Shown piece after piece: positions 1-64,000 of a DNA stretch of 64,000 nt. The notes below the pieces were generated by a model, which was given only the letters and a program-made list of their open reading frames with translations, searched no databases and had not been told where the DNA came from. Source of the stretch: Fomes fomentarius (taxonomy: Eukaryota > Basidiomycota > Agaricomycetes > Polyporales > Polyporaceae); the NCBI GenBank assembly GCA_022606135.1, contig JABYQN010000008.1:1612001-1676000 (forward strand), written 5' to 3'. A program made the position numbers and the translations under genes. Numbering within the stretch: the stretch's first letter is position 1; each line of letters opens with the position of its first letter.

Positions 1-1093
1 TCCGCCTGAGACTTCCCTGGCTCCCAGCACGCGTACCGCCCACCAGTACGTATGCTGTGGAGAGATCCGGAAGCGGCATGGCGGGAGTAGACGTGGCCCT
101 AAGACGAAATTGAGTTTTTGGTGTCCTCAATAACTCCGGGGCAGCTCCGGCGCACCGTGACCAGGCGTACCGCCTTTTGTCATTGCACCGTGGCCAGACG
201 GCAACCTACGGCAACAGGACTGGTTGGCTCTGGGTTGGTGAGTAGGGCTTGGGCTTGGGCTGCCCAGCCGTTAATGCCGCCATCTGGTACTACACCTCGG
301 CTGTGGCGCTGGTGCACAGTATGCATATGCATATGCACTGATGCGTCTCACTGATAGCCAACTAGTACGGTACAACTACATACTTGTAACATAAGCATCC
401 TGATCCACTGGCATATTGCCTGCACAAAACACTCGCACTCACCCACTCCCACTCTGGATGCGCTCGTGCTGCGATAGCCATTCATGGGGTGCAAGCACTT
501 ATGCGCACGTCGCATTGAAACCCCAAGGTTGCAATTGCAACTGGGCCCGAATTCGAACAGAGCTCACGATCAGGAAGAGCAGAAGCCTAGTAGGGCAGCA
601 CGAGCGCCTGCTCATCGCATCCGCGCCCGAGGTTTCGCCGTGGGGAACGGGTTGGGGGTGCTGCTGAAAAGAGGAGAGAAGAAAGGGTAAGTATGGCGTC
701 ACGACGTGCCCTGCGGCATGCCCCGGTCCGGGATATTCAAGGGAGATTGGGTGGCGGTTTATAGTTTCCTACAGCTTTCCCCGAGGGCCATTTTATGCAG
801 GGTATCCCTAATATCCTTGCATCCCTGGCTTGAGGATTGCATCTGGGATCGGGCAGATACAAATGGTGATTCTTTCAATCCATGCAACAGGGCATGATCT
901 GGAAATGCTATGGATGAACCGCCACCCTTGAATATCCCGGACCGGGGTATTATTAAGTGCCAGTGTGCGACAATCTGGGTATCGGATTCCGCATCTGCCT
1001 GCGATCCATCGGCCAGGGAAACTACGTAGGTGCTACTAAGTACTGTAGCCTCAGTAACGGTACATAACAACGTCGCCACCGCCCCAGATCTCG
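1..1093. other. No gene seen apart from a small inverted-repeat element
   Basis: I see no convincing coding region here. The open frames are short, overlap on both strands and resemble no family I know. The only structure is the inverted-repeat element at 721-947 (listed separately) and a short AT-rich palindrome of alternating TGCATA units near 319-335. Confidence 0.6.
721..947. mobile_element. Small terminal-inverted-repeat element (MITE-like)
   Basis: A 23-bp perfect inverted repeat starting CCCCGGTCCGGGATATTC (721-743) recurs in reverse complement at 925-947. Similarity continues inward through a GTGGCGGTT block on both sides. The 227-bp unit has no coding capacity. I could not identify a clear target-site duplication, so the superfamily is unassigned. 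Confidence 0.65.
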
Positions 1094-1102
1094 CTATATA
1101 GG
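1094..1102 (+). promoter_or_regulatory. Probable TATA box of the oxidoreductase gene
   Basis: CTATATAGG lies about 115 bp upstream of the start codon at 1214. The DUF302 gene near the other end of the window has a similar TATA-like motif at about the same distance, which supports reading both as core promoter elements. Confidence 0.45.
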
Positions 1103-1213
1103 CAAGTCACTCTTCGGCGTATTCGACGGACAAACTCGCTCCTGCCTATCCATCCTCGAAGCCTCGAACGCGCACCCCCGACTCGGATATCAATCCAACT
1201 GAACGCAGAACTC

Positions 1214-3179
1214 ATGGCTCCCAAAGGTCTTGCCATCCTGGGCGCCGGAATCTTCGCCAAAGAGGGTGAGTCCGAGTCCCGTCCTATAGTTTAGCACTCT
1301 CTGCACTTCGAGTCGTCGAAGTCGAGCTCCCTAAGCACAATGACACAAGCAGCAGTACTCTCGAGGTACCTCCGGGAATTCGCCTTTCCCGAATCTATCA
1401 GGCTTTGTGGCTCGAGGCTTGAGGCTGCTGTAATCTGTTGTAGCCTGCACTATCCCACCAAACCTTGTGCATTGAGCGACAATCGCCTGCATGATCGCCC
1501 GCTCGTCTCACCTCCCGCGCCCGTCCATTGCCCTCCATTCGCGCCCGTACTGCCACTGACGCTCACCATCGCATACGATCTCGCCATCAGCCCACCTCCC
1601 AGCGCTCGCCGCGCTCGGCTCCGCCGTCATCGACCTCAAAGCAGTCTACTCGCGCTCGATCAAGAGCGCAGCCGCGTTCGCCCAGAACGCAGAGCAGACC
1701 CTCGGCCTGCAACACAAGCTCGACATCTACAATGACGAAGACACCAAAAAGTCGCTCGACGCGCTCCTCGCACGCACAGACATCGCCGGCGTCATCGTCG
1801 TGCTCCCCATCACGACCCAGCCTGACGTCATCCGCAAGGCGCTCGCGGCGGGCAAACATGTCCTCAGCGAGAAGCCGGTAGCGCCCGACGTGAAGAGCGG
1901 CAGGGAGCTCGTGGCGGAGTACGAGGCCAAGTGGAAGCCAAAGGGTCTTGTGTGGCGCGTTGCGGAGAACTTTGAGCAGGAGCCTGGGTACCAGGCTGCG
2001 AGACGCGTCATTCAGGAGGGCAAAATTGGCGCGGTCAAGTATTACAACGCGCGTGCGTACAGCTGGGTCGACGGGCATTCGAAGTGGTACAACACCCCCT
2101 GGCGCACTGTTCCTGACGTGAGTGACTGGGTCTCTTCTCCTCAATTCCCCATGACATATATTTGATCACTTACTCCAATTATTCGTATGTCGTGTGCACC
2201 CATGTGCACTCACTCACGTTATGTTCTGTCTTCTATCTTCACACTGCTCGTCCCGTCGGTGCCGGCTTTACGACATCCGCCCGACAGTATCAAGGCGGTT
2301 TCCTGGTGCGTACACACAAGCATATCATATGTTGCAGCTCGTATCGCCGTATTGACAAAGCCCCGGCTCGGTGCCTGACGCGCCGCCCGGTCTTCGGTTT
2401 TCGGTTTTAGCTTGATGGTGGCGTCGTAAGTCCCCGTGCATTTCACCCGGTGCCCCTTGCTGACCTCACCGCGTTATTTCTCCGTGCGCTCGTCCCGCCA
2501 TACGACCGCATATGGCTATGTATGCGGTTCGGCTTCCGGTCCTGTGCCGACCGCCCACATCCTCGACTCTTGGACTCGCTTGTTGCATAACCTTGCACGC
2601 CGTCGCGTTTGAACAACAACCGGTCCGTGAACATGAACGTGAACGCAGCACACGCTCGCCGCGCTGCGCCTCATCCTCCCGAGCCCGCTCGTGTCCATCT
2701 CCGCCCACGCCTCGCTCGCCAAACCGATCCTCGTCCCGCACGACACGATCAACGCGGTCGTGCGCTCCGCCGACGGCTCGCACGGCATCATCGAGCTCTC
2801 CTGGGGCGGGCCCGTGCAGTCGCGCGTCACCGAGGCGCACGACAGCATTTCCGTCACTGGCGACCGCGGCTGGCTCGAGATCACGCGCGGGCCGCAGGGC
2901 ATCCGCGTCGTCGTGCGCACTGCCGTGTTCGACGACAAGGGCAAGCCCGTCCCGGACGCGGAGACGGGAAAGTGGAAGGAGGACGTGCTTGTGGTCGAGG
3001 AGAAGAGCGTGGGGGTTGAGAAGGAGATCAGGGGATGGTTGGACGAGGCTGAGGGCAAGAATGACGGGCTGGACGATCCGAGAGGCACGTTGTGGGACGT
3101 TGCGTTCATCGAGGCGGCGTTGGGAAGCGACGGGAAGCCTGTGGATCTGGTGAAGCTTGTGGAGGGGAAGGAGCAGTGA
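1214..3179 (+). CDS. Gfo/Idh/MocA-family NAD(P)-dependent oxidoreductase
   Basis: Five exons give a 380-residue protein: 1214-1265, 1591-2117, 2288-2305, 2411-2425 and 2649-3179, all with GT-AG introns and consistent phase. Start: MAPKGLAILGAGIFAKE gives a Rossmann GxGxxA nucleotide-binding loop at residues 8-13, and this is the first ATG in frame. The EKP motif (VLSEKPVA), whose Lys is a conserved catalytic/cofactor residue in the Gfo/Idh/MocA family, follows in exon 2, and the C-terminal alpha/beta domain includes DYQGGFLLDGGVHTLAAL. Length matches the family (about 340-400). It probably acts on a sugar or related polyol in the cytosol; the substrate cannot be read from sequence. Exons 3 and 4 are only 18 and 15 nt. 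The first intron (325 nt) is long for this gene set. Confidence 0.93.
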
Positions 3180-4689
3180 GTGGAGGGTCGGGAGAGACAC
3201 GGAAGAATTCACGTACCGCCACGAGCTGGTGGGGGCAGGGGTATGGAAGCGTGATAATGTGGTAGGGGTTGAAACGAAGGATGTCGATATTCCAGTGATG
3301 TATTGGTAGCCAAGTGAATTTGCTGTAGCTTTGTGATCATCAGTCCCGCAAGTGCCTGAACAAGTACTGCGACGGCCACATGTGGCGGTCTGACCACGGA
3401 AGTTCAGAAGTCACGACGCATCTGTTCGTCTCATACTTTCTGGCAACAGAGTCAACCAGAACGTCCTCATGATAGTGCGCGACAAACGTACCCGTACCCG
3501 TACCCGCACCCATCACCCCATTCAGTATGTATGCAGCGTTCCACGCACCGCGCAGATAACCTCCTGAACTCGCACAATCAACTCACAAGAAGACACAGTA
3601 AAACAAAGCGAGATGGACAGCTCCCCTCGGGAGAATTACGGCAACCTCTCCAGCGTGCACTTTGAGCGCACCAGCGCAATGGGTACACCGTATACCGGAT
3701 GCGTAGGGCGTCTTCAGTCTGTAGAAGAAGCTCAATCGTCTTTCCAGCTCGAAGTTCGGAATGACGAAGCACGCCAGCCATTTCCTCCCGAACCCCCGGA
3801 AGGCTGAAGCACGGGAAGCGCTCTCGCGCACGCGTATACCTCGGTGGAATCGAAGTTCGCGCTCCGCGAGCGACCGTGTTCTTGCTCCGCCCGGCTCTAT
3901 GACCTCTGATATGCGTTCCAGTGCGCTCGCGACTCCAACAGCCAGCTGTTCTTATCCCACCGTGACTCAGACTGGGAATGCCTGAGCTTGGGAGGGAAGA
4001 GTACGTACACACATGGTTACATGCGGGCCTGAATGCAATTGGACCTTGCACGAAGTATTTATTGCCCCGGGTGGCCCGGTGCTGGCACCGACCCTGCGGG
4101 ATGCGGAGGAGGAGAAGTAGATAGGGCGAGGACGGCGGTGATAATACTTGCGGTGACGCCGGAATATGAGGTTCAGAAGCCCGAGGTAACGATCGTCAAC
4201 AGCTGTTGCAGGTGCGGCATGACTGAAATAGCATCCACATGAGAAACTGGGGTAGGAAATGCACCGACTGCCTAGTGGTTGAAGGATGCCCGGGGTTCGG
4301 CGACAAGACGTGTATGCGGTATAACCGCGTACACCATGTTCACGCCTCGGTATCCAGATGGCGAAGAAGGCGAGACGGCGTGATTCAACCTTGGTATGTA
4401 TACAAGGGTATTGCACCCTGAATGTTAATGCTGTCGGACTCGGCGACGATGATACCGCTCCACCCTTCGACGCTTGCCGCGCTCGAGCTCGTGGATTTCC
4501 AGAAAGCATCGACAAGCATGCAGGGAAGCATGGGCGCAAGAGAGACGGCGATGACGGGTGGTATGCGAAGAACAGACCTACCGGGCGACACCGGACAGTC
4601 GAGAGAAACGCGCTTGCAGTTGCATTGGCCAAGCTGCGAAAGCTCTGACGCCGGACACCATCTCTCGTCCGTCACCTGCGCCACGCGAA
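3180..4689. other. Unresolved region downstream of the oxidoreductase
   Basis: Open frames of 60-220 codons occur on both strands but none gives a family I recognise. On the minus strand near 4,150-4,430 fragments such as SGVTASIITAVLALSTSP and LAFFAIWIP loosely recall hydrophobic stretches of DUF6533 membrane proteins, which are present elsewhere in the window. A decayed copy is possible but cannot be reconstructed. No RNA gene or repeat was recognised. Confidence 0.4.
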
Positions 4690-5523
4690 GAGCTTCGGTG
4701 ACAGGGAAGGGCGGTGACAGGTTCCTGGACTACTGGATCAGAGAGAGGGACCGGAGGAGATCGTCGACAGACATACTGAGCAGCTATGACGCCGGTGGGC
4801 ACAGAACCCACGGATGGTTGCGCTCTGACTTGTCCTGATAGCCATCGACCGCGTGATAGAAGGCGGTTTCGCTCGCGGGAGGGAACTCTACTTACTCTCC
4901 GCCTGGTGGGAGAGCCGCTAGACGCGTGCTATACTTGGAACATGCCCCGGGATCCTCTCTTGCACTTCGTACGGGACAAGGGAGGTCACAACGACGGCCC
5001 CGAGGACGGGTGGGTCCAAGTTGACGGTGGTGTATGCGACATGTGTATGTGTGCGTAAAGCATAATAAGCCTAAAGCTGCGCACCTGAGCCCGGACGACG
5101 GACAGTGGATGGGCACACTCCTTGTATGTCAGATGCCAGCCACTCGCGGGATCCGCAGTAGCAGCGTGTGGGACCCGTTTTCGTTCCTTTTCTCGGTCAC
5201 TAGCTTACTTGAAGTTTGCCATGCGCTCCCCTGCAGCTTGCCTGACCCGGATGAGAGACTGGAGCCGGATCCGCCAGTGTGGTACAGGTTGCGTTGTGCC
5301 ACGGTCGCAGGGATAGACATAGACCAGGCAGAGGATAGACCAGCTGACGCGCAGTGCCTTGCAGGAGCATTTGCTCACATTCCTCCGCAGCTGTTGCATG
5401 AGTTACCGTGCCTGGCTTGCAAGTGAAGGACTACCGAACGCTGTGGCTCATGACCTCCGCATTCGAGTCGCGGAAGAGGGGCACGGAACGGTGATTTTCA
5501 CTCAAACATGAGCAGTCCCACAA
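4690..5523 (-). repeat. Duplicated spacer plus 3' end of gene family A (uninterrupted copy)
   Basis: This segment matches, in reverse complement and in order, three separated pieces: 21,184-21,732, 35,282-35,413 and about 51,336-51,465. Shared blocks include the stretch reading CACACATACACATGTCGC in reverse and the run around GGATCCCGGGGCA. It is the pre-insertion version of the locus into which the two large transposons jumped, and so defines their ends. It includes the last codons of gene A (stop at 5,498) and its downstream spacer. Confidence 0.85.
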
Positions 5524-6238
5524 GAAGCGCATAGATTACCGAATGTTTCAATCGATCAACCACAATGTCGGAAACCTAGGAGGCTGATACATGGGGTCAG
5601 CCGGAGATATCGCTAATGACTAACGTTGATACGTACCACAACTACTGGACTCACTCCGCGGGACTGCTCTTCCAAAACCCATTGAATCAATTGTTGCTTG
5701 TGGTTGTCACGGAAGGCCTTCTTCCGCATCCTCATCTTTTGCATGACCACGCCTCGAGCTGTATGCATGATCAGCGTGAGACTGACTACGAACACTGACT
5801 GGTTCAAAACGCACGCCAGATATCCCGAGGCCAGAGCATTTGCATATAACGAGCCTCCTTGAACTCTTCCATTTGCAACAGTTCCGGGGGGAACCAATGG
5901 TTGAGGTACTTCCGGACTTTGTCGTCTAGGGGCAACTCCGGAGGCTTAGCCGTAGGATGGAAGAATGCGGCCTTTCCGGTAAGAAGCCATCCCCCTTCAA
6001 GTCGGTTAGGAGTCGACCGAGAGTGATACGACACCGGCAAGAGGCATGGAGCATCGATAATGCGACGTCTGTTGTAGTACATCGCGGCAGCATCCACAGG
6101 GCCGACGTGCTCGACTTCGGCCTCCGAGTAGCCGTACTTGAGGATGCACAAGTGTTTGAGCATTTCTGGGGTGAGTAGGTACCCCGCGACGGTGATGTCG
6201 ACCGACTTCGGCGTAGGAGAAGTGGCGGGTTCAGCCAT
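5498..6238 (-). CDS. Orphan C-terminal-anchored membrane protein, family A, copy 1
   Basis: I do not recognise this family. The start codon at 6,238 (MAEPATSPTPKSVDITVAGY) is supported by the paralogue at 51,988, which aligns from SVDITVAGYLLTP onward. Exon 1 encodes about 140 residues ending in MLWPRDIW. A second exon (from SLTLIMHTARGVV through SRGVSPVVV) is rich in Lys/Arg/Gln, and a short last exon encodes VSDIVVDRLKHS followed by a single membrane span (VIYALLVGLLMF) and the stop. This suggests a tail-anchored or C-terminally anchored protein. It lies downstream of families B and C on the same strand, and these three families recur together at 52-58.7 kb. Function unknown. Confidence 0.7.
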
Positions 6239-6469
6239 GATGTTCAATACACACTGCAAAGATCGGCAGGTAAGGAAAAGGGGTAAAATGGAAGAAAGGA
6301 GTTTCACGCAGAGAAGTAAGTCCCTTAAACCTGCCAAGATAGGCCTCCAACGCCTTTACGATGCAGTTAAATCAGACTTACTTATGTTTATAAACCTAAC
6401 CCAACGGACCTTGTGAAACTGAGGAAACGATGCGTTCAGGATAGTGACAAGTCGAACATGGGCGCCTAT

Positions 6470-6585
6470 TGACCAACGAGTTCCACATCTTGACCATCGG
6501 CGGCTATGTTGGTCACGGTTTGAGCAACGACTTCTGCAGCGCCATCGTCAGTGCACATGGTAGTTGCTTGACGAGGGTCCACTAC
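6470..6585 (+). pseudogene. Fragment of an F-box/LRR-type gene
   Basis: Translation gives EFHILTIGGYVGHGLSND and then FCSAIVSAHGS, nearly identical to part of the F-box gene at 60.2-61.9 kb (QFHISTIGGHVGHRLSDD, FCSAIVSAHGS). Only about 115 bp are present, with no start, splice context or downstream part. The next bases match the 3' flank of the family B gene, so this is a transposed or captured exon scrap in the A-B spacer. Confidence 0.75.
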
Positions 6586-6755
6586 GTCGGCATGAAGCTC
6601 CACATAAGTACACCATACATGTGGTCGAGGTTCCTGGTTGGCGAGCACAGGAAGAGAGAGATATATATGTGATACTTCACGACGGCGAGTACGGGGTAGA
6701 GTTCACTCTGCTACAAGCTGGTGCCAGCAGGACCCAATGGACGACACAACTACAA

Positions 6756-8641
6756 CTACACAACAAGCTGCAGGAGATCTCCGAGAACCACCGACGGCCG
6801 GGGAGAGAATCGTTGCTCTGCTCCCACGACGAACTCGACGTGTCCTTCAAAGTTCTCCGATCTCTGCACCAGGGCTGTTGCATGCCCCGCAGACTGAGCT
6901 GCATGCAGAACACGACCAACGCTCGTGCTCACCACGAGGATTTCCTCCCGCTCCAACGCGCCACCGACCAAGGACTGGCAGAAGGAGAATAGGTTATGAA
7001 GCAGGATGAACTCTGCAACAAAGTGCATCGATACGCATTCAGGGAAGAACCGAACGTGCTCCACGAATACGCGGGGTAGTGACGGGAGGATGTGCGTCAT
7101 GGTCGTCTGGGAGTGCGTTGGGAGACCCACGAGCATATACCCGCGCTGGAGCAATGTGTGCGTGACGGCTTCGACTTCTGGGTGCGGCGGAGGATTGAGA
7201 ATATGCGTGAATGCGTTCATGAAGAGCGGGGAGTGTTCATCAATTTGTAGCTCGACTTGCTGCGCGAGGGACAACAGAGCCTGGCGAACGGATGTTGCAA
7301 GAGAGCTTGGAGATCCGGCGGCCCGCGCATCCCGCTCGTTCAAGGCCTCAAGCATCAAATAACGCTCAGTGAGTCGATAGATGCTCATTCTTGCTGCGGC
7401 AACCGAATGCTGCTGCCACAGAGACAGAGCATTTCTGATAGACCCTTCCCGATCCTATGCATGATAAGTCAGACTCACTTTGAGACAAAAGCAAGATAAA
7501 GACATACTAAGATTGCCCCAAAAAGGTCAAACACTACGACCTTCATCGTGCCCATCGGGATAAAAGGGTAAGTGATTGGGAGATGCTGGTATACCCACGG
7601 AAGGCGCTCCGTGTGTACTGAACTGCCAGAAGAGGCGGTATTGGCCTCAGCGCGGGCGTCGGCGATAGCACGGAGGCGTACGTGAGGGTTGGGTTGAGAG
7701 AACAACTCTAGTGCGGAACTACGTAGGGCTACCTCATCAACTACCGACTGGACGATTCTGTAGGGTTGTGTTGGCCTGTCGTTCTGTAATATCTGCATCG
7801 AGTCAAAGTGGCGTCAATATCCAGCTTAGAAAGAGAATTAGTGGCTCGTACGGTGCGCATGTTACGCGTCCAGAGAACAGTATCTTCAACAGCCATCCAT
7901 CTATAATCTTTACACAATCTGTCACATTATCGGCACCTTGTCGTATACGAGAAATATGTGTACTCACTGGACGTATAACATCAACTCGTCATACACGGTA
8001 GCTTTTCCTTCGAAACACGGTGTAGCTTCAGGTGGTCCGAAGTCAAAGACGTATGTATGGGGATCGTTCAGAGCGACACCAAACCCCATGCGTCCTGCGT
8101 CCTGCGTCGGAGCAGCCCAGCCATTCTTGATAGCTTCGTAACCGTAAGTAGATAACGCGTTTTCCCGATACTCGTGTGCCTGTCGCATATCATCTTCGAC
8201 ACGGGCTATGAATTTGCGCAGGCTATCTTGCTCTAGACCATAGTAATATGACTTGAGAGGCGGGCAGTAGTACATGGAGAGATGTAGGGCAGGGACAGTG
8301 TGCAGATACAAAGGCTCGTCGATGACGCTCTCCATGGAAGGTAACGGCCCATTTCGAACGATGAGTTCTGCGTCATCACCCCTGCATCTTCCAGTGTCTT
8401 GCGTCTTCCTGGGCCCCAACGTAAGTGACGCGTTGAGTATGGGATACGGAGAGGGTTCAGATGCAACTAGGAACAGTAGGGGAGGTGCATCAAGTCCGTA
8501 CGAGTCCGGATCTACAATCGAAGCTCGAAGGGCCCAAAACCAACCAGTTGGTAGTCGACAGGCTGCAGCTTGTCCTGAAGGAGGGAGCCAATAAGCGGAG
8601 CGTCCTGGGTGAAGTCTTGCAGGGACGAAGGAGTGATTCAT
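6756..8641 (-). CDS. HAD-like two-domain protein, family B, copy 1
   Basis: Four exons: MNHSFVPARLHPGRSAYW... (about 225 aa), a short exon LCKDYRWMAVEDT/VLWTRNMRT, an exon from ILQNDRPTQPYRIVQSV to VVFDLFGAIL, and a last exon from DREGSIRNALSLWQ to the stop. The C-terminal half resembles haloacid-dehalogenase (HAD) hydrolases: a motif-I-like strand VVFDLFGAIL with the nucleophile Asp, an alpha-helical cap, then GYMLVGLPTHSQTTM and EEILVVSTSVGRVLHAAQSAG in the positions of later core motifs. The residue after Gly is Ala rather than Thr (copy 2 has SGTIL), so activity is uncertain. The N-terminal 225 residues match no family I know. A CACTA-type MITE sits 28 bp upstream of the start codon. No lesion was seen. 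Confidence 0.78.
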
Positions 8642-8668
8642 GATGGTAGCGAGTCAAGGGAATATCAA

Positions 8669-9271
8669 CACTACGTGCATTAGCCCAAAAATTGTGTTGG
8701 GATAGGCATGGGAAATGTCGGGGCGGTCTTACCTTCCCCAAAGATTTGACTTGAAGGTAAGAGTAAACTTATACTGATATATTGAGCAGTTTTCACATAA
8801 GGTGTAAGTATACCTATCCCATCGTCGATAACAGGGCTGTAAAGTTCAACTTTGCTGTCGCTTTCCTGTCGTGTGAATGGCGTAGGAAGACTCAACCTAT
8901 GTAATGCATTCCGTAGACTGCAATAGGCAGCCTTTCACATACCAAACCCGATCCGCGGTAGCGTTGGAAAAGAGTACCTTTGGCGCCAAAGGAAATTGCG
9001 AAAAGAGGTAAAATTACCCGATGTGGAAAGGGACGGGGAAAGTTCACCTTTTACATCCAATTTCCAGTGTCGGTATTGTATGAATTTCTCATGCGTTTCC
9101 TGCAGTGGCTGCTCCGGTGTGAAAGATTGCCTGACTCGGTCGTGGAAAGTGTTGGCAAATTGAACGGAAAGTTCAACTTTTACATGACGGCATTAACTTT
9201 GAGAAAGGTTAGACCGCCCCGACATTTCCCATGCCTATCCCAACACAATTTTTGGGCTAATGCACGTAGTG
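8669..9271. mobile_element. Non-autonomous CACTA-type MITE (603 bp)
   Basis: The termini are long inverted repeats beginning CACTACGTGCATTAGCCC (8,669 onward; reverse complement ending at 9,271), about 65 bp each and nearly perfect. They are flanked by the 3-bp duplication CAA (8,666-8,668 and 9,272-9,274). CACTA start and 3-bp duplication are the hallmarks of CACTA/EnSpm elements. The paralogous site upstream of family B copy 2 (about 53,310-53,335) reads straight through without the element, giving the empty site. No transposase is encoded; the interior has repeated GGAAAGTTCA motifs. Confidence 0.9.
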
Positions 9272-9769
9272 CAAATCACTTCACATCCGAGTACTTACGT
9301 CCAGATGCTTATCTAATCACCCTCCGACCCACACACGGCTCCGACAATATTTCGGCGCCTCCTTCAAGCTTGTATGATGTATCTCTAGATCTCTCTCGCA
9401 TCATCTGAATCATAACGTTCAATATCCATGAGCTAATCTGATTCGTCATCAATGAGCGCGACTCTAAAGGAGGACAGGAGAGAGGAGAAATGGGCAAGGA
9501 TGACGTAGAATGGACTTGCCAACTGGTTGAGTGTTGGCACCGCGTCTCTAATTGAAGATCTGTATCCAAAGTGAATTGTCGCCCCGGCTGAGTTAGACCT
9601 AAAGGTATATCATAGTAACTCGTTTCCGGCTACCTCTATCTACGCCCTATTTGCCAGAGTGCTACCTCTTCTGCCAGGGCCTAGTAGTGTGTGCCACTGC
9701 CATGCAATAAGACGTGATACATCAACATACGACCTCCTTTACTAAGTGCTCATACACAGCACAAGGGTG

Positions 9770-11116
9770 TCACACCCGTGAACTGAGGTCGTCCGTAAGG
9801 TTTTCCAACCCGATAGCAGAATCTTCCCCTACATCTCGATTCGCAAATACGAGGCGGGATGACAGATCTCCTTCGGTAGCACCTGGTAGACGTTGCGTGT
9901 CGACACCACTGAGCAAGCTCTCATGCGTCCCAATAGCAAACTTTGTGAGATGCAAGAGGACATGCGATCCCTGGAGAATCCATCCGTGAGTATATGGCAT
10001 GGCATGGAGGTGTGTGCAAAGGCTTACCGCGAACGAGGTGACTGCGAGGACCCAACTAGTACCATTGTCACACACCGGCATCGTCAAAGCACCACTGTGA
10101 CTCACGGGTAGGTTACAGATACGAGATTGTCTTGCTTCGTTCGGGACATAGCAGCGCTCAACACCAGTGCACCTATGAGTTATCAGCGTGATGTGTGTGT
10201 TGTACGAAGGGTAGATGCACGAAAAAAATATGACAGCATACACCCAAGTACCGTCCCTCACAAGAACTCTGAGAATAGATTGTCGTCCAAGATGCCCATG
10301 CGTCATAACCCATGCAGCGAACTTGACGAGGGTCAATGCGAACAGGGTCGTCTCAAATGCCAGTGCCAGGATCCTGTTTGGAGAGTCATCGAGCCATTCA
10401 CGGTGTATCTGGATCAGGAGTGGAATAGCTCACCAGATCAGAGAAAGTGTTATAGGCGTGGAATCCATGATGATGCATGATGGCGGAGTGAACTCCATCA
10501 TCATCATGGGTATAGAGAGTGCCAGAAGCACGGATATTCCCGCAATGTATGCTAAGAACAGAGCCACAAGTACTGTGAGCAGAACGCGATTGCGGTTGAG
10601 CATAGCGTAGACTGCCAGGTCATCCCAGAACACATCGTTAGGAAGTGGAACAGAGCGCTATCATCCAAGCACATACCCCGAAGAACCAGGACGACGTCGA
10701 CAGCGACTATCAGAGATAACGCCACGATGGCGTTGTAGGCAACCAAAGCCCTGCACGGGCTAAGGTGCCACGTCCCCATCGGACCGACGAAGAACGCTTT
10801 TGCGAGTACAGCCCTAGAACAATATAAGACAGCAATTTATCACAATCATGCAGATGGATGTACCAATTAAGGCTGCTGTATTGCGAGATATGGCATATGG
10901 CGAGTGAATAGATACAGCCATTTCGTCGTGTTATGGGGGGTCCTGATACAAGTTGGTCGATCGGAGGTGAGTAGTTGTCAGCAAACGTACCGCCATATGT
11001 ATTCGACCTATACATTAATTCCCGGTTTCAGTGACTATGGCTAAAGACGTACACATTGGAAATGGACTGCTCACCTCGGTGCCGATGTTGAATAGCATGT
11101 CCCAGACAAGGAACAT
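9770..11116 (-). CDS. DUF6533-type multi-pass membrane protein
   Basis: A multi-exon gene with the order of landmarks seen in basidiomycete DUF6533 proteins: FLVWDMLFNIGTE | VEYIWR (the conserved D-x-x-x-E-V-x-Y-x-W pattern, VEYIWR being a 17-nt micro-exon near 11,000), then TKWLYLFTRHMPYLAI, CRALVAYNAIVALSL with VVLVLR | VYAMLNRNRVLL, a hydrophobic span, LRVLVRDGTWVYAVIFF, and GTSWVLAVTSFA | GSHVLLHL before a hydrophilic tail. Several membrane spans are evident. The family is expanded in agaricomycetes but has no established function. The start at 11,116 is the first ATG in frame; an upstream exon cannot be excluded. Exon boundaries between 10,750 and 11,000 are approximate. Confidence 0.7.
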
Positions 11117-12724
11117 CGTTGCAGAACAAGTGACTTCTAATATTACTAATGGATGAAGTATGAGTACTTCAAGTCTTCAACGCCGCTCAACACGAATGAG
11201 TGGGATGTACCCCGCCGAGCGCCATTATCATTGCGCCTTCCATTTGAGTGCGCAGAGAGAATGTACGACAGCATCGCGCAAAGAGATTTTCTCGATACTA
11301 TGGAGGAGGATCGTCACTGAGGTACCGGTGCCAGTCCGGCGCTGACGCCTGAATATGTACTTCCTAAAATATGGTGGGAGCCCCAGATCTACGTGGCCAA
11401 ACTGGGACGATCAGGTGCGATGGAGCTTACGCCAGCAGCGGCGTTTGAATGGATGATGTAGACAGTAAGGTTGCCATTGGTCAATCGAATCTTTGGTTGC
11501 TCTGCTCGCGCAGTGGAGGTTGGCCAGCACCTTCTCTTCCTACACTACCAGAAAATTGAAGAAGGCGTCTCGCAGGCGAGGCAAGCTTCAGCTTGCAATT
11601 TGGAACGGAGTTCATTCCTTGCTAGAGTGGTGCGACTATCGTGAAGGACAGATCGCATCCGTCGCAGGCTAGATCGCAACCGTCGTAGGTCGCATCTGTC
11701 GCAGCCACGTCCAGGGCCCCTGCATGACTCACTATGACAGTGAGTGTACTTGAGAGCATCTTGTGTACCATTAATCGCAGTTTACATAGTGCTGGCGTAT
11801 CAAGTCACGAAGTGCTTGTCTTGGACTTGTGGTCGAGGCTTGAGTGACCGCATGAGTCGAATCTGCGATGTTAAAGAGTGCATACGCCGGCATGCCTGGT
11901 GGTCGGCCAAATGCCTTGATTGAAGTACACACATAGGTTTCTGCTAAGCTTCGCGCAGCATATCCCGTGCCTACGAAATGGATGAGTACTAAGTACAGCA
12001 TGAGAACGATCACTCGCACCTTCTCTCGCGAGCTCGATGATCTCCTTGTCAGGAAGCAACAGTGACGTGCCCGCACGGCTTCATCACTTGACCAAACATA
12101 CCTCGTAAGCCTTGCGACTACGCTCGACATTGAGGAGGGCACGTACGATGCATGAGCAAGTTGTTTGACAGCTGCTTCTCATATTGGTGAGATTAGTGTT
12201 ACGTGACGATTACGGACGATGGATATACCTCAGCCGGTCGCGAGCTCTGAAAATCTGACGTCTCCACCCCCACTCCGCCACTCTGTGAACTTGCCAGCCG
12301 TTTCTGCATTAGTCGCCTTGGTGTCACCCAAAGACAATCGTAAATGTGAGGCATCGAGTGAGGGCCGATTATAAGGGGCCCACAAGTATGATTCTATGAG
12401 CGTACCGGGGAACCGGTAGAAACTGACCATCGAAAGTTTCTGGCATGTGTAGAGTAAAATGTGATCGCACAAGAAGGGAACGAGGACTTGAGTTGGCCAA
12501 CTGTACGCTCTGCTAGTTGACGTGGTCATTCAACTTTATGCGGCAGCATTAATCAGCCGCGTGCTCGCATAATTGTCGGGCACTCGTCTTGCCATCAGCC
12601 ATACTCTTTCTTCTACCTTGCCATGAGTCGGTATAAGGTGACAATGATGTTATTCAACGATACTGTTCTAACTACTTATACTTCCGAACGCTCGGTTGAT
12701 GACCAGGAAGAATGTGACTAGCGA
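11117..12724. other. Intergenic region, no confident gene
   Basis: Minus-strand open frames at 11,771-12,142 (with one hydrophobic stretch, VIVLMLYLVLIHFVGTGY) and 12,230-12,529 may be remnants of a membrane-protein gene but show no recognisable domain. The part next to the kinase gene (about 12,430-12,720) is its 3' flank and recurs at 52,790-53,060. No RNA gene was recognised. Confidence 0.4.
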
Positions 12725-13895
12725 TTACAGAGGATCTAATCCAATACGCTCGACGAACTGCATGTCAAATACATAATCTTCTGGCACAAGGGTACCTTTT
12801 TCTAAACTCGCCCCGTCTTCCCAGTCAAATTTCCAATCATACAGCCACCCGTCAGACAGCATGCGCGCGCGGAAGAGACCCTTGAGAAATGAGTATTTAG
12901 GTTTCTCGCCAAAGGATAGAGCAGAGCAATGATCGTGATATGCTTTGAACTCCGGCAACGACTGGGACAGGTAATCTTGAAAACCCTTCCCAGCCTTCAT
13001 CTCATGTATGAGATCAAGTCGCTCCTGATGAGCCTGGGCCGAGACGTCCTGCCACGGAAGGCATCCATGGTATAATTCCATGAGGACGTATAACAAAGAT
13101 TCGACATCGTCCCGACGGGAGACCTCTAACACAACGTGCCATGAGATTAAGGTTGAGTACGTACGTTCGAATGTGTCAGTAAACAACATACCATGATGTA
13201 AATGGGCCGCGACACTTGCGTATCGCGGGGTGCCCATCGTGCTCCGTTCAGAACAAAAGGGGATGTGGGCGCCAGTAGTTGGATCGACGAAGAGTTGCGC
13301 ATGACTGAAGTCGAAGAGATGGACAATGCGAACATTTTCCTGGAAACCCATGGCGAAGTTATGAGGTTTGATGTCGCATGAGACAATCCCTCTAGAGTGT
13401 ATGAACTCGAGCCTGTCAAGCTGTCCTTAGGCGTGAGATCGATGGCCTCAATCAGAGGTAGATCACGCACCATTTGTTCCGCTAACATACAAATGGAACG
13501 TAGCGTGAACGTTCCCCTGCATAATCTTTGCAGTGAGCGAAGATTAGGACCGAGAAGGTCCATCACTATGACGAATTGATTTCCATCGATTCCTGACCAA
13601 TGGATCTGGGGTATACCCTCGGGTGCGCCACACAGTAACCGGTAGATACCAGCTTCATGCTGCAGCAGAAGAGGTACCGTCTTATCCGCAGGGACTCCTT
13701 CTATTTTCAGTGCGAACAGTCGGCTGGTAAGAGTGCTGAACGCTTTCCACACTTCACCTACGGTCGGATAAGCTTCAACTTCCCTTGTGGCGCAGGCAGA
13801 TGGTCCTTCCACATACCCGATGAGCCAGTTCCGATTTGATGAGTGACTTGATAGATGCCACAGACGGTGAAGCTGTTGATGAATTCAAAAGACAT
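12725..13895 (-). CDS. Divergent casein-kinase-1-like protein, family C, copy 1
   Basis: The start at 13,895 (MSFEFINSFTVCGIYQVTHQ) leads into a glycine-rich loop, IGTGSSG | EVWKAF, split by an intron. CK1 landmarks follow in order: FALKIEG (the CK1 AIKLE Lys), GIPQIHWSGIDGNQFVIVMD, LLGPNLRSLQRLC, LEFIHSRGIVSCDIKPHNF (catalytic-loop Asp kept, but the usual HRD reads SCD), VHLFDFSHAQLF (DFG replaced by DFS), TMGTPRYASVAAHLHH, and EVSRRDDVESLLYVLMELYH. The C-lobe continues to the stop. At least four introns are in consistent phase. The altered HRD and DFG motifs suggest weak activity or a pseudokinase role. Same strand as families A and B, with which it co-duplicates. Confidence 0.85.
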
Positions 13896-14906
13896 TCCAA
13901 CAGCGAATGGGCCAGATAGTTATGACAGCAAAAACCAAGCGGCCAAGGATCAACGGACAGAAAAGGTTTATGTGGCAACGAAGACTCGGCGGTCACCGTA
14001 CCGCACTTGTATAGATACAAATCAGGCAATCTTTTTGGTCGACGTTGCCTAACACAAGCAAACAATGAATTACGTCATTCCACAAACTTCCCGCTGATTT
14101 CAACAATCACATATCGACATAGTAAGAGCACCAAGCAGCAGCCTGCTGCCACTGCCAATCAGTGTTAAGTATCATACGTTCTTGCTTCGTGTGTCAGGCC
14201 CGAGCACGCCCGCCCTCATGCACATGATTCCGAGTCGGTGTACGCCATCTAGTAGTACTCGTTATTAGCCGGCGATATACTACTAAAGTTTACTTCAAAC
14301 TTGCAATTGGTGCCGCCACTTGCTGAGGCTACTAACCGCAACAGTGATTCGCGGGTGATGTCCAGTTAGATATACGTAGTGGGTTTCCTAATATTGTGCC
14401 TCCTAATATTGCGCCACAATGCAGCAACAATTCAAGGTGGAGATGTATTTCCGTACTTGTAGACTCGGAAGTAGAAGTCCGATCATCCTCATAGAAACAC
14501 CATGCACGGCGGCCTGATACTAATCTTCCTTCTAGATTGTTTCGTGCGCCTTCTATCATGCACCCAAGGACCATAGAAGCTCTCATCCTTTGGTGAGCCA
14601 GATCGAGCCTCGTTTTTCTTCTCTCCGTGCTGATGCGCCCAAACCACAATAAAGCGATCCGGAAGCTTCTGTGATCTCTGCACCCACGATTAGCTAGTGA
14701 TACGACCTTGATAACTTGAACTGAGCGCTCATAGCATCCGCCCAGCCAGGCTACACTGCCTTTCAACGCGATCCATGACTCATCCGTGGAATCATGGGAC
14801 AAGGAAGCAGGGATGGACCGTCAATTGATGACCTGGAAGTCTACAGGGTATGGAGACTTTATATTATGGATGGAACGATGCATTCTGAAGTCAAACCCTA
14901 CTCCCA
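13896..14906. other. Intergenic region, nothing recognised
   Basis: A 156-codon minus-strand frame at 14,332-14,802 has no domain, no codon or motif signature I can support and no paralogue in the window. I see no RNA gene, repeat or transposon here. Confidence 0.4.
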
Positions 14907-17114
14907 ATGCATCCCTCGCACGGAATGGGGTCCTCTGAATTGCCGTTAGGAGGCCAGCCTCCGTTCCCTGATCGCCGCTATCACATACCCGCTGGCTCAA
15001 TCAACGCGAACTCTGGTCATGCCCCTCAGGTTCGAGCAGTTTCTCCCTCCATGACCGTTCAGTAGCTTAAGTTCCCTCTATACGAGCAGCAGCATGGATA
15101 TGCCCCAACGTCGGGATTCAACCTCGCGCAATCAGGAGCTCAGGTACAACTACCTATGGCGCAGCATCCGGTAGGGTTTTTACATCCCGCTTCCCGGACG
15201 TTGTACATGTATGGCGTATCAATTGACTTCATTGTCCCAGCATGGTGTTCCCGCTTTGCCGGGAACCCCCAATGCATCTGGGATCCTACTACCTTATCCT
15301 CAAATGCCATTCAATCAAGCTCGTAAGCTACCCTTTGTCCTTCCTTGCGCTTTAGTTAAGCCTAAGCCTGAATGTACCCATGCTCCAATGTGTTAGTGCA
15401 CCAGCAAACGTCGTTCAATCCCTCCCTCCAGGTGACTAATCCAAGTGCCACTGTACCGCCAGGGCTCGGACCCTACCCTGATCCGAGGATTCTGCCATAC
15501 GGGTACGTCCACTGCATACAATGTGTGCTAAGACCGACATATCATCTGACGGAGTTCAAGAGGTCCACAGGCCACACATGGCACCCAAGCAGTCGGGTTC
15601 CAGCAAGCCCACTTCGGTATCGGACAAGTACCACCAGTGATCAATCAGTACGTGGTGCCGCATACCAGAGCCACTCATAATCCCCAACAACCCCCATACG
15701 GTGTTGGACACCTACCACCGTTGAATCAGTATGTGGCGCCGCATACCAGAGCCACTCATAATCCCCAACAACCCTTGTACGGTGTTGGACACCTACCACC
15801 GTTGCCTCCGATGAATCAATTGCAGGGTATAGCTTCCCCGCAGTCGCACCGTCCGCCACACCAACAATATTCTTCTGGCATACCATGGCCTCCCGCCGGT
15901 ATGCCATATGGCCGGCTCGGGATGAGTGTTTCCAGTAATTATCAACGTGGCCAACAGGGAGGCATGATGCATGATCCTAGAGAGCGATATACATCCCACC
16001 ACTCGAACGTGATTAATCTCGATGACCCCCAAGAGCAGATGACTCAGCGACCATCGCCACCGCCTGCTAGAGCCAGCCGTTCTCTCCTCCTGTCTTACAT
16101 ACCTGATGGCCCAAATTGGCACCAAAAGATAACGACGGAAAACATCCATGCCGAGGGTCTGAGAGCCAAAGCCATTCAAGAAGGAAATGCCGGAGTCACA
16201 GACTTCACACCGCCAGTTTGGATAGGTTCTGCCCCTGTCCCCGGTATGTTGTACCTTTAATCTGATACAAGCTCCACTCTTGTATTGACGGTGTCCTAGA
16301 ATCCGTGTTAGACGGTCAATTTTCTCGGGGTAGAGCTTGTCGGTTTCCTTTCACTGACCCGGACCTCGAACCAGCCTCGCTGTCGAGCAGCCCCGGTTCA
16401 ACGCAGCAACCCGTCGATCAAGAAAAACAGCGACCGTGCTTTCCAACATGGTACCATACGGCGGCGGGCAGCGGTTTGCCAAACTTGACGGTACCCCAAG
16501 GTGTCTATCTTGCACCTATAGTGACTTCCAATGAGGAAAAGAACCATAAACCTGATTTCCACAACCTAGTGAGCTATTATCCCATTTCTCTTGTTTTGAT
16601 CTGACACATTGTCATTGCAGTCGCCCCAAAGAAGAGAGTGGTGGCTGCCCGTCCGTTACATCAATGCGGAACCCATCCGTCACGCTACTGACGTTGATAT
16701 CCCTGTCCCTCCTATACATCCTAACGACGAGACTCGAATCATTAAGGAGGTTGATAACAGACCTGTCCCAATGCCCTTCACGACTTATCCCCACCCCGCC
16801 ATTGAAATTAAATGGCAAGTGACTGCACAATGGTTTCCGACCAAGCGTGGGCAGAAATTGTCGATGAGCTTCATCTGGTGTGGCGATCCCGGGCAGTATG
16901 TGGTCCCTTCACTCCCATCCAGGAAGGGGAATCAGATACGTCAGGAAATCCGTAACATCTGGATCGAGGACAGCGAGTTGGACAAGATGCGCGCCTGGTG
17001 GCGACTGCGTACGTGCGAGCTCTCTCCGCGATCCCATACTCTGTCCTGACTCCCCCATCCCTAGTATATTGGAAGGGTATTGCTCGAGGGCCTCCGGGCC
17101 CAAAGGCATCCTGA
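14907..17114 (+). CDS. Hypothetical protein with disordered Pro/Gln-rich N-terminus
   Basis: I do not recognise the family. A Pro/Gln-rich region with an internal duplication (NQYVAPHTRATHNPQQ repeated) precedes a more ordered part: IHAEGLRAKAIQEGNAGVTD | then ESVLDGQFSRGRACRFPF | SPQRREWWLPVRYINAE ... IEIKWQVTAQWFPTKRGQKL ... IWIEDSELDKMRAWWRL | LYWKGIARGPPGPKAS stop. The GT-AG introns in the second half are clean and in phase. Upstream of about 15,600 the frame is problematic: from the ATG at 14,907 the reading (MHPSHGMGSSELPLGGQ) meets an in-frame TAG inside a Gln-rich stretch near 15,064. Either an intron is unrecognised or the 5' half is damaged. Confidence 0.5.
15636..15810. repeat. Two-unit tandem repeat inside the Pro-rich coding region
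   Basis: A unit of roughly 84 bp carrying CAGAGCCACTCATAATCCCC and GTGTTGGACACCTACCACCG occurs twice in direct tandem with few differences. It is in frame, duplicating NQYVxPHTRATHNPQQPxYG in the protein. Confidence 0.75.
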
Positions 17115-17289
17115 CTAACGTCGAGCTCGAGCAGTTTCGGTTGTGACGGTGAATTGTCGTCATGTAGCATGTTGAAACTCAGAATTCGCCACAAAGGTGC
17201 AGAACTGATAAGTTGGAGCTACGGCGTTGACAGCCTACATAGTATTGTCTGATTTGAGATACAATGCCTTCGTGGTATTTCCGCCAGAC

Positions 17290-18001
17290 CTCTCTTTTTA
17301 CTGCATACCGCGATACGCAATAAGAGCAACACTACGGCTAGCATTTCCCGCCTCGTGAGGGAAGACTGACGTTACGAGGAGGGACCTAGCAGCAGCAACA
17401 GCAGTAGCAATTGTTCATACTTACCCTATAGCAAGGCAAGGGATTAGGCGGATGAACAGATACACCCCATCCGCCGGGCTCCTGACGAACCGCCATGTCA
17501 GAATCGTGATGGCTGTCACAACAGACCGTAGGATGTGGAGTTCCCTCACCTGAAGTTTGTAAGCATACATTCGCATTCTGGTAGTTTCGCTGCCAAATGT
17601 ATAGGTCAGTAGGCTGATCAGGTGTACGAGTGCTTCGCTTAAGGCTCGAACACATCGCAAACGTACCGCCATACATGTCTGATTGAGCAGCACGTCGCAG
17701 AGAGTTTTGTCCGGCTGTAGCATCAAACACACGACACAATGAAGGTAGAAACCTTCCATGTATAAGGAAGGACGTACCTCGGAGCTTGCAGTATATACGC
17801 TCGAATAGGACGTATGCCGACTATCGCATAACCAAAGAGCACAAGGACCTCATACGTCGAGCGTGGAGCTATAGGCGGGCAGAGGTACCTCCGTGGTTTC
17901 TCCTTGTCGGCGTAATGGCAATGCGCCACTATTCGATAGAAGGGTGTGATACACTCCACAGAAGCACAATAAAATAAGCGAGCGCACCGAGGTCTCCTCA
18001 T
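17290..18001 (-). pseudogene. Degenerate DUF6533-like remnants
   Basis: Isolated pieces follow the order of the gene at 9.8-11.1 kb. GVYLFIRLIPCLAIG parallels WLYLFTRHMPYLAI. MLAVVLLLLRIAV parallels the VVDVVLVLR span. A fragment near 17,650-17,700 ends in a TGGCG/gtacgt splice junction like that after VEYIW. Upstream, PRSTYEVLVLFGYAIVGIRPI resembles a later hydrophobic segment of the same family. The pieces are out of frame with one another and conserved acidic residues are missing, so I read them as one or two broken copies. Confidence 0.4.
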
Positions 18002-18429
18002 GGACTCCTACTTATCAGAGTACAAGCTGTGCTCGGTGAAACGTAGGTAGTTGCTCCCATAATGACGAGGTGCCGTACTGGCCCGTACTGTTTGTTTGGT
18101 GTTCAATTGTTCGAGCATGGTCTGCGCGCATTCAAAATGAGTCGGTTACAATACTGCGAAGGAACGTATCATACAAGATGCGCATCCCGTTAATATCCCG
18201 AGGAGAATATCCGGAGTTTTTTTCAGTCTGCAGCATTGCGACGCTTGTCGCGAGTGTGAACATCGTGTACCACGATAGCCGTACCTAGATGATGCATTCT
18301 GGGTAGAGAGTAGCCTTCTGCTTGCGACAGGATGGGTCAACGTATGCTGGCACAATGCATCAGACAGGGCGGAAAAGCGCGAATGCGATCATGTTCATCG
18401 TGTAAGGCACAGGATGCAGGAGTGCTATT

Positions 18430-18961
18430 CTATTGGGGAGCTGCGTTCTTCTGTTCCCTATACTGCCTTGCCCACTGCAAGGGTGAAGACGTATGAATCA
18501 TCACCGTCAGACCACTTGGGAAGAATAGGTGTCACGTACCCGCTGTGATGGAATTGGCCTAACAGGTTCTACCAGTCTCCGCTGAGAGTGACGGATGCGA
18601 GTGTTATTCCGTGTCCTGAGACCTTGGATGGACGGCATGATGATATTGAACGCACCTCTTTGTCCGCGCTGACCGTGAAGACACCATAAGCGACAGCAAA
18701 AATTCCAGCAAATGCAATCGCGGTGTTAGACTTCCAGTTGGCAGGTCGCGTCCACCAGCCACCTGTACCAGACGTGGATGAGCATCGGCACAACCTCCTG
18801 TGGTCGTGCACGTTGCGTGGTGCTACGACGAGACATGGGAACGGAACGTACCAGCTGGCGACCAAACCTCTTTCGGGTAGGGATATCTCGCTCCTCCGCC
18901 CTACGACATCCGCAATGAGACCCACTGATTCCGCGCACGACTGAGAGGAGAAACGCACCAT
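18430..18961 (-). CDS. Small single-span membrane protein
   Basis: Short exons assemble to YPYPKEVWSPAG | GWWTRPANWKSNTAIAFAGI and FAVAYGVFTVSADKE | RRLVEPVRPIPSQR | WARQYREQKNAAPQ stop, about 90-100 residues. One membrane span (TAIAFAGIFAVAYGVFTV) sits after a Trp-rich segment, with a basic C-terminus. Architecture and size suggest a mitochondrial inner-membrane or respiratory-complex accessory protein, but that is inference. The start is uncertain: the ATG at 18,961 directly abuts a consensus donor (GTGCGT), so the first exon may be the start codon alone. Divergent from PEX3, 203 bp away, so a shared promoter region is likely. Confidence 0.65.
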
Positions 18962-19164
18962 GCTGAGACGAATGAGTGATGGTGGAAGGAAAGCTTGAGT
19001 TGGGCGACAGCACGTGTTTGGCAGCGCCGGCTACTCCGACGCGCCCGGCGTCGGACGCGAAGACGTGCGTGGGGTTGACGCGTTGACGACTGCCCAACCG
19101 CATCTGGCTCTGGCGACACGTTCAATCCTCCTTGCTTGTATGCGACCACGGCCACGACTTTGGA

Positions 19165-21189
19165 ATGTTCAACGCCCTCGGGAACTACGTTCATGACCGG
19201 CGGAGAGGGCTTACGAAGGCCGCGGCATACGTCGGCGGCGCGTACTTCATCGGACGCTATGTTTCGGAACGACTGGAGGACGTCCGGAATTCAATCTTAC
19301 AAGAGCGGGGTGCACGGGAAAAGTGAGTTGCTGCCTGCGTTACTTTCTCTTGTGTTCCGAAGGCTGAGGTACCGTCGGAACGCGTGTTGCAGTCTCCGGA
19401 GGAGATTCGAGCAGAACCAACAGGACATCTCCTTCACGGTCATGGCTCTCCTTCCAGCACTCAGCAAACACATCCTGCAGGGTATGGATGTCGAGAGTGT
19501 CACTCAGGAACTGCAGTCCTATTCCCGCGCACCCAAATCTCGGCTCGAGCTCCAACCTCCTCCCGTACCGTCGAGCCTCGCCTCCAGTACCCCCGGTGCA
19601 GACTCGGAAACGCGATCTGACAACGGTTCTGTCTCCGTCATCTCTTCAATAGATGACGTGCAAACAGATATGTCGGCTTCATCAACGAGCTGGGTAGACC
19701 AGTTCTCGTCTTTGGGGTCATCTCAGGTCTCTGCTGTCCCTCCATCTTCCGATGCGAATGGCGAGCCTTCTGGCTCTTCACCGTCAAGTTCAACGGGTGC
19801 CGACCTGACGGAGTCAATACTCACGACTAGCTCCATGTCAAGTTCATCTGCTGCACCCGGATTATCGAACCCGGTATGCCACTCCACTCCATTCATTCGC
19901 ATACCTTTGACTCACGTCAAGCAAAGACTCCAGAGGATGCTCATCTTGATGTACTCAGTCCATCCACAAGAAGCAAAGCTGAGCTATGGAGAGAGGTCAA
20001 AATACTCAGTACGTGGCACCAACCATCCTTCCTCGGTTGCATGATCGCATGAATGAATGCTCCCTCCCCAACAGCATTTACTCGTACATTAACTGTAATC
20101 TACTCAATGACCCTCCTCACCCTCTTCACACACATTCAACTCAACGTCCTCGGACGCTCAAAGTATATACAGTCCCTGATCCAGCAGGAACGCGACGAGC
20201 GCATCCGCGAACAGCTACAATATAGCACATCGGTGTATTCACTGTTCTGGGGGGACAAGAGTCTTGAAGATCCAGAAACGGACGAACTCGAGGAGTGCGA
20301 GAACGTGAGCGAGGAGACAGAGCGTAAATACCTCACGCTCAGCTGGTGGATCCTCCACGTTGGCTGGAAGGACGTCGGGGAGCGCGTGAGGAGAGGCGTC
20401 GAGGAAGTCTTCGAAGGGTACGCCCTCGTTTAACTGGTGTGATTGTAGACCGCCATCGCTGAACATGATGCTAGCGTCTCCCTCAAGACGAAGCTCTCGG
20501 CGGCAGACTTGCATCGCCTTATATGCGACGTGCGCCGTCGTGTAGAGTATGAAGTGACATTCGAAGGCAAGGAACGCCGAATAAAGTACGTCTAGGACCA
20601 ATAACCCCTCTCCTTCGCACTCTTACGCTTACACTCATACATTCATCTATTCCCGTCCCTACCTATTCTTGCCTTTCCATCGCAGCTTCATGTCGACGCT
20701 TCTCCCACCCACGCCTGAAACGCTACAACACGTGCTTACTCAGGGCGGGATCCCCTCCTGGCTCGCGACTGCACATGAACCGACATTCGACGCCTTCCTC
20801 TCAGAAACCCGCACGCACGTCGCCTCGGGCTCTTTTGAGCGCGTGCTCGAGGTCTGCCTGGACCACGCTACTGACGTCCTCTGTCGCGGTGTCGAGAAGC
20901 ATGTTTTTGGGTCCAAAATTGATGACTCCGACTTGCTCTCGCTGGGCGGACAGGAACCACGAGAACGGCTCGCTGCAATGCTGCCCGGGCTGGCAAGATG
21001 GTGTCATTTGGCGCTGGAAGGGCTTCCGAATGAGCTTGTGGACGTGCGTGTTTCCTTTACTGCGTACGAGCGAGGGATAGCTGCTGATGCCTGTTTTTGC
21101 CCTGTATGATCCAGGAACTGGCGGAAACGAGGGAAGTGTCGGCGCTTTCGGCTATCATATATACCAGCTATGAGGATCGCTTTCGGTAA
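19165..21189 (+). CDS. PEX3: Peroxisomal biogenesis factor 3 (peroxin-3)
   Basis: PEX3 anchors PEX19 at the peroxisomal membrane for membrane-protein import. Exons: 19,165-19,322; from 19,393; then T-P-E-D-A-H...; FTRTLTVIYSMTLLTLFTHI with QLNVLGRSKYIQSL (the strongly conserved PEX3 core); VSLKTKLSAADLHRLICDV; RRIN | FMSTLLPPTPETLQHVL; and ELAETREVSALSAIIYTSYE. The N-terminus MFNALGNYVHDRRRGL... AAAYVGGAYFIGRYVSE gives the expected membrane anchor, then ARENLRRRFEQNQQDISFTV after splicing. A Ser-rich insertion follows the N-terminal third. All seven exons join in phase with GT-AG introns. The stop codon lies in sequence duplicated from gene A (CGGTAATC), so the extreme C-terminus was reset by a rearrangement. 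Confidence 0.95.
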
Positions 21190-21732
21190 TCCATGCGCTT
21201 CTTGTGGGACTGCTCATGTTTGAGTGAAAAGTTAGCGTTCCGTCTCGCTCTTCCGCGACCTCCGTCGCGGAGGTCATGTCCTTCACCTGCGAACCAGGCA
21301 CAGCCCCTGCAACAGCTGCGGAAGATCGCTACTGCAAGGTACGGCGCATCAGCTGATCTATCCTCTGCCTGGTCTATCTCTATCCCTGCGACCGTGGCAC
21401 AACGCAGCCTGTATCACACTGGCGGATGCGGCTCCAGTCTCTCATCCCGCTCAGGGAAGCTGCAGTGAGCGCATGGCGAACTGTAAATAAGCTAGTCACC
21501 GAGAAAAGGAAAGAAATCGGGTCGCACACGCTGCTGCTGCGGACGCCGCGGGTGGCTGGCATCTGACATACAAGGAGTGTGACCCTCCACTGTCCGTCGT
21601 CCGGGCTCAGATGCGCAGCCTTAGGCTCATTATGCTTTACGCACACATACGCATGTCGCATACACCACCGTCAACTTGGACCCACCCGCCCTCGAGGCCG
21701 TCGGTGTGGCATCTCCATCCCTTGGTGTCTGA
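21184..21732 (+). repeat. Duplicated A-tail/spacer, first of three pieces
   Basis: Starting within the last codons of PEX3, this matches the reverse complement of about 5,523-4,980: the last exon of gene A (GCGCTTCTTGTGGGACTGCT), then its spacer. It stops exactly at the left end of element A; the match resumes at 35,282. Confidence 0.88.
21727..21732. repeat. Target-site duplication of element A, left copy
   Basis: GTCTGA directly precedes the TATGAAGG terminus of element A. The same six bases follow the other terminus at 35,276-35,281. Confidence 0.93.
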
Positions 21733-21759
21733 TATGAAGGTCCCCTTTGGACAAAAATA
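21733..21759 (+). repeat. Terminal inverted repeat, element A, gene-1 end
   Basis: TATGAAGGTCCCCTTTGGAC followed by AAAAATA. It matches the gene-1 end of element B (TATGAAGGGCCCCATTGGAC) more closely than the integrase ends, so each end type has its own signature after TATGA. Confidence 0.9.
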
Positions 21760-21765
21760 ATGGGG

Positions 21766-22194
21766 AATCATGCATTCACGACGAATCATGCATGATCACG
21801 AGGGATCACGAGGGATCACGAGTGGTCACACATGATCCCGAGTGATCCCGAGTGTTCCTGAGTGATCCCGAGTGAACACGAGTGAACACGAGTGATCATG
21901 CATGGCCTCCCTGTTCAATACAGGGATGTCACCACTATGGTTCATCTTGAATCATGATGATTCACGATGAACCATGATGAAACATGATGATTCACGATGG
22001 GTACTTTGTCTCGATTGTTATACAGTTACAAAATGATTCATCATGGTTCAGAATGAATCAGAATGGAACTGTATCGACCATCGCTGCATACAAGCCAGGG
22101 AAACCATCTCGAAATCATGGCACCCCTTCTGATTCACTATGATTCACGATGAATCCTCGTGAATCATCGTGAATCATAGTGAATCAGAAGGGGT
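21766..22194. repeat. Subterminal repeat arrays, left end of element A
   Basis: An outer array (about 21,780-21,903) is built of roughly 11-bp units such as GATCACGAGTG, GATCCCGAGTG and GAACACGAGTG. An inner set (about 21,945-22,194) is built of units such as ATTCACGATGA and ATTCATGATGA. The inner part ends in a perfect 31-bp hairpin, arms 22,122-22,152 and 22,164-22,194, starting ACCCCTTCTGATTCACTATG. The same outer/inner order occurs at all four element ends. These are probably transposase-binding or regulatory sites. Confidence 0.88.
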
Positions 22195-22301
22195 CTTATG
22201 TAACCTGTATGCAATGCTGCCCACTCGTTCGACACTGTCGCAGGTTTTTCCTTGCCCTCGCTGCCTCGCTTTGCCTCGCAATCCAAACCTAGTATTCATA
22301 A

Positions 22302-25300
22302 ATGTCTCTGCCTGTACCTTCTTCGACTCTGCGACTCTATCCTCGCACCACCTGTGTGGTACAACACTGTACATGTGCTGCATTTCTTTTACAAACTGGC
22401 CCCAACAATTACCATCCTGTTAGTTCAGCATCGTTGCTAGTGTTCCTGTACAATACTAAGACATGCATCACATAGATTCCTTCTTATCCCCATGCTCAGT
22501 GTGTAATGTGTAACCACCAGTGGTATCAGCACACAGCCAATGTGGGGTTGCTCGAGCCTGACCAACAGCAGCTCGCAACCACATACCTTGCAGGATCGTC
22601 GTCGTTCCCTCAAGGCGAATGTGGTGGTTTCCATCCAGTTCGTTCAGTTTCCTTTGCCCAACCCAGTGGCAATCTTTCATGAACATTCTCCCATTAGGTC
22701 AACTTCGCAGACTGCCAGAACCCTGGAGCGATGTGTGTATGTGGTCAGGTTCGGGCTTATCATACGAATGGGTGCGAGTCAATCTTCGTCACCTCTTTAA
22801 TACTCTTTACTCAATTCTAGTGATCTGGTACTTTTTCAACAGTATTCCAGCATCGTCTAGGGGTGGTCCAACTCCTGACTATACACCATCATCCATCATC
22901 GTCTCGGCAATGTCATCCCCAGGGGTTCCCTCCTCTGCTATGCAATCGTCGTCTATGCCTCCAATCTCTACATCGTCTATGTCTTCTCTCCCCTCATCGT
23001 CGTCTATGCCTTCCCTCTCCTCCTCGTCGCCTATGCCTTCCCTCCCCTCATCATCGCCTATGTCTTCCCTCCCTTCGTCGTCATCTATGCCCTCTCTCTC
23101 TTGTTCGTCTATGTCCTCTCTCCCTTCATCATCTATGTCCCCCCATCACCCTATGATCTCTCCCTTCCAGCCAGCAAGTCAAGCCAATCCTTTCATCCCT
23201 CCTTCTGGTTTCTCTTTCAATGCTCGTCCAATGAATCCTATGAGCATCCCTCTCAACGAAATCCCCCCAATCAGTGTTCTCGCTGGTTCTCTTGCTCGTG
23301 GGCAGAATGTCGCACAACTTCGTACTGCCAGTGCCCAGCGAAATCTTCCACAGCATGCCAGAGCAAACTCGATCAAGGTCACTCGTGGCTCAGCAAAGAT
23401 TACTTCGCCAGCGACAGTCGTGTCCACACGAGCTGACATTGCGATCATCCCTATCCCAGTCAGTGTTCACCTCAGCCCTTGTACCTTCAATACTAATGCA
23501 CCTGGCAGGATGGAAAGGCGATTCGGGACAACGGATATGGCATCTTTCGCCCTTTACACCTCCATTTTTACAACAACGACCTACCTACTTTTCTACAGTT
23601 GCTTCGCGATCGCTCGCTCGTTATCGAGGTGCAGATTGCTCGCTCCTATCGTGAGGAGATCTGGCTGGAACTTCACACCATGATTTCTGCGCATCTCGCA
23701 GTGCATGGTCTCATTCTGCCTTCCGATCCCTCGCGCTCATCTGGAACTGGCGACAATGCACCATTCACTCCTTCTTCTTATCATGATCTTGACTGGGCAC
23801 TCATGGAGAAAAAGCGCACAACCAATGGCTTCTACATTGAATGGGCTGATATCCATGGTAGCTCTGTTACTCTGGAGCGGCTTTTGGCAGGTACTAAACA
23901 TGGCATACCCCATCCCGACGACAAACCAGATAGGCGAGTGGCTCTTATTGCCATATGTGAGTGAGACTGCAGTTATCGCTATGATATCCATTGGCTTACG
24001 ATCACAATATTGGGATATATAGGCCCTCGGTTTTCGCCGATCAAGCTTCCTCTCACTCGGGACCTTGTCCAGGGAGACCCATGTCCTTGTCATGATATGC
24101 CTCACTGCTGTGCTGGCTTTCGGCTGCTTCTGCGGTACATCAAGTATCGAGGCCGCAACAAGGGGGTACCTGATTCATTCGAGTGCGATCACAACTACTG
24201 TCCCTTGTGCGATCTCTGTAGTCGGCACCCAATCCAGTCTCGGACACCACCACGCGCATCTACTTCTACTCGCATACATCCTCGCTCTCCAGGAAGCCCA
24301 CCATCCATCAAGTATGCTCGTACTACCTCATCGACTCGACCTCGTCGTCCTTCAGTATCCCTACCTCCTTTGCAGATTCCAGCTCCATCATCATCTCTCA
24401 CACCAGCTTTCAACACCATGGCTCTCAGCTCTATCTCATCTAACACCCCTGTAGAAGATGATGGTGCAGAGCTATACTTTCCAAACATTCGCGAGATTCT
24501 TGACGAGGACCATGCTCGCCAGCACCCAGTCATCCCAAATACAATTCGCTCATCGCAATCGGGCTCGAATCGTCCCATCGCCCCCTCACAGTCACAGTCG
24601 CAGTCTGTGCCCAACTCGTCATCGTCGTACTTGAGCTTGACCCGTCCGAGTCCCATCGCCCCCTCGCAGTCGCAGTCGCAGTCAGTGCCCAACTCGTCGT
24701 CGTCGCACTCGAGCTTGACTCGTCCGAGTTCCATCGCCCCCTCACAGTCGCAGTCGGTGTCGTCGTCGCCATACTTGGGCTTGACTCATCCGAGTCCCAT
24801 CGCCCCCTCGCAGTCGCAGTCGCAGTCGGTGCCCAACTCGTCGTCGTCGTACTCGAGCTTGACTCGTCCGAGTCCCATCGCCCCCTCGCAGTTGCAGTTG
24901 CAGTCGGTGCCCAACTCGTCGTCGTACCTACAGTTGGGCTCTGCTCATCCAGTTGCACTGCTTCCAGAGCCATCTGAGCCACTACTTCTTGAACATGGGG
25001 AGTGGGTAGAGGCATTGAGCGATGCTCGGTTTGAAGTGCGAAATATGACTATCGCCATTGAGCTCCATGGTGAATCACCACAGGTGTTGGGCCGTGCACT
25101 GCTGTCGTATCTGCAGTACATTGCTGAACATCCTTTGGGACACTATGAATGGGTTAAGCCTGCTGGGGTGGCCGAATTTACACCCTTTGTGGTCAGCGAT
25201 TTGACTGCATCGTTCATTCCTTCTTTCAAAGTGTGAGTCTGCCACTATGGTTTGCAGCCCAAGATGGCTGACCTGGTCTGTAGGGGACAAGCTGTTGGTG

Positions 25301-26844
25301 ATGGTGTCGGTCGTGCAGTGCTTATCGAGGCTGTCCGAACGATGACTAGCGATGCAGCATTCTGGCGAGAGTGTAGAGGGTACATGCAACCAGTCTTTCT
25401 GGATGACAGCACAAGCAATTCCAGTCGCAAAACCACTTGGATGGCCTATGGTACCCTGTGTGGGCTGTACCTCGCTCGGCTCGCTACTGGTCCCTTGCCA
25501 GTCTCACCCTTTCTCATTATGACTGCTTTACTCTCACTCTTTGGGCCTGACTCTGACCAAAATTTTGACTATCTTGGCAACATCCATCCATCTGTCTATG
25601 GGACCGACCCTCGTTATGTTGCCGATATCGTTCTGCCAATGACTGAGCTCGGTAACTTGACTGCCTACGACCCCGATCTCGCCCGAGAACTACAGCCATG
25701 GATAGAGTTGCAGTGGAACGATCCAGTCCCCTCTGACTTCTCGCATCCTGTTCGACAGTTCATCATTGGGGTTCTCGACAAGAATGTATGATCTTCTCGC
25801 ATGTTTACAAACATCGTCTATGTGTCTCACTTGACGACTTCACTCTTAGATCATCGAGGTCACAAGCTCTCGCCAGAGTGCCACTTCCCCAAGTGCACAC
25901 AATGCATGGCTGTTCCAGGCATTCTTCAAATTGGTCTTTGGGCACTCAGGAAGTGTCCTTGGGTTAGGCGAATTCGTTGCTTTTCGCCAAGGGCTCAATG
26001 TTGCAGTTCCTACAGTTGGCGATGTCAGTGATCTCGGCATTCTTCAAAAAGGACCAGAGATCTCTCTGGTGAAGGTATGGCCTTGACATGTACATTGAAA
26101 TAGGCTCTAACATCTATCAGTCAATGGCAGAGGTTATCGATCGCACAGACATTCCTCGATTTGTGCTGGCGATGTACAACCGACGAATTGTCGATGCGAA
26201 GGCATTTTTCAACAAACATATCAGCTTTCCAAACCTCACTAACACACCTTCAACCAAGGGCAAGAATCGGGCTGACCAGCCTGACCCTGCTGTTGTACAA
26301 GCAAAGCTTCGTCGCTTTCGTGAAGAAGTCTTCGTACGACGATTGAAGCGATATCTAACCGAAGGTCGTGGTCACCCACTCTTTCCCAATCTTCACGAGA
26401 CATGCATGCTTTCCTCTGAGGAAGTTATGGCAGAGGTGTGTGTATGATGCTCATGATTAACTGTGTGCTGACATTTTGATTTCAGAGGCATTCGAGCACC
26501 CTTCGAGCGACTGCCTTACTTCGGGCCTTGACTGACTCAGACTTGATTCCAGCCCAGGCTGGGTGGCATATCAATGTAAGCTACTTCTTGGTTCATTCAT
26601 TTCGGACATCAGAATACTGATTCATATTATGACAGTTTGCTTTCCAGCACGACAATGTCCCTGCCAACGAAAACTGGCTATTCATTCACACTTGCACAGC
26701 TAATGTCGATGTTCGGTTTACGACTGAACTTGTCAAGCTGATTACTACAGAGGACATTCCAAAGTCATCCAGTATCGCGACTGGTTTTGATGCTTCCCTG
26801 CATGCCCAACTGTGGCTCGCTCCGAGAAGCTTCAACCGAATCTG
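22302..26844 (+). CDS. Element A gene 1: Cys-cluster, Ser-rich, HECT-like protein
   Basis: The start at 22,302 (MSLPVPSSTLRLYPRTTC) is supported by the homologous start in element B at 50,815 (MSAPTALPPLYPRSQC). N-terminal exons carry Cys/His motifs: CVVQHCTC, CVMCNHQWYQH, ECGGFHP, CVCGQVRAYH. A Ser/Met/Pro-repeat linker and a conserved block (FIPPSGFSFNARPM, IPLNEIPPISVLAG, RGQNVAQLRTASA) follow, then CPCHDMPHCCAGFRLLLRYI with CDHNYCPLCDLC, a second Ser/Gln repeat linker, and a C-terminal part resembling HECT ubiquitin ligases: GPLPVSPFLIMTALLSLFG, LTAYDPDLARELQPWIEL, LVFGHSGSVLGLGEFVAFRQ, and ENWLFIHTCTANVDVRF, whose HTC matches the catalytic-Cys site of the HECT C-lobe. All checked splice phases are consistent. 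The C-lobe is divergent, so E3 activity is inference. Confidence 0.75.
22900..23160 (+). repeat. Coding Ser/Met/Pro microrepeat
   Basis: Imperfect 27-30-bp units translating as MPSLPSSSS or MSSLPSSSS repeat about eight times in the linker of gene 1. Element B has a diverged, shorter version (SMPTTMPMTTSSQSMSIP). This looks like a flexible, fast-evolving linker. Confidence 0.75.
24570..24935 (+). repeat. Coding Ser/Gln tandem repeat in gene 1
   Basis: Five units of about 70-80 bp translate as IAPSQSQSQSVPNSSSS followed by YLSLTRPSP or close variants, in frame. In element B the corresponding linker is a different repeat (SHPTPRLSS, 46,000-46,240), so the linker's presence is conserved but its sequence is not. 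Confidence 0.85.
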
Positions 26845-27229
26845 AATTGGTGGGAGTGGTGGGGATTAGGCGATCATTACGACAGTGTGACTCCTTCTCG
26901 AAGTAGTGTGACCGAGGCTTGGTTCATATAAGGTTTATGGAGTTGTGGTTCGATCATTTGTAGCTTTCTGTGGTAGTATACATACCATATCGTGCTGCAA
27001 CAGACTGCTAGGTTTCTCTTGTAGGTTGACCGACTGCTCGGATATACCCTGTCACTTGTGACATCATATCGCCGAGCAGGTTTCACTCTGCGATCTCAGG
27101 TCACCAATTGTGCTTGTCGTACTTTCGTTTTGCATCGAGTCTATGCTGCTATGGCCTCAGTTTCACGAGCCTGCTCCCCTTCAAATGGTAAGCTGAGACC
27201 TTGGCCATCCCTGGATTCGTGAGCATTGA
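26845..27229. other. Spacer between genes 1 and 2 of element A
   Basis: About 385 bp without a supported gene. This likely holds the 3' end of gene 1 and promoter of gene 2; I see no repeat or RNA gene. Confidence 0.5.
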
Positions 27230-28520
27230 ATGGGGTTCTGGCAATCAGATTCCCCTTCGTCGCCAATGAGTGCTCACTCTAAGTCCCCCGAAGCAGAGGT
27301 AGCTTTGGAGGACATGGATGATGCTGCTCTTCTGGACAACTTGCGAGTGCTTACTCAAACTGGCGACGAAGGCCGATGGGAGGAGATGAGGAGCTTGGTT
27401 GGCTTAAATGCTGGGGGAGTCGAGGTCACAGACCCAGCAGCTTGTGAGGATGGATTTGGCGAGTCTGATTTCACCAACCGATCAAGTGTGAGTTCCAATA
27501 TCATATGTTCAATGGGCTGTGGTGAATGTTCATTGGGTGTATCAGACACCTCTTTTTGGGCCTTCACCACTGGCTGTGACATCGCTTCAGTTGTCGTTGC
27601 CAGGTACTCCGAACATCTCTGAAGGTCCTCTGAACCACCCTTCAGGCCCTCTGAACATTTCGACCAATCTTCAAGGCACTCCAAACAATCGCATTGGTCG
27701 AACTAACTCTCTTGGCTTAGTACATAATTATGATCAGAGTCATCGCGAGGTATGTCGCCGACACATATGTGAACTTCTAGTTCATCTTCTCATCCATGCG
27801 ACTGTGTAGGTGCCGATTCATCTTGAAGGTGGTCACATTTCCTTTCGTTCGTCGCCTCCAAACCTGGCCGAAGTAATACCACAGCCTCCACATCACACTG
27901 CGATGGTCGCACCAGGTTATGTCAACTTAGTATGATTTGATTTGTTCAGCAGTAGACGAGATACCATCCACTCATGGGCAATCCAGGACACATCTACTAT
28001 CTTGGAAGCTCTCTACCCTGATCAGCGAGCAGCATATCATGCTATTAACAAGGCCGACTACAACTCAGGTTACAAGCAGTTCCTTCTCATACGAAAGTGG
28101 CGAGAGGTTCTCACTCTGCTCGAGCTGGTTCCTGAAGACACCCAGGGAACCCTCGTTCAAGGGGTACTCATCACTCCAAAGGCAGTCAAGCAATGGCTGT
28201 CTCCCACTCCAAGCTATGGGACATTCAGTAACTGGCGAACAAACTATGCTCGTGTCCGAGGTGCACACCAAGCTCTCGCAATTAGTGCAGGTCTAGGGCT
28301 CCCTCGCACCACCGAAGAGAACCAGCTTTGGGAGATCGTGAGTCGCTGGGATTGCGAGGCTCTGCTCCCTCCTCGCAGCCAGATCGCTCCTGGATCACTC
28401 GACTCAGTGGCTGCAGGGACGACTGCAAAAGCAGTCAGCGATATGACTGCTACCCTGCAGAAGAAGTATCCAGCTGTAAGCAGCTATTTCCTCAGTGATT
28501 GGATTGAGAGACTCATTTGA
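27230..28520 (+). CDS. Element A gene 2: conserved transposon protein of unknown function
   Basis: I do not recognise the family. An N-terminal acidic segment (LEDMDDAALLDNLRVLTQTG) is shared with element B (DEMDDADLLDTIRNLTQSEE). A low-complexity middle (SEGPLNHPSGPLNISTN) and a C-terminal domain of about 170 residues follow: YNSGYKQFLLIRKWREVLTL, ITPKAVKQWLSPTPSYGTFS, NWRTNYARVRGAHQAL, GLPRTTEENQLWEIVSRW. The C-terminal domain is conserved in element B (YQTGYKQFLLVRQWVKVMDM, NWRTNYNHAVAAKLAL, RSTEETRLWEIVSRWV), so it is under selection or recently copied. It could be a DNA-binding or targeting partner of the integrase; that is a guess from position only. Intron boundaries in the middle third are approximate and the start could also be the Met at 27,266. 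Confidence 0.6.
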
Positions 28521-28624
28521 TACCCTTAGCACTTCACTCGAGGTGGTTGATTTTGTCACAACACCCATAGTATTGTACCTATAGATGTAACAACTGTGTA
28601 CTACATGCAAATCCATCTCACTTC

Positions 28625-30345
28625 CTGGTGCTAATGCTACATCGTCGTCCTTGCCCCGTCGTCTGCACCGTCCTCGCACCCCCACCCACGGCATCGTCCG
28701 TCGTTCGCCTGCCACTCGCCGTCCATCGTGGACATCATGGCCGACGACTGCTGTGGATGTCGTGGCCGTCGTCTGCTGCAGTCGTCCGCCCGCCGTTCAC
28801 TGCCGTCCTCGTTGTCGCCCTGCCGTCGCCCTGCTGTCGTCGCCCTGCTGTCGTCGTCATCGTCGTCCGGGTCGTGGTCGCCATGTGGCCGTTGTCGTCG
28901 CCCTGCTGTCCTCGTCGTGGTCCTCGTCGTCGCCCGGTCGTCCTCGTCGTCCGGGTCGTCGTCGCCCTGCCGCCGTCGTCGTCGTCCTCGCGCTGTCGTC
29001 CGCGTTGTCGTTGCCGTGGCCTGGTCGTCCGCGCCTCGTCGTGGTGGTCGTCCTCCGTCGCGTCGTCTGCGTGGTCCTGGTCGCGTCGCGCCGTCCTCGT
29101 CCTCGCCCCACCGTCCGCGTCGTCGTCCTCGTCGCCGTCGTGGTTGGTCTGGGTGGTCGTTGCCGTTGGTCGCGTGGATGATGATTGAGGCGCAGAAGAG
29201 TGGCTTGACGCCAGTGTGACCTAATATTCAATCTCCGATTAAATATCTTCCCACGCCACAGTGGCGCGTTTGAGTTCGTTCGCCGAATCGGAGATTGAAT
29301 ATCTTCTCACGCCACATGGGCGCTTGGCCCATGTGGCGTGAGAAGATATTCAATCTCCGACTGGATCCTTTGCCAGCGCATGCTCTCTCCCTCTCTCTTC
29401 CCTACACCACCACCACCGCAGGGTGCTGGGCGCAGCGCAGCCGCCCGGGTGCAACCAAGGCCGGTGGTGCGGCCATCGGGTTGAGGCGGGCCCATTTGGC
29501 AAATCCAATGGGCACCCCGCTCGATGGCGCACTGCTTAGGCTGCGCTTGCCCTGGGCAGGTCTCGCAGCTGCACATAAGCCCAGTGCCCCCGGTGCACGG
29601 TGGCAGGCGCAGCGCCGCGCGACGCGGCGGACGCGACGGCGGCGGCGCACGACGGACAACGGACAACGGACGGCGGACAACGGGCACAACGGATGACCGC
29701 AGCAGGCGGCGAGCGGACGGCGGGCACGACGTCCGCAGTGGGCGGCGGGCAGACGGCAGGCAGACGACAGACGGCGCGGCGGACGGCGGTGCGAGCACGA
29801 CGGCAACGACGACGACAGCAGGGCGACGACGACAACAACAGGGCGACGAGGACCCGGACGACGAGGACGACCAGGCGACGACGAGCCGGAGGACGAGGAC
29901 GACCGGGCGACCATGACTGGGCGACCACGACCCGGATGACGAGGACGGCAGGGCGACGAGGACGGCAGGGCGACGAGGACCCGGACGACGAGGACCCGGA
30001 CGACAACTGGGCGACGACGAGGACCACGACGAGGACAGCAGGGCGACGAGGATGGCACGACGACCGCAGTGAACGGCGGGCGGACGACTGCAGCGGACAA
30101 CGGCCACGACGTCCACAGCAGACTATGGGCACGACGTCCACGACGGACGACGGGCGGACGACACGACGACCGCAGCAGACAGCGGGGACGATGTCCACAG
30201 CGGCCAGTGGGCGGACAAAGGACATGGCGACCGCAGTGGACGATGGGCACGATGCAACACATGTCGGCGAAGTGGGTTACAAGGATGTGGATGACCTGTG
30301 GACAATGGTGGGCTATCGAGGGAAGGGCGCGGAGGGAGTGTAGTT
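28625..30345. repeat. GC-rich inverted-repeat block of element A
   Basis: About 28,640-29,200 is dominated by GTCGTC/CTCGTC-type triplets. About 29,640-30,260 is the complementary GACGAC/GACGAG type, so the halves form a large imperfect palindrome around a non-repetitive core (29,220-29,640). Long frames open on both strands at once, as expected from stop-poor GC-rich sequence, and none resembles a protein family. Element B has an unrelated GC-rich inverted-repeat block at the same place between genes 2 and 3. Confidence 0.75.
29288..29360. repeat. Perfect 34-bp hairpin in the centre of the GC-rich block
   Basis: Arms 29,288-29,321 (TCGGAGATTGAATATCTTCT onward) and 29,327-29,360 are exact reverse complements around the 5-nt loop GCTTG. 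A partial copy of the arm lies at about 29,221-29,265 (ATATTCAATCTCCGAT). The arms are AT-rich in a very GC-rich setting, which marks them as a separate module. Confidence 0.95.
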
Positions 30346-30614
30346 GTAAATCAATAACAAACTGTAGCTCTTCGATAGCCTTGTACCATGTAGGACAACC
30401 AATGATAATTTGGTTCTATTGAGTGAAAAATGAGGTTCCAATTGTGCAATTGAATATTGCTATGTGTATACTTTGTGGCCCTTTACCTTGCCGCTTGCCA
30501 CCTTTGCCTGCTTCACCATCCCTACCCTTAGTGCTTGTGTACTCGGCCCTCCTGTAAGTCCACCCATGGTTGGCAAGCTGTGTTGTTGGACTCTACTCAT
30601 ACAATACAGCTATA

Positions 30615-32331
30615 ATGCCGAAGCTTGCAAACTCGCGAGCAACCATCCGAAGTCGTCGGGAGGCTTACACTCGCATCTGCGAGCTACTGGCTCTCCACCC
30701 TCCTTTGCTGAATCTCCTTTCGAATGCCGGCCTGCCAGGGATCTCTCGAACTACATTTGAAACCCTCCTTGCCAGGCTCGTGGAGGACGAACACCTTGAG
30801 ATTCTTGCTGGGCGATCGCCAAAAGTCCTCTTCGATGACTTAATCGGATACATCGTTGCGAACATAGCCGAGGGGCCTCTCGCAGCAGCAGCCAAGAAGT
30901 ATCGGGTGGATAAGAAGGCAAACAAGTGGGTACATCGGTTTGTCGCTCATGAGCTGGGTTTGGCAGGAGCCGATGGTTGTCGGCGAACCGATAGTCTCAA
31001 GACCATCTTCGTCGATAAACTCGATACCCCCTATCCCCCGAAGTCTGCCCACATCAGCGAGGATCCAGATGTCGCTGCTAAGTGGTACGACCACATCTAC
31101 AAGAAGAAACAGGCCGATAGCCGGAAGAAGAGGTGGCCGATTCATGAGCTGGATCCCACTAAGCTCCAGCAAACGATCCCTGCTGATGAAAGTTGCAAGA
31201 TCGTCGATGCCAACACAGGCGAGCTGCTCGCTGTCGTCTGGCGCGATATCATCGCTGCTCGGGATGGAGGGGATAGGGAGGAAGTAGTGTCTGGAGACGA
31301 CACTGTAGGCTTCATCGATTGGGCGATCGAGGCTGTTAAGGATGGTCTCAGGGGCCGCCGGTCTGTTAGGGTGTGTGAGCATTGTTTTGGTCTGTTATAA
31401 CATACCACTCATAAGACTATATGCAGCTCGAGGATCCAGGAACTCTTGTGCAGACTGGCTACACTGCAGGCTCGCGCTCGAAGCCTTCCTTCGACTGGGT
31501 GCGCAATCTGCTTTGGAAGCGAGAACTTACCCCCGAATTCCTCGCCACTGCCGACCACCGCACCAGCTGTCTTTTTGCCATCTTTTGGAACATCTGTCGC
31601 AACCATCTGCCAGCCGAGGTAATCGAACCTTGGGTTGCATACAACGCAGAGCACATGCTTCCCCGAATGGATGGGGGTCTTCGCTCAGACCGCGATACTG
31701 GTGATGTGACCATTGAGCTTGGTGATGATTCTGTGACCTTTCGCGACATGGAGCTCGCACCAGCCTGCGGGTTGCTGGGCCAGAACTACTCCAGGTAAGA
31801 AGCCTTTCCTGTAAGAAGTTTGTCAGCTAACAGCTCTTAAACAGAGGGGTCCATAGTGAGAAACAGCCCCATCCTTTTGCTGTGCAGTGGCTGCTGAGCC
31901 GAAATGCCGACGACACAGCTGGCGCCCATTTCTATCTCGCTGACTATGGTATCAAGATTGTCCATGCCCCAAACACGATCATAGCCTGGCAGCCGAGTCA
32001 TTGTCATGGCACCAGCCTTGGTGATTGGCACCCTGATGATGCGGAACCTGATTTCGAGCAGCTCGGCATCGCTTTCGTGACCCCTCCGCGCCTTGCCCAG
32101 GTTTTCGGACGATACAGCCAGCACTTTAAGCGCCTCTGCACCTCTGCGAGGTTTAGCGATGTCTACACTGCCCAAGATGAGGCTGCGCGGCTTGCAGGGG
32201 AGGAGTTTATTGCCGATACAATTTCTGCACTGCGAGCCACAGGAGGGTTGGAGGACTCTGAAGAAGAATATGACTCGAGCGAGGGGATGGAAGATGAAGA
32301 ATCCGACAACGAGGAGTCGGATGGTGAATAG
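30615..32331 (+). CDS. Element A gene 3: TET/JBP-like 2-oxoglutarate/iron dioxygenase candidate
   Basis: The start at 30,615 (MPKLANSRATIRSRREAYTR) aligns with element B's MPHNSGTRAHCKARKLAFAE. A helical N-terminal region (about 250 aa, including SRKKRWPIHELDPTKLQQTI and DESCKIVDANTGELLAVV) precedes a catalytic-type domain: CLFAIFWNICRNHLPAEV, LPRMDGGL, FRDMELAPACGLLGQNYSR | GVHSEKQPHPFAVQWLLSR, then AGAHFYLADYGIKIVHAPNT and IIAWQPSHCHGTSL. This order (H-x-acid, GGHxYLxDYGxxI strand, distal H before GTSL) fits the double-stranded beta-helix of TET/JBP oxygenases, which act on 5-methylcytosine or thymine in DNA and are known to be linked with transposons in agaricomycetes. The proximal motif is H-x-E here rather than H-x-D. 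The acidic C-terminal tail is SEEEYDSSEGMEDEESDNEE. Confidence 0.62.
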
Positions 32332-32709
32332 GTGGATTGTAAAGTGATAATTAGGTGGATATTATAGAATGATACAAGCAGGTGCTGCGTTGCAGAACCC
32401 CCCTTTCCTTCTTCATCCCATGTTCAAACTCTGTATGATACTTTCTCACAATTATTTATATGGGAGTGCATCGGTGAAGGCCTTAGGTAGGGTGTGCGCG
32501 CATGAGTTAGACAGATTGGCACTTCCTGCAGTTCTCTTCCATAGTGCTGCAATCTCCCTTTCTCTCTTATTCCTGGTGCGAAGTGTTGCGACTCCCAAAT
32601 CTCACCCTGTTGCTTGGCCAGTGTTCTTCCACACTGCCCACACAAGTTCTCTTCGACTCGTCGCCGACTCGCAGATCCGATTTCTGCCCATGCTTTGCCT
32701 TACAATATA

Positions 32710-34606
32710 TTACATATAACCATTCCGCTGCATAATATCACCACAAAACTGGAATGCTGTAATCCAGATCAGGCGACGAACCTCCATATTTCGCGACGCC
32801 ATTCTCTCAGCTCCTAGTGTCCGGTACAACCGCACTGAGAGTTCCTGCACCTCCCATGGCTTCAAAAAATCCTCAGGAGGATCACATGGAACATGAGGTG
32901 CTCTTTGTGGGCGGTTAGACAAAGGAGGAGCAACAAAAGGATTAACCTTGTCCCACTCATTGGGCTCGCGCTCAAGTAAATGGTTCATAATGCGAGGGTC
33001 ATCGGCAGCAGCCCAGTCGATGCCATATTCTGCAATGTCACCAATGTCTGCACCAGTCTCCAGCAGTGCATCAGCACCGCGTGCGCCATCGGTAGCAAGA
33101 CTGAGCAGATACATATCGTAGGGACTGCGATTTGGTGCCCCTAATAGTATACCAGAGTTAGTAGTGGACCAGCAGCAACTAGAAAGGCTTACCTTTGATC
33201 TGCATGGTATGATGATTCCATGTCTGGACCCAGTCTGAAGCATCTTGGTTGATTGCACCCTTGAATAGGAAGTGTAGCAGCCAGAGGTGGCACCGATCGC
33301 TCGCATTGAGGTGGCAATGTGTTTCGAGTTCGATAAAGAAGTTCTTCCACTTCTGACCAAACCCTGATGTGACATCATACCAGAGTCGCTCGATGCGGGT
33401 GTTGTGGACACTACTATAAGAATGTGAAACTTCTGCAGAAACGGCAGCAGCAGATGTATGGAACATACCGGCCAAAGATATAAGAACCTCGCCCTTGGCC
33501 TCGGTACTGTTCCATGAACTCGGCGACGAGAACATTCTCGCCACCATGATCGCCTCGTACCCGACTGGGTACACCATTCTTGGCAGTTGCATCTTGGAAG
33601 ACCTCAAGAACAGTATCTGCTCGATTGTTGTCGCTGACACGAAAGCCAGTGACGTATCGCGAATGACCGTCGATAAAGGCATGCATGACAAACTTCCACC
33701 GAATCAGACCTAGATGTCATATATCTATGAGTTCAAGGTATATCTAGTCATTACAAACTACTAACCATGCTGGCCATCATGGTGCCACAGAGCATTTGCA
33801 CCTGCGACTCTGTAGACTCGCCGATGAATGCGGCGGCTGCCGAAAACTCCTGGCACGCCATGGACACGAATGAACGACTCGCGAAGCCGTTGTCGAGGAA
33901 CTCGGTGGCCCATAGCAGTAAGATGGCCATGTAGCATTTGTCGCCGATAGTTCGGGAAGCTCTCTAATGTGAGGGCGACAATAGAGTCGAGTTCGGCATC
34001 GGTAAGTGTGGAGACAGGGCGCGTGGACGACTGCTGGATAGTGGTGGTGCTCCCATCAGGATGCTCAACTGTCTGGAAGACAGGTGCACCAGGTGGTCGA
34101 ATGCCGTACTCAACTGCGCGCCGAGAGACTGTGCGCGAAGACCAACCAAGAACAGGTGCGAGGCCTGTCGGACCACGAAGGTCAACTGCCATGGCCAAGA
34201 ATGTAGGATCACATTCCTTTCGGGGTCGACCACGACAACCTGTTTGGGCCTCCCATGTAACGATGACAGGAGGAGTCTCAATAGCATCAGCCGAAGCATG
34301 GCAAGCATCGTCAAGAGCTTCGACAATACTGCTGATCACTACATTGAGAGCAGCGAACTCCTCAGGAGGAATGAGGGTTCTGTTCTACACGAGCCATTGA
34401 GACTCGCTTGCTAGACATCGCAATAGTCGAGTACTCACTTGTTCAGCATGGCCCATAAGCTCCAAAGCTTCTCGCCGAACCTCGTCTAGGTGAGCAGCAT
34501 CCCCAATTCGGGTGTGTATTGCCTGCGAGAATCGCTCATGAAGTATAGCATAGGCAGATCGAATGTTTGCGAGTATCAGAGATTCAGAAGATGAAGCCTG
34601 AGCCAT
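32710..34606 (-). CDS. Element A gene 4: DD34E integrase-type transposase
   Basis: The start at 34,606 (MAQASSSESLILANIRSAYA) begins a helical N-terminus, followed by an HTH-like segment (GLAPVLGWSSRTVSRRAVEY) and a retroviral-integrase-like catalytic core: ALWHHDGQHG | LIRWKFVMHAFIDGHSRYVT with the first Asp, SRVRGDHGGENVLVAEFM with the second Asp, and SVHNTRIERLWYDV with the Glu, 34 residues after the second Asp. A conserved C-terminal part follows (FGQKWKNFFIELETHCHLNA, DIAEYGIDWAAADDPRIM, RNMEVRRLIWITAFQFCGDI). Introns are GT-AG and in phase and I see no lesion. This is the enzyme expected to cut and join the element's ends. Convergent with gene 3. The HHDGQH/DHGGEN signature is shared by a widespread eukaryotic 'integrase core' family. 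Confidence 0.88.
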
Positions 34607-34715
34607 GTTGACAGCTAAAACAGTATAGCAGATATATTTGGAGGGTACACTGTGCAGGACGAGTGCATAAGAGGATGGCTGGTGTTCGTCATCGTAAAGG
34701 GAGCTGCTTGCTTAT

Positions 34716-35228
34716 GTCATTCACGATGATTCATAATGATTCACAGTGAATCACGATGAATCATGATGATTCACAATGATTCACGAAGAGTCACGATGAC
34801 TACCTAAACAGCAATTCTTGACAATGAATCATCGTGAATCATCGTGATTCACTGTGAATCATTATGAATGCCTTGACAACCAGCCTCAGCGAGAGGTTCT
34901 CTGCATCTGTTCCCAAATTTCCCTTCAGACTGATTCAGACTGATTCATGATGAATCGGTTAAGCACCTGCAGAAATGGATGTTTAGTAATCATTATGATT
35001 CACGATGAATCACGATGAATCATCGTGAATCATAATGAATCATCGTGAATCATAATGAATCATCGTGAATCATAATGATTGCAATGATGTCAAAGACTGC
35101 ATACAACAAAAATTCACAATGATCATGCATGATCACTCGTGTTCATGCCTGTTCACAAGTGATCACGAATGAACACGAGTGAACACGAGTGAACAGGCAT
35201 GATCAGGCATGAACACGAGTGATCATGA
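34716..35228. repeat. Subterminal repeat arrays, right end of element A
   Basis: Inner array (about 34,716-34,870 and 34,930-35,080): units such as ATTCACGATGA/TCATCGTGAAT in both orientations, forming imperfect hairpins. Outer array (about 35,118-35,228): GATCACGAATG and GAACACGAGTG units. The order mirrors the left end. Confidence 0.88.
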
Positions 35229-35248
35229 CGAATTAAGCAATCAAATGG

Positions 35249-35275
35249 TATTTTTGGCCTATGGGGTCACTCATA
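35249..35275 (-). repeat. Terminal inverted repeat, element A, integrase end
   Basis: Read inward: TATGAGTGACCCCATAGGCC then AAAAATA. It shares TATGARTGACCCCA with the integrase end of element B. Confidence 0.9.
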
Positions 35276-35419
35276 GTCTGAGCCATTTACGAGGTGCAAG
35301 AGAGAGGATCCCGGGGCACGCGTGTGATAGTCCAAGTATAGCACCCGTCTAGCGGCTCTCCCACCTTCTATCACGCGGTCGACGGCTATCAGGACAAGTC
35401 GTAGGATAACGCAACCTCC
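35276..35419. repeat. Host sliver between the two transposons, with one TSD of each
   Basis: 35,276-35,281 is GTCTGA (element A's right duplication) and 35,414-35,419 is ACCTCC (element B's left duplication). The 132 bp between match the reverse complement of about 4,833-4,975, with one internal gap of about 39 bp. The two insertions therefore landed about 140 bp apart in one spacer. Confidence 0.93.
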
Positions 35420-35446
35420 TATGAATGACCCCACTGGACAAAAATG
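35420..35446 (+). repeat. Terminal inverted repeat, element B, integrase end
   Basis: TATGAATGACCCCACTGGAC followed by AAAAATG. Preceded directly by the duplication ACCTCC. Confidence 0.9.
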
Positions 35447-35460
35447 GTGTTGGGATGCAA

Positions 35461-35803
35461 TATCGTGAATGATCACTCATGATCATTAATGATCACTCGC
35501 TTTCACTAATGATCACTAATGATCACGAATGATCACGAATGATCATGCTCTGCCAATGTTGCAAGCTGCACTTTGGGTTGCTGCAACCATTGTCAAACAT
35601 CATGAAACACAATGAATCATCATGAAACACGATGATACATCACTGAGACAATAACCCCATGCACAGCCGAATCACGATGTTTCATTATGATTCACCATGA
35701 TCGCTTAACACCTGGACCAGTCGGACCAAGTACAGAGAGGTTATTGCCAGGTCATTTCACGATGATTCATCATGAATCATCATGAATCATCGTGAAATGA
35801 CCT
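35461..35803. repeat. Subterminal repeat arrays, left end of element B
   Basis: Outer units such as GATCACTAATG and GATCACGAATG (about 35,465-35,545), then inner ATTCACGATGA/ATGAATCATCA-type units (about 35,600-35,705), then a hairpin at about 35,750-35,803 with 22-bp arms starting AGGTCATTTCACGATGATTC. Confidence 0.87.
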
Positions 35804-35880
35804 CAGAGGCTGCTTTTCATACCTGCTCTTCAGGCTTGTCGTTCGCCTTCAGTATTATTGTACAGCTATAGACATTCACA

Positions 35881-37749
35881 ATGGCTGATTCTAGTTCCCC
35901 CCCCTCATCCTGGCCAATATTCGTTCAGCATATGCTATACTTGTGGAACGGTTCTCTCAGGCCATCCATACCTGAATCGGGGATGCACCTCACCTTGACG
36001 AAGTTCGGAGGCAAGCCTTAGAGCTTATGAGCCATGCTTCTCTGGTACTGTGATGATATCTCACTAGTATGATTGAGTACTTATTCCTTTCATACAGCAT
36101 CGTGAAGTTCTACCAGCAGATGAATATTCAGTCCTTAGCACTGCTGTCGCTGGTATGGTGCAGGCTCTCGACGATGCATGCCATGCCTCTGCAGATGCCA
36201 TCGAGACACCTCCAATGGTGATAACCTGGGAGTCTTGGACAGGACAGCGAGGCCGGCCTCGCAAGGATTGCGATCCCACATTTCTGGCTATGGCTGTCGA
36301 TGTCTGTGGCCCCACCCAACTAGCCCCAGTTCTCGGTTGGTCATCACGAACTATATCTCGTCGTGCTGTCGAGTATGGGATCCGCCCTCCTGGAGCTCCT
36401 GTCTTCGAGATGATATCCGACTCTGATGGCAGCACTACACGCATTCACCAGTCGTCGACCCATCCAGCTTCTACTCTCACAGATGCTGAATTGGACCAAA
36501 TTGTTGCACTCACATTAGAGAGCTTCCCCAACAATCGCCAGCAGATGTTACAAGGCCATCTTACAGCTATGGGTCACCGGGTCCCTCGTCGTCAGCTTCG
36601 CGAGTCGTTCCACCGTGTCCATGGTGTGCCAGGTGTTTTCGGCAGCCGTCGCATCCATCGCAGAGTATACAAGGTGGCTGGAGCCAATGCACTGTGGCAT
36701 CATGATGGCCAGCATGGTATGTGCAATACCAAATCAGCCATCCCACAAAATTAATCTTATGAATAGGTCTCATTCGGTGGAAGCTTGTGATCCATGGTTT
36801 CATTGATGGGCATTCGCGCTACATTACTGGCTTTCGTGTCAGTGATAACAACCGTGCAGCCACTGTGCTAGATGTCTTCTATGAGGCCATCTCCCACCAT
36901 GGTTGTCCAAGCCGAGTCCGTGGCGATCATGGTGGTGAGAATGTGCGTGTTGCTGCATTTATGGAGGAATATTGTGGTACTGGTCGGGGGTCGTACATCT
37001 TTGGCCGGTAAGTGCAATCGCCTGTGATCTGACTTTTTAGTAAGCTCATTACAATTGCATCTATAGCAGTGTTCACAATACATGGATCGAGCGCCTTTGG
37101 TACAATGTGACTAATGGCTTTGGGCAGAAGTGGAAAAACTTCTTCACTGAGCTAGAGGCACACTGTCACCTGCAGGCACACAACGATTCCCATATCTGGC
37201 TTGTGCACTTCCTCTTCAAAGGTGCAATTAACCAGGATGCAGCTGATTGGGTTCGTGCATGGAACCACCATACCATGCAACTCAAAAGTAAGTGATTCCA
37301 GAAGTTGGCCACCATCTGCTTGACTAATATCTGCAATAGATGAGACAAATCGCAGCCCCTATGCGATGTACTTTGTCAGCTTGATCCGTGATGGTCCACG
37401 CGGGTTGGAGGGTGTAGCACAGGAGGAGGAGATTGGGGACATTGCTGAGTATGGCATTGATTGGGCTGCTGCTGATGATCCCCACATTATGGATCATCTG
37501 CTCGAGCGCGAGTCTGATGCATGGGATACCGAGAATCCTTTCGCTGCTCCTCCCAAACAGCGTCCTCATGTTCCATGCGACTCTCCTGGGGATTGCTTTA
37601 GTCCTTGGGAAGTGCAGGAGCTTACCATGTGGCTGCGCCAGAGCCTTGGTGAGCTACTAGCCTCCCGCAACATGGAGGTCTGGCGACAGATTTGGATAGT
37701 TGCTTTTGAGATATGTGGGGACATTTTAGCCAAGCGGATGCAGATGTAG
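35881..37749 (+). pseudogene. Element B gene 4: integrase with damaged N-terminus
   Basis: Homologous throughout to element A's integrase. The core is kept: ALWHHDGQHG, SRVRGDHGGENVRVAAFM, SVHNTWIERLWYNV (D-D-34-E), HTH-like APVLGWSSRTISRRAVEY. The first exon is broken. After MADSSSP a run of eight Cs shifts the frame relative to copy A, and in the restored alignment the codon matching Arg (CGA) of HTRIGDA reads TGA at 35,973-35,975, a CpG transition. From about 36,090 the frame is open and the protein could only be made from an internal Met (for example MVQALDDACHASADAIETPP at 36,155). I call it a probable pseudogene; mobilisation by element A's enzyme is possible because the termini are intact. 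Confidence 0.72.
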
Positions 37750-38280
37750 AGATGTTACCTTATGGCACAAATTCATCAGACTAGTGCTGCAGCAAGCAGA
37801 CCACAGCTCGATGCATGATGATGATTAACAAGAATAGATGTCTTATGTCTGAGTCCAGCACATTTGGTTGCCAGAGAATATGGCCACCCACTCCAGAGAT
37901 ACCGCCCTGGGATCCACCTGGTGCATCGCGCAGCATGAAACCTGGCACATACATAGGTGTGGTTTGTCTGAGCTGAGCGCAACTTGGTGCAAGCAAATAC
38001 GGTCACCCGCTCCAGAGATACAGCTTTGGGATTCTGGAAGCCACACTGGAAGCGGTCAGCTTTTTGTATTGGGGGTTGTGGTGCGTCGTTCAGCATGAAG
38101 CCTGGTGCAGACATAGGTGCAATATGTATGAACCCAAAGCATTTTGTTTTGAGTGCTTACGTTCACCCACTCCAAAGATATTCAGCTTACAACTGGGTAC
38201 CCATTTATCCAAAAAAATCTAAACTGCATGGAAAGTTATCGACATTGTGCAAAGTGCTGCTGATCACATTTATAGATCCT
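37750..38280. other. Spacer between element B genes 4 and 3
   Basis: Two or three diverged direct copies of a roughly 125-bp unit containing CACCCACTCCAGAGATA/GCATGAAACCTGGCACA occur at about 37,870-38,170. No gene was recognised. Confidence 0.55.
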
Positions 38281-40139
38281 TCATTCGCTCTCATACTTAT
38301 CTCCATCATCGTCCCCATCCTCGTCCTCGCCCCCATCCTCGTCCTCACCCTCGTCCTCGCCCCCATCCTCGTCCTCGTTCTCGTCCTCGCTATCATCCAT
38401 CTCCAGAATTGCAGCTGCAACTTCTTGAATGAATGCCTGACCTGCTGCTGCAGCAGCAAGTTCTTTGACAGTGGATATCTTCTCGAAGGGTTTGGCCTCT
38501 CTGGCAGCATGGAATGCAGCACTGTGCTTAGTGAAAACAGTTGCGAGGCGAGGAGGGGTGACAAAGGAGATGCCTATCTGCTGATACTTGGGGTAAGGAT
38601 CCTCGGGATCATAATTGGCCAGGCTCGTAGCATGCCAGTGCCATGGCTGCCAAGCAGTAAAGGTGTCTGTGGTGTTCACGATCTTCACCCCATAAGAGGC
38701 AATGTAGAAGTGGCCACCAGCTGCAGCACCCTGGTTGCGGCGGAGGATCCACTGCACAGCAAACGCATGGGGCTGCCGCTCGTGATGGACCCCACTGACC
38801 TAGCTTAAGCAAGGTTGGAATTGTGAGTTGCTGAATACCATGCACCGAGAGTAGTTTTGACCCATCATCCCACAAGCAGGGGCCAACTCCATGCCATTGA
38901 AGACAATTTCGGATTCACCGAGGTTTAATGAAACCTCACCAGTGGTTGCTGAGGTACCAATGCCACCATCCATGCGAGGGAGTTGGTTCTGCTGGTTGAA
39001 ATTGAGCCAGTCACCCATGACTGTGGCTGGTAGCCGCGATCGACAGATATTCCAGGCAATGGCAAATAGACAGCTGGTGCAGTAGTCGGAGCTCGCTATG
39101 AAGTCAGGTGTAAGCTCCCGCTTCCGCAGTATGTTCCGAACCCAGGCGAATGCAGGTTTTGAGCGCGCTCCTGCAGAGTAGCCAGTTTGAATTAGCTTCC
39201 CTGGATCCTCAAGCTAGTGGAAAGCATTAATGCTAAGAGTGCAAACAATAAATTATGCATCCATACTCTGATTGATCGCCTGCCACAAATGCCATCCTCG
39301 ACAGCTTGTGCACCCCAGGCAAGGATACCAACGTTATCTGGCAGAATAAGTGGAGTTTACATCAGTCTAGCTTTATTTTGAGTCATTGTAGATATATACA
39401 TACCCTCCTGCTCCATTGGGGCTGCACCTGGAGTGTCTCCAAGTGACGAAACAACCCCACGAAGGACGATGGCGATGAGCTCTTTGGTCTTGCGATCAAC
39501 GATCTTGCAACTTGTCTCGGGCCCTATGATGGCTTGAAGCTTCGAAGGTTGCACTTGATGTATCGGTCGTCGCTTCTGTCGTTTGTCTGGTTGAGGATCC
39601 TCGTAGATTCGCTTCTTCCACTTCACTGTGATAATCAGGTCTTCACTGAGATGTGTGTCTCGAGGAGGGTAGGGCTGCCTCAGCTTAGTAACCCAAACAG
39701 TCTCCAATGAGTTAACCCAAGCCTGCCCAGTCTCACGATTGAGACCGAGCTGGTCCACAGCATGTCTGGTACTGCATAAAGAATGTGTGTGGTGGTAGTT
39801 GACAGTGCACACTCACTTGTGTAGCCACCAATATGCCATTCGGTTTGCCCGATATTGCCCCACTGCATCACTGAGTTCACCCTTAACCCCTGCAAGGTCG
39901 ACATACTGCAAGAAGTTGCGAAAGAGATCGTTGTCAGTAGCACTGGCAAGAATGCCAAGCTCTGGCTTTTGGGCAATGAGAGTGCGAAGGAGCTGAATAA
40001 AAGCCTCCTGAGAGCGAGGTACCGATGCATTCTGCAGCAGTGTAAGGCCTTGTGGAGACCTATTAAGACATGTCGCGAGTTCAGCGAAAGCAAGCTTGCG
40101 AGCTTTGCAGTGAGCTCGAGTCCCACTGTTGTGAGGCAT
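38281..40139 (-). CDS. Element B gene 3: TET/JBP-like dioxygenase candidate
   Basis: Start at 40,139 (MPHNSGTRAHCKARKLAFAE). The order of conserved blocks equals element A: KRQKRRPIHQVQPSKLQAII, ETSCKIVDRKTKELIAIVL, CLFAIAWNICRSRLPATV, LPRMDGGI, FNGMELAPACGMMGQNYSR | GVHHERQPHAFAVQWILRR, AGGHFYIASYGVKIVNTTDT, AWQPWHWHATSL, GISFVTPPRLATVF. The proximal metal site again reads H-x-E (HHER), with the distal His before ATSL. The acidic tail is longer than in A, about 40 residues of Asp/Glu/Gly. The splice to GVHHERQ uses the acceptor ending GGTCAG, keeping phase. No stop or frameshift was seen. Function as for element A's copy: a candidate DNA 5-methylcytosine oxygenase, inferred. Confidence 0.6.
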
Positions 40140-41119
40140 AGCAGCGATGCAAGGGGAGGAAGCGAAAGTGCACCAATTGCAGTAATGCGAGAACACCCTA
40201 TGACAGCTTACTAATCATGCATTATATTGCTACTTATAGATCTAACAAAGGGTACATAGTATCTAAGGCCCTGGTCGGCTGCACGGGATCTCAAAATCCG
40301 CGTGGATATGGATATGGGCCGAGGTCCCCGAAAAGGCAGAGATCCAAGCGTGCGGATTTGACGAGTTGTGTAACACTTAGTCACATAGTGTAACAAATAG
40401 TCACAAAATGCGTGCTGGATGTGCAATCCACTCTTTGTGCCCTCCCGCCATGACACAAATCACCTCTAGCACCACTGCAGGCAAAATATTTGCTGCAAAA
40501 GCTTCTCTGCAACTTTCCATACGCTCAGCAGCTCTCATCTCAACCATTGCAGCAGCGGCAGCCACCACCACCCTAACCCCAGATCTCATGAGTCAAGCGC
40601 CGGTGCTCGCCTTGAGCGGGGAAATGTCGGAACTTTCCCACGAGCATCTGGAGGAACCGCCGTTAAGCACCCGTCTTCTGCCTCCTCCTGACAATGCTCC
40701 GCCGGAAGTTCTGGGGTAGAAGTTACATAGCGTAGTCGAGCAGTACTATAGGATGTTTTAGAGGTATCACAAAGCCAGCACACACTGGCAGTGACCAGCT
40801 AGTAACTGCATCCGGATGCAAAGGTCGTCGGGATGCCGAGATGGGCCCCGGAAATTTCCGACATAAGGAACGGCGGACAATGCGCGGCCGTCCAGCGTGA
40901 CCGTGGATCTGTGTCTCCGCAGTGTCCACCGAACGGTTTTCCGGATCTGGATTTCCCAAATCCCAGCGCTTAACTACGGCGAAATCCATATCCATCATTT
41001 TGGCTGTATCCACGTCCGAGATCCCGTGCAGCCGACCAGGGCCTAAGAATGCTTTGAAACACAGACCTAGCCACCTGCGAAGCTCTGCAAACCCCGGCAG
41101 ACAAGCACTGGTTGTATAG
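40140..41119. other. Unresolved part of element B between gene 3 and the GC-rich block
   Basis: I recognise no gene. The start of gene 3 and its promoter lie at the left side. Pairs such as GGATATGGATATGGGC and CGAAATCCATATCCATC are weak hints of further small repeats. Confidence 0.4.
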
Positions 41120-42235
41120 TTTCGGTTGGATCGCGAGATGGGTGTGAGCAAGCAGTGCGGGCGACACAGGTCGCAGCGCACGATTTCTCGTGCTCTGCGG
41201 CGCCTGCCCCGGTCGTGCAGGGTCTTAGTGGTGTTTGTGTGGTGTTGAGGATGCGAGAGAGGAGGCCAGGGTAGAACAACAGCGGTGGCGGCCGGCTGGA
41301 GTGCGAGGCGGGCGTGAGCGGGCGGTGCGGGCAGCACAGAAGTCGCAGAGCATGATTTCTCGTGCTCTGCAGCCCCTGCGCCGGTCGTACGGGGTTGTGG
41401 GGGTCTTTGCGTGGTGCGGCAGGCCTGGGAGAGGCAGCGGGGGAGGAAGGAGGACGGTGGAGGCTGGTAGGTGGCGGCTGGGGAGAGAGGAGCCGAGGTT
41501 AGGCATGCAAGGCGTAGGCGGGCAGCCCGGCCCGGCTGGGCGGATTGGTCCGGCCCCCAGCTTGCCAGCACATTGGGCGCCTCGTCCCTCCCTCCCACCC
41601 ACCACCACCACCACCACTATGGCCACCCCGCCTTCCGGCTGCGACGTCTGCGTAGGCATTGTGACCGGCTGGGGGCACCCGTTTGGCAGGGCCAACGCGT
41701 ACCCTGCCAATGTTGCAATGCTTGCGAGCGCGGAGCAGCCAGTTTGGGCACCCAACACCACAATGCCCCCACCTCTCTGCCCCCACCCCTCCCGCCTCCT
41801 GGCCAGGTCCTCCCACGAACACCCAAGACCGCTATAAGGGCCGCACAGCACGCGAGATCGTGGTGTGCGACCCGCAGCGCCAACCCACGCCCGCCTCACA
41901 TCCCAGCCGGCCGCCGCCGCTGCCGATCTACCCCCGCCTCCTCTCCCGCATCTTCAACACCACGCAAACACCCCCACGACCCCGTACGACTGGTGCAGGG
42001 GCCGCAGAGTACGAGAAATCGTGCTCTGCGACTTCTGTGCTGCCCGCACCGCCCGCTCACGCCCGCCTCACATCCCAGCCGGCCGCCGCCACCCTCCTTC
42101 CTCCCCCGCTGCCTCTCCCGCATCTTCAACACCACAAGAACACCCCCACGACCCCGTACGACCGGCGCAGGGGCTGCAGAGCACGAGAAATCGTGCTCTG
42201 TGGCCCCGCTGTGCTGCATCCCTCACTGGCCCTGA
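41120..42235. repeat. GC-rich inverted-repeat block of element B
   Basis: A unit of roughly 170-180 bp containing GATTTCTCGTGCTCTGC, CCGGTCGT and GGCGGGCGTGAGC occurs about twice at 41,130-41,460 and in inverted orientation about twice or more at 41,830-42,230, around a GC-rich core. Frames are open on both strands without recognisable proteins. Position (between genes 2 and 3) and architecture match the block in element A, but the repeat sequence is different. Confidence 0.75.
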
Positions 42236-42468
42236 TGTGTCTTACATGGCTGACACCTGCCTGTGACTGGTATCGCGATGCACCTGCCCGAGGGACCCAC
42301 GACCATGCTCAGCACTCTGTACTACCAGGTAGGAGATTGTTGGGCACAGGATGTGACGATCTGCGACCATTCTGCCATAATAGAAGACATTCGTTTGTAA
42401 ACCTTAGTACAGTTTGCAATCCAAGCCATTTAGCCACCCCGAGTAAACCACTGCCAGCATCACTGATC

Positions 42469-43726
42469 TTAGCAACGAGTATTTACTTTGCAAGAGGGCA
42501 TTCTCACCTCTGCATATGTTGGTTTCTTCTTCAAGTTGCGACACAGAGCTGCAACCTCGTGGGCTTTGACATTGACTGCAACTTGATCCCATGCATTCTC
42601 GGCTCCTGGAGTGACCTGAGTTCTCGTCTTAAGGGTATCCTTGCCAACCCATCTACTGACGATCTCCCACAGTCTTGTCTCCTCAGTAGAACGAGGGATC
42701 CCCCGAACACCATTGACATCAAGTGCGAGCTTCGCAGCGACTGCATGGTTGTAATTCGTGCGCCAGTTACCGAAAGTGTGCCACTTGGGCTCGCTTGCAA
42801 GCCAGTCCTTGACATGCTCAGGAGTGATGGTGACACCATCTAAGACAATTCCTCCTGAATTGTCGTGGCGGAGACCGATCATGTCCATGACCTTGACCCA
42901 TTGTCGCACGAGCAAAAATTGCTTGTAACCTGTTTGATAATTAGCCTGCTCATACTTGGCCCATTCCACCGGAAGCTCTCCAAGGCATTGATCAAGCACC
43001 TCCGAGGCATTCTAAGTGTCCTAGTGAGCCTCAGTTGCATGGTCAGATGTAAGAGCTGAATACGATCTGTGGAGCGACCATTGTGTGTGCCGATGTGAGG
43101 GGATCCTGAACCCATTGGGAAGAATCCCACTGAGCATTGGGCACTATCGTTGATTGATAGTAGGCCCCTGGAATATCGCGAACATCACAACTGTTGGCAG
43201 GAATGTCTGGCATGATTGAGTCGGCGACTGGGGCACTGGCACCCAAATTCTGCTTGATAGCAAGTCGGCAAAATCATACTGCAGTGGAAACCATAGACAA
43301 CATACCTCGGGCTCGGCAATGGTCAATCCTAGGGTGGAATTGGAGCGACTGAGGTGGCTATCTGGGAATAAGGGAGCATCGGCGACAATTGGTGTTTTCG
43401 TACTGTCACTGCCAGGTGAGGGAGGCAAAACAGACTCCTGTTGAAAGCAAATGAGAATATGTATGTCTCCAAACCCCAAGGGAAATAACCTGAACCCCAG
43501 CAGCATTCTGAGATGCATTGTCCCAAACAAAGTCCAATTCGGGAAGGCCAGATTGACGACTTGGTTCTTGTAAGCGAACTACTTCCTTTTGAGCCTCAGT
43601 CTCAATGACCCAGTTCCAAGTCCCTGGTTCCTCAGACTGGGTCAAGTTCCGAATCGTGTCCAACAAATCTGCATCGTCCATCTCATCGGTACTTCGGTTG
43701 CCAACTTTGTTTAACGACACGACCAT
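42469..43726 (-). CDS. Element B gene 2: conserved transposon protein of unknown function
   Basis: Start at 43,726 (MVVSLNKVGNRSTDEMDDAD), aligning to element A's LEDMDDAALLD region. Central pieces are SDSTKTPIVADAPLFPDSHL and NLGASAPVADSIMPDIPANS. The conserved C-terminal domain (GELPVEWAKYEQANYQTGYK, QFLLVRQWVKVMDMIGL, ITPEHVKDWLASEPKWHTFG, GIPRSTEETRLWEIVSRWV) aligns with gene 2 of element A over about 170 residues. Several introns; the 3' end is taken at the first stop after KKKPTYAE. No known family recognised. Confidence 0.58.
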
Positions 43727-46700
43727 GGCGAAATATTACTCAGCTTCACAAGATCAAGGAATTGAATCTATTGCTCACCGACCTTCAACATCTGACCCAA
43801 CAGGGGATATGTCGCCTGAGGGCAGTTCAGGCATGGTTACCTGGATTTGAATGGGTAGAGAGATGGAAAGGAAGGGGCATCGATAGGCGATACTAAGCAA
43901 GGCTCAAGTGTGATGTCACACTGACTCTGCAGTCACATCAGCCACTCGAAGCAAGTCATATCATGCAATACCTAGGCAGCCTCACTGTTGCAATATTCTA
44001 CACAAATAAGAACTACCAATGTCGTAGAAGATTGGCTCCCAGCCCTCAAGTACACCTGAGAACTACAGAAACCCAAAATGATATAATGCTGTGTCCGACC
44101 TGCTTCGCGAACCACCCACAATGACGACACTGTCGTAATGGACCTAGATGTGATTGTATTGCATCGGGGCTGTCCACAGCAGCTGGTGGAGACTAGCATC
44201 AAATGCAGTGGCAGTCTCTGGAGGCGATGAGAGATTGTTAGCAGTTATTAGGACATTAAGTTCTTCGGTAAACCGAATGTCGATTGTCGCAGTGCAAGTG
44301 TGAATATGGAGCCAACTGCTGTTCGGCTCCACATCCTCATGCTGGAATTTGATCTGCACAATTCCAATAAGTCATGCCTTGGCCCAGAGATGCAACCCAA
44401 TTACTTACGAGAATCTGAAACCACTGATCAATAGGAATGAGAACCGAGTCGGTAATAGCTCGGAGCAATGCTGTTGCTCAAATCGTGGAAGACTCTGCCT
44501 AGAATGCAGCATCAGACAACTTGGAGACTGTGCGACTTGGACTGCACATGGCACCACATACCTCGGATGCAAACTCTTCATCAGAAATCATGCATGCCTC
44601 GCATAATCCAGGATAAGCAGGATGCCCAATACCTTGTGTGAGATATCGTTTGAAACGACGGACAAACATGCGTTCCCGAACAATCTGGAGTTGTTGTGCT
44701 CGTGACACAGAAGGTGTACCGAGGCCATCTTTGTTCTTGTCCTTTGGCCCTGGCTCCTTCGTGAGAGTGACAGCGATAAACTTGACATAGAAATCTTTGG
44801 CATCCACCACTCGTCTGTCGTACATTGCCAAGACGAAACGAGGGATGTCATCTCGGTCCAACAGCTCTGACAAAGACTGGTAACATCCTTTAGTACCTCT
44901 CTGTCAAGCAACACAGGTATAGACTAGGCTCACACTGATGAGAGAACTGCTATTTTTCTCGTCAACGACAGGTACTTGAATGTTCAGGCCATCGCGAAAG
45001 GCGATAAACTCGCCCATGCCTAGGATACTCGATGAATGGCCAAAGACGAGCTTGAAGATAGCCTTGAACAGCCACACATTGTGTGACTCAGGGGAGGGAT
45101 CACTATCCCTGGTGTTCGTCACCTCGATGATCTGTATCGCACCATAATGGTTAGCTAACCCACTAGGTTTCTCGCATACGATACAACACATACATTTTGC
45201 TCGAGAACCTCAATGATAAACTGTCGTGCAGGGTCACTATAGTCTGATGGTAGTGGCTTATCCCATGGCAACAGCAGCCAGGGACACAGCTGCTGTGCAA
45301 GGTCCCTGTCAAGAGCTCCGAGAATCGAAAGCTCAGCGAATGGCAGGAGGACATCAGAGATATAGCGGGCATTAGTCCCTGCAACTGCAGGATGCAGGTC
45401 ACGAAGATACTGAAATTTGAGATCCTCGCTGGAGCCGAAGAGAGCGAGAAGAGCAGTCATAATGAAGAAGGGCGAGACAGGAAGTGGAGCCAAACCGAGA
45501 CGAGCAACGTAAATCCCACATAGGGTGCCAAATGCTCGCCAAGTGCTTTTGCGATTGCTATTGCTGGTGCTGTCATCGACGAAGTCATATCATCGATCAC
45601 TGCAACAAGCAATGAACGGACAACACCACTGCCAAGTCCCCTGCCACTGAATTGATATCAGTATCACAATCCGAATGGCCATGAAAGAAATACATACACT
45701 GAGATAGTTGGTGACCAGCAGGCCACAAAATCGAGCACCTCGAATGGTGTGAACTTGGTGACCCGAGCTGGAACAGCCCATGCATCGCGAGACCATTTGA
45801 GAGGTTGCTCAACAATGTGCTGCACATAGCTTATGAAAGCTGGAGCGAGCTCTTCAGGTGAACGAGCCTCCAGCTCAATATAGATTTTGGCTGCATCTTC
45901 CTCATCCCTTGCTTTCTCAAGTGCCCCAAACCACTCAAAGAGTTGTTCGCTCAACCCTTGTGCAGGTGGAGGAAGAGTGAGACTTGGGATGCCAGAAGTC
46001 CTCATTGATGATGACAGCAGCCTTGGAGTTGGGTGCGAGCTCGTCGACGATGACGACAGCCTTGGAGTGGGGTGCGAGCTCATCGACGATGTGGACGACA
46101 ATGACGACAGACTCGGAGTGGGGTGCGATCTTGTCGAGGGCGACGACAGCCTCGGAGTGGGGTGTGAGCTTGTTGGGTGCGAGCCTGTTGGGTGCAAGCT
46201 CGTCGGGTGGGAGCCCATCGAGGACAGCTGTGGAGTCACTATTGGGAGGGTAGTACTCTGTTGGGATGTGCGACCAAGGGTGTCTGCCTCAAGTATGTCG
46301 CGAATAGAGGGAAAGTCGCCATCAGAATCGCACAATCCATCTTCTACACTGTACTCCAACGACATCGTGTCAAGTCCTGGAGTAAGAGATGATGAAGCCC
46401 CTGCAATGTTCAAGGGAGTGGGCGAATCTGAAGGGCGACAAGGCCGGAACAATGAAGACTCGGTTCGTGCATATTTGATTGAGGGTGGAGTGGGTGGGGA
46501 ACGAGGGTGGATACGTGATATCTGCGAGGGGCGAGGAGGTGTTATTTGTTGGCGAACCTCCGGAAGGTATCGTGCAGGGTCGCGATCGCAAAGAGTGCAA
46601 GGTGGACACCTGTTGTCGTCACACTCAATAGTCACTGGAACTGGAACACGGGTGCGACCACGGAATTTGATATACCGAAGAAACATGCGAAATGCAGTGC

Positions 46701-48387
46701 AATAGTGTGGCTGGTCATGGCAGGCACAGATGCGACCAGCTCCGACAAGGTCGTGTGAGAGTGGAAGTGCGAGTGATTGAAACAGAGGGCCTAAGATGGT
46801 GAATGTTCAGGGCAAGAGCTACAGCACACACTAAACTCACTCACATATGAGAATGAGACACACATTCTTGTCCAATGGATGTGGTATCAACTTGAGCAAC
46901 TTTTCTAAGGTCACGTCGACAGGATTAAGATCAGCCCATTCCAAATAATAACTCCTTTCAGGAGCCCGGGTCTTTTGCATGATACCCCAGCCAAGCTCGT
47001 GATAGCCAGCAGGAGGTGGGACTATCGCCGAAGACGACGAGGTTGGCGGCCCCGATGATGATGTTGCGAAAAGAGGGAGATGAAGATTGGTAAGATGGGA
47101 TCGGACAGCTGTGTCGATCTCTGGGCAGATCGGCTGGGTATGTGGTGCTTCAAACTCGATATTATCGATGAGCAAAGCATGCTGTTGAAGGGAGACCAGG
47201 ATTGTCGGGATGTCGCTGTTTTGTATATTAAGATGGAAAGCTTTGAGGAGGCCATGACCAGACTTTTGGTGCTCAGAACCATCCTAACCAATGTAAGATT
47301 GGCATTTGTCATACCCCCACTAGAGCTTAATGTGCTGGACTCACTGCGATTGGGACAATCCCTATCTGAACCCGTGTTTTCATGCGCACAGAATTGGTTG
47401 CTGTCGCTGCAGCAACTGCCTTGCCAGAGCCTCGAGTAACATTGAGCGTGTTCGCAGCAGCATGCTGAGGAAGGGCACTTGCAGAGCGCAGCTGGGCGAC
47501 ATTGCGACCCATCGCCAATGGACCAGACAGTGCTGCGATCGGCGATATGGCAGGAACCTCATTCAGAGGAACACTCATGGCTGAGATTGGCCGGGGATTG
47601 AAAGAGAACCCAGAGGAAGACATGAAGGGATTGTACATAGTAGAAGGAGAGGTGGCATTGGGCATATTCAAGGCTGAATTGGGGATAGACATAGATTGAG
47701 AGGAAGTGGTCATAGGCATAGTAGTGGGCATAGATTGAGACGAGAACGAAGGCATAGGTGCACCAGATGTAGATGTAGACAAAGACTGGTTGGGCGAAGG
47801 CACCCCAATAGACAACATGGCCGAAACAAGATACGAAGACGACGGGTAGCCACTGGTCAGGGTCGTACCCCCAAGTGGGCCAGAGACACTCGCCGAGTCT
47901 CCACCTGAAGTCATCCTGTGCTGTGCATGTCAGATTAAATGTTGGTGAGTATCGAACGAGACAGTCGCACCCAGTATTAGCATGGAGGCTTCGTTTCTGG
48001 CCACACACACACACTGCCTCTGGATTAGGCTGGTCTGTGAGAGTAACCTGTAGCAATCTGACTCAGTGATGAAGACAGTAGAGCTCTAGATGGCAAAACG
48101 AACCGGGTGGTACCCTCCACATGTCGTCTCCAGACATGACAGGTGGCCTGATAAGTACGACAGAGCAGGTTGTTTCATATTGGGAGTGAGCTTGTCGATG
48201 TCGACTTTGTGCTGGAACCAAGGGTGACTACACATCGCACAATCGGTTTGTGGATAGGGGGAACCTGTGGATGTCAAAGGACATGTAAGTATCTATCGGC
48301 CCTTGCTTCGGTACTACAACAGATAAAGAAACTAACATGGTAAAACTGGTCCTGCACTTGTATTATAAAGGCCCGACAGTTACACCT

Positions 48388-48602
48388 TGTAATGGGCTGT
48401 AGCCCGAGCCCGGCGAGGTCTGAGTGCGAAGACTTGATTCGAGGGTCTGAGATGTAGTACAGGGGTATGGAGGACGAGGTGGGATGGGGCTCGGGTGCCA
48501 ACGCCGTGTACTGGCGTTGGTTCGTCTGGAGAAACGAGACATAGCGTAGAGCGTAACTAGGTGAGTCCAAAACAGGAAGGTCACGGTCACGGTGCCGTTA
48601 CA
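48388..48602. repeat. LTR, left copy
   Basis: 215 bp, starting TGTAATGGGCTGTAGCCCGA. Relative to the right LTR it carries TpG or CpA at five of the seven variable CpG sites. Confidence 0.95.
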
Positions 48603-50544
48603 CTACCTCCTCCTTTAAGCTGCGGCTCGAGGAGTGGGTGACGAGAGACAGAGCTACTAGTAAGTATGCAAGCAAGGGGGACTAAGTAAAGAATGCGAGA
48701 GGATCAAAAAACATGAAATAACTGAATAACAATAAGTGGTAAACGACGTAGTGCATGGACGTGATACCAGAACGGGGGCAAGCAAGAAGCGGGGGCGGAC
48801 AAGATGATGTGGGGGACTAGACATGAGACGGGAGAGGACGGGATACGAGACGGGGTGCTGCGAGAGCCATAGACGAGACGAGAGGGGTCCGTACATACCA
48901 AACTTATGGCTATGTCGGTGTCCAGGGGAGAGCGACTCCCTCAGGACCGAAGTTGTCAACCCAGAGGGACGGGACCATGGGAAGACCAAAGACGAGGGTG
49001 AGAACGAGAAGAGCATCGAGCCAGTTAAGATCGTAGCCTAGGCCTGGACACGACCCCCGTAAGCCGAGAATACGAGGCACTCGACGGTTAAGACCGTAGC
49101 CTAGGTCCGTGAGTCCAAGCGGATGCAAAGGAGGACGGGACGGGAGGAAGATATGGCCACTGCCGATTCTACCTGGGTGTCGACGCGGTTTGACCACTGC
49201 CAAGGTGCGTGCGACCGGACAGAAGGATGCACTGGGAAAGAACAAGAGTCGGGGAGCAAGGACGAGGGATGTGATGTGGATGCGATGGCTGAGCGATGAC
49301 GAGAGGTGATGGTGCTGAACATGAGTCAGGGTGCGGCGAGGAAGAGAGGTTGATGATGATGTGAATGGGCAGTGCGGGATGGTCATGGGTCGAGGACATC
49401 GGTGAGATAAGTCAATAGGGGAGACCAACGGCGACTGGATAGCGACAAGTTGAGGGAATGGAACCGAGCATAAGTCGGGATGCGGTTGAAAGGAGCGTGT
49501 TGATGATGTGAATGAGAGAGCGGATGGGGTCAAAATCGGGGTACGCCGTGGTAACGAAGGTCAAGAGTTACGAGAGGGGTCGAAGGTTGGTTGAAGTAAC
49601 GTGGAATGAATGTGGAGCGGGGCGTGAAGGCGATGATAACAAGAGGAATTGAAGATTTTTGAAAAACGTTGAAAAATCAGAGGACACCGCTCGTCCCGAG
49701 GCGGCGTCCAGCGAGAGGAAAGGGAGAGCGCGTTGTGCTGCACGCTACGACGGCCAGGAAGAGAGGCCCGGGTGGAGACCTGCATCCTCGCGATGTTCTC
49801 CACCTCTGCTGCGAACCTGCATGGATGCGCCGACTGTGCTCCGGCGTCCTACGCACCCTTCGGCCTGCCTCCACAAGTCGTCCGGGAGGTCTCCACGGAT
49901 GCTCGTCCGTCGCGCCTGCTTTGTCCTCACATCCGTCTGGAGGTTCCGTCTTCACTACACCTATCCCCCTTTTTTCCGCCGAGGCTTTCCTCGACGGAGC
50001 CTGAGGAGAGGAAAGGCGAGGTGATCCGAAAGAAATGGGCCGGAGGAGAGGGGATGGAGGGTGGGCTTGACTTAAAACAGCAGTTGCGAGGGTGAGAGTG
50101 GGGAAGACGACGGCAGGACAGGAGGATAATTGGGCCGTGACGGGGGTTCGAGAAGATGATCGGGAGGGTGGACGAGGAGGAAGGAGAAAAAAAAAAAAAA
50201 AAAAACAACGGCGACAAACCGTTCGCATGTAACCAGCGAGCCTTCGACTAGAAGCGAGCTCCGACCGTCCGTAGTAATGGAGTGGTGGGCGACGGCCAGC
50301 GATGAATCATATGAGCGACGGGGGAAGGGAGTTGCTCTGCGGGCGGATAGGGGCTAGGCGGGCAGTGTCGAGGCCATGAAAATGTGCTGGCCTGTGGAGC
50401 ATTGACAGGCGGGTGCAGCCAGAGTGAAAGGCGAAGGCGAAGCGAAGGGATCGGGAGTCGATGGTGACCGCGAGGAACGACGGCCAAAGGAGGGTGCGAG
50501 GGCCGAACGGCTTGACGTCTCGCAGGTTCGGAGACGAACCAAAC

Positions 50545-50759
50545 TGTAACGGGCTGTAGCCCGAGCCCGGCGAGGTCTGAGTGCGAAGACTTGATTCGAG
50601 GGTCTGAGACGTAGTACAGGGGTACGGAGGATGAGGTGGGACGGGGCTCGGGTGCCAATGCCGTGTACTGGCGTTGGTTCGTCTGGAGAAACGAGACGTA
50701 GCGTAGAGCGTAACTAGGTGAGTCCAAAACAGGAAGGTCACGGTCACGGTGCCGTTACA
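50545..50759. repeat. LTR, right copy
   Basis: 215 bp, starting TGTAACGGGCTGTAGCCCGA. Carries TpG at the other two of the seven variable CpG sites. Confidence 0.95.
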
Positions 50760-50897
50760 CACCTGCCACACTGGGAGCGAGGATACAGGGGGGGCAGAGC
50801 AGTAGGGGCAGACATTGCGAAAGGTATAGCGAGCAGTATAGCAAGCGAGAATCGAAGGCCAGTGGAATTGGGGAACAATGCTTCGGATCCTTTCACA

Positions 50898-51291
50898 GGT
50901 AATCATTGTGAATCATTGTGAATCATCGTGAATCACAACGATTCACAATGAATGATGCTTGGACCAGCACCCAAGGCCATGCACCTCGCACACAATATGA
51001 GATCCGAGCCATTGTGTTTCACAAGGATTCATGATGATTCATGACAATTCATCATGGTTCACGATATAAGGACCTTCGATGGTGTATTGTACAGTGGTAA
51101 CAGATGACAAGCAGTAACGATGATTCACGATGATTCACGATGTGTGTCTCAGCCTGTCCTCGACAATTCACTCATGATCACTGATGATCATGAATGATCA
51201 CTCGGGTTCATTCGTGTTCATCTGTGTTCATTCGTGTTCATCAGTGTTCATTAGTGTTCATAGGTGATCATTAGTGATCACGAGTGATTAC
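50898..51291. repeat. Subterminal repeat arrays, right end of element B
   Basis: Inner units such as TGAATCATCG and GATTCACGATG (about 50,898-51,145, interrupted), then outer units such as GTTCATTCGT and GATCATTAGT with TGATCA palindromes (about 51,173-51,291). Mirrors the other three element ends. Confidence 0.87.
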
Positions 51292-51302
51292 TTCATTCCA
51301 AT

Positions 51303-51335
51303 TGTTTTTGTCCAATGGGGCCCTTCATAACCTCC
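51303..51335 (-). repeat. Terminal inverted repeat of element B, gene-1 end, with TSD
   Basis: Read inward from 51,329: TATGAAGGGCCCCATTGGAC then AAAAACA. The duplication ACCTCC follows at 51,330-51,335. Confidence 0.92.
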
Positions 51336-51465
51336 CAACTGTGGGTTCTGCGCCCACCAGTGTCATGGCTGCTCAGTATGTCCGTCGACGATCTCCTCCG
51401 GTCCCTTCTTCTAATCCAGTAGTCTAGGACCTCGCCGTCGCCCTTCCCTGTCCCTGGAGCTCTCC
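51336..51465 (+). repeat. Duplicated spacer, third piece
   Basis: Matches the reverse complement of about 4,820-4,695, including GTGGGTTCTG, CTGCTCAGTATGT and GACGATCTCCTCCGGTCC. Similarity fades after the CCCTTCCCTGTC block. Confidence 0.85.
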
Positions 51466-51987
51466 ATTCCAGAGATTATCTTCCTTCCTTCAATGAAAAG
51501 GGTCAGATATAATAAGAGAATAAAAACGAGCTCGTACAAGAGAGGCCAGATACTCTGCCACTTTTGCTACAACCACCTCCAATATTGGTCAGTGCAGGCA
51601 ACTAGAGTAATGCAGAGTGTCTTCACATCTCATCCATGCAAACAACCATGACATTCCCGATCAACTCTGGTGGTCAGTGGATGGATGATCAGGCGCTTGC
51701 CAAAGATATAGTATCCCAGATCATATGTTCTAGCATACATGTGAATGTCATCCTGATGTCTTCCCCCATAGTAACTGTTTGCATGCTGTGCGCGAACTCG
51801 TATGTGCCTATTTCACTCATTGGATATTGGTTGCCTGACCATACAGTGTCTCATATAGCCAGACCATCTGTCCCGCACCCAATGGTCGCAGATCACTTCC
51901 ACCACCATTCTATGACCACTCCTGGCCGAACCTGTTGGTTGGTAAGCGCCCATGTTCGACTTGTCGTCTGCCTACCTGAACAGAGTC
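51466..51987. other. Upstream region of gene A copy 2, nothing else recognised
   Basis: No supported gene. The last 40 bp (CGCCCATGTTCGACTTGTC) match the upstream flank of gene A copy 1, where about 200 further bases lie between this block and the start codon. Confidence 0.45.
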
Positions 51988-52692
51988 ATGGCCAGTGAAT
52001 CCGCCACTAACCATTCGGCGTCCTCTTCTCCGAGGCCGGTCGACATCACCGTCGCGGGGTACCTACTCACCCCAGACATGCTCAAACACTTGTGCATCCT
52101 CAGGTACGGGTACTCGGAGGCCGAAGTCGACGAGGTCGGCCCTGTGGATGCTGCCGCGATTCACTACTCCAGACATGGCATCATCGATGCTCCATGCCTC
52201 GTACCCGTGTCGTATCGCCGTCGGTCGACTCCTAATCGACTTGAAGAGGGATGGCTCCTCACCGGAAAGGCCGCGTTCTTCCATCCCACGGCTAAGCCTC
52301 CGGAGTTGCCCCTAGACGACAAAATCCGGAAGTACCTGAACCTTTGGTTCCCCTCGGAACTGTTGCAAATGGAAGAATTCAAGGAGGTTCCCTATATGCA
52401 GATGCTTTGGCCTCGGGATTTGTGGCGTACGTCTCTACTGATTGGTGTTCGTAGTCAGTCTCACGCTGATCATGCATACAGCTCGAGGCGTGGTTTTGAA
52501 AAAGATGAGGATGCGGCAGAAGGCCTTCCGTGACAACCACAAGCGACAATTGATTGGATGGGCTTTGGGAGAGCAGTCCCGCGGAGTGAGTCCAGTAGTT
52601 GTGGTACGTATCAACGTTGGTCGTCAGCTACACTCCAGCTGACCCCAGTATCAGCCTCCTAGGTTTCCGACATTGTGGTTGATCAATTGAAA
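51988..52692 (+). pseudogene. Family A, copy 2, lacking its membrane-anchor exon
   Basis: MASESATNHSASSSPRPVDI begins a frame that aligns with copy 1 through SVDITVAGYLLTP-type text, PPELPLDDKIRKYLNLWF, the IMHTARGVVLKKMRMRQKAF exon and the start of the last exon (VSDIVVDQLKS). At about 52,690 homology stops abruptly: the membrane span VIYALLVGLLMF is absent and the sequence switches, after about 90 unmatched bases, to the 3' flank of a family C gene. The product would end in unrelated residues without the anchor. A rearrangement breakpoint is the simplest explanation. Confidence 0.72.
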
Positions 52693-52784
52693 TCTCGGTG
52701 CATCGTCTCAATGATCGCAAACTATCCGCACTCTCCGACATACTATTCCTTGTCCAGCCAAACCCTCTCGGGCTCGGTACTAGT

Positions 52785-53070
52785 CCTTCGGGTTCGTTGA
52801 GCGCATTGGATTAGATCCTCTGTCATCAGAACTCCTGCCGCACTCCGAGTCGCTCTGGCAAGGCCAGTGTAAGCCGAGCGTTCCGTCACCTTATACCGAT
52901 GGCAAGGTAGTAAGAAGAGTACGGCTGTTGCTGGCAAAACGAGTGTCCGACAATTGCCATGCCAACTAATGGTGACCGCACAAAGCAACGACAGTAAACT
53001 AGTGCTTGCCAGCGCTAGTCTTCTTTCCCTTCTTGTGCAATCAAATTGTACTCTATGCCTGACAATTACG
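52785..53070 (+). pseudogene. 3' end and flank of a family C (CK1-like) gene
   Basis: From GGTTCGTTGAGCGCATTGGA (FVERIGLDP, the last codons of family C) the sequence follows the 3' flank of the kinase gene at 12,740-12,430 for about 280 bp. No kinase body precedes it; the rest was lost at the junction with family A copy 2. Confidence 0.78.
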
Positions 53071-53348
53071 ATTGCCTTTGGCCAACCGTACCAAGGTAAT
53101 GCAGAAACTGTTGGCAGGTGCAGAGAGAAACTTCCTGTCCTCCTTGAGAGTCGCGCTCATTGATGACGAAACAGATCAGCTCATAAATATTGCAATTGAA
53201 TGATATGATTCAGATGGAACATAGAGACGAGAGAGCAGCGCCAAAATATGCGTGTCGGCTAGAGGGTGATTATCTAAGCCTCTACCACTGAGAGGACGTA
53301 AGTACTCGGATGTGAAGTGATTTGATATTCCCTTGACTCGCTACCACC

Positions 53349-55246
53349 ATGAATCACTCCTTCGTCCCTGCAAGATTTCACCCAGGACGCTCTGCTTATT
53401 GGCTCCCTCCTTCAGGACAAGCTGCAGCCTGTCGACTACCAACTGGTTGGTTTTGGGCCCTTCGAGCTTCGATTGTAGATCCGGACTCGTACGGACTTGA
53501 TGCACCTCCCCTACTGTTCCTAGTTGCATCTGAACCCTCTCCGTATCCCATACCCAACGCGTCACTTACGTTGGGGCCCAGGAAGACGCAAGACACTGGA
53601 AGATGCAGGGGTGGTGACGCAGAACTCATCGTTCGAAATGGGCCGTTACCTTCCATGGAGAGCGTCATCGACGAGCCTTTGTATCTGCACACTGTCCCTG
53701 CCCTACATCTCTCCATGTACTCCCGACCGCCTCTCACGTCATACCACTTTGGTCTAGAGCAAGATAGCTTGCGCCAATTTATAGCCCGTGTTCAAGATGA
53801 TATGCGACAGGCATGCGAGTATCGGGAAAACGCGTTATCTACTTACGGTTACGAAGCTATCAAGAATGGCTGGGCTGCTCCGACGCAGGATGCAGGCCGC
53901 ATGGGGTTTGGTGTCGCGCCGGACGATCCTCATACATACGCCTTTGACTTCGGACCATTTGAAGCCACACCGTGTTTCGAAGGAAAAGCTACCGTATATG
54001 ACGAGTTGATGATATACGTACAGTGAGTGCAAATATACTTCTCGTGTACGACAAGGTGCCGATAATGTGACAGATTGTGTAAAGATTATAGATGGATGGG
54101 TGTCGAGGAGACTATTCTCTGGACACGTAACATGCGCACTGTACGAATCATTAATTCTCTTTCCAAGCTGTATATATTGAGGCCACTTTGACTTGACGCA
54201 GATTTTACAGAACGGCAGGCCAAAACAACCTTACAATATCGTCCAATCGGTAGTTGATGAGGTAGCCCTACGTAGTTCCGCGCTGGAGTTGTTCTCTCAA
54301 CCCAACCCTCACGTACGCATCCGTGCTATCGCCGACGCCCGCGCTGAGGCCAATACCGCCTCTTCTGGAAGTTCAGTACATACGGAGCGCCTTCCGTGGG
54401 TATACCAGCATCTCCCAATCACTTACCCTTTCATCCCGCTGGGCACGACGAAGGTCATAGTGTTTGACCTTTCTGGGACAATCTTGGTATGTCTTTATCT
54501 TGCTTTTGTCTCAAGTGGGTCTGACTTATCATGCATAGGATCGGGAAGGGTCCATCAGAAATGCTCTGTCTCTGTGGCAGCAGTATTCGGTTGCCGCAGC
54601 AAGAATGAGCATCTATCGACTCACTGAGCGTTATATAATGCTTGAGGCCTTGAACGAGCGGGATGCGCAGGCCGCTGGATCTCCAAGCTCTCTTGCAACA
54701 TCCGTTGGCCAGGCTCTGTTGTCTCTCGCGCAGCAAGTCGAGCTACAGATTGATGAACACTCCCCGCTGTTCATGAACGCCTTTACGCAGATTCTCAATC
54801 CTCCGCCGCACCCAGAAGTCGAAGCCGTCATGCACACATTGCTCCAGCGCGGGTATACGCTCGTGGGCCTCCCAACGCACTCCCAGACGACCATGACGCA
54901 CATCCTCCCGTCACTACCCCGCGTATTCGTGGAGCACGTTCGTTTCTTCCCTGAATACGTATCGATGCACTTTGTTGCACATCCTTTCCTGCTTCATAAC
55001 CTATTCTCCTTCTGCCAGTCCTTGGTCGGTGGCGCGTTGGAGCGGGAGGAAATCCTCGTGGTGAGCACGAGCGTTGGTCGTGTTCTGCATGTAGCTCAGT
55101 TTGCGGGGCAGGCGACAGCCGTCGTGCAGAGATCGGAGAACTTCGAAGGACACGTCGAGTTCGTCGTGGCAGCAGAGCCAGAAGACTCTCCCCGGCCGTC
55201 GGTGGATGTCGAAGATCTCCTGCAACTTGTTGCGATGCTCAAGTAG
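53349..55246 (+). CDS. HAD-like two-domain protein, family B, copy 2
   Basis: Four exons in phase: MNHSFVPARFHPGRSAYWLP ... ATVYDELMIYVQ (ends 54,023) | LCKDYRWMGVEETILWTRNM | ILQNGRPKQPYNIVQSVVDE ... VIVFDLSGTIL | DREGSIRNALSLWQQYSVAA ... to the stop at 55,246. The HAD motif I here is complete in the D-x-x-G-T form (FDLSGT), unlike copy 1 (FDLFGA). Later motifs GYTLVGLPTHSQTTM and EEILVVSTSVGRVLHVAQFAG align with copy 1. The 5' flank carries no MITE and represents the empty CACTA site. N-terminal domain of unknown function as in copy 1. No lesion seen; this is the best-preserved member of family B. Confidence 0.8.
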
Positions 55247-55545
55247 ATGTGTTGTCGTTGATTGTGCCATGCTGGCACCAGATTGTAGCAGAGTGCACAC
55301 TGCTCCATGCTCGCCGTCGTGAAGGCATATATATCTCTCCCTTCTTGTGCTCGCCAATCAGGAAACTCGACCACATGTATGGTGTACTTTTGTGGAGCTT
55401 CATGCCGATGTAGTGTGATTAGATAAGTATCACTGTCAGCTCGGGTTGATCACATATAGATAGGGGCATCAACTCTTCATCTTCCCTTGACCTTGTTGTA
55501 GCCGCCAGTTTGCTTTCCAGAGCTCCGGGCTCATCCGCTATCATC

Positions 55546-56706
55546 ATGTCGTTTGAGCTGGTCAACTCCTTCACCGTCTGTGGCATCTATCAAGTGATAA
55601 TGCATATCGGATCTGGCGGTGCGGGTATGTAGAAGAGTCCTATGCATTGTGCAGCAGCTAATTGTCAATGGAGGTGACGTGTGGAAAGCTTTCTGTATCC
55701 TTACGAACCAACTCTTTGCCTTGAAGATGGAGGGCATCCCTGTGGATAGAACGACACCACTTCTCCTACAATATGAAGCCATCATCTACCGGTTTCTGGC
55801 CGGTGCACCCGAGGGTATACCCCAGATCCATTGGTCAGGAATCGACGGGAATCACTTTGTCATGGTGATGGATCTTCTTGGCCCTAATCTTCGCTCACTG
55901 CAAAGATTGTGCAGGGGAGCGTTCACGCTACGTTCCATTTGTATGTTGGCGGAACAAATGGTATGTAATCTACTATCTCCGACCAAGGACATTGCTCTCA
56001 CTCCCAGGTACTATCAGATTGACCGGCTCGAGTTCATACACTCGAGAGGGATTGTTTCATGCGACATCAAACCCCCAAAACTTCGCCATGGGTTTCCGGG
56101 AGAATGTTCGCATCGTCCATCTCTTTGACTTCAGCCACGCGCAACTCTTCGTTAACTCATATACCAACGCGCACATCCCCTTCCGTTTGGAACGAAGCAC
56201 AATGGGCACCCTACGGTATGCAAGTGTCGCGGCTCATCTAAACCATGCTATGTTTCGCGCTGGCATATGCGGCGCCGAATCTGAATATCGCGTTTGTTGC
56301 GCCAGAGGTCTCCCGTGGTGACGATATCGAATCCCTGCTATATGTCCTGATGGAACTATACCATGGAAGCCTTCCGTGGCATGACGTATCAGCCGATGAT
56401 CATCAGGAACGAACTCGTATTGTACACGAGATGAAGGCTGGGAAGGTGTTTCATGACTTTCTATCGCAGTCGCTGCCAGAGTTTGGAGCATATTACTCGC
56501 ATTGCTCTGCTCTACTCTTTGGAGAGAGACCTGACTATCTGTTGCTCAAGGGTCTTTTCCGTACGCGCATGCGTTCTGAGGGATGGTTATACGATTCGAA
56601 GTTCGACTGGGAGGATGGGGTGAATTTGGAGAAGGGTACCCTTGTGCCAGAAGATTACGTATTTGACATGCGGTTTGTCGAGCGTCACGGGCTAGATCCT
56701 GTGTGA
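55546..56706 (+). pseudogene. CK1-like kinase, family C, copy 2, with two lesions
   Basis: MSFELVNSFTVCGIYQVIMH and GSGGAG | GDVWKAFCILTNQLFALKME align with copy 1 from the start codon onward. Two defects are visible. In the catalytic loop the run after AAACC has one extra base (AAACCCCCAAAACTTCGCC against AAACCTCATAACTTCGCC), shifting the frame after CDIKP. The donor after the AAHLNH exon reads CTATGT where copy 1 has GTATGT. The C-lobe (EVSRGDDIESLLYVLMELYH to the stop) is otherwise intact. A truncated protein ending near CDIKPPKLRHG is the likely product, if any. Confidence 0.8.
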
Positions 56707-56852
56707 TCTCGAGTCGCGCCGTTCGTTGTAGTGGTCTGTAATGCCAGCCACGAGCGGCCTGAAGGAGTGCGGACGATGGAGAGTCAGTCCTGTATTCAGT
56801 ACAAGGCTCTTGATCACGGTATCAGATAAGATAAGCATCCACCGCGCTAACC

Positions 56853-58752
56853 ATGAATCACGCCTTCGTCCCTACAAAATTTGATCCCCAACGCTCTGCT
56901 TACTGGCTCTCTGACTCTGCGGAGGCCGCGGCACGTCGCTTGCCAACCAGTTGGTTTTGGGCCCTTCGAGCGTCTGTTGTAGATCCGGAGTCGGACGGCC
57001 CCGATGACCCTCCCCTATTGTTCTTGGTCGCATCTGAACCCTCTCCGTATCCCATATCCAGTGCTTCATTGACCTTGGGCCCAAGGAAAGCTCAAGATAC
57101 AGGCACATATCTCGGTAATGATGCCCAACTCATCGTTCGCAATGGTCCGTTACCTTCTATGGAGAGTGTCATCCACGAGCCCCTGTATTTGCACACCATC
57201 CCTGCGCTACCCATTGATGAACCCCGGCCTCTCACAACATATTACTTCGTTCTGAACCAAGATAGCCTGCGTAGGTTCTTCGCCCGGGTCCGAGAAGACG
57301 TGCGGCTTGCACGCGAGTACCGGGAACACGCGTCATCTACTCAGGGTTGCCAAGCTGTCAAGAATGGGTGGGCTGGTCCGACGGAGGACACAAGCCGAAT
57401 GGGGGAGGACCCCCGTGCATACGTCTTTGACTTCGGACCACCTGAAGCTATGCCGACTTTCGAAGGAAAGGCTACAGTGTACGAGGAGTTGATGTTATAT
57501 GCCCAGTGAGTTACGAGCTACCTAAGCAAACCGCTCTCGCTTATGAAACACTTCAATACGGCAGGTTGTGCAAAGACTACAGATGGAGGGCTGTCGAAGA
57601 CACTATTCTTTGGACGCGTAATATGCGCGAGGTACGAGCCTCAACATCCTGACAGCTCCACATTGAAAAGTTGACACTCTTCGACCGCCAAAGATAGCTC
57701 GGGAGGGCAATGACAAACAGCCCTGCTGCCTAGCCGAGGCGACAACTCGATGAAGTGCATATTCACCCAGCTCTATGGAGCGTTGCTCTGGAGTTGTTCT
57801 CTCAACCTAACCCTCACGTTCGCCTCCGGGCTATCGCCGATGCCCGCGCAGCGGTCAATACTACCTCTTCTGCCAGTTCTGTATACACGGAGCGTATGCC
57901 GTGGACATTCATACGTCCCCCACTCATTATCCTGACCGACCGCTGGGCGCGACGAAGGTCATAGTGTTTGACCTTCTCGGGGCGATTGTGGTGTGTATCC
58001 ATTTTGCTTTTTGTCTTCAAGGAAGTCTGACTCGTCATGCGCAGGATCGCGAAGGGGCTATCAGGAACGCTCTGTCTATGTGGCAGGGGTATTTCCCTGC
58101 TGTGGCAAAAACCCATATCTATCGACTAACGGAACGTTACATGACGCTCGAGGGCCAGAGCGAGTGGAACGCTCAAACAGCCGGGCTCCCGAACTCCCCC
58201 GTAGTATCCGTTCACCAAGCTCTCTTAAGCCTCGCGCACGAAGTAGATTTGCGAATCGATGAATACTCCCCGTTGTTCATCCGCGCCTTCGCCCAGATCC
58301 TCAATCCTCCGCCGCACCCAGAAGTCGAAGCCGTCACGCACACGTTGCTCCAGCGCGGGTATACGCTCGTGGGTCTCCCAGCGCACTCCGAAACCACCAT
58401 GATGCACATCGTCCCGTTACTACCCCGCGTATTTGTGGAGCACGTTCATCTCTTCCCCGAAGGTGTCTCGATGCACTTTGTCGCAGATTCCCCAATGCTT
58501 AAGAACCTATACTCTTTCTGTCAGTCCTTGGTCGGCGGCGCATTGGAGCGGCAGGATATCCTCGTGGTTAGTGCGAGCGTTGGTCGTGTTCTGCATGCAG
58601 CTCAGTATATGGCGCATGCGACGGCCCTCGTGCAGAGACCCGGGGACTTTGAAGGGCACGTCGAGTCCGTCGTGGGAGGAAAGCCGGAATACTCTCCGCG
58701 GCCTTCGGTGACTGTCCAAGATCTCCGGCAACTTGCTGCGATGCTCCAGTAG
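56853..58752 (+). pseudogene. HAD-like protein, family B, copy 3, broken
   Basis: Starts MNHAFVPTKFDPQRSAYWLS and aligns with copies 1 and 2. Exon 2 (LCKDYRWRAVEDTILWTRNM) is kept. The exon beginning ILQN...SVVDE is replaced by unrelated sequence up to about 57,745. After PWTFIRPP a single base is missing relative to copy 2 (44 instead of 45 bases between CCGTGG and GCACGACG/GCGCGACG), so ELFSQPNPHVRLRAIADARA and the HAD motif (VIVFDLLGAIV) are in different frames. The last exon (DREGAIRNALSMWQGYF ... QLAAMLQ stop) is open. Confidence 0.78.
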
Positions 58753-59047
58753 TTGTGCCACTCACTGGGCCCCATTGGCCCGAGCTGGTGTCTAGCCTCC
58801 CCTCCGACTGTGATCCCTCCTATCGCTGCCTGCACGCATCAGGATCTCATTCAACCCATCTATCCAACCGGGAAGCTTTACTGTGACCAGCATATACCTC
58901 AGCTTGTTCACGTACCAAATCGGCATACCTCTACGCGTGCAAAGTCTAGACTACTGTGATGGTCACGATTTCCGTACACGTCAAATCCGGGTCTAGCCTT
59001 GAGTACGTCATCCTATAGCACTGTGTATCATTTAGAGGAGCCCTCCG
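58753..59047. other. Intergenic, 3' flank of family B copy 3
   Basis: Nothing recognised beyond the presumed 3' ends of the two convergent genes. Confidence 0.5.
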
Positions 59048-59677
59048 TCATGCACCTTCCACCTGAACAATAGTGTGAACAAGCTGCTCGAGCTTCCTGC
59101 TTAATCCTTCCGCCACACTCCTGAGCTCCGGATTCACGGCCTCCCCATCCTTCGCAGGCACGGCGATGACAGACAGCGGATCATCATACACCACCCTCGT
59201 CCCCGTCCCGTCTGCCTTCTCCGACACGAGGATCCTTGGAGGGATGTGCAACGCACCGTTGATGTCGTGCCGCAGCATCCCCTGCGCGATGAGCGGGTTT
59301 CCGAACGTGTAGACGTAGGTGGCGGGCGTGCTCATCGTACCCGTGTACGCGTTCAGCCAGCGATGATACGGATTGTCCATGAAGTACCTATGACGCGTTC
59401 CGACGTCAGTGTCCAGAAGCGTCAAGATTCGGATTTTCGGGCCTGCGCTGATGTGAAATGCGGGAACCTACACAAAGTCGCGCCCTTGCGTGAGTGCGCT
59501 GAAACCTTCCTCAAGCTCGGCCTTGTTCTTGGATGCACGCATGATGCGGAATACTTCAGGTCCGCCGCCTTGTTTGTTGATCTCCTTGTCCAGCCGCGCG
59601 ATGACTTCTGCTAGTGGGAGGGGCGTCTCGTAAGTCACCCGACGGGTGGTATATTCGACCACACTCTTTGATGCCAT
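59048..59677 (-). CDS. DUF302-domain protein
   Basis: Two exons: 59,677-59,472 (MASKSVVEYTTRRVTYETPL ... SALTQGRDFV) and 59,387-59,048. The donor GTAGGT splits the Val codon before YFMDNPYHRWLN. The pattern fits DUF302: an N-terminal TPLPLAEVIARLDKEI helix, then YVYTFGNPLIAQGMLRHDIN, AALHIPPRILV-type text (GALHIPPRILVSEKADGTGT) and VVYDDPLSVIAV. About 180 residues. DUF302 folds are small alpha/beta proteins of unclear function; there is no signal peptide, so probably cytosolic. The start at 59,677 is preferred over the upstream in-frame Met because homology begins there and a TATA-like motif lies 115 bp further up. Confidence 0.82.
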
Positions 59678-60216
59678 GCTGCTGGCAACTAATGTGTTAG
59701 AGGATGCATAGCGAGGTGGAGGACGACATACGGACACAAGAGTCGAGACTAGAGTCGATAGTGGTATGTAGATGGCGCTGAGCTTAGAGGAATATATAGC
59801 CCTCCCTACCTTCGGCGATGACTGTGCAGCCGCCCATCATCGCCGCCCACAATTCACCCCAGAACTTCTGACAGTCAGCATCGGACATCCATTGGGACAC
59901 TACCCTGCTCCCGAGCAGAGGATTGGGCACCAAACAGTATCTTTGGCTCGTGAGTGGAAGAAGCCTTAGTAACGGGGAGGAAGTCTCGGTGCGAATTTAT
60001 ACCCGACCGCCGAACGCACAATGCATTCCCAACAGGGATGAAAGCACTTGCCCACCGAGAACACTATACCACATCGATTTATGTTCTTACCACAAGGAAC
60101 TGCTCTGGGATCTCGGGGTTCTCATACGACGAGAGCACGACTTCCATTCTGACTACACCATCCTCTCCCACTGGCACATGCGAACGTCTCTCAACCTGCC
60201 ATGGCAACGAATTAGT
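59678..60216. other. Intergenic between the DUF302 and F-box genes
   Basis: Holds the promoter of the DUF302 gene. Short plus-strand frames (59,772-59,969; 59,923-60,333) show no domain and overlap the F-box 3' end; I do not support them as genes. Confidence 0.45.
59791..59800 (-). promoter_or_regulatory. Probable TATA box of the DUF302 gene
   Basis: On the minus strand GCTATATATTCC, 115-125 bp upstream of the ATG at 59,677. Similar motif and spacing to the oxidoreductase gene at 1,214. Confidence 0.45.
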
Positions 60217-61949
60217 CTACATTCTGGGGACGGTCGAAGGAAGAAGACACACTTGGAAGACACGAGTGTTAAAGCCAAATTGCTGTACCGTCGAAGGACA
60301 TTGACGTGCGATGGACAGGATCTTGTCGTATGACTGCTTGGGCACGTCCTCAGAACCAAGGTCAAGTGGCCTGCTGACGTGGACCGCGCGTAACTTCCGC
60401 GCTTGGGCGAAACAGGGTCCTAGTGCGTCCTGCACATGTGATACGCTTGTTAGAAGCTTCTATGGCACATGAAGAAACACTGAGACACACCATATCATTT
60501 TGATCCACAACGATAAATAGCTGCTGCAAGACGATGCATCGTTGACAGATATCCGCTATGGCGTTGATGCTCGTCCGCATGCGATGTACAGAGAACCTCG
60601 TCAAGCGACTACCATGTGCACTGACGATGGCGCTGCAGAAGTCGTCGCTCAGACGGTGACCAACATGGCCGCCGATGGTCGAGATGTGGAACTGCTGCAA
60701 AGGAGCGCTCGATAGGAGATCGAGCACGTGTTGTTGCCATTCGGCGAGTGAGGTATGGTCGTCCACCGTTAGAGTGATCGAGCGAAGACGGGAGAGCGTA
60801 CCTGCGCGGATGCAGTTTTCGCTGAAGATACGCATGTCCTGAGGTTCAAGACGCACTTCAGCAGATCCGAGAAGACAAACAATCTCACTCACAAAGGCAG
60901 TCGACAACCCTTCCATGCCAAGTGCGACGATGCCTCTGTAGTTCGTCGATAGCAAAGCCCACAAACCTTCGTGTGTTAGCTTGGGGCATCCAACGAAGTA
61001 TATGTATTCCAGGTTAGTTGTGTAAGGCGCGATCTCGTGCAGTATATCGTTGTTAATGCGAGTCGAGGACTGGCGAGTGACGAGTCAACATGTTGTCGAT
61101 GACGACGTCGAAGGTCTGCTCGCCTTGCAAATGATGCTGAGATACTGTAGCGTCGCGCTGGCGCTGCGGGTCCAGGGTAAAAGGGTGTTGGCGACGGCAG
61201 CGCTGGGCATGATGAGGGAGAGCTTCCGTAGATGGGAGAACCGTGGTAGGATCATCGGATCGTAGTAGCCAGTGTTTTCGCCATTGATCTCCAGCTCTTG
61301 CAGCCGCGAGCAATCGGCCAAGGTCTCCAGCACAGATGATGTGAGCGACCCGTGGCGCGTCCAGGTGCAAGTTCGGAGATTGACGCAGTTGCGGATACCG
61401 GCCAGGCAGGCGTCCAGAATTTGGTCGTATTCCTCTGATTGCAATGCCTTAGGAAAGTCACGAATTGCTAGAAGTGCGTCAGATACCGTGAAGCGCGAGG
61501 GTAACACTGATACGACTCTCACGTCTGCCGTGGAACCGTAAATTTGGTCTCGGCAAGAGTAACCACTAATGAGACTGCCGATGTGCAACAGAAGAGAAAA
61601 TGCAGGACACGTAGAGTTTGGAGATTACATACCTAACTGCTGCACCAGTTTCGCTAGATGGGGATACTCCGCCAACGTCCTGAAGACTTTAATCACCTTG
61701 GATTGCGATAAGCTTAGACTGGCTAGTATCGCTAATCAGGACACGACATGCCTTTGCTTTCCCTTCTTTGTGCCATGCATAGATGAAGATGCGTTCGTAG
61801 AGTAGAAGCACCACAAACGTATAGAACGACTTGTTTACAAGACACAGAGCCACGAGATGACTAGGCTTCACGACGTGCTGAACGATGAGGGGCAATAATT
61901 CCACAGGTAGATCGTTGAATTGTGCAACATCTCTGCATCCTTCAGACAT
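60217..61949 (-). CDS. F-box/LRR-type protein with two GC-AG introns
   Basis: MSEGCRDVAQFNDLPVELLP followed by LIVQHVVKPSHLVALCLVNK gives an N-terminal F-box-like motif, then FVVLLLYERIFIYAWHKEGK and leucine-rich text (LRTCTWTRHGSLTSSVLETL, LQELEINGENTGYYDPMILP, NLEYIYFVGCPKLTHEGLWA). Exons: 61,949-61,752; 61,696-61,633; 61,467-61,124; 61,069 to about 60,485; and from about 60,435. The first (61,751-61,697, 55 nt) and third (61,123-61,070, 54 nt) introns start with GC after AAG; both are needed to keep frame and homology-like continuity (GKAK|VIKVFRTLAEYPHL and SIICK|SSTRINNDILHEIA). F-box proteins recruit substrates to SCF ubiquitin ligases; the substrate is unknown. Divergent from SPT5 (285 bp between starts). 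Confidence 0.75.
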
Positions 61950-62234
61950 AAGATCGTTGTTCCAGCCTATTGGCCTGTATAAGATGAGCCCAGCGCACAG
62001 AAAGTCGAAGACGAATAAATCAGAAAGAAGACAAGTAAAGCAAGCGCCTGTGTTAGAATCCTCTTATTACAACTCCGACAGTCGGAGGATAGAAATCTGC
62101 AGCCACAATACTAGCGCCGGTTGAACCGTGACGCTGGCCATGGCTTGCTACTCATAAGGTAGAGTAGCACTCAGCCTTGAACGAACACTTTCCCCCCAAC
62201 TACCACCTGCTTGCCCCATTTACGTTTCCTGACG

Positions 62235-64000
62235 ATGTCTGATATTGAGGACGACGTCAACCCCTACAGCGGCGACGCCGGTGAAGACCACGAAGACGAG
62301 CAGGAGAACCGTCCATCGAAGAACCGAAGACGTGACTATGATGAGGAAGAAGAGGATGAAGAAGAGGAAGAGGACGAAGACGAGGACGAGGGTGAAGAGG
62401 AAGAAGGCACGAAACGAGGTCAAAAGCGGGCCAAGGTATGTGGCGCGTACGGTGAACACAGTATTTTGTTAACTCCACACTAGCATCGGCACAAACGTCC
62501 TGCAGTCAATCGCTTCCTCGATGTAGAGGCCGAAGTGGACGAGGAAGAGGATGAAGAAGAGGAAGAGGACGAATATGCACGAGGTAGCTATCCCCTTCGC
62601 ACGAACTTGAACGTGTGCAATACTTATTTATTGCTCTAGATGAGTTCATCGCAGATACGGGTGTGGAAGGCGAAGAAGACTACGACGCCGTTCGCAGGGC
62701 CGCGGACCACGCTCGCTATGACCGACGAGTTCGGGAGATGGACGACCGGGACCTCGAACAAGTGGCTGAGGATATCAGTCAACGGTACCGAAGAACTGCT
62801 GTCCGCTATACGGGAGACATGAGCGATGTGCCTCAACGTCTCTTGATGCCGTCAGTGCACGACGCGAACCTATGGCAAGTACGAGTCAGGGTACGTCCAA
62901 TCACTCCCGGTGAGGTCATGGCTCCCTCTCATTTTGCATGCACAGCCTGGAAAAGAGAGGGATCTCGTGTTCAGTCTCATGCGCAAGGCTATGAGTCTTG
63001 AATACGCCGCCCGACCATTGCAAATACTGTCCGCCTTCCAGCGTGACTCGCTGCCCGGTATGATTTATGTCGAAGCGCGCAGCGCGAAGCAAGTCAGCGA
63101 AGCTATCAACGGTCTCGTCGGTGTCTTCCCAAGTCGTGGAATCACTCTAGTTCCCATCGAGGAAATGGCCAGCTTGCTCCAGATCAAGCAGCAGGAGCTG
63201 ACGGTCACCCCTGGCACCTGGGTACGCATCAAGCGTGGCAAGTATCAGGGTGATCTTGCGCAGGTGATGGATGTCACGGAGAACGGGGAGGAGGTCGGTT
63301 TGAAATTCATTCCCCGCATCGACCTCAATCCCAAGGACGATGCTTCGCTCGATGGCAAGAAGCGGAAGAAGCCCGGCGCCGGTCTCTCGTCCTTCAACAT
63401 GCGCCCGCCTCAACGCTTCTTCAACTATGAGGAAGTCGTCAAGGTGTACGGTCGCAAGTCGGTCTACAAGCGGAACCAGGCATATGTCTTCCAGAATGAC
63501 ACTTATAAGGACGGCTTCATTGAGAAGGATTTCCGGGTCACGGCACTCCAGCTGGACGACGTCAACCCTACACTCGACGAGATCACGCGCTTTACTCGAG
63601 GGCAAGACGGTACAGAGAACGAGTCCAGCGTCGACTTATCCATCATTGCGGAGGCGTCTCGCAAGGCTGCAATCTCAGTACTGCAGCCCGGTGATAACGT
63701 CGAGGTCTTCGAGGGAGAGCAGGCCGGTGCCCGTGGTACCGTACACAGCATCGAACAAGACGTAGTCACCATAGAAGGCGGAGACTTTGAGGGTCAGCTC
63801 GTACAGATCCCCGCTCGCAGCGTGCGGAAGCGCTTCCAGCCCGGAATGCATGTCAAGGTCATGACGGGCAAGAACGCAGACGAGACCGGCCTAGTGGTCT
63901 CCGTCTTGGACAATGTCGTGACGTTCCTATCGGACATGTCGATGCAGGAGGTGGGTGCCTCATTTGGATCAGAACAAACATGTTGCTCATGTGTGATGCT
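62235..64000 (+). CDS. SPT5: Transcription elongation factor SPT5 (5' part, runs off the window)
   Basis: Start at 62,235 (MSDIEDDVNPYSGDAGEDHE). Exons 62,235-62,435, 62,484-62,583, from 62,640, and from the CCTGGAAAAGAG acceptor to 63,950; a further intron (GTGGGT) begins at 63,951. A long acidic N-terminus precedes the NGN domain (NLWQVRVR | PGKERDLVFSLMRKAMSLEY, GMIYVEARSAKQVSEAINGL, FPSRGITLVPIEEMASLL), then KOW domains (TPGTWVRIKRGKYQGDLAQV; LQPGDNVEVFEGEQAGARGT; FQPGMHVKVMTGKNADETGL). SPT5 binds RNA polymerase II with SPT4 and promotes processive elongation in the nucleus. The rest of the KOW set and the C-terminal repeat region lie beyond the window. Confidence 0.95.

Follow-up and report, generated by a model that had tools for sequence, protein, structure and literature searches.

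A four-gene, IS3EU-type DNA transposon family of Fomes fomentarius with a candidate TET/JBP-like oxygenase and a HECT-like protein

Why would a DNA transposon carry, besides an integrase, a candidate TET/JBP-like oxygenase, a protein resembling ubiquitin ligases and a further conserved protein, and are these genes of use to the element or only passengers? The question is raised by a locus of F. fomentarius (Polyporales), where the window (the whole 64,000-nucleotide stretch of DNA analyzed here) contains two complete DNA transposons in opposite orientation, at 21733-35275 (element A) and 35420-51329 (element B), each bounded by TATGA...TCATA ends and perfect 6-bp target site duplications (TSDs), and each containing subterminal 10-bp arrays and the same four genes. 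In our reading, to which we give a probability of about 0.72, they belong to an autonomous IS3EU-type family that is methylated by the host, with gene 3 and gene 1 as countermeasures. An earlier note on this DNA had set the outer limits of the pair at 21733..51329, which proved exact; the two oppositely oriented elements with common termini and duplications, the 10-bp phasing of the arrays, and the identical order of four homologous genes in both types were likewise confirmed. The features of the two elements, with a typical element length of ~13.5 kb, are as follows.

21733..35275, + strand: element A, complete, 13,543 bp
21727..21732 and 35276..35281: left and right TSDs of element A, both GTCTGA
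21733..21757, + strand: left terminus, TATGAAGGTCCCCTTTGGACAAAAA
35251..35275, - strand: right terminus, inverted, TATGAGTGACCCCATAGGCCAAAAA
21781..22190: left subterminal 10-bp arrays, TGATCAYNNN/TGAACAYNNN outer, TGATTCAYNN/TGAATCAYNN inner
34717..35240: right subterminal 10-bp arrays
22506..26845, + strand: gene 1, ~1270 aa, at least 10 exons, splice sites from a model (exons 1-5: 22506-22637, 22698-22777, 22861-23458, 23509-23956, 24023-25232; exons 6-10: 25284-25785, 25850-26074, 26121-26435, 26486-26575, 26636-26845)
27230..28520, + strand: gene 2, conserved C-terminal domain of ~160 aa in the open frame 27936-28520
28699..30168: GC-rich inverted repeat between genes 2 and 3 (arms 28699-29069, 29768-30168)
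30615..32331, + strand: gene 3, candidate TET/JBP-like 2OG oxygenase of 536 aa (exons 30615-31370, 31427-31794, 31845-32331)
32710..34606, - strand: gene 4, 559-aa DD34E integrase (exons 34439-34606, 33766-34384, 33469-33709, 33193-33413, 32710-33140)
35420..51329, - strand (inverted relative to A): element B, 15,910 bp with its nested LTR element
35414..35419 and 51330..51335: TSD of element B, ACCTCC
35904..37746, + strand: integrase gene of B (matched region), broken reading frame
38407..40139, - strand: oxygenase gene of B (matched region), HHE motif
41174..42200: GC-rich inverted repeat of B (arms 41174-41443, 41931-42200)
42523..43011, - strand: conserved domain of gene 2 of B
44147..48235, - strand: gene 1 of B (matched region), HECT-like end with HTC
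48388..50759: LTR element nested in B (LTRs 48388-48602 and 50545-50759; TSD CACCT at 48383-48387 and 50760-50764)

Beyond the window, the genome holds three further full copies (C3:3028891-3041983, C14:309237-322568 and C14:206470-220059). All five start with TATGA and end with TCATA, in keeping with the TA..TA ends of IS3EU, and have imperfect terminal inverted repeats (TIRs) of ~25 bp. The 6-bp duplications expected by the earlier note at other copies are perfect and abutting in four of the five full copies, but the C3 copy, with CGTCCT on both flanks, has three additional bases (TAA) ahead of its left terminus. A genome-wide scan with TATGANNGNCCCCNNNGGMCAAAAA gave 10 matches against 0 with a reversed control pattern, and overlooked one end of the C14:206470 copy, where the inner bases deviate. 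Taken alone, the short terminal words TGGACAAAAA and TATGANCCCC are no commoner within the window than chance; it is termini, TSDs and repeated copies in combination that are beyond chance. The aligned bases of element A are 97.8% identical to the C3 copy and 99.1% identical to the C14:309237 copy. As to whether the four genes always travel together, a check that had been proposed with the original description, they do so in 5/5 full copies of this genome: in whole-genome searches, all 10 integrase exon matches (rva_4), all 12 gene 2 matches and all 15 gene 3 matches fell inside the five elements, and the C-terminal 473 aa of gene 1 gave 23 matches, in the five elements and in one shortened relative on C18, where gene 1 was the sole element gene found. 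Outside Fomes, relatives of gene 3 or gene 1 occur in Lentinus tigrinus, Lyophyllum shimeji, Pilatotrama ljubarskyi and Mycena crocata.

The catalytic residues of the integrase have the DD34E spacing previously read from it, and the protein matches rva_4 (4e-62) and rve (2.5e-8) in Pfam, as well as IS481 (2.8e-11) and IS3 (5e-4) in NCBIfam, both under the curated cut-offs. Because of this IS481/IS3-like DD34E integrase, together with the ends and the 6-bp duplications, the family is best classed as an autonomous cut-and-paste DNA transposon family of the IS3EU type. A DDE integrase core without HHCC is common to IS3EU/GingerRoot, IS481EU and prokaryotic IS481/IS3, and 6-bp TSDs are usual in IS3EU/GingerRoot and most IS481, as they are here; autonomous IS481EU families, as described in the accessible part of PMC10045372, encode a single protein, in contrast to the four genes of the Fomes element. 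The absence of a KDZ transposase, also claimed earlier, was borne out by a Pfam scan of the predicted proteins, and KDZ identity was rejected on this ground and on that of TSDs of 6 bp, not 7-8 bp.

Gene 1, annotated as C8Q74DRAFT_1219405 in a model that continues into gene 2, encodes a Cys-rich N-terminus, a Ser-rich middle and a C-terminus for which the HECT-like description is supported, the resemblance being to the HECT C-lobe. The top five of nine matches in a PDB profile search with this C-terminus were HECT ligases (best E-value 0.034), and the profile-profile score against the HECT C-lobe was 25.4, with 0/200 shuffles as high. The HTC cysteine is catalytic in HECT ligases; that of gene 1 aligns with it in both alignments displayed and is invariant in 5/5 aligned gene 1 sequences, and the position of the stop codon was verified in five full copies. 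Position -4 is aromatic (F in two of the five sequences, Y in three), with Phe at -4 in known HECT ligases according to the accessible text of PMC3738095. The tests are mixed, several being in favor (one of these weak), with Pfam and one profile against: Pfam HECT gave no gene 1 match at E up to 10 (4 sequences) or up to 1, and with the longer-region profile A3 the HECT match was lost and MreB was the sole match. Gene 1 appears to end in a HECT-C-lobe-like segment, under the Pfam threshold and with weak E-values, sharing with HECT E3 ligases (SMURF2, HUWE1) this segment, the aligned cysteine and the aromatic residue, and differing from them in that it does not reach Pfam HECT, is transposon-borne, and shows no N-lobe similarity in profile searches, where the match spans the C-lobe only. 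Helitron VTD deubiquitinases, in the part of PMC9741609 available, are a precedent for a transposon-borne ubiquitin-pathway enzyme; VTD is a deubiquitinase in a Helitron, whereas gene 1 is ligase-like and sits in a DDE element.

Gene 3 is, at the level of its HxE...H motif, a candidate PE-type TET/JBP-like oxygenase. The motif is HSE in element A and HSE, HHE, HRE or HTE across sequences, and a distal His follows at +51 in three of four gene 3 sequences, the three that reach it, the spacing being 50 both in CcTet and in the host relative. PE-type TET/JBP proteins are marked by HxE in place of HxD together with a downstream His, and are known from fungal DNA transposons, IS3EU of Tuber among them (PMC12730594). 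These two features give motif-level support to the TET/JBP-like label of the earlier note, a label that found no backing in sequence or profile searches of Pfam, NCBIfam, PHROGs or PDB (no meaningful match), nor in a comparison with a CcTet-type profile (score reached by 4/200 shuffles, the alignment being out of register). A genome search with PF20515 gave no match, its control being silent too, and the single Tet_JBP match in the genome (C18:387602) lies outside these elements. Gene 2 had no match in Pfam or PDB. Alpha-kinase identity of genes 1 or 2 was rejected, with no such match in profile searches, none in Pfam scans of protein models (for gene 2, of its C-terminal 177 aa), and an empty Alpha_kinase genome search whose control was likewise silent. 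The profile and structure check suggested with the first description came out for the integrase and, with mixed results, for the HECT C-lobe-like end, and gave no match for genes 2 and 3 and a gene 3 AlphaFold model of pLDDT 35.

The earlier remark that no described element with this gene set was known is in part outdated. In December 2025 Kojima described TET-bearing IS3EU elements with an alpha-kinase from rusts (Pucciniales) and Tuber indicum (PMC12730594); the main text of that paper has no TET-bearing IS3EU from Agaricomycotina and no mention of HECT, and a literature search found no HECT-like gene in such an element in print. Those elements share with ours the IS3EU transposase, 6-bp TSDs, TA..TA ends and an oxygenase gene with the transposase on one side and a further accessory gene on the other, and the Tuber family also shares a PE-type (HxE) oxygenase. 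Their TET gene lies between transposase and alpha-kinase, whereas the Fomes oxygenase adjoins the integrase with no alpha-kinase found; rust IS3EU TIRs exceed 30 bp and end TAYGG..CCRTA, as opposed to TATGA and ~25 imperfect bp here; and the Fomes element has the HECT-like gene, gene 2 and an agaricomycete host. Fungal DNA transposons that bear a TET/JBP gene also include Kyakuja, Dileera and Zisupton (KDZ) and Plavaka, but these have other transposases and TSDs of 7-8 bp (Plavaka, 2-3 bp), and Kyakuja enzymes are AG-type (PMC12730594), unlike the HxE motif in Fomes. The present family would extend TET-bearing IS3EU elements to mushroom-forming fungi, with a set of four genes that selection has maintained in both of two diverged types, and would add a ubiquitin-ligase-like partner absent from the main text of PMC12730594.

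Where near-identical copies differ, close to half of the changes are C-to-T at CpG (155/4627 site-observations vs 39/15825 at other C/G sites, p 1e-64), a 13.6-fold excess per site, and because this excess matches what host CpG methylation would be expected to leave, we infer that the copies are subject to such methylation. The DD34E integrase would bind the TA-ended termini, probably assisted by the subterminal arrays, excise the element, and insert it by 6-bp staggered joining, of which termini and duplications are observed. Gene 3 most likely oxidizes methyl groups on element DNA, such that genes and termini would remain usable; gene 1, more tentatively, would most likely move ubiquitin onto a host protein limiting transposition or silencing; and gene 2 would be a conserved accessory protein. 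The cargo may in this way play an anti-silencing role. A two-pronged kit, in which the oxygenase erases CpG methylation and the HECT-like ligase hits the ubiquitin-dependent recruitment or stability of the host maintenance methyltransferase, is a doubtful refinement. To our knowledge, no transposon has been described with an E3 ligase and a DNA demethylase paired. Since one 41-Mb genome holds near-identical copies with strong CpG-specific decay, the idea that the oxygenase defends the transposon can be tested directly, and the element is well suited as a natural test of the ways in which mobile DNA may evade silencing.

Other explanations have to be weighed against this one. That the element belongs to another integrase-bearing class, i.e. 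Polinton/Maverick, Ginger or LTR-derived, is very improbable: 6-bp TSDs are common to Polintons and the integrase matches rve, but the TIRs are short and imperfect, the ends are TA, no HHCC motif was found by pattern in integrase residues 1-268, and the Pfam matches of the predicted proteins include no protein-primed PolB or virion genes and no domain of Polinton or gag-pol type other than the integrase core, while Ginger has TSDs of 4 or 5 bp (both TSD statements from the accessible part of PMC10045372); all three origins were rejected on these grounds. Only slightly less improbable is that genes 1-3 are chance acquisitions, carried along by the integrase and of no benefit to the element. The integrase is open in 3/3 A copies, but gene 3 is open in 2/3, being out of frame in the C3 copy, and the gene 1 model is open in element A only, with stops in the other two (C3 and C14:309237) that may partly reflect alignment through variable repeats; the C18 relative, with gene 1 only, points the same way. 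Against this, the four genes keep order and orientation in two types near synonymous saturation, and pN is far under pS in every gene (0.15-0.40 vs 0.68-0.76 between types A and B), which argues for purifying selection on all four. The values against element B take in broken-frame stretches, which makes C14:206470 the more suitable copy for this comparison; pN/pS among A copies (0.37-0.81, few changes) was left out of this argument. Exon 1 of the element B integrase has an in-frame TGA where motif-keeping relatives have CGA.

It is also unlikely, though less so than capture by chance, that the transposon is real and gene 3 is another 2OG oxygenase, with protein or RNA as its substrate, or no oxygenase, its link to DNA methylation being accidental. 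The lack of any TET match by sequence or profile and the low model confidence speak for this, but HxE with a distal His at nearly the CcTet spacing is the published PE-type hallmark (PMC12730594), and the element copies show CpG decay. Somewhat more plausible, yet still improbable, is that a RIP-like mutational process made the CpG pattern rather than standing methylation, in which case the oxygenase would guard against mutation and not reverse silencing. All seven differences between the LTRs of the nested pair are CpG-specific C-to-T, as such a process would have it; however, we saw no preference for TCG (TCG 68/2022, CCG 32/686, ACG 27/894, GCG 28/1016), which is the rust pattern (PMC12730594), and hypermutation is stated as not detected in Agaricomycotina (PMC12730594). 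A RIP-like process and the standing CpG methylation that we favor are not mutually exclusive. Within the subterminal arrays CpG decay is low (2/210 vs 153/4417 outside) alongside low substitution in general (5/2752 vs 158/31873), and is therefore no evidence of targeted demethylation; special protection of the arrays from CpG decay was rejected, every substitution type being rare there. The nested LTR element is no part of the transposon.

Five full copies of the transposon family were recovered by protein and pattern searches over the whole 40.9-Mb genome, including the two complete four-gene elements of the window (C8:1612001-1676000; A and B, each representing a separate type) and three copies on contigs C3 and C14.

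Full copies of the family in the Fomes fomentarius genome
Window 21733-35275: element A, TSD GTCTGA
Window 35420-51329: element B, inverted relative to element A, TSD ACCTCC
C3:3028891-3041983: complete type A copy
C14:309237-322568: complete type A copy
C14:206470-220059: complete type B copy, 87.0% identical to element B

Elements A and B have a TATGA start and a TCATA end in common, and arrays of 10-bp units adjoin both ends, with TGATCAYNNN/TGAACAYNNN outermost and TGATTCAYNN/TGAATCAYNN further in, in agreement with an earlier note, which had described two elements of opposite orientation with shared termini, arrays and 6-bp duplications (TSDs). Perfect TSDs directly abut four of the five full copies, i.e. 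also two of the three additional ones. In the C3 copy, CGTCCT occurs on both sides, with the 6-bp duplication displaced by three extra bases (TAA) at the left end (C3:3028879-3028890), as if by imprecise joining. Over aligned bases, identity among the three type A copies is 97.8-99.1%. This is a real transposon family, and it looks recently active, since near-identical copies carry TSDs and the integrase is open in all three A copies.

The earlier note had asked whether the four genes always travel together. Genome-wide matches found for the integrase family rva_4 (at least 10, counted by exon), the oxygenase candidate gene 3 (at least 15) and gene 2 (at least 12) all lie inside the five full elements, and those to gene 1 (at least 23, using its C-terminal 473 residues as query) lie in these elements and in a sixth, truncated relative of a third type (C18:254081 downwards). 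This relative has its left terminus and a gene 1 that has diverged, and no further element gene was found in the 19 kb examined. Between element A and C14:206470, pN was lowest in the integrase (0.15) and reached 0.36 in gene 3, 0.33 in gene 1 and 0.39 in gene 2 (160 codons), with pS at 0.68-0.75, near saturation, and the pN/pS ratios are therefore rough. Between elements A and B, the corresponding pN values were 0.23 (a comparison affected by the broken integrase frame of element B), 0.37, 0.36 and 0.40. All four genes show a pattern of purifying selection, and have thus been kept together over a long divergence.

The integrase (gene 4; 559 aa, five exons) carries the triad D259, D316 and E351, and the 34-residue spacing of the last two confirms its earlier designation as DD34E. 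In Pfam it matches rva_4 at 4e-62 and rve at 2.5e-8. NCBIfam matches to IS481 (2.8e-11) and IS3 (5e-4) were, like all NCBIfam scores, under the curated cut-offs, and a pattern search found no HHCC motif in the protein. Element B has an in-frame TGA in this gene. At this position CGA is read in element A and in two of the other three full copies (in the C3 copy the motif was not located), so that the TGA represents a C-to-T change at a CpG.

IS3EU transposons have TA..TA ends and usually 6-bp TSDs (PMC10045372, in part), and are annotated in Ganoderma and Phlebopus, without gene detail in the text available. According to the sections of Kojima 2025 available to us (PMC12730594), TET-bearing IS3EU occur in seven Pucciniales and in Tuber indicum, where the TET gene is flanked by genes for the transposase and an alpha-kinase, and Kyakuja, Zisupton, EnSpm, Plavaka and Helitron2 are named for Agaricomycotina, only Kyakuja in Polyporales. 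Elements A and B share TA..TA ends, 6-bp TSDs and an oxygenase candidate with those IS3EU, but carry a HECT-like gene, and Pfam scans of the protein models (gene 2 by its 177-aa C-terminal part) showed no alpha-kinase. A text search of the same main text did not return the word HECT, and a search of the HECT and transposon literature (fungi, Agaricomycetes) found no such element, although subscription journals and Repbase were outside its scope and an unread entry may exist. The family would be a variant of the known TET-bearing kind of IS3EU, with a HECT-like gene that we did not find described in the open literature.

Lentinus tigrinus and Lyophyllum shimeji carry relatives of gene 3 (536 aa), among which an HxE motif, reported to mark the PE type of TET/JBP oxygenases (Kojima 2025, PMC12730594, in part), is invariant. 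A distal His follows 51 residues later in three of the four compared sequences, those reaching it; in CcTet, as in an AG-type relative of the same Fomes genome (C18:387602), HxD and His are 50 residues apart. These residues favor the TET/JBP-like assignment, but no meaningful match was found in Pfam, NCBIfam, PHROGs or PDB, and comparison of the gene 3 profile with that of CcTet and the AG-type relative was negative; an AlphaFold model (pLDDT 35.4) was too low for use. The AG-type relative is a TET fragment (C18:387602-387961) with an HQD motif, which lies outside the five elements and matches CcTet at 3e-10.

Relatives of gene 1 (~1270 aa) occur in Pilatotrama (1e-15) and, with a weak match, in Mycena (3e-4). 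When its last ~100 residues were used as a profile (5 sequences; E up to 10), nine PDB sequences matched. The five best were four SMURF2 entries and HUWE1 (E 0.034-0.54), the other four being non-HECT, and the HTC cysteine was aligned in both alignments shown. The whole-protein profile had three matches, all SMURF2 (E 0.21-2.2), and the last-470-residue profile had none of those HECT matches. Against the host's three HECT C-lobes the score was 25.4, which was reached by none of 200 column shuffles (maximum 16.9), and the larger domain gave P 0.012 vs 0.086 and 0.17 for reversed controls. F or Y opens the last four residues in all five sequences (stop codons were checked in the five full copies), and HECT ligases are described as requiring a '-4 phenylalanine' (PMC3738095, in part). 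The mixed profile results, the aligned cysteine and the F/Y at -4 thus lead us to retain 'HECT-like', as first proposed, rather than 'member'. Searches of Pfam and PDB gave gene 2 no identity, in line with the earlier note.

Among the three A copies, C-to-T changes from the majority state affected 155/4627 CpG site-observations vs 39/15825 at other C/G, a 13.6-fold excess; the 155 at CpG made up 47% of the 329 counted substitutions and showed no TCG preference. CpG observed/expected was 0.72-0.87 in the elements vs 0.98-0.99 in the window's flanks. This pattern is as predicted if repeats are methylated at CpG and the methylated cytosines then deaminate, and a 2026 review describes CpG methylation in most Basidiomycota as limited to transposon-rich regions (PMC13297926, in part). 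A 2.37-kb LTR element (window 48388-50759; TSD CACCT) is nested in element B and absent from the closest relative of that element; the two LTRs differ at seven positions, each a CpG transition, again pointing to probable CpG methylation of repeats. CpG changes were rarer in the arrays (2/210 vs 153/4417 elsewhere, p 0.047), but targeted demethylation is not supported, because other changes were also rarer there (5/2752 vs 158/31873, p 0.019).

In the mechanism we propose, the integrase would move the element, the oxygenase candidate would counter CpG methylation of its copies, and the HECT-like protein would modify a host factor. Stimulation of a DNMT1-type enzyme by K23-ubiquitylated histone H3 is a mammalian finding. 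Both recruitment and activity of the enzyme are stimulated, and fungal homologues are uninvestigated according to the available part of the review (PMC13297926). Because of this stimulation, the maintenance-methylation machinery would be one conceivable target of the HECT-like protein. A putative joint action of oxygenase and ligase against silencing is the most interesting claim, and is testable.

An inverted repeat separates gene 2 from the oxygenase gene in all five copies (in elements A and B at window 28699-30168 and 41174-42200), with best arm alignments of ~270-410 nt at 68-88% complementarity and 64-68% GC in the three copies measured. No DNA similarity was detected between types A and B in this region, i.e. 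structure is kept without sequence, possibly as a hairpin RNA or a CpG-island-like promoter region. A Peroxin-3 exon (window 19079-20041; Pfam 7e-22) is ~1.7 kb away from element A on its left side, and the element therefore sits beside a host gene. The public model C8Q74DRAFT_1219405 fuses genes 1 and 2 with a portion of the inverted repeat into one 1627-aa protein, likely an annotation error.
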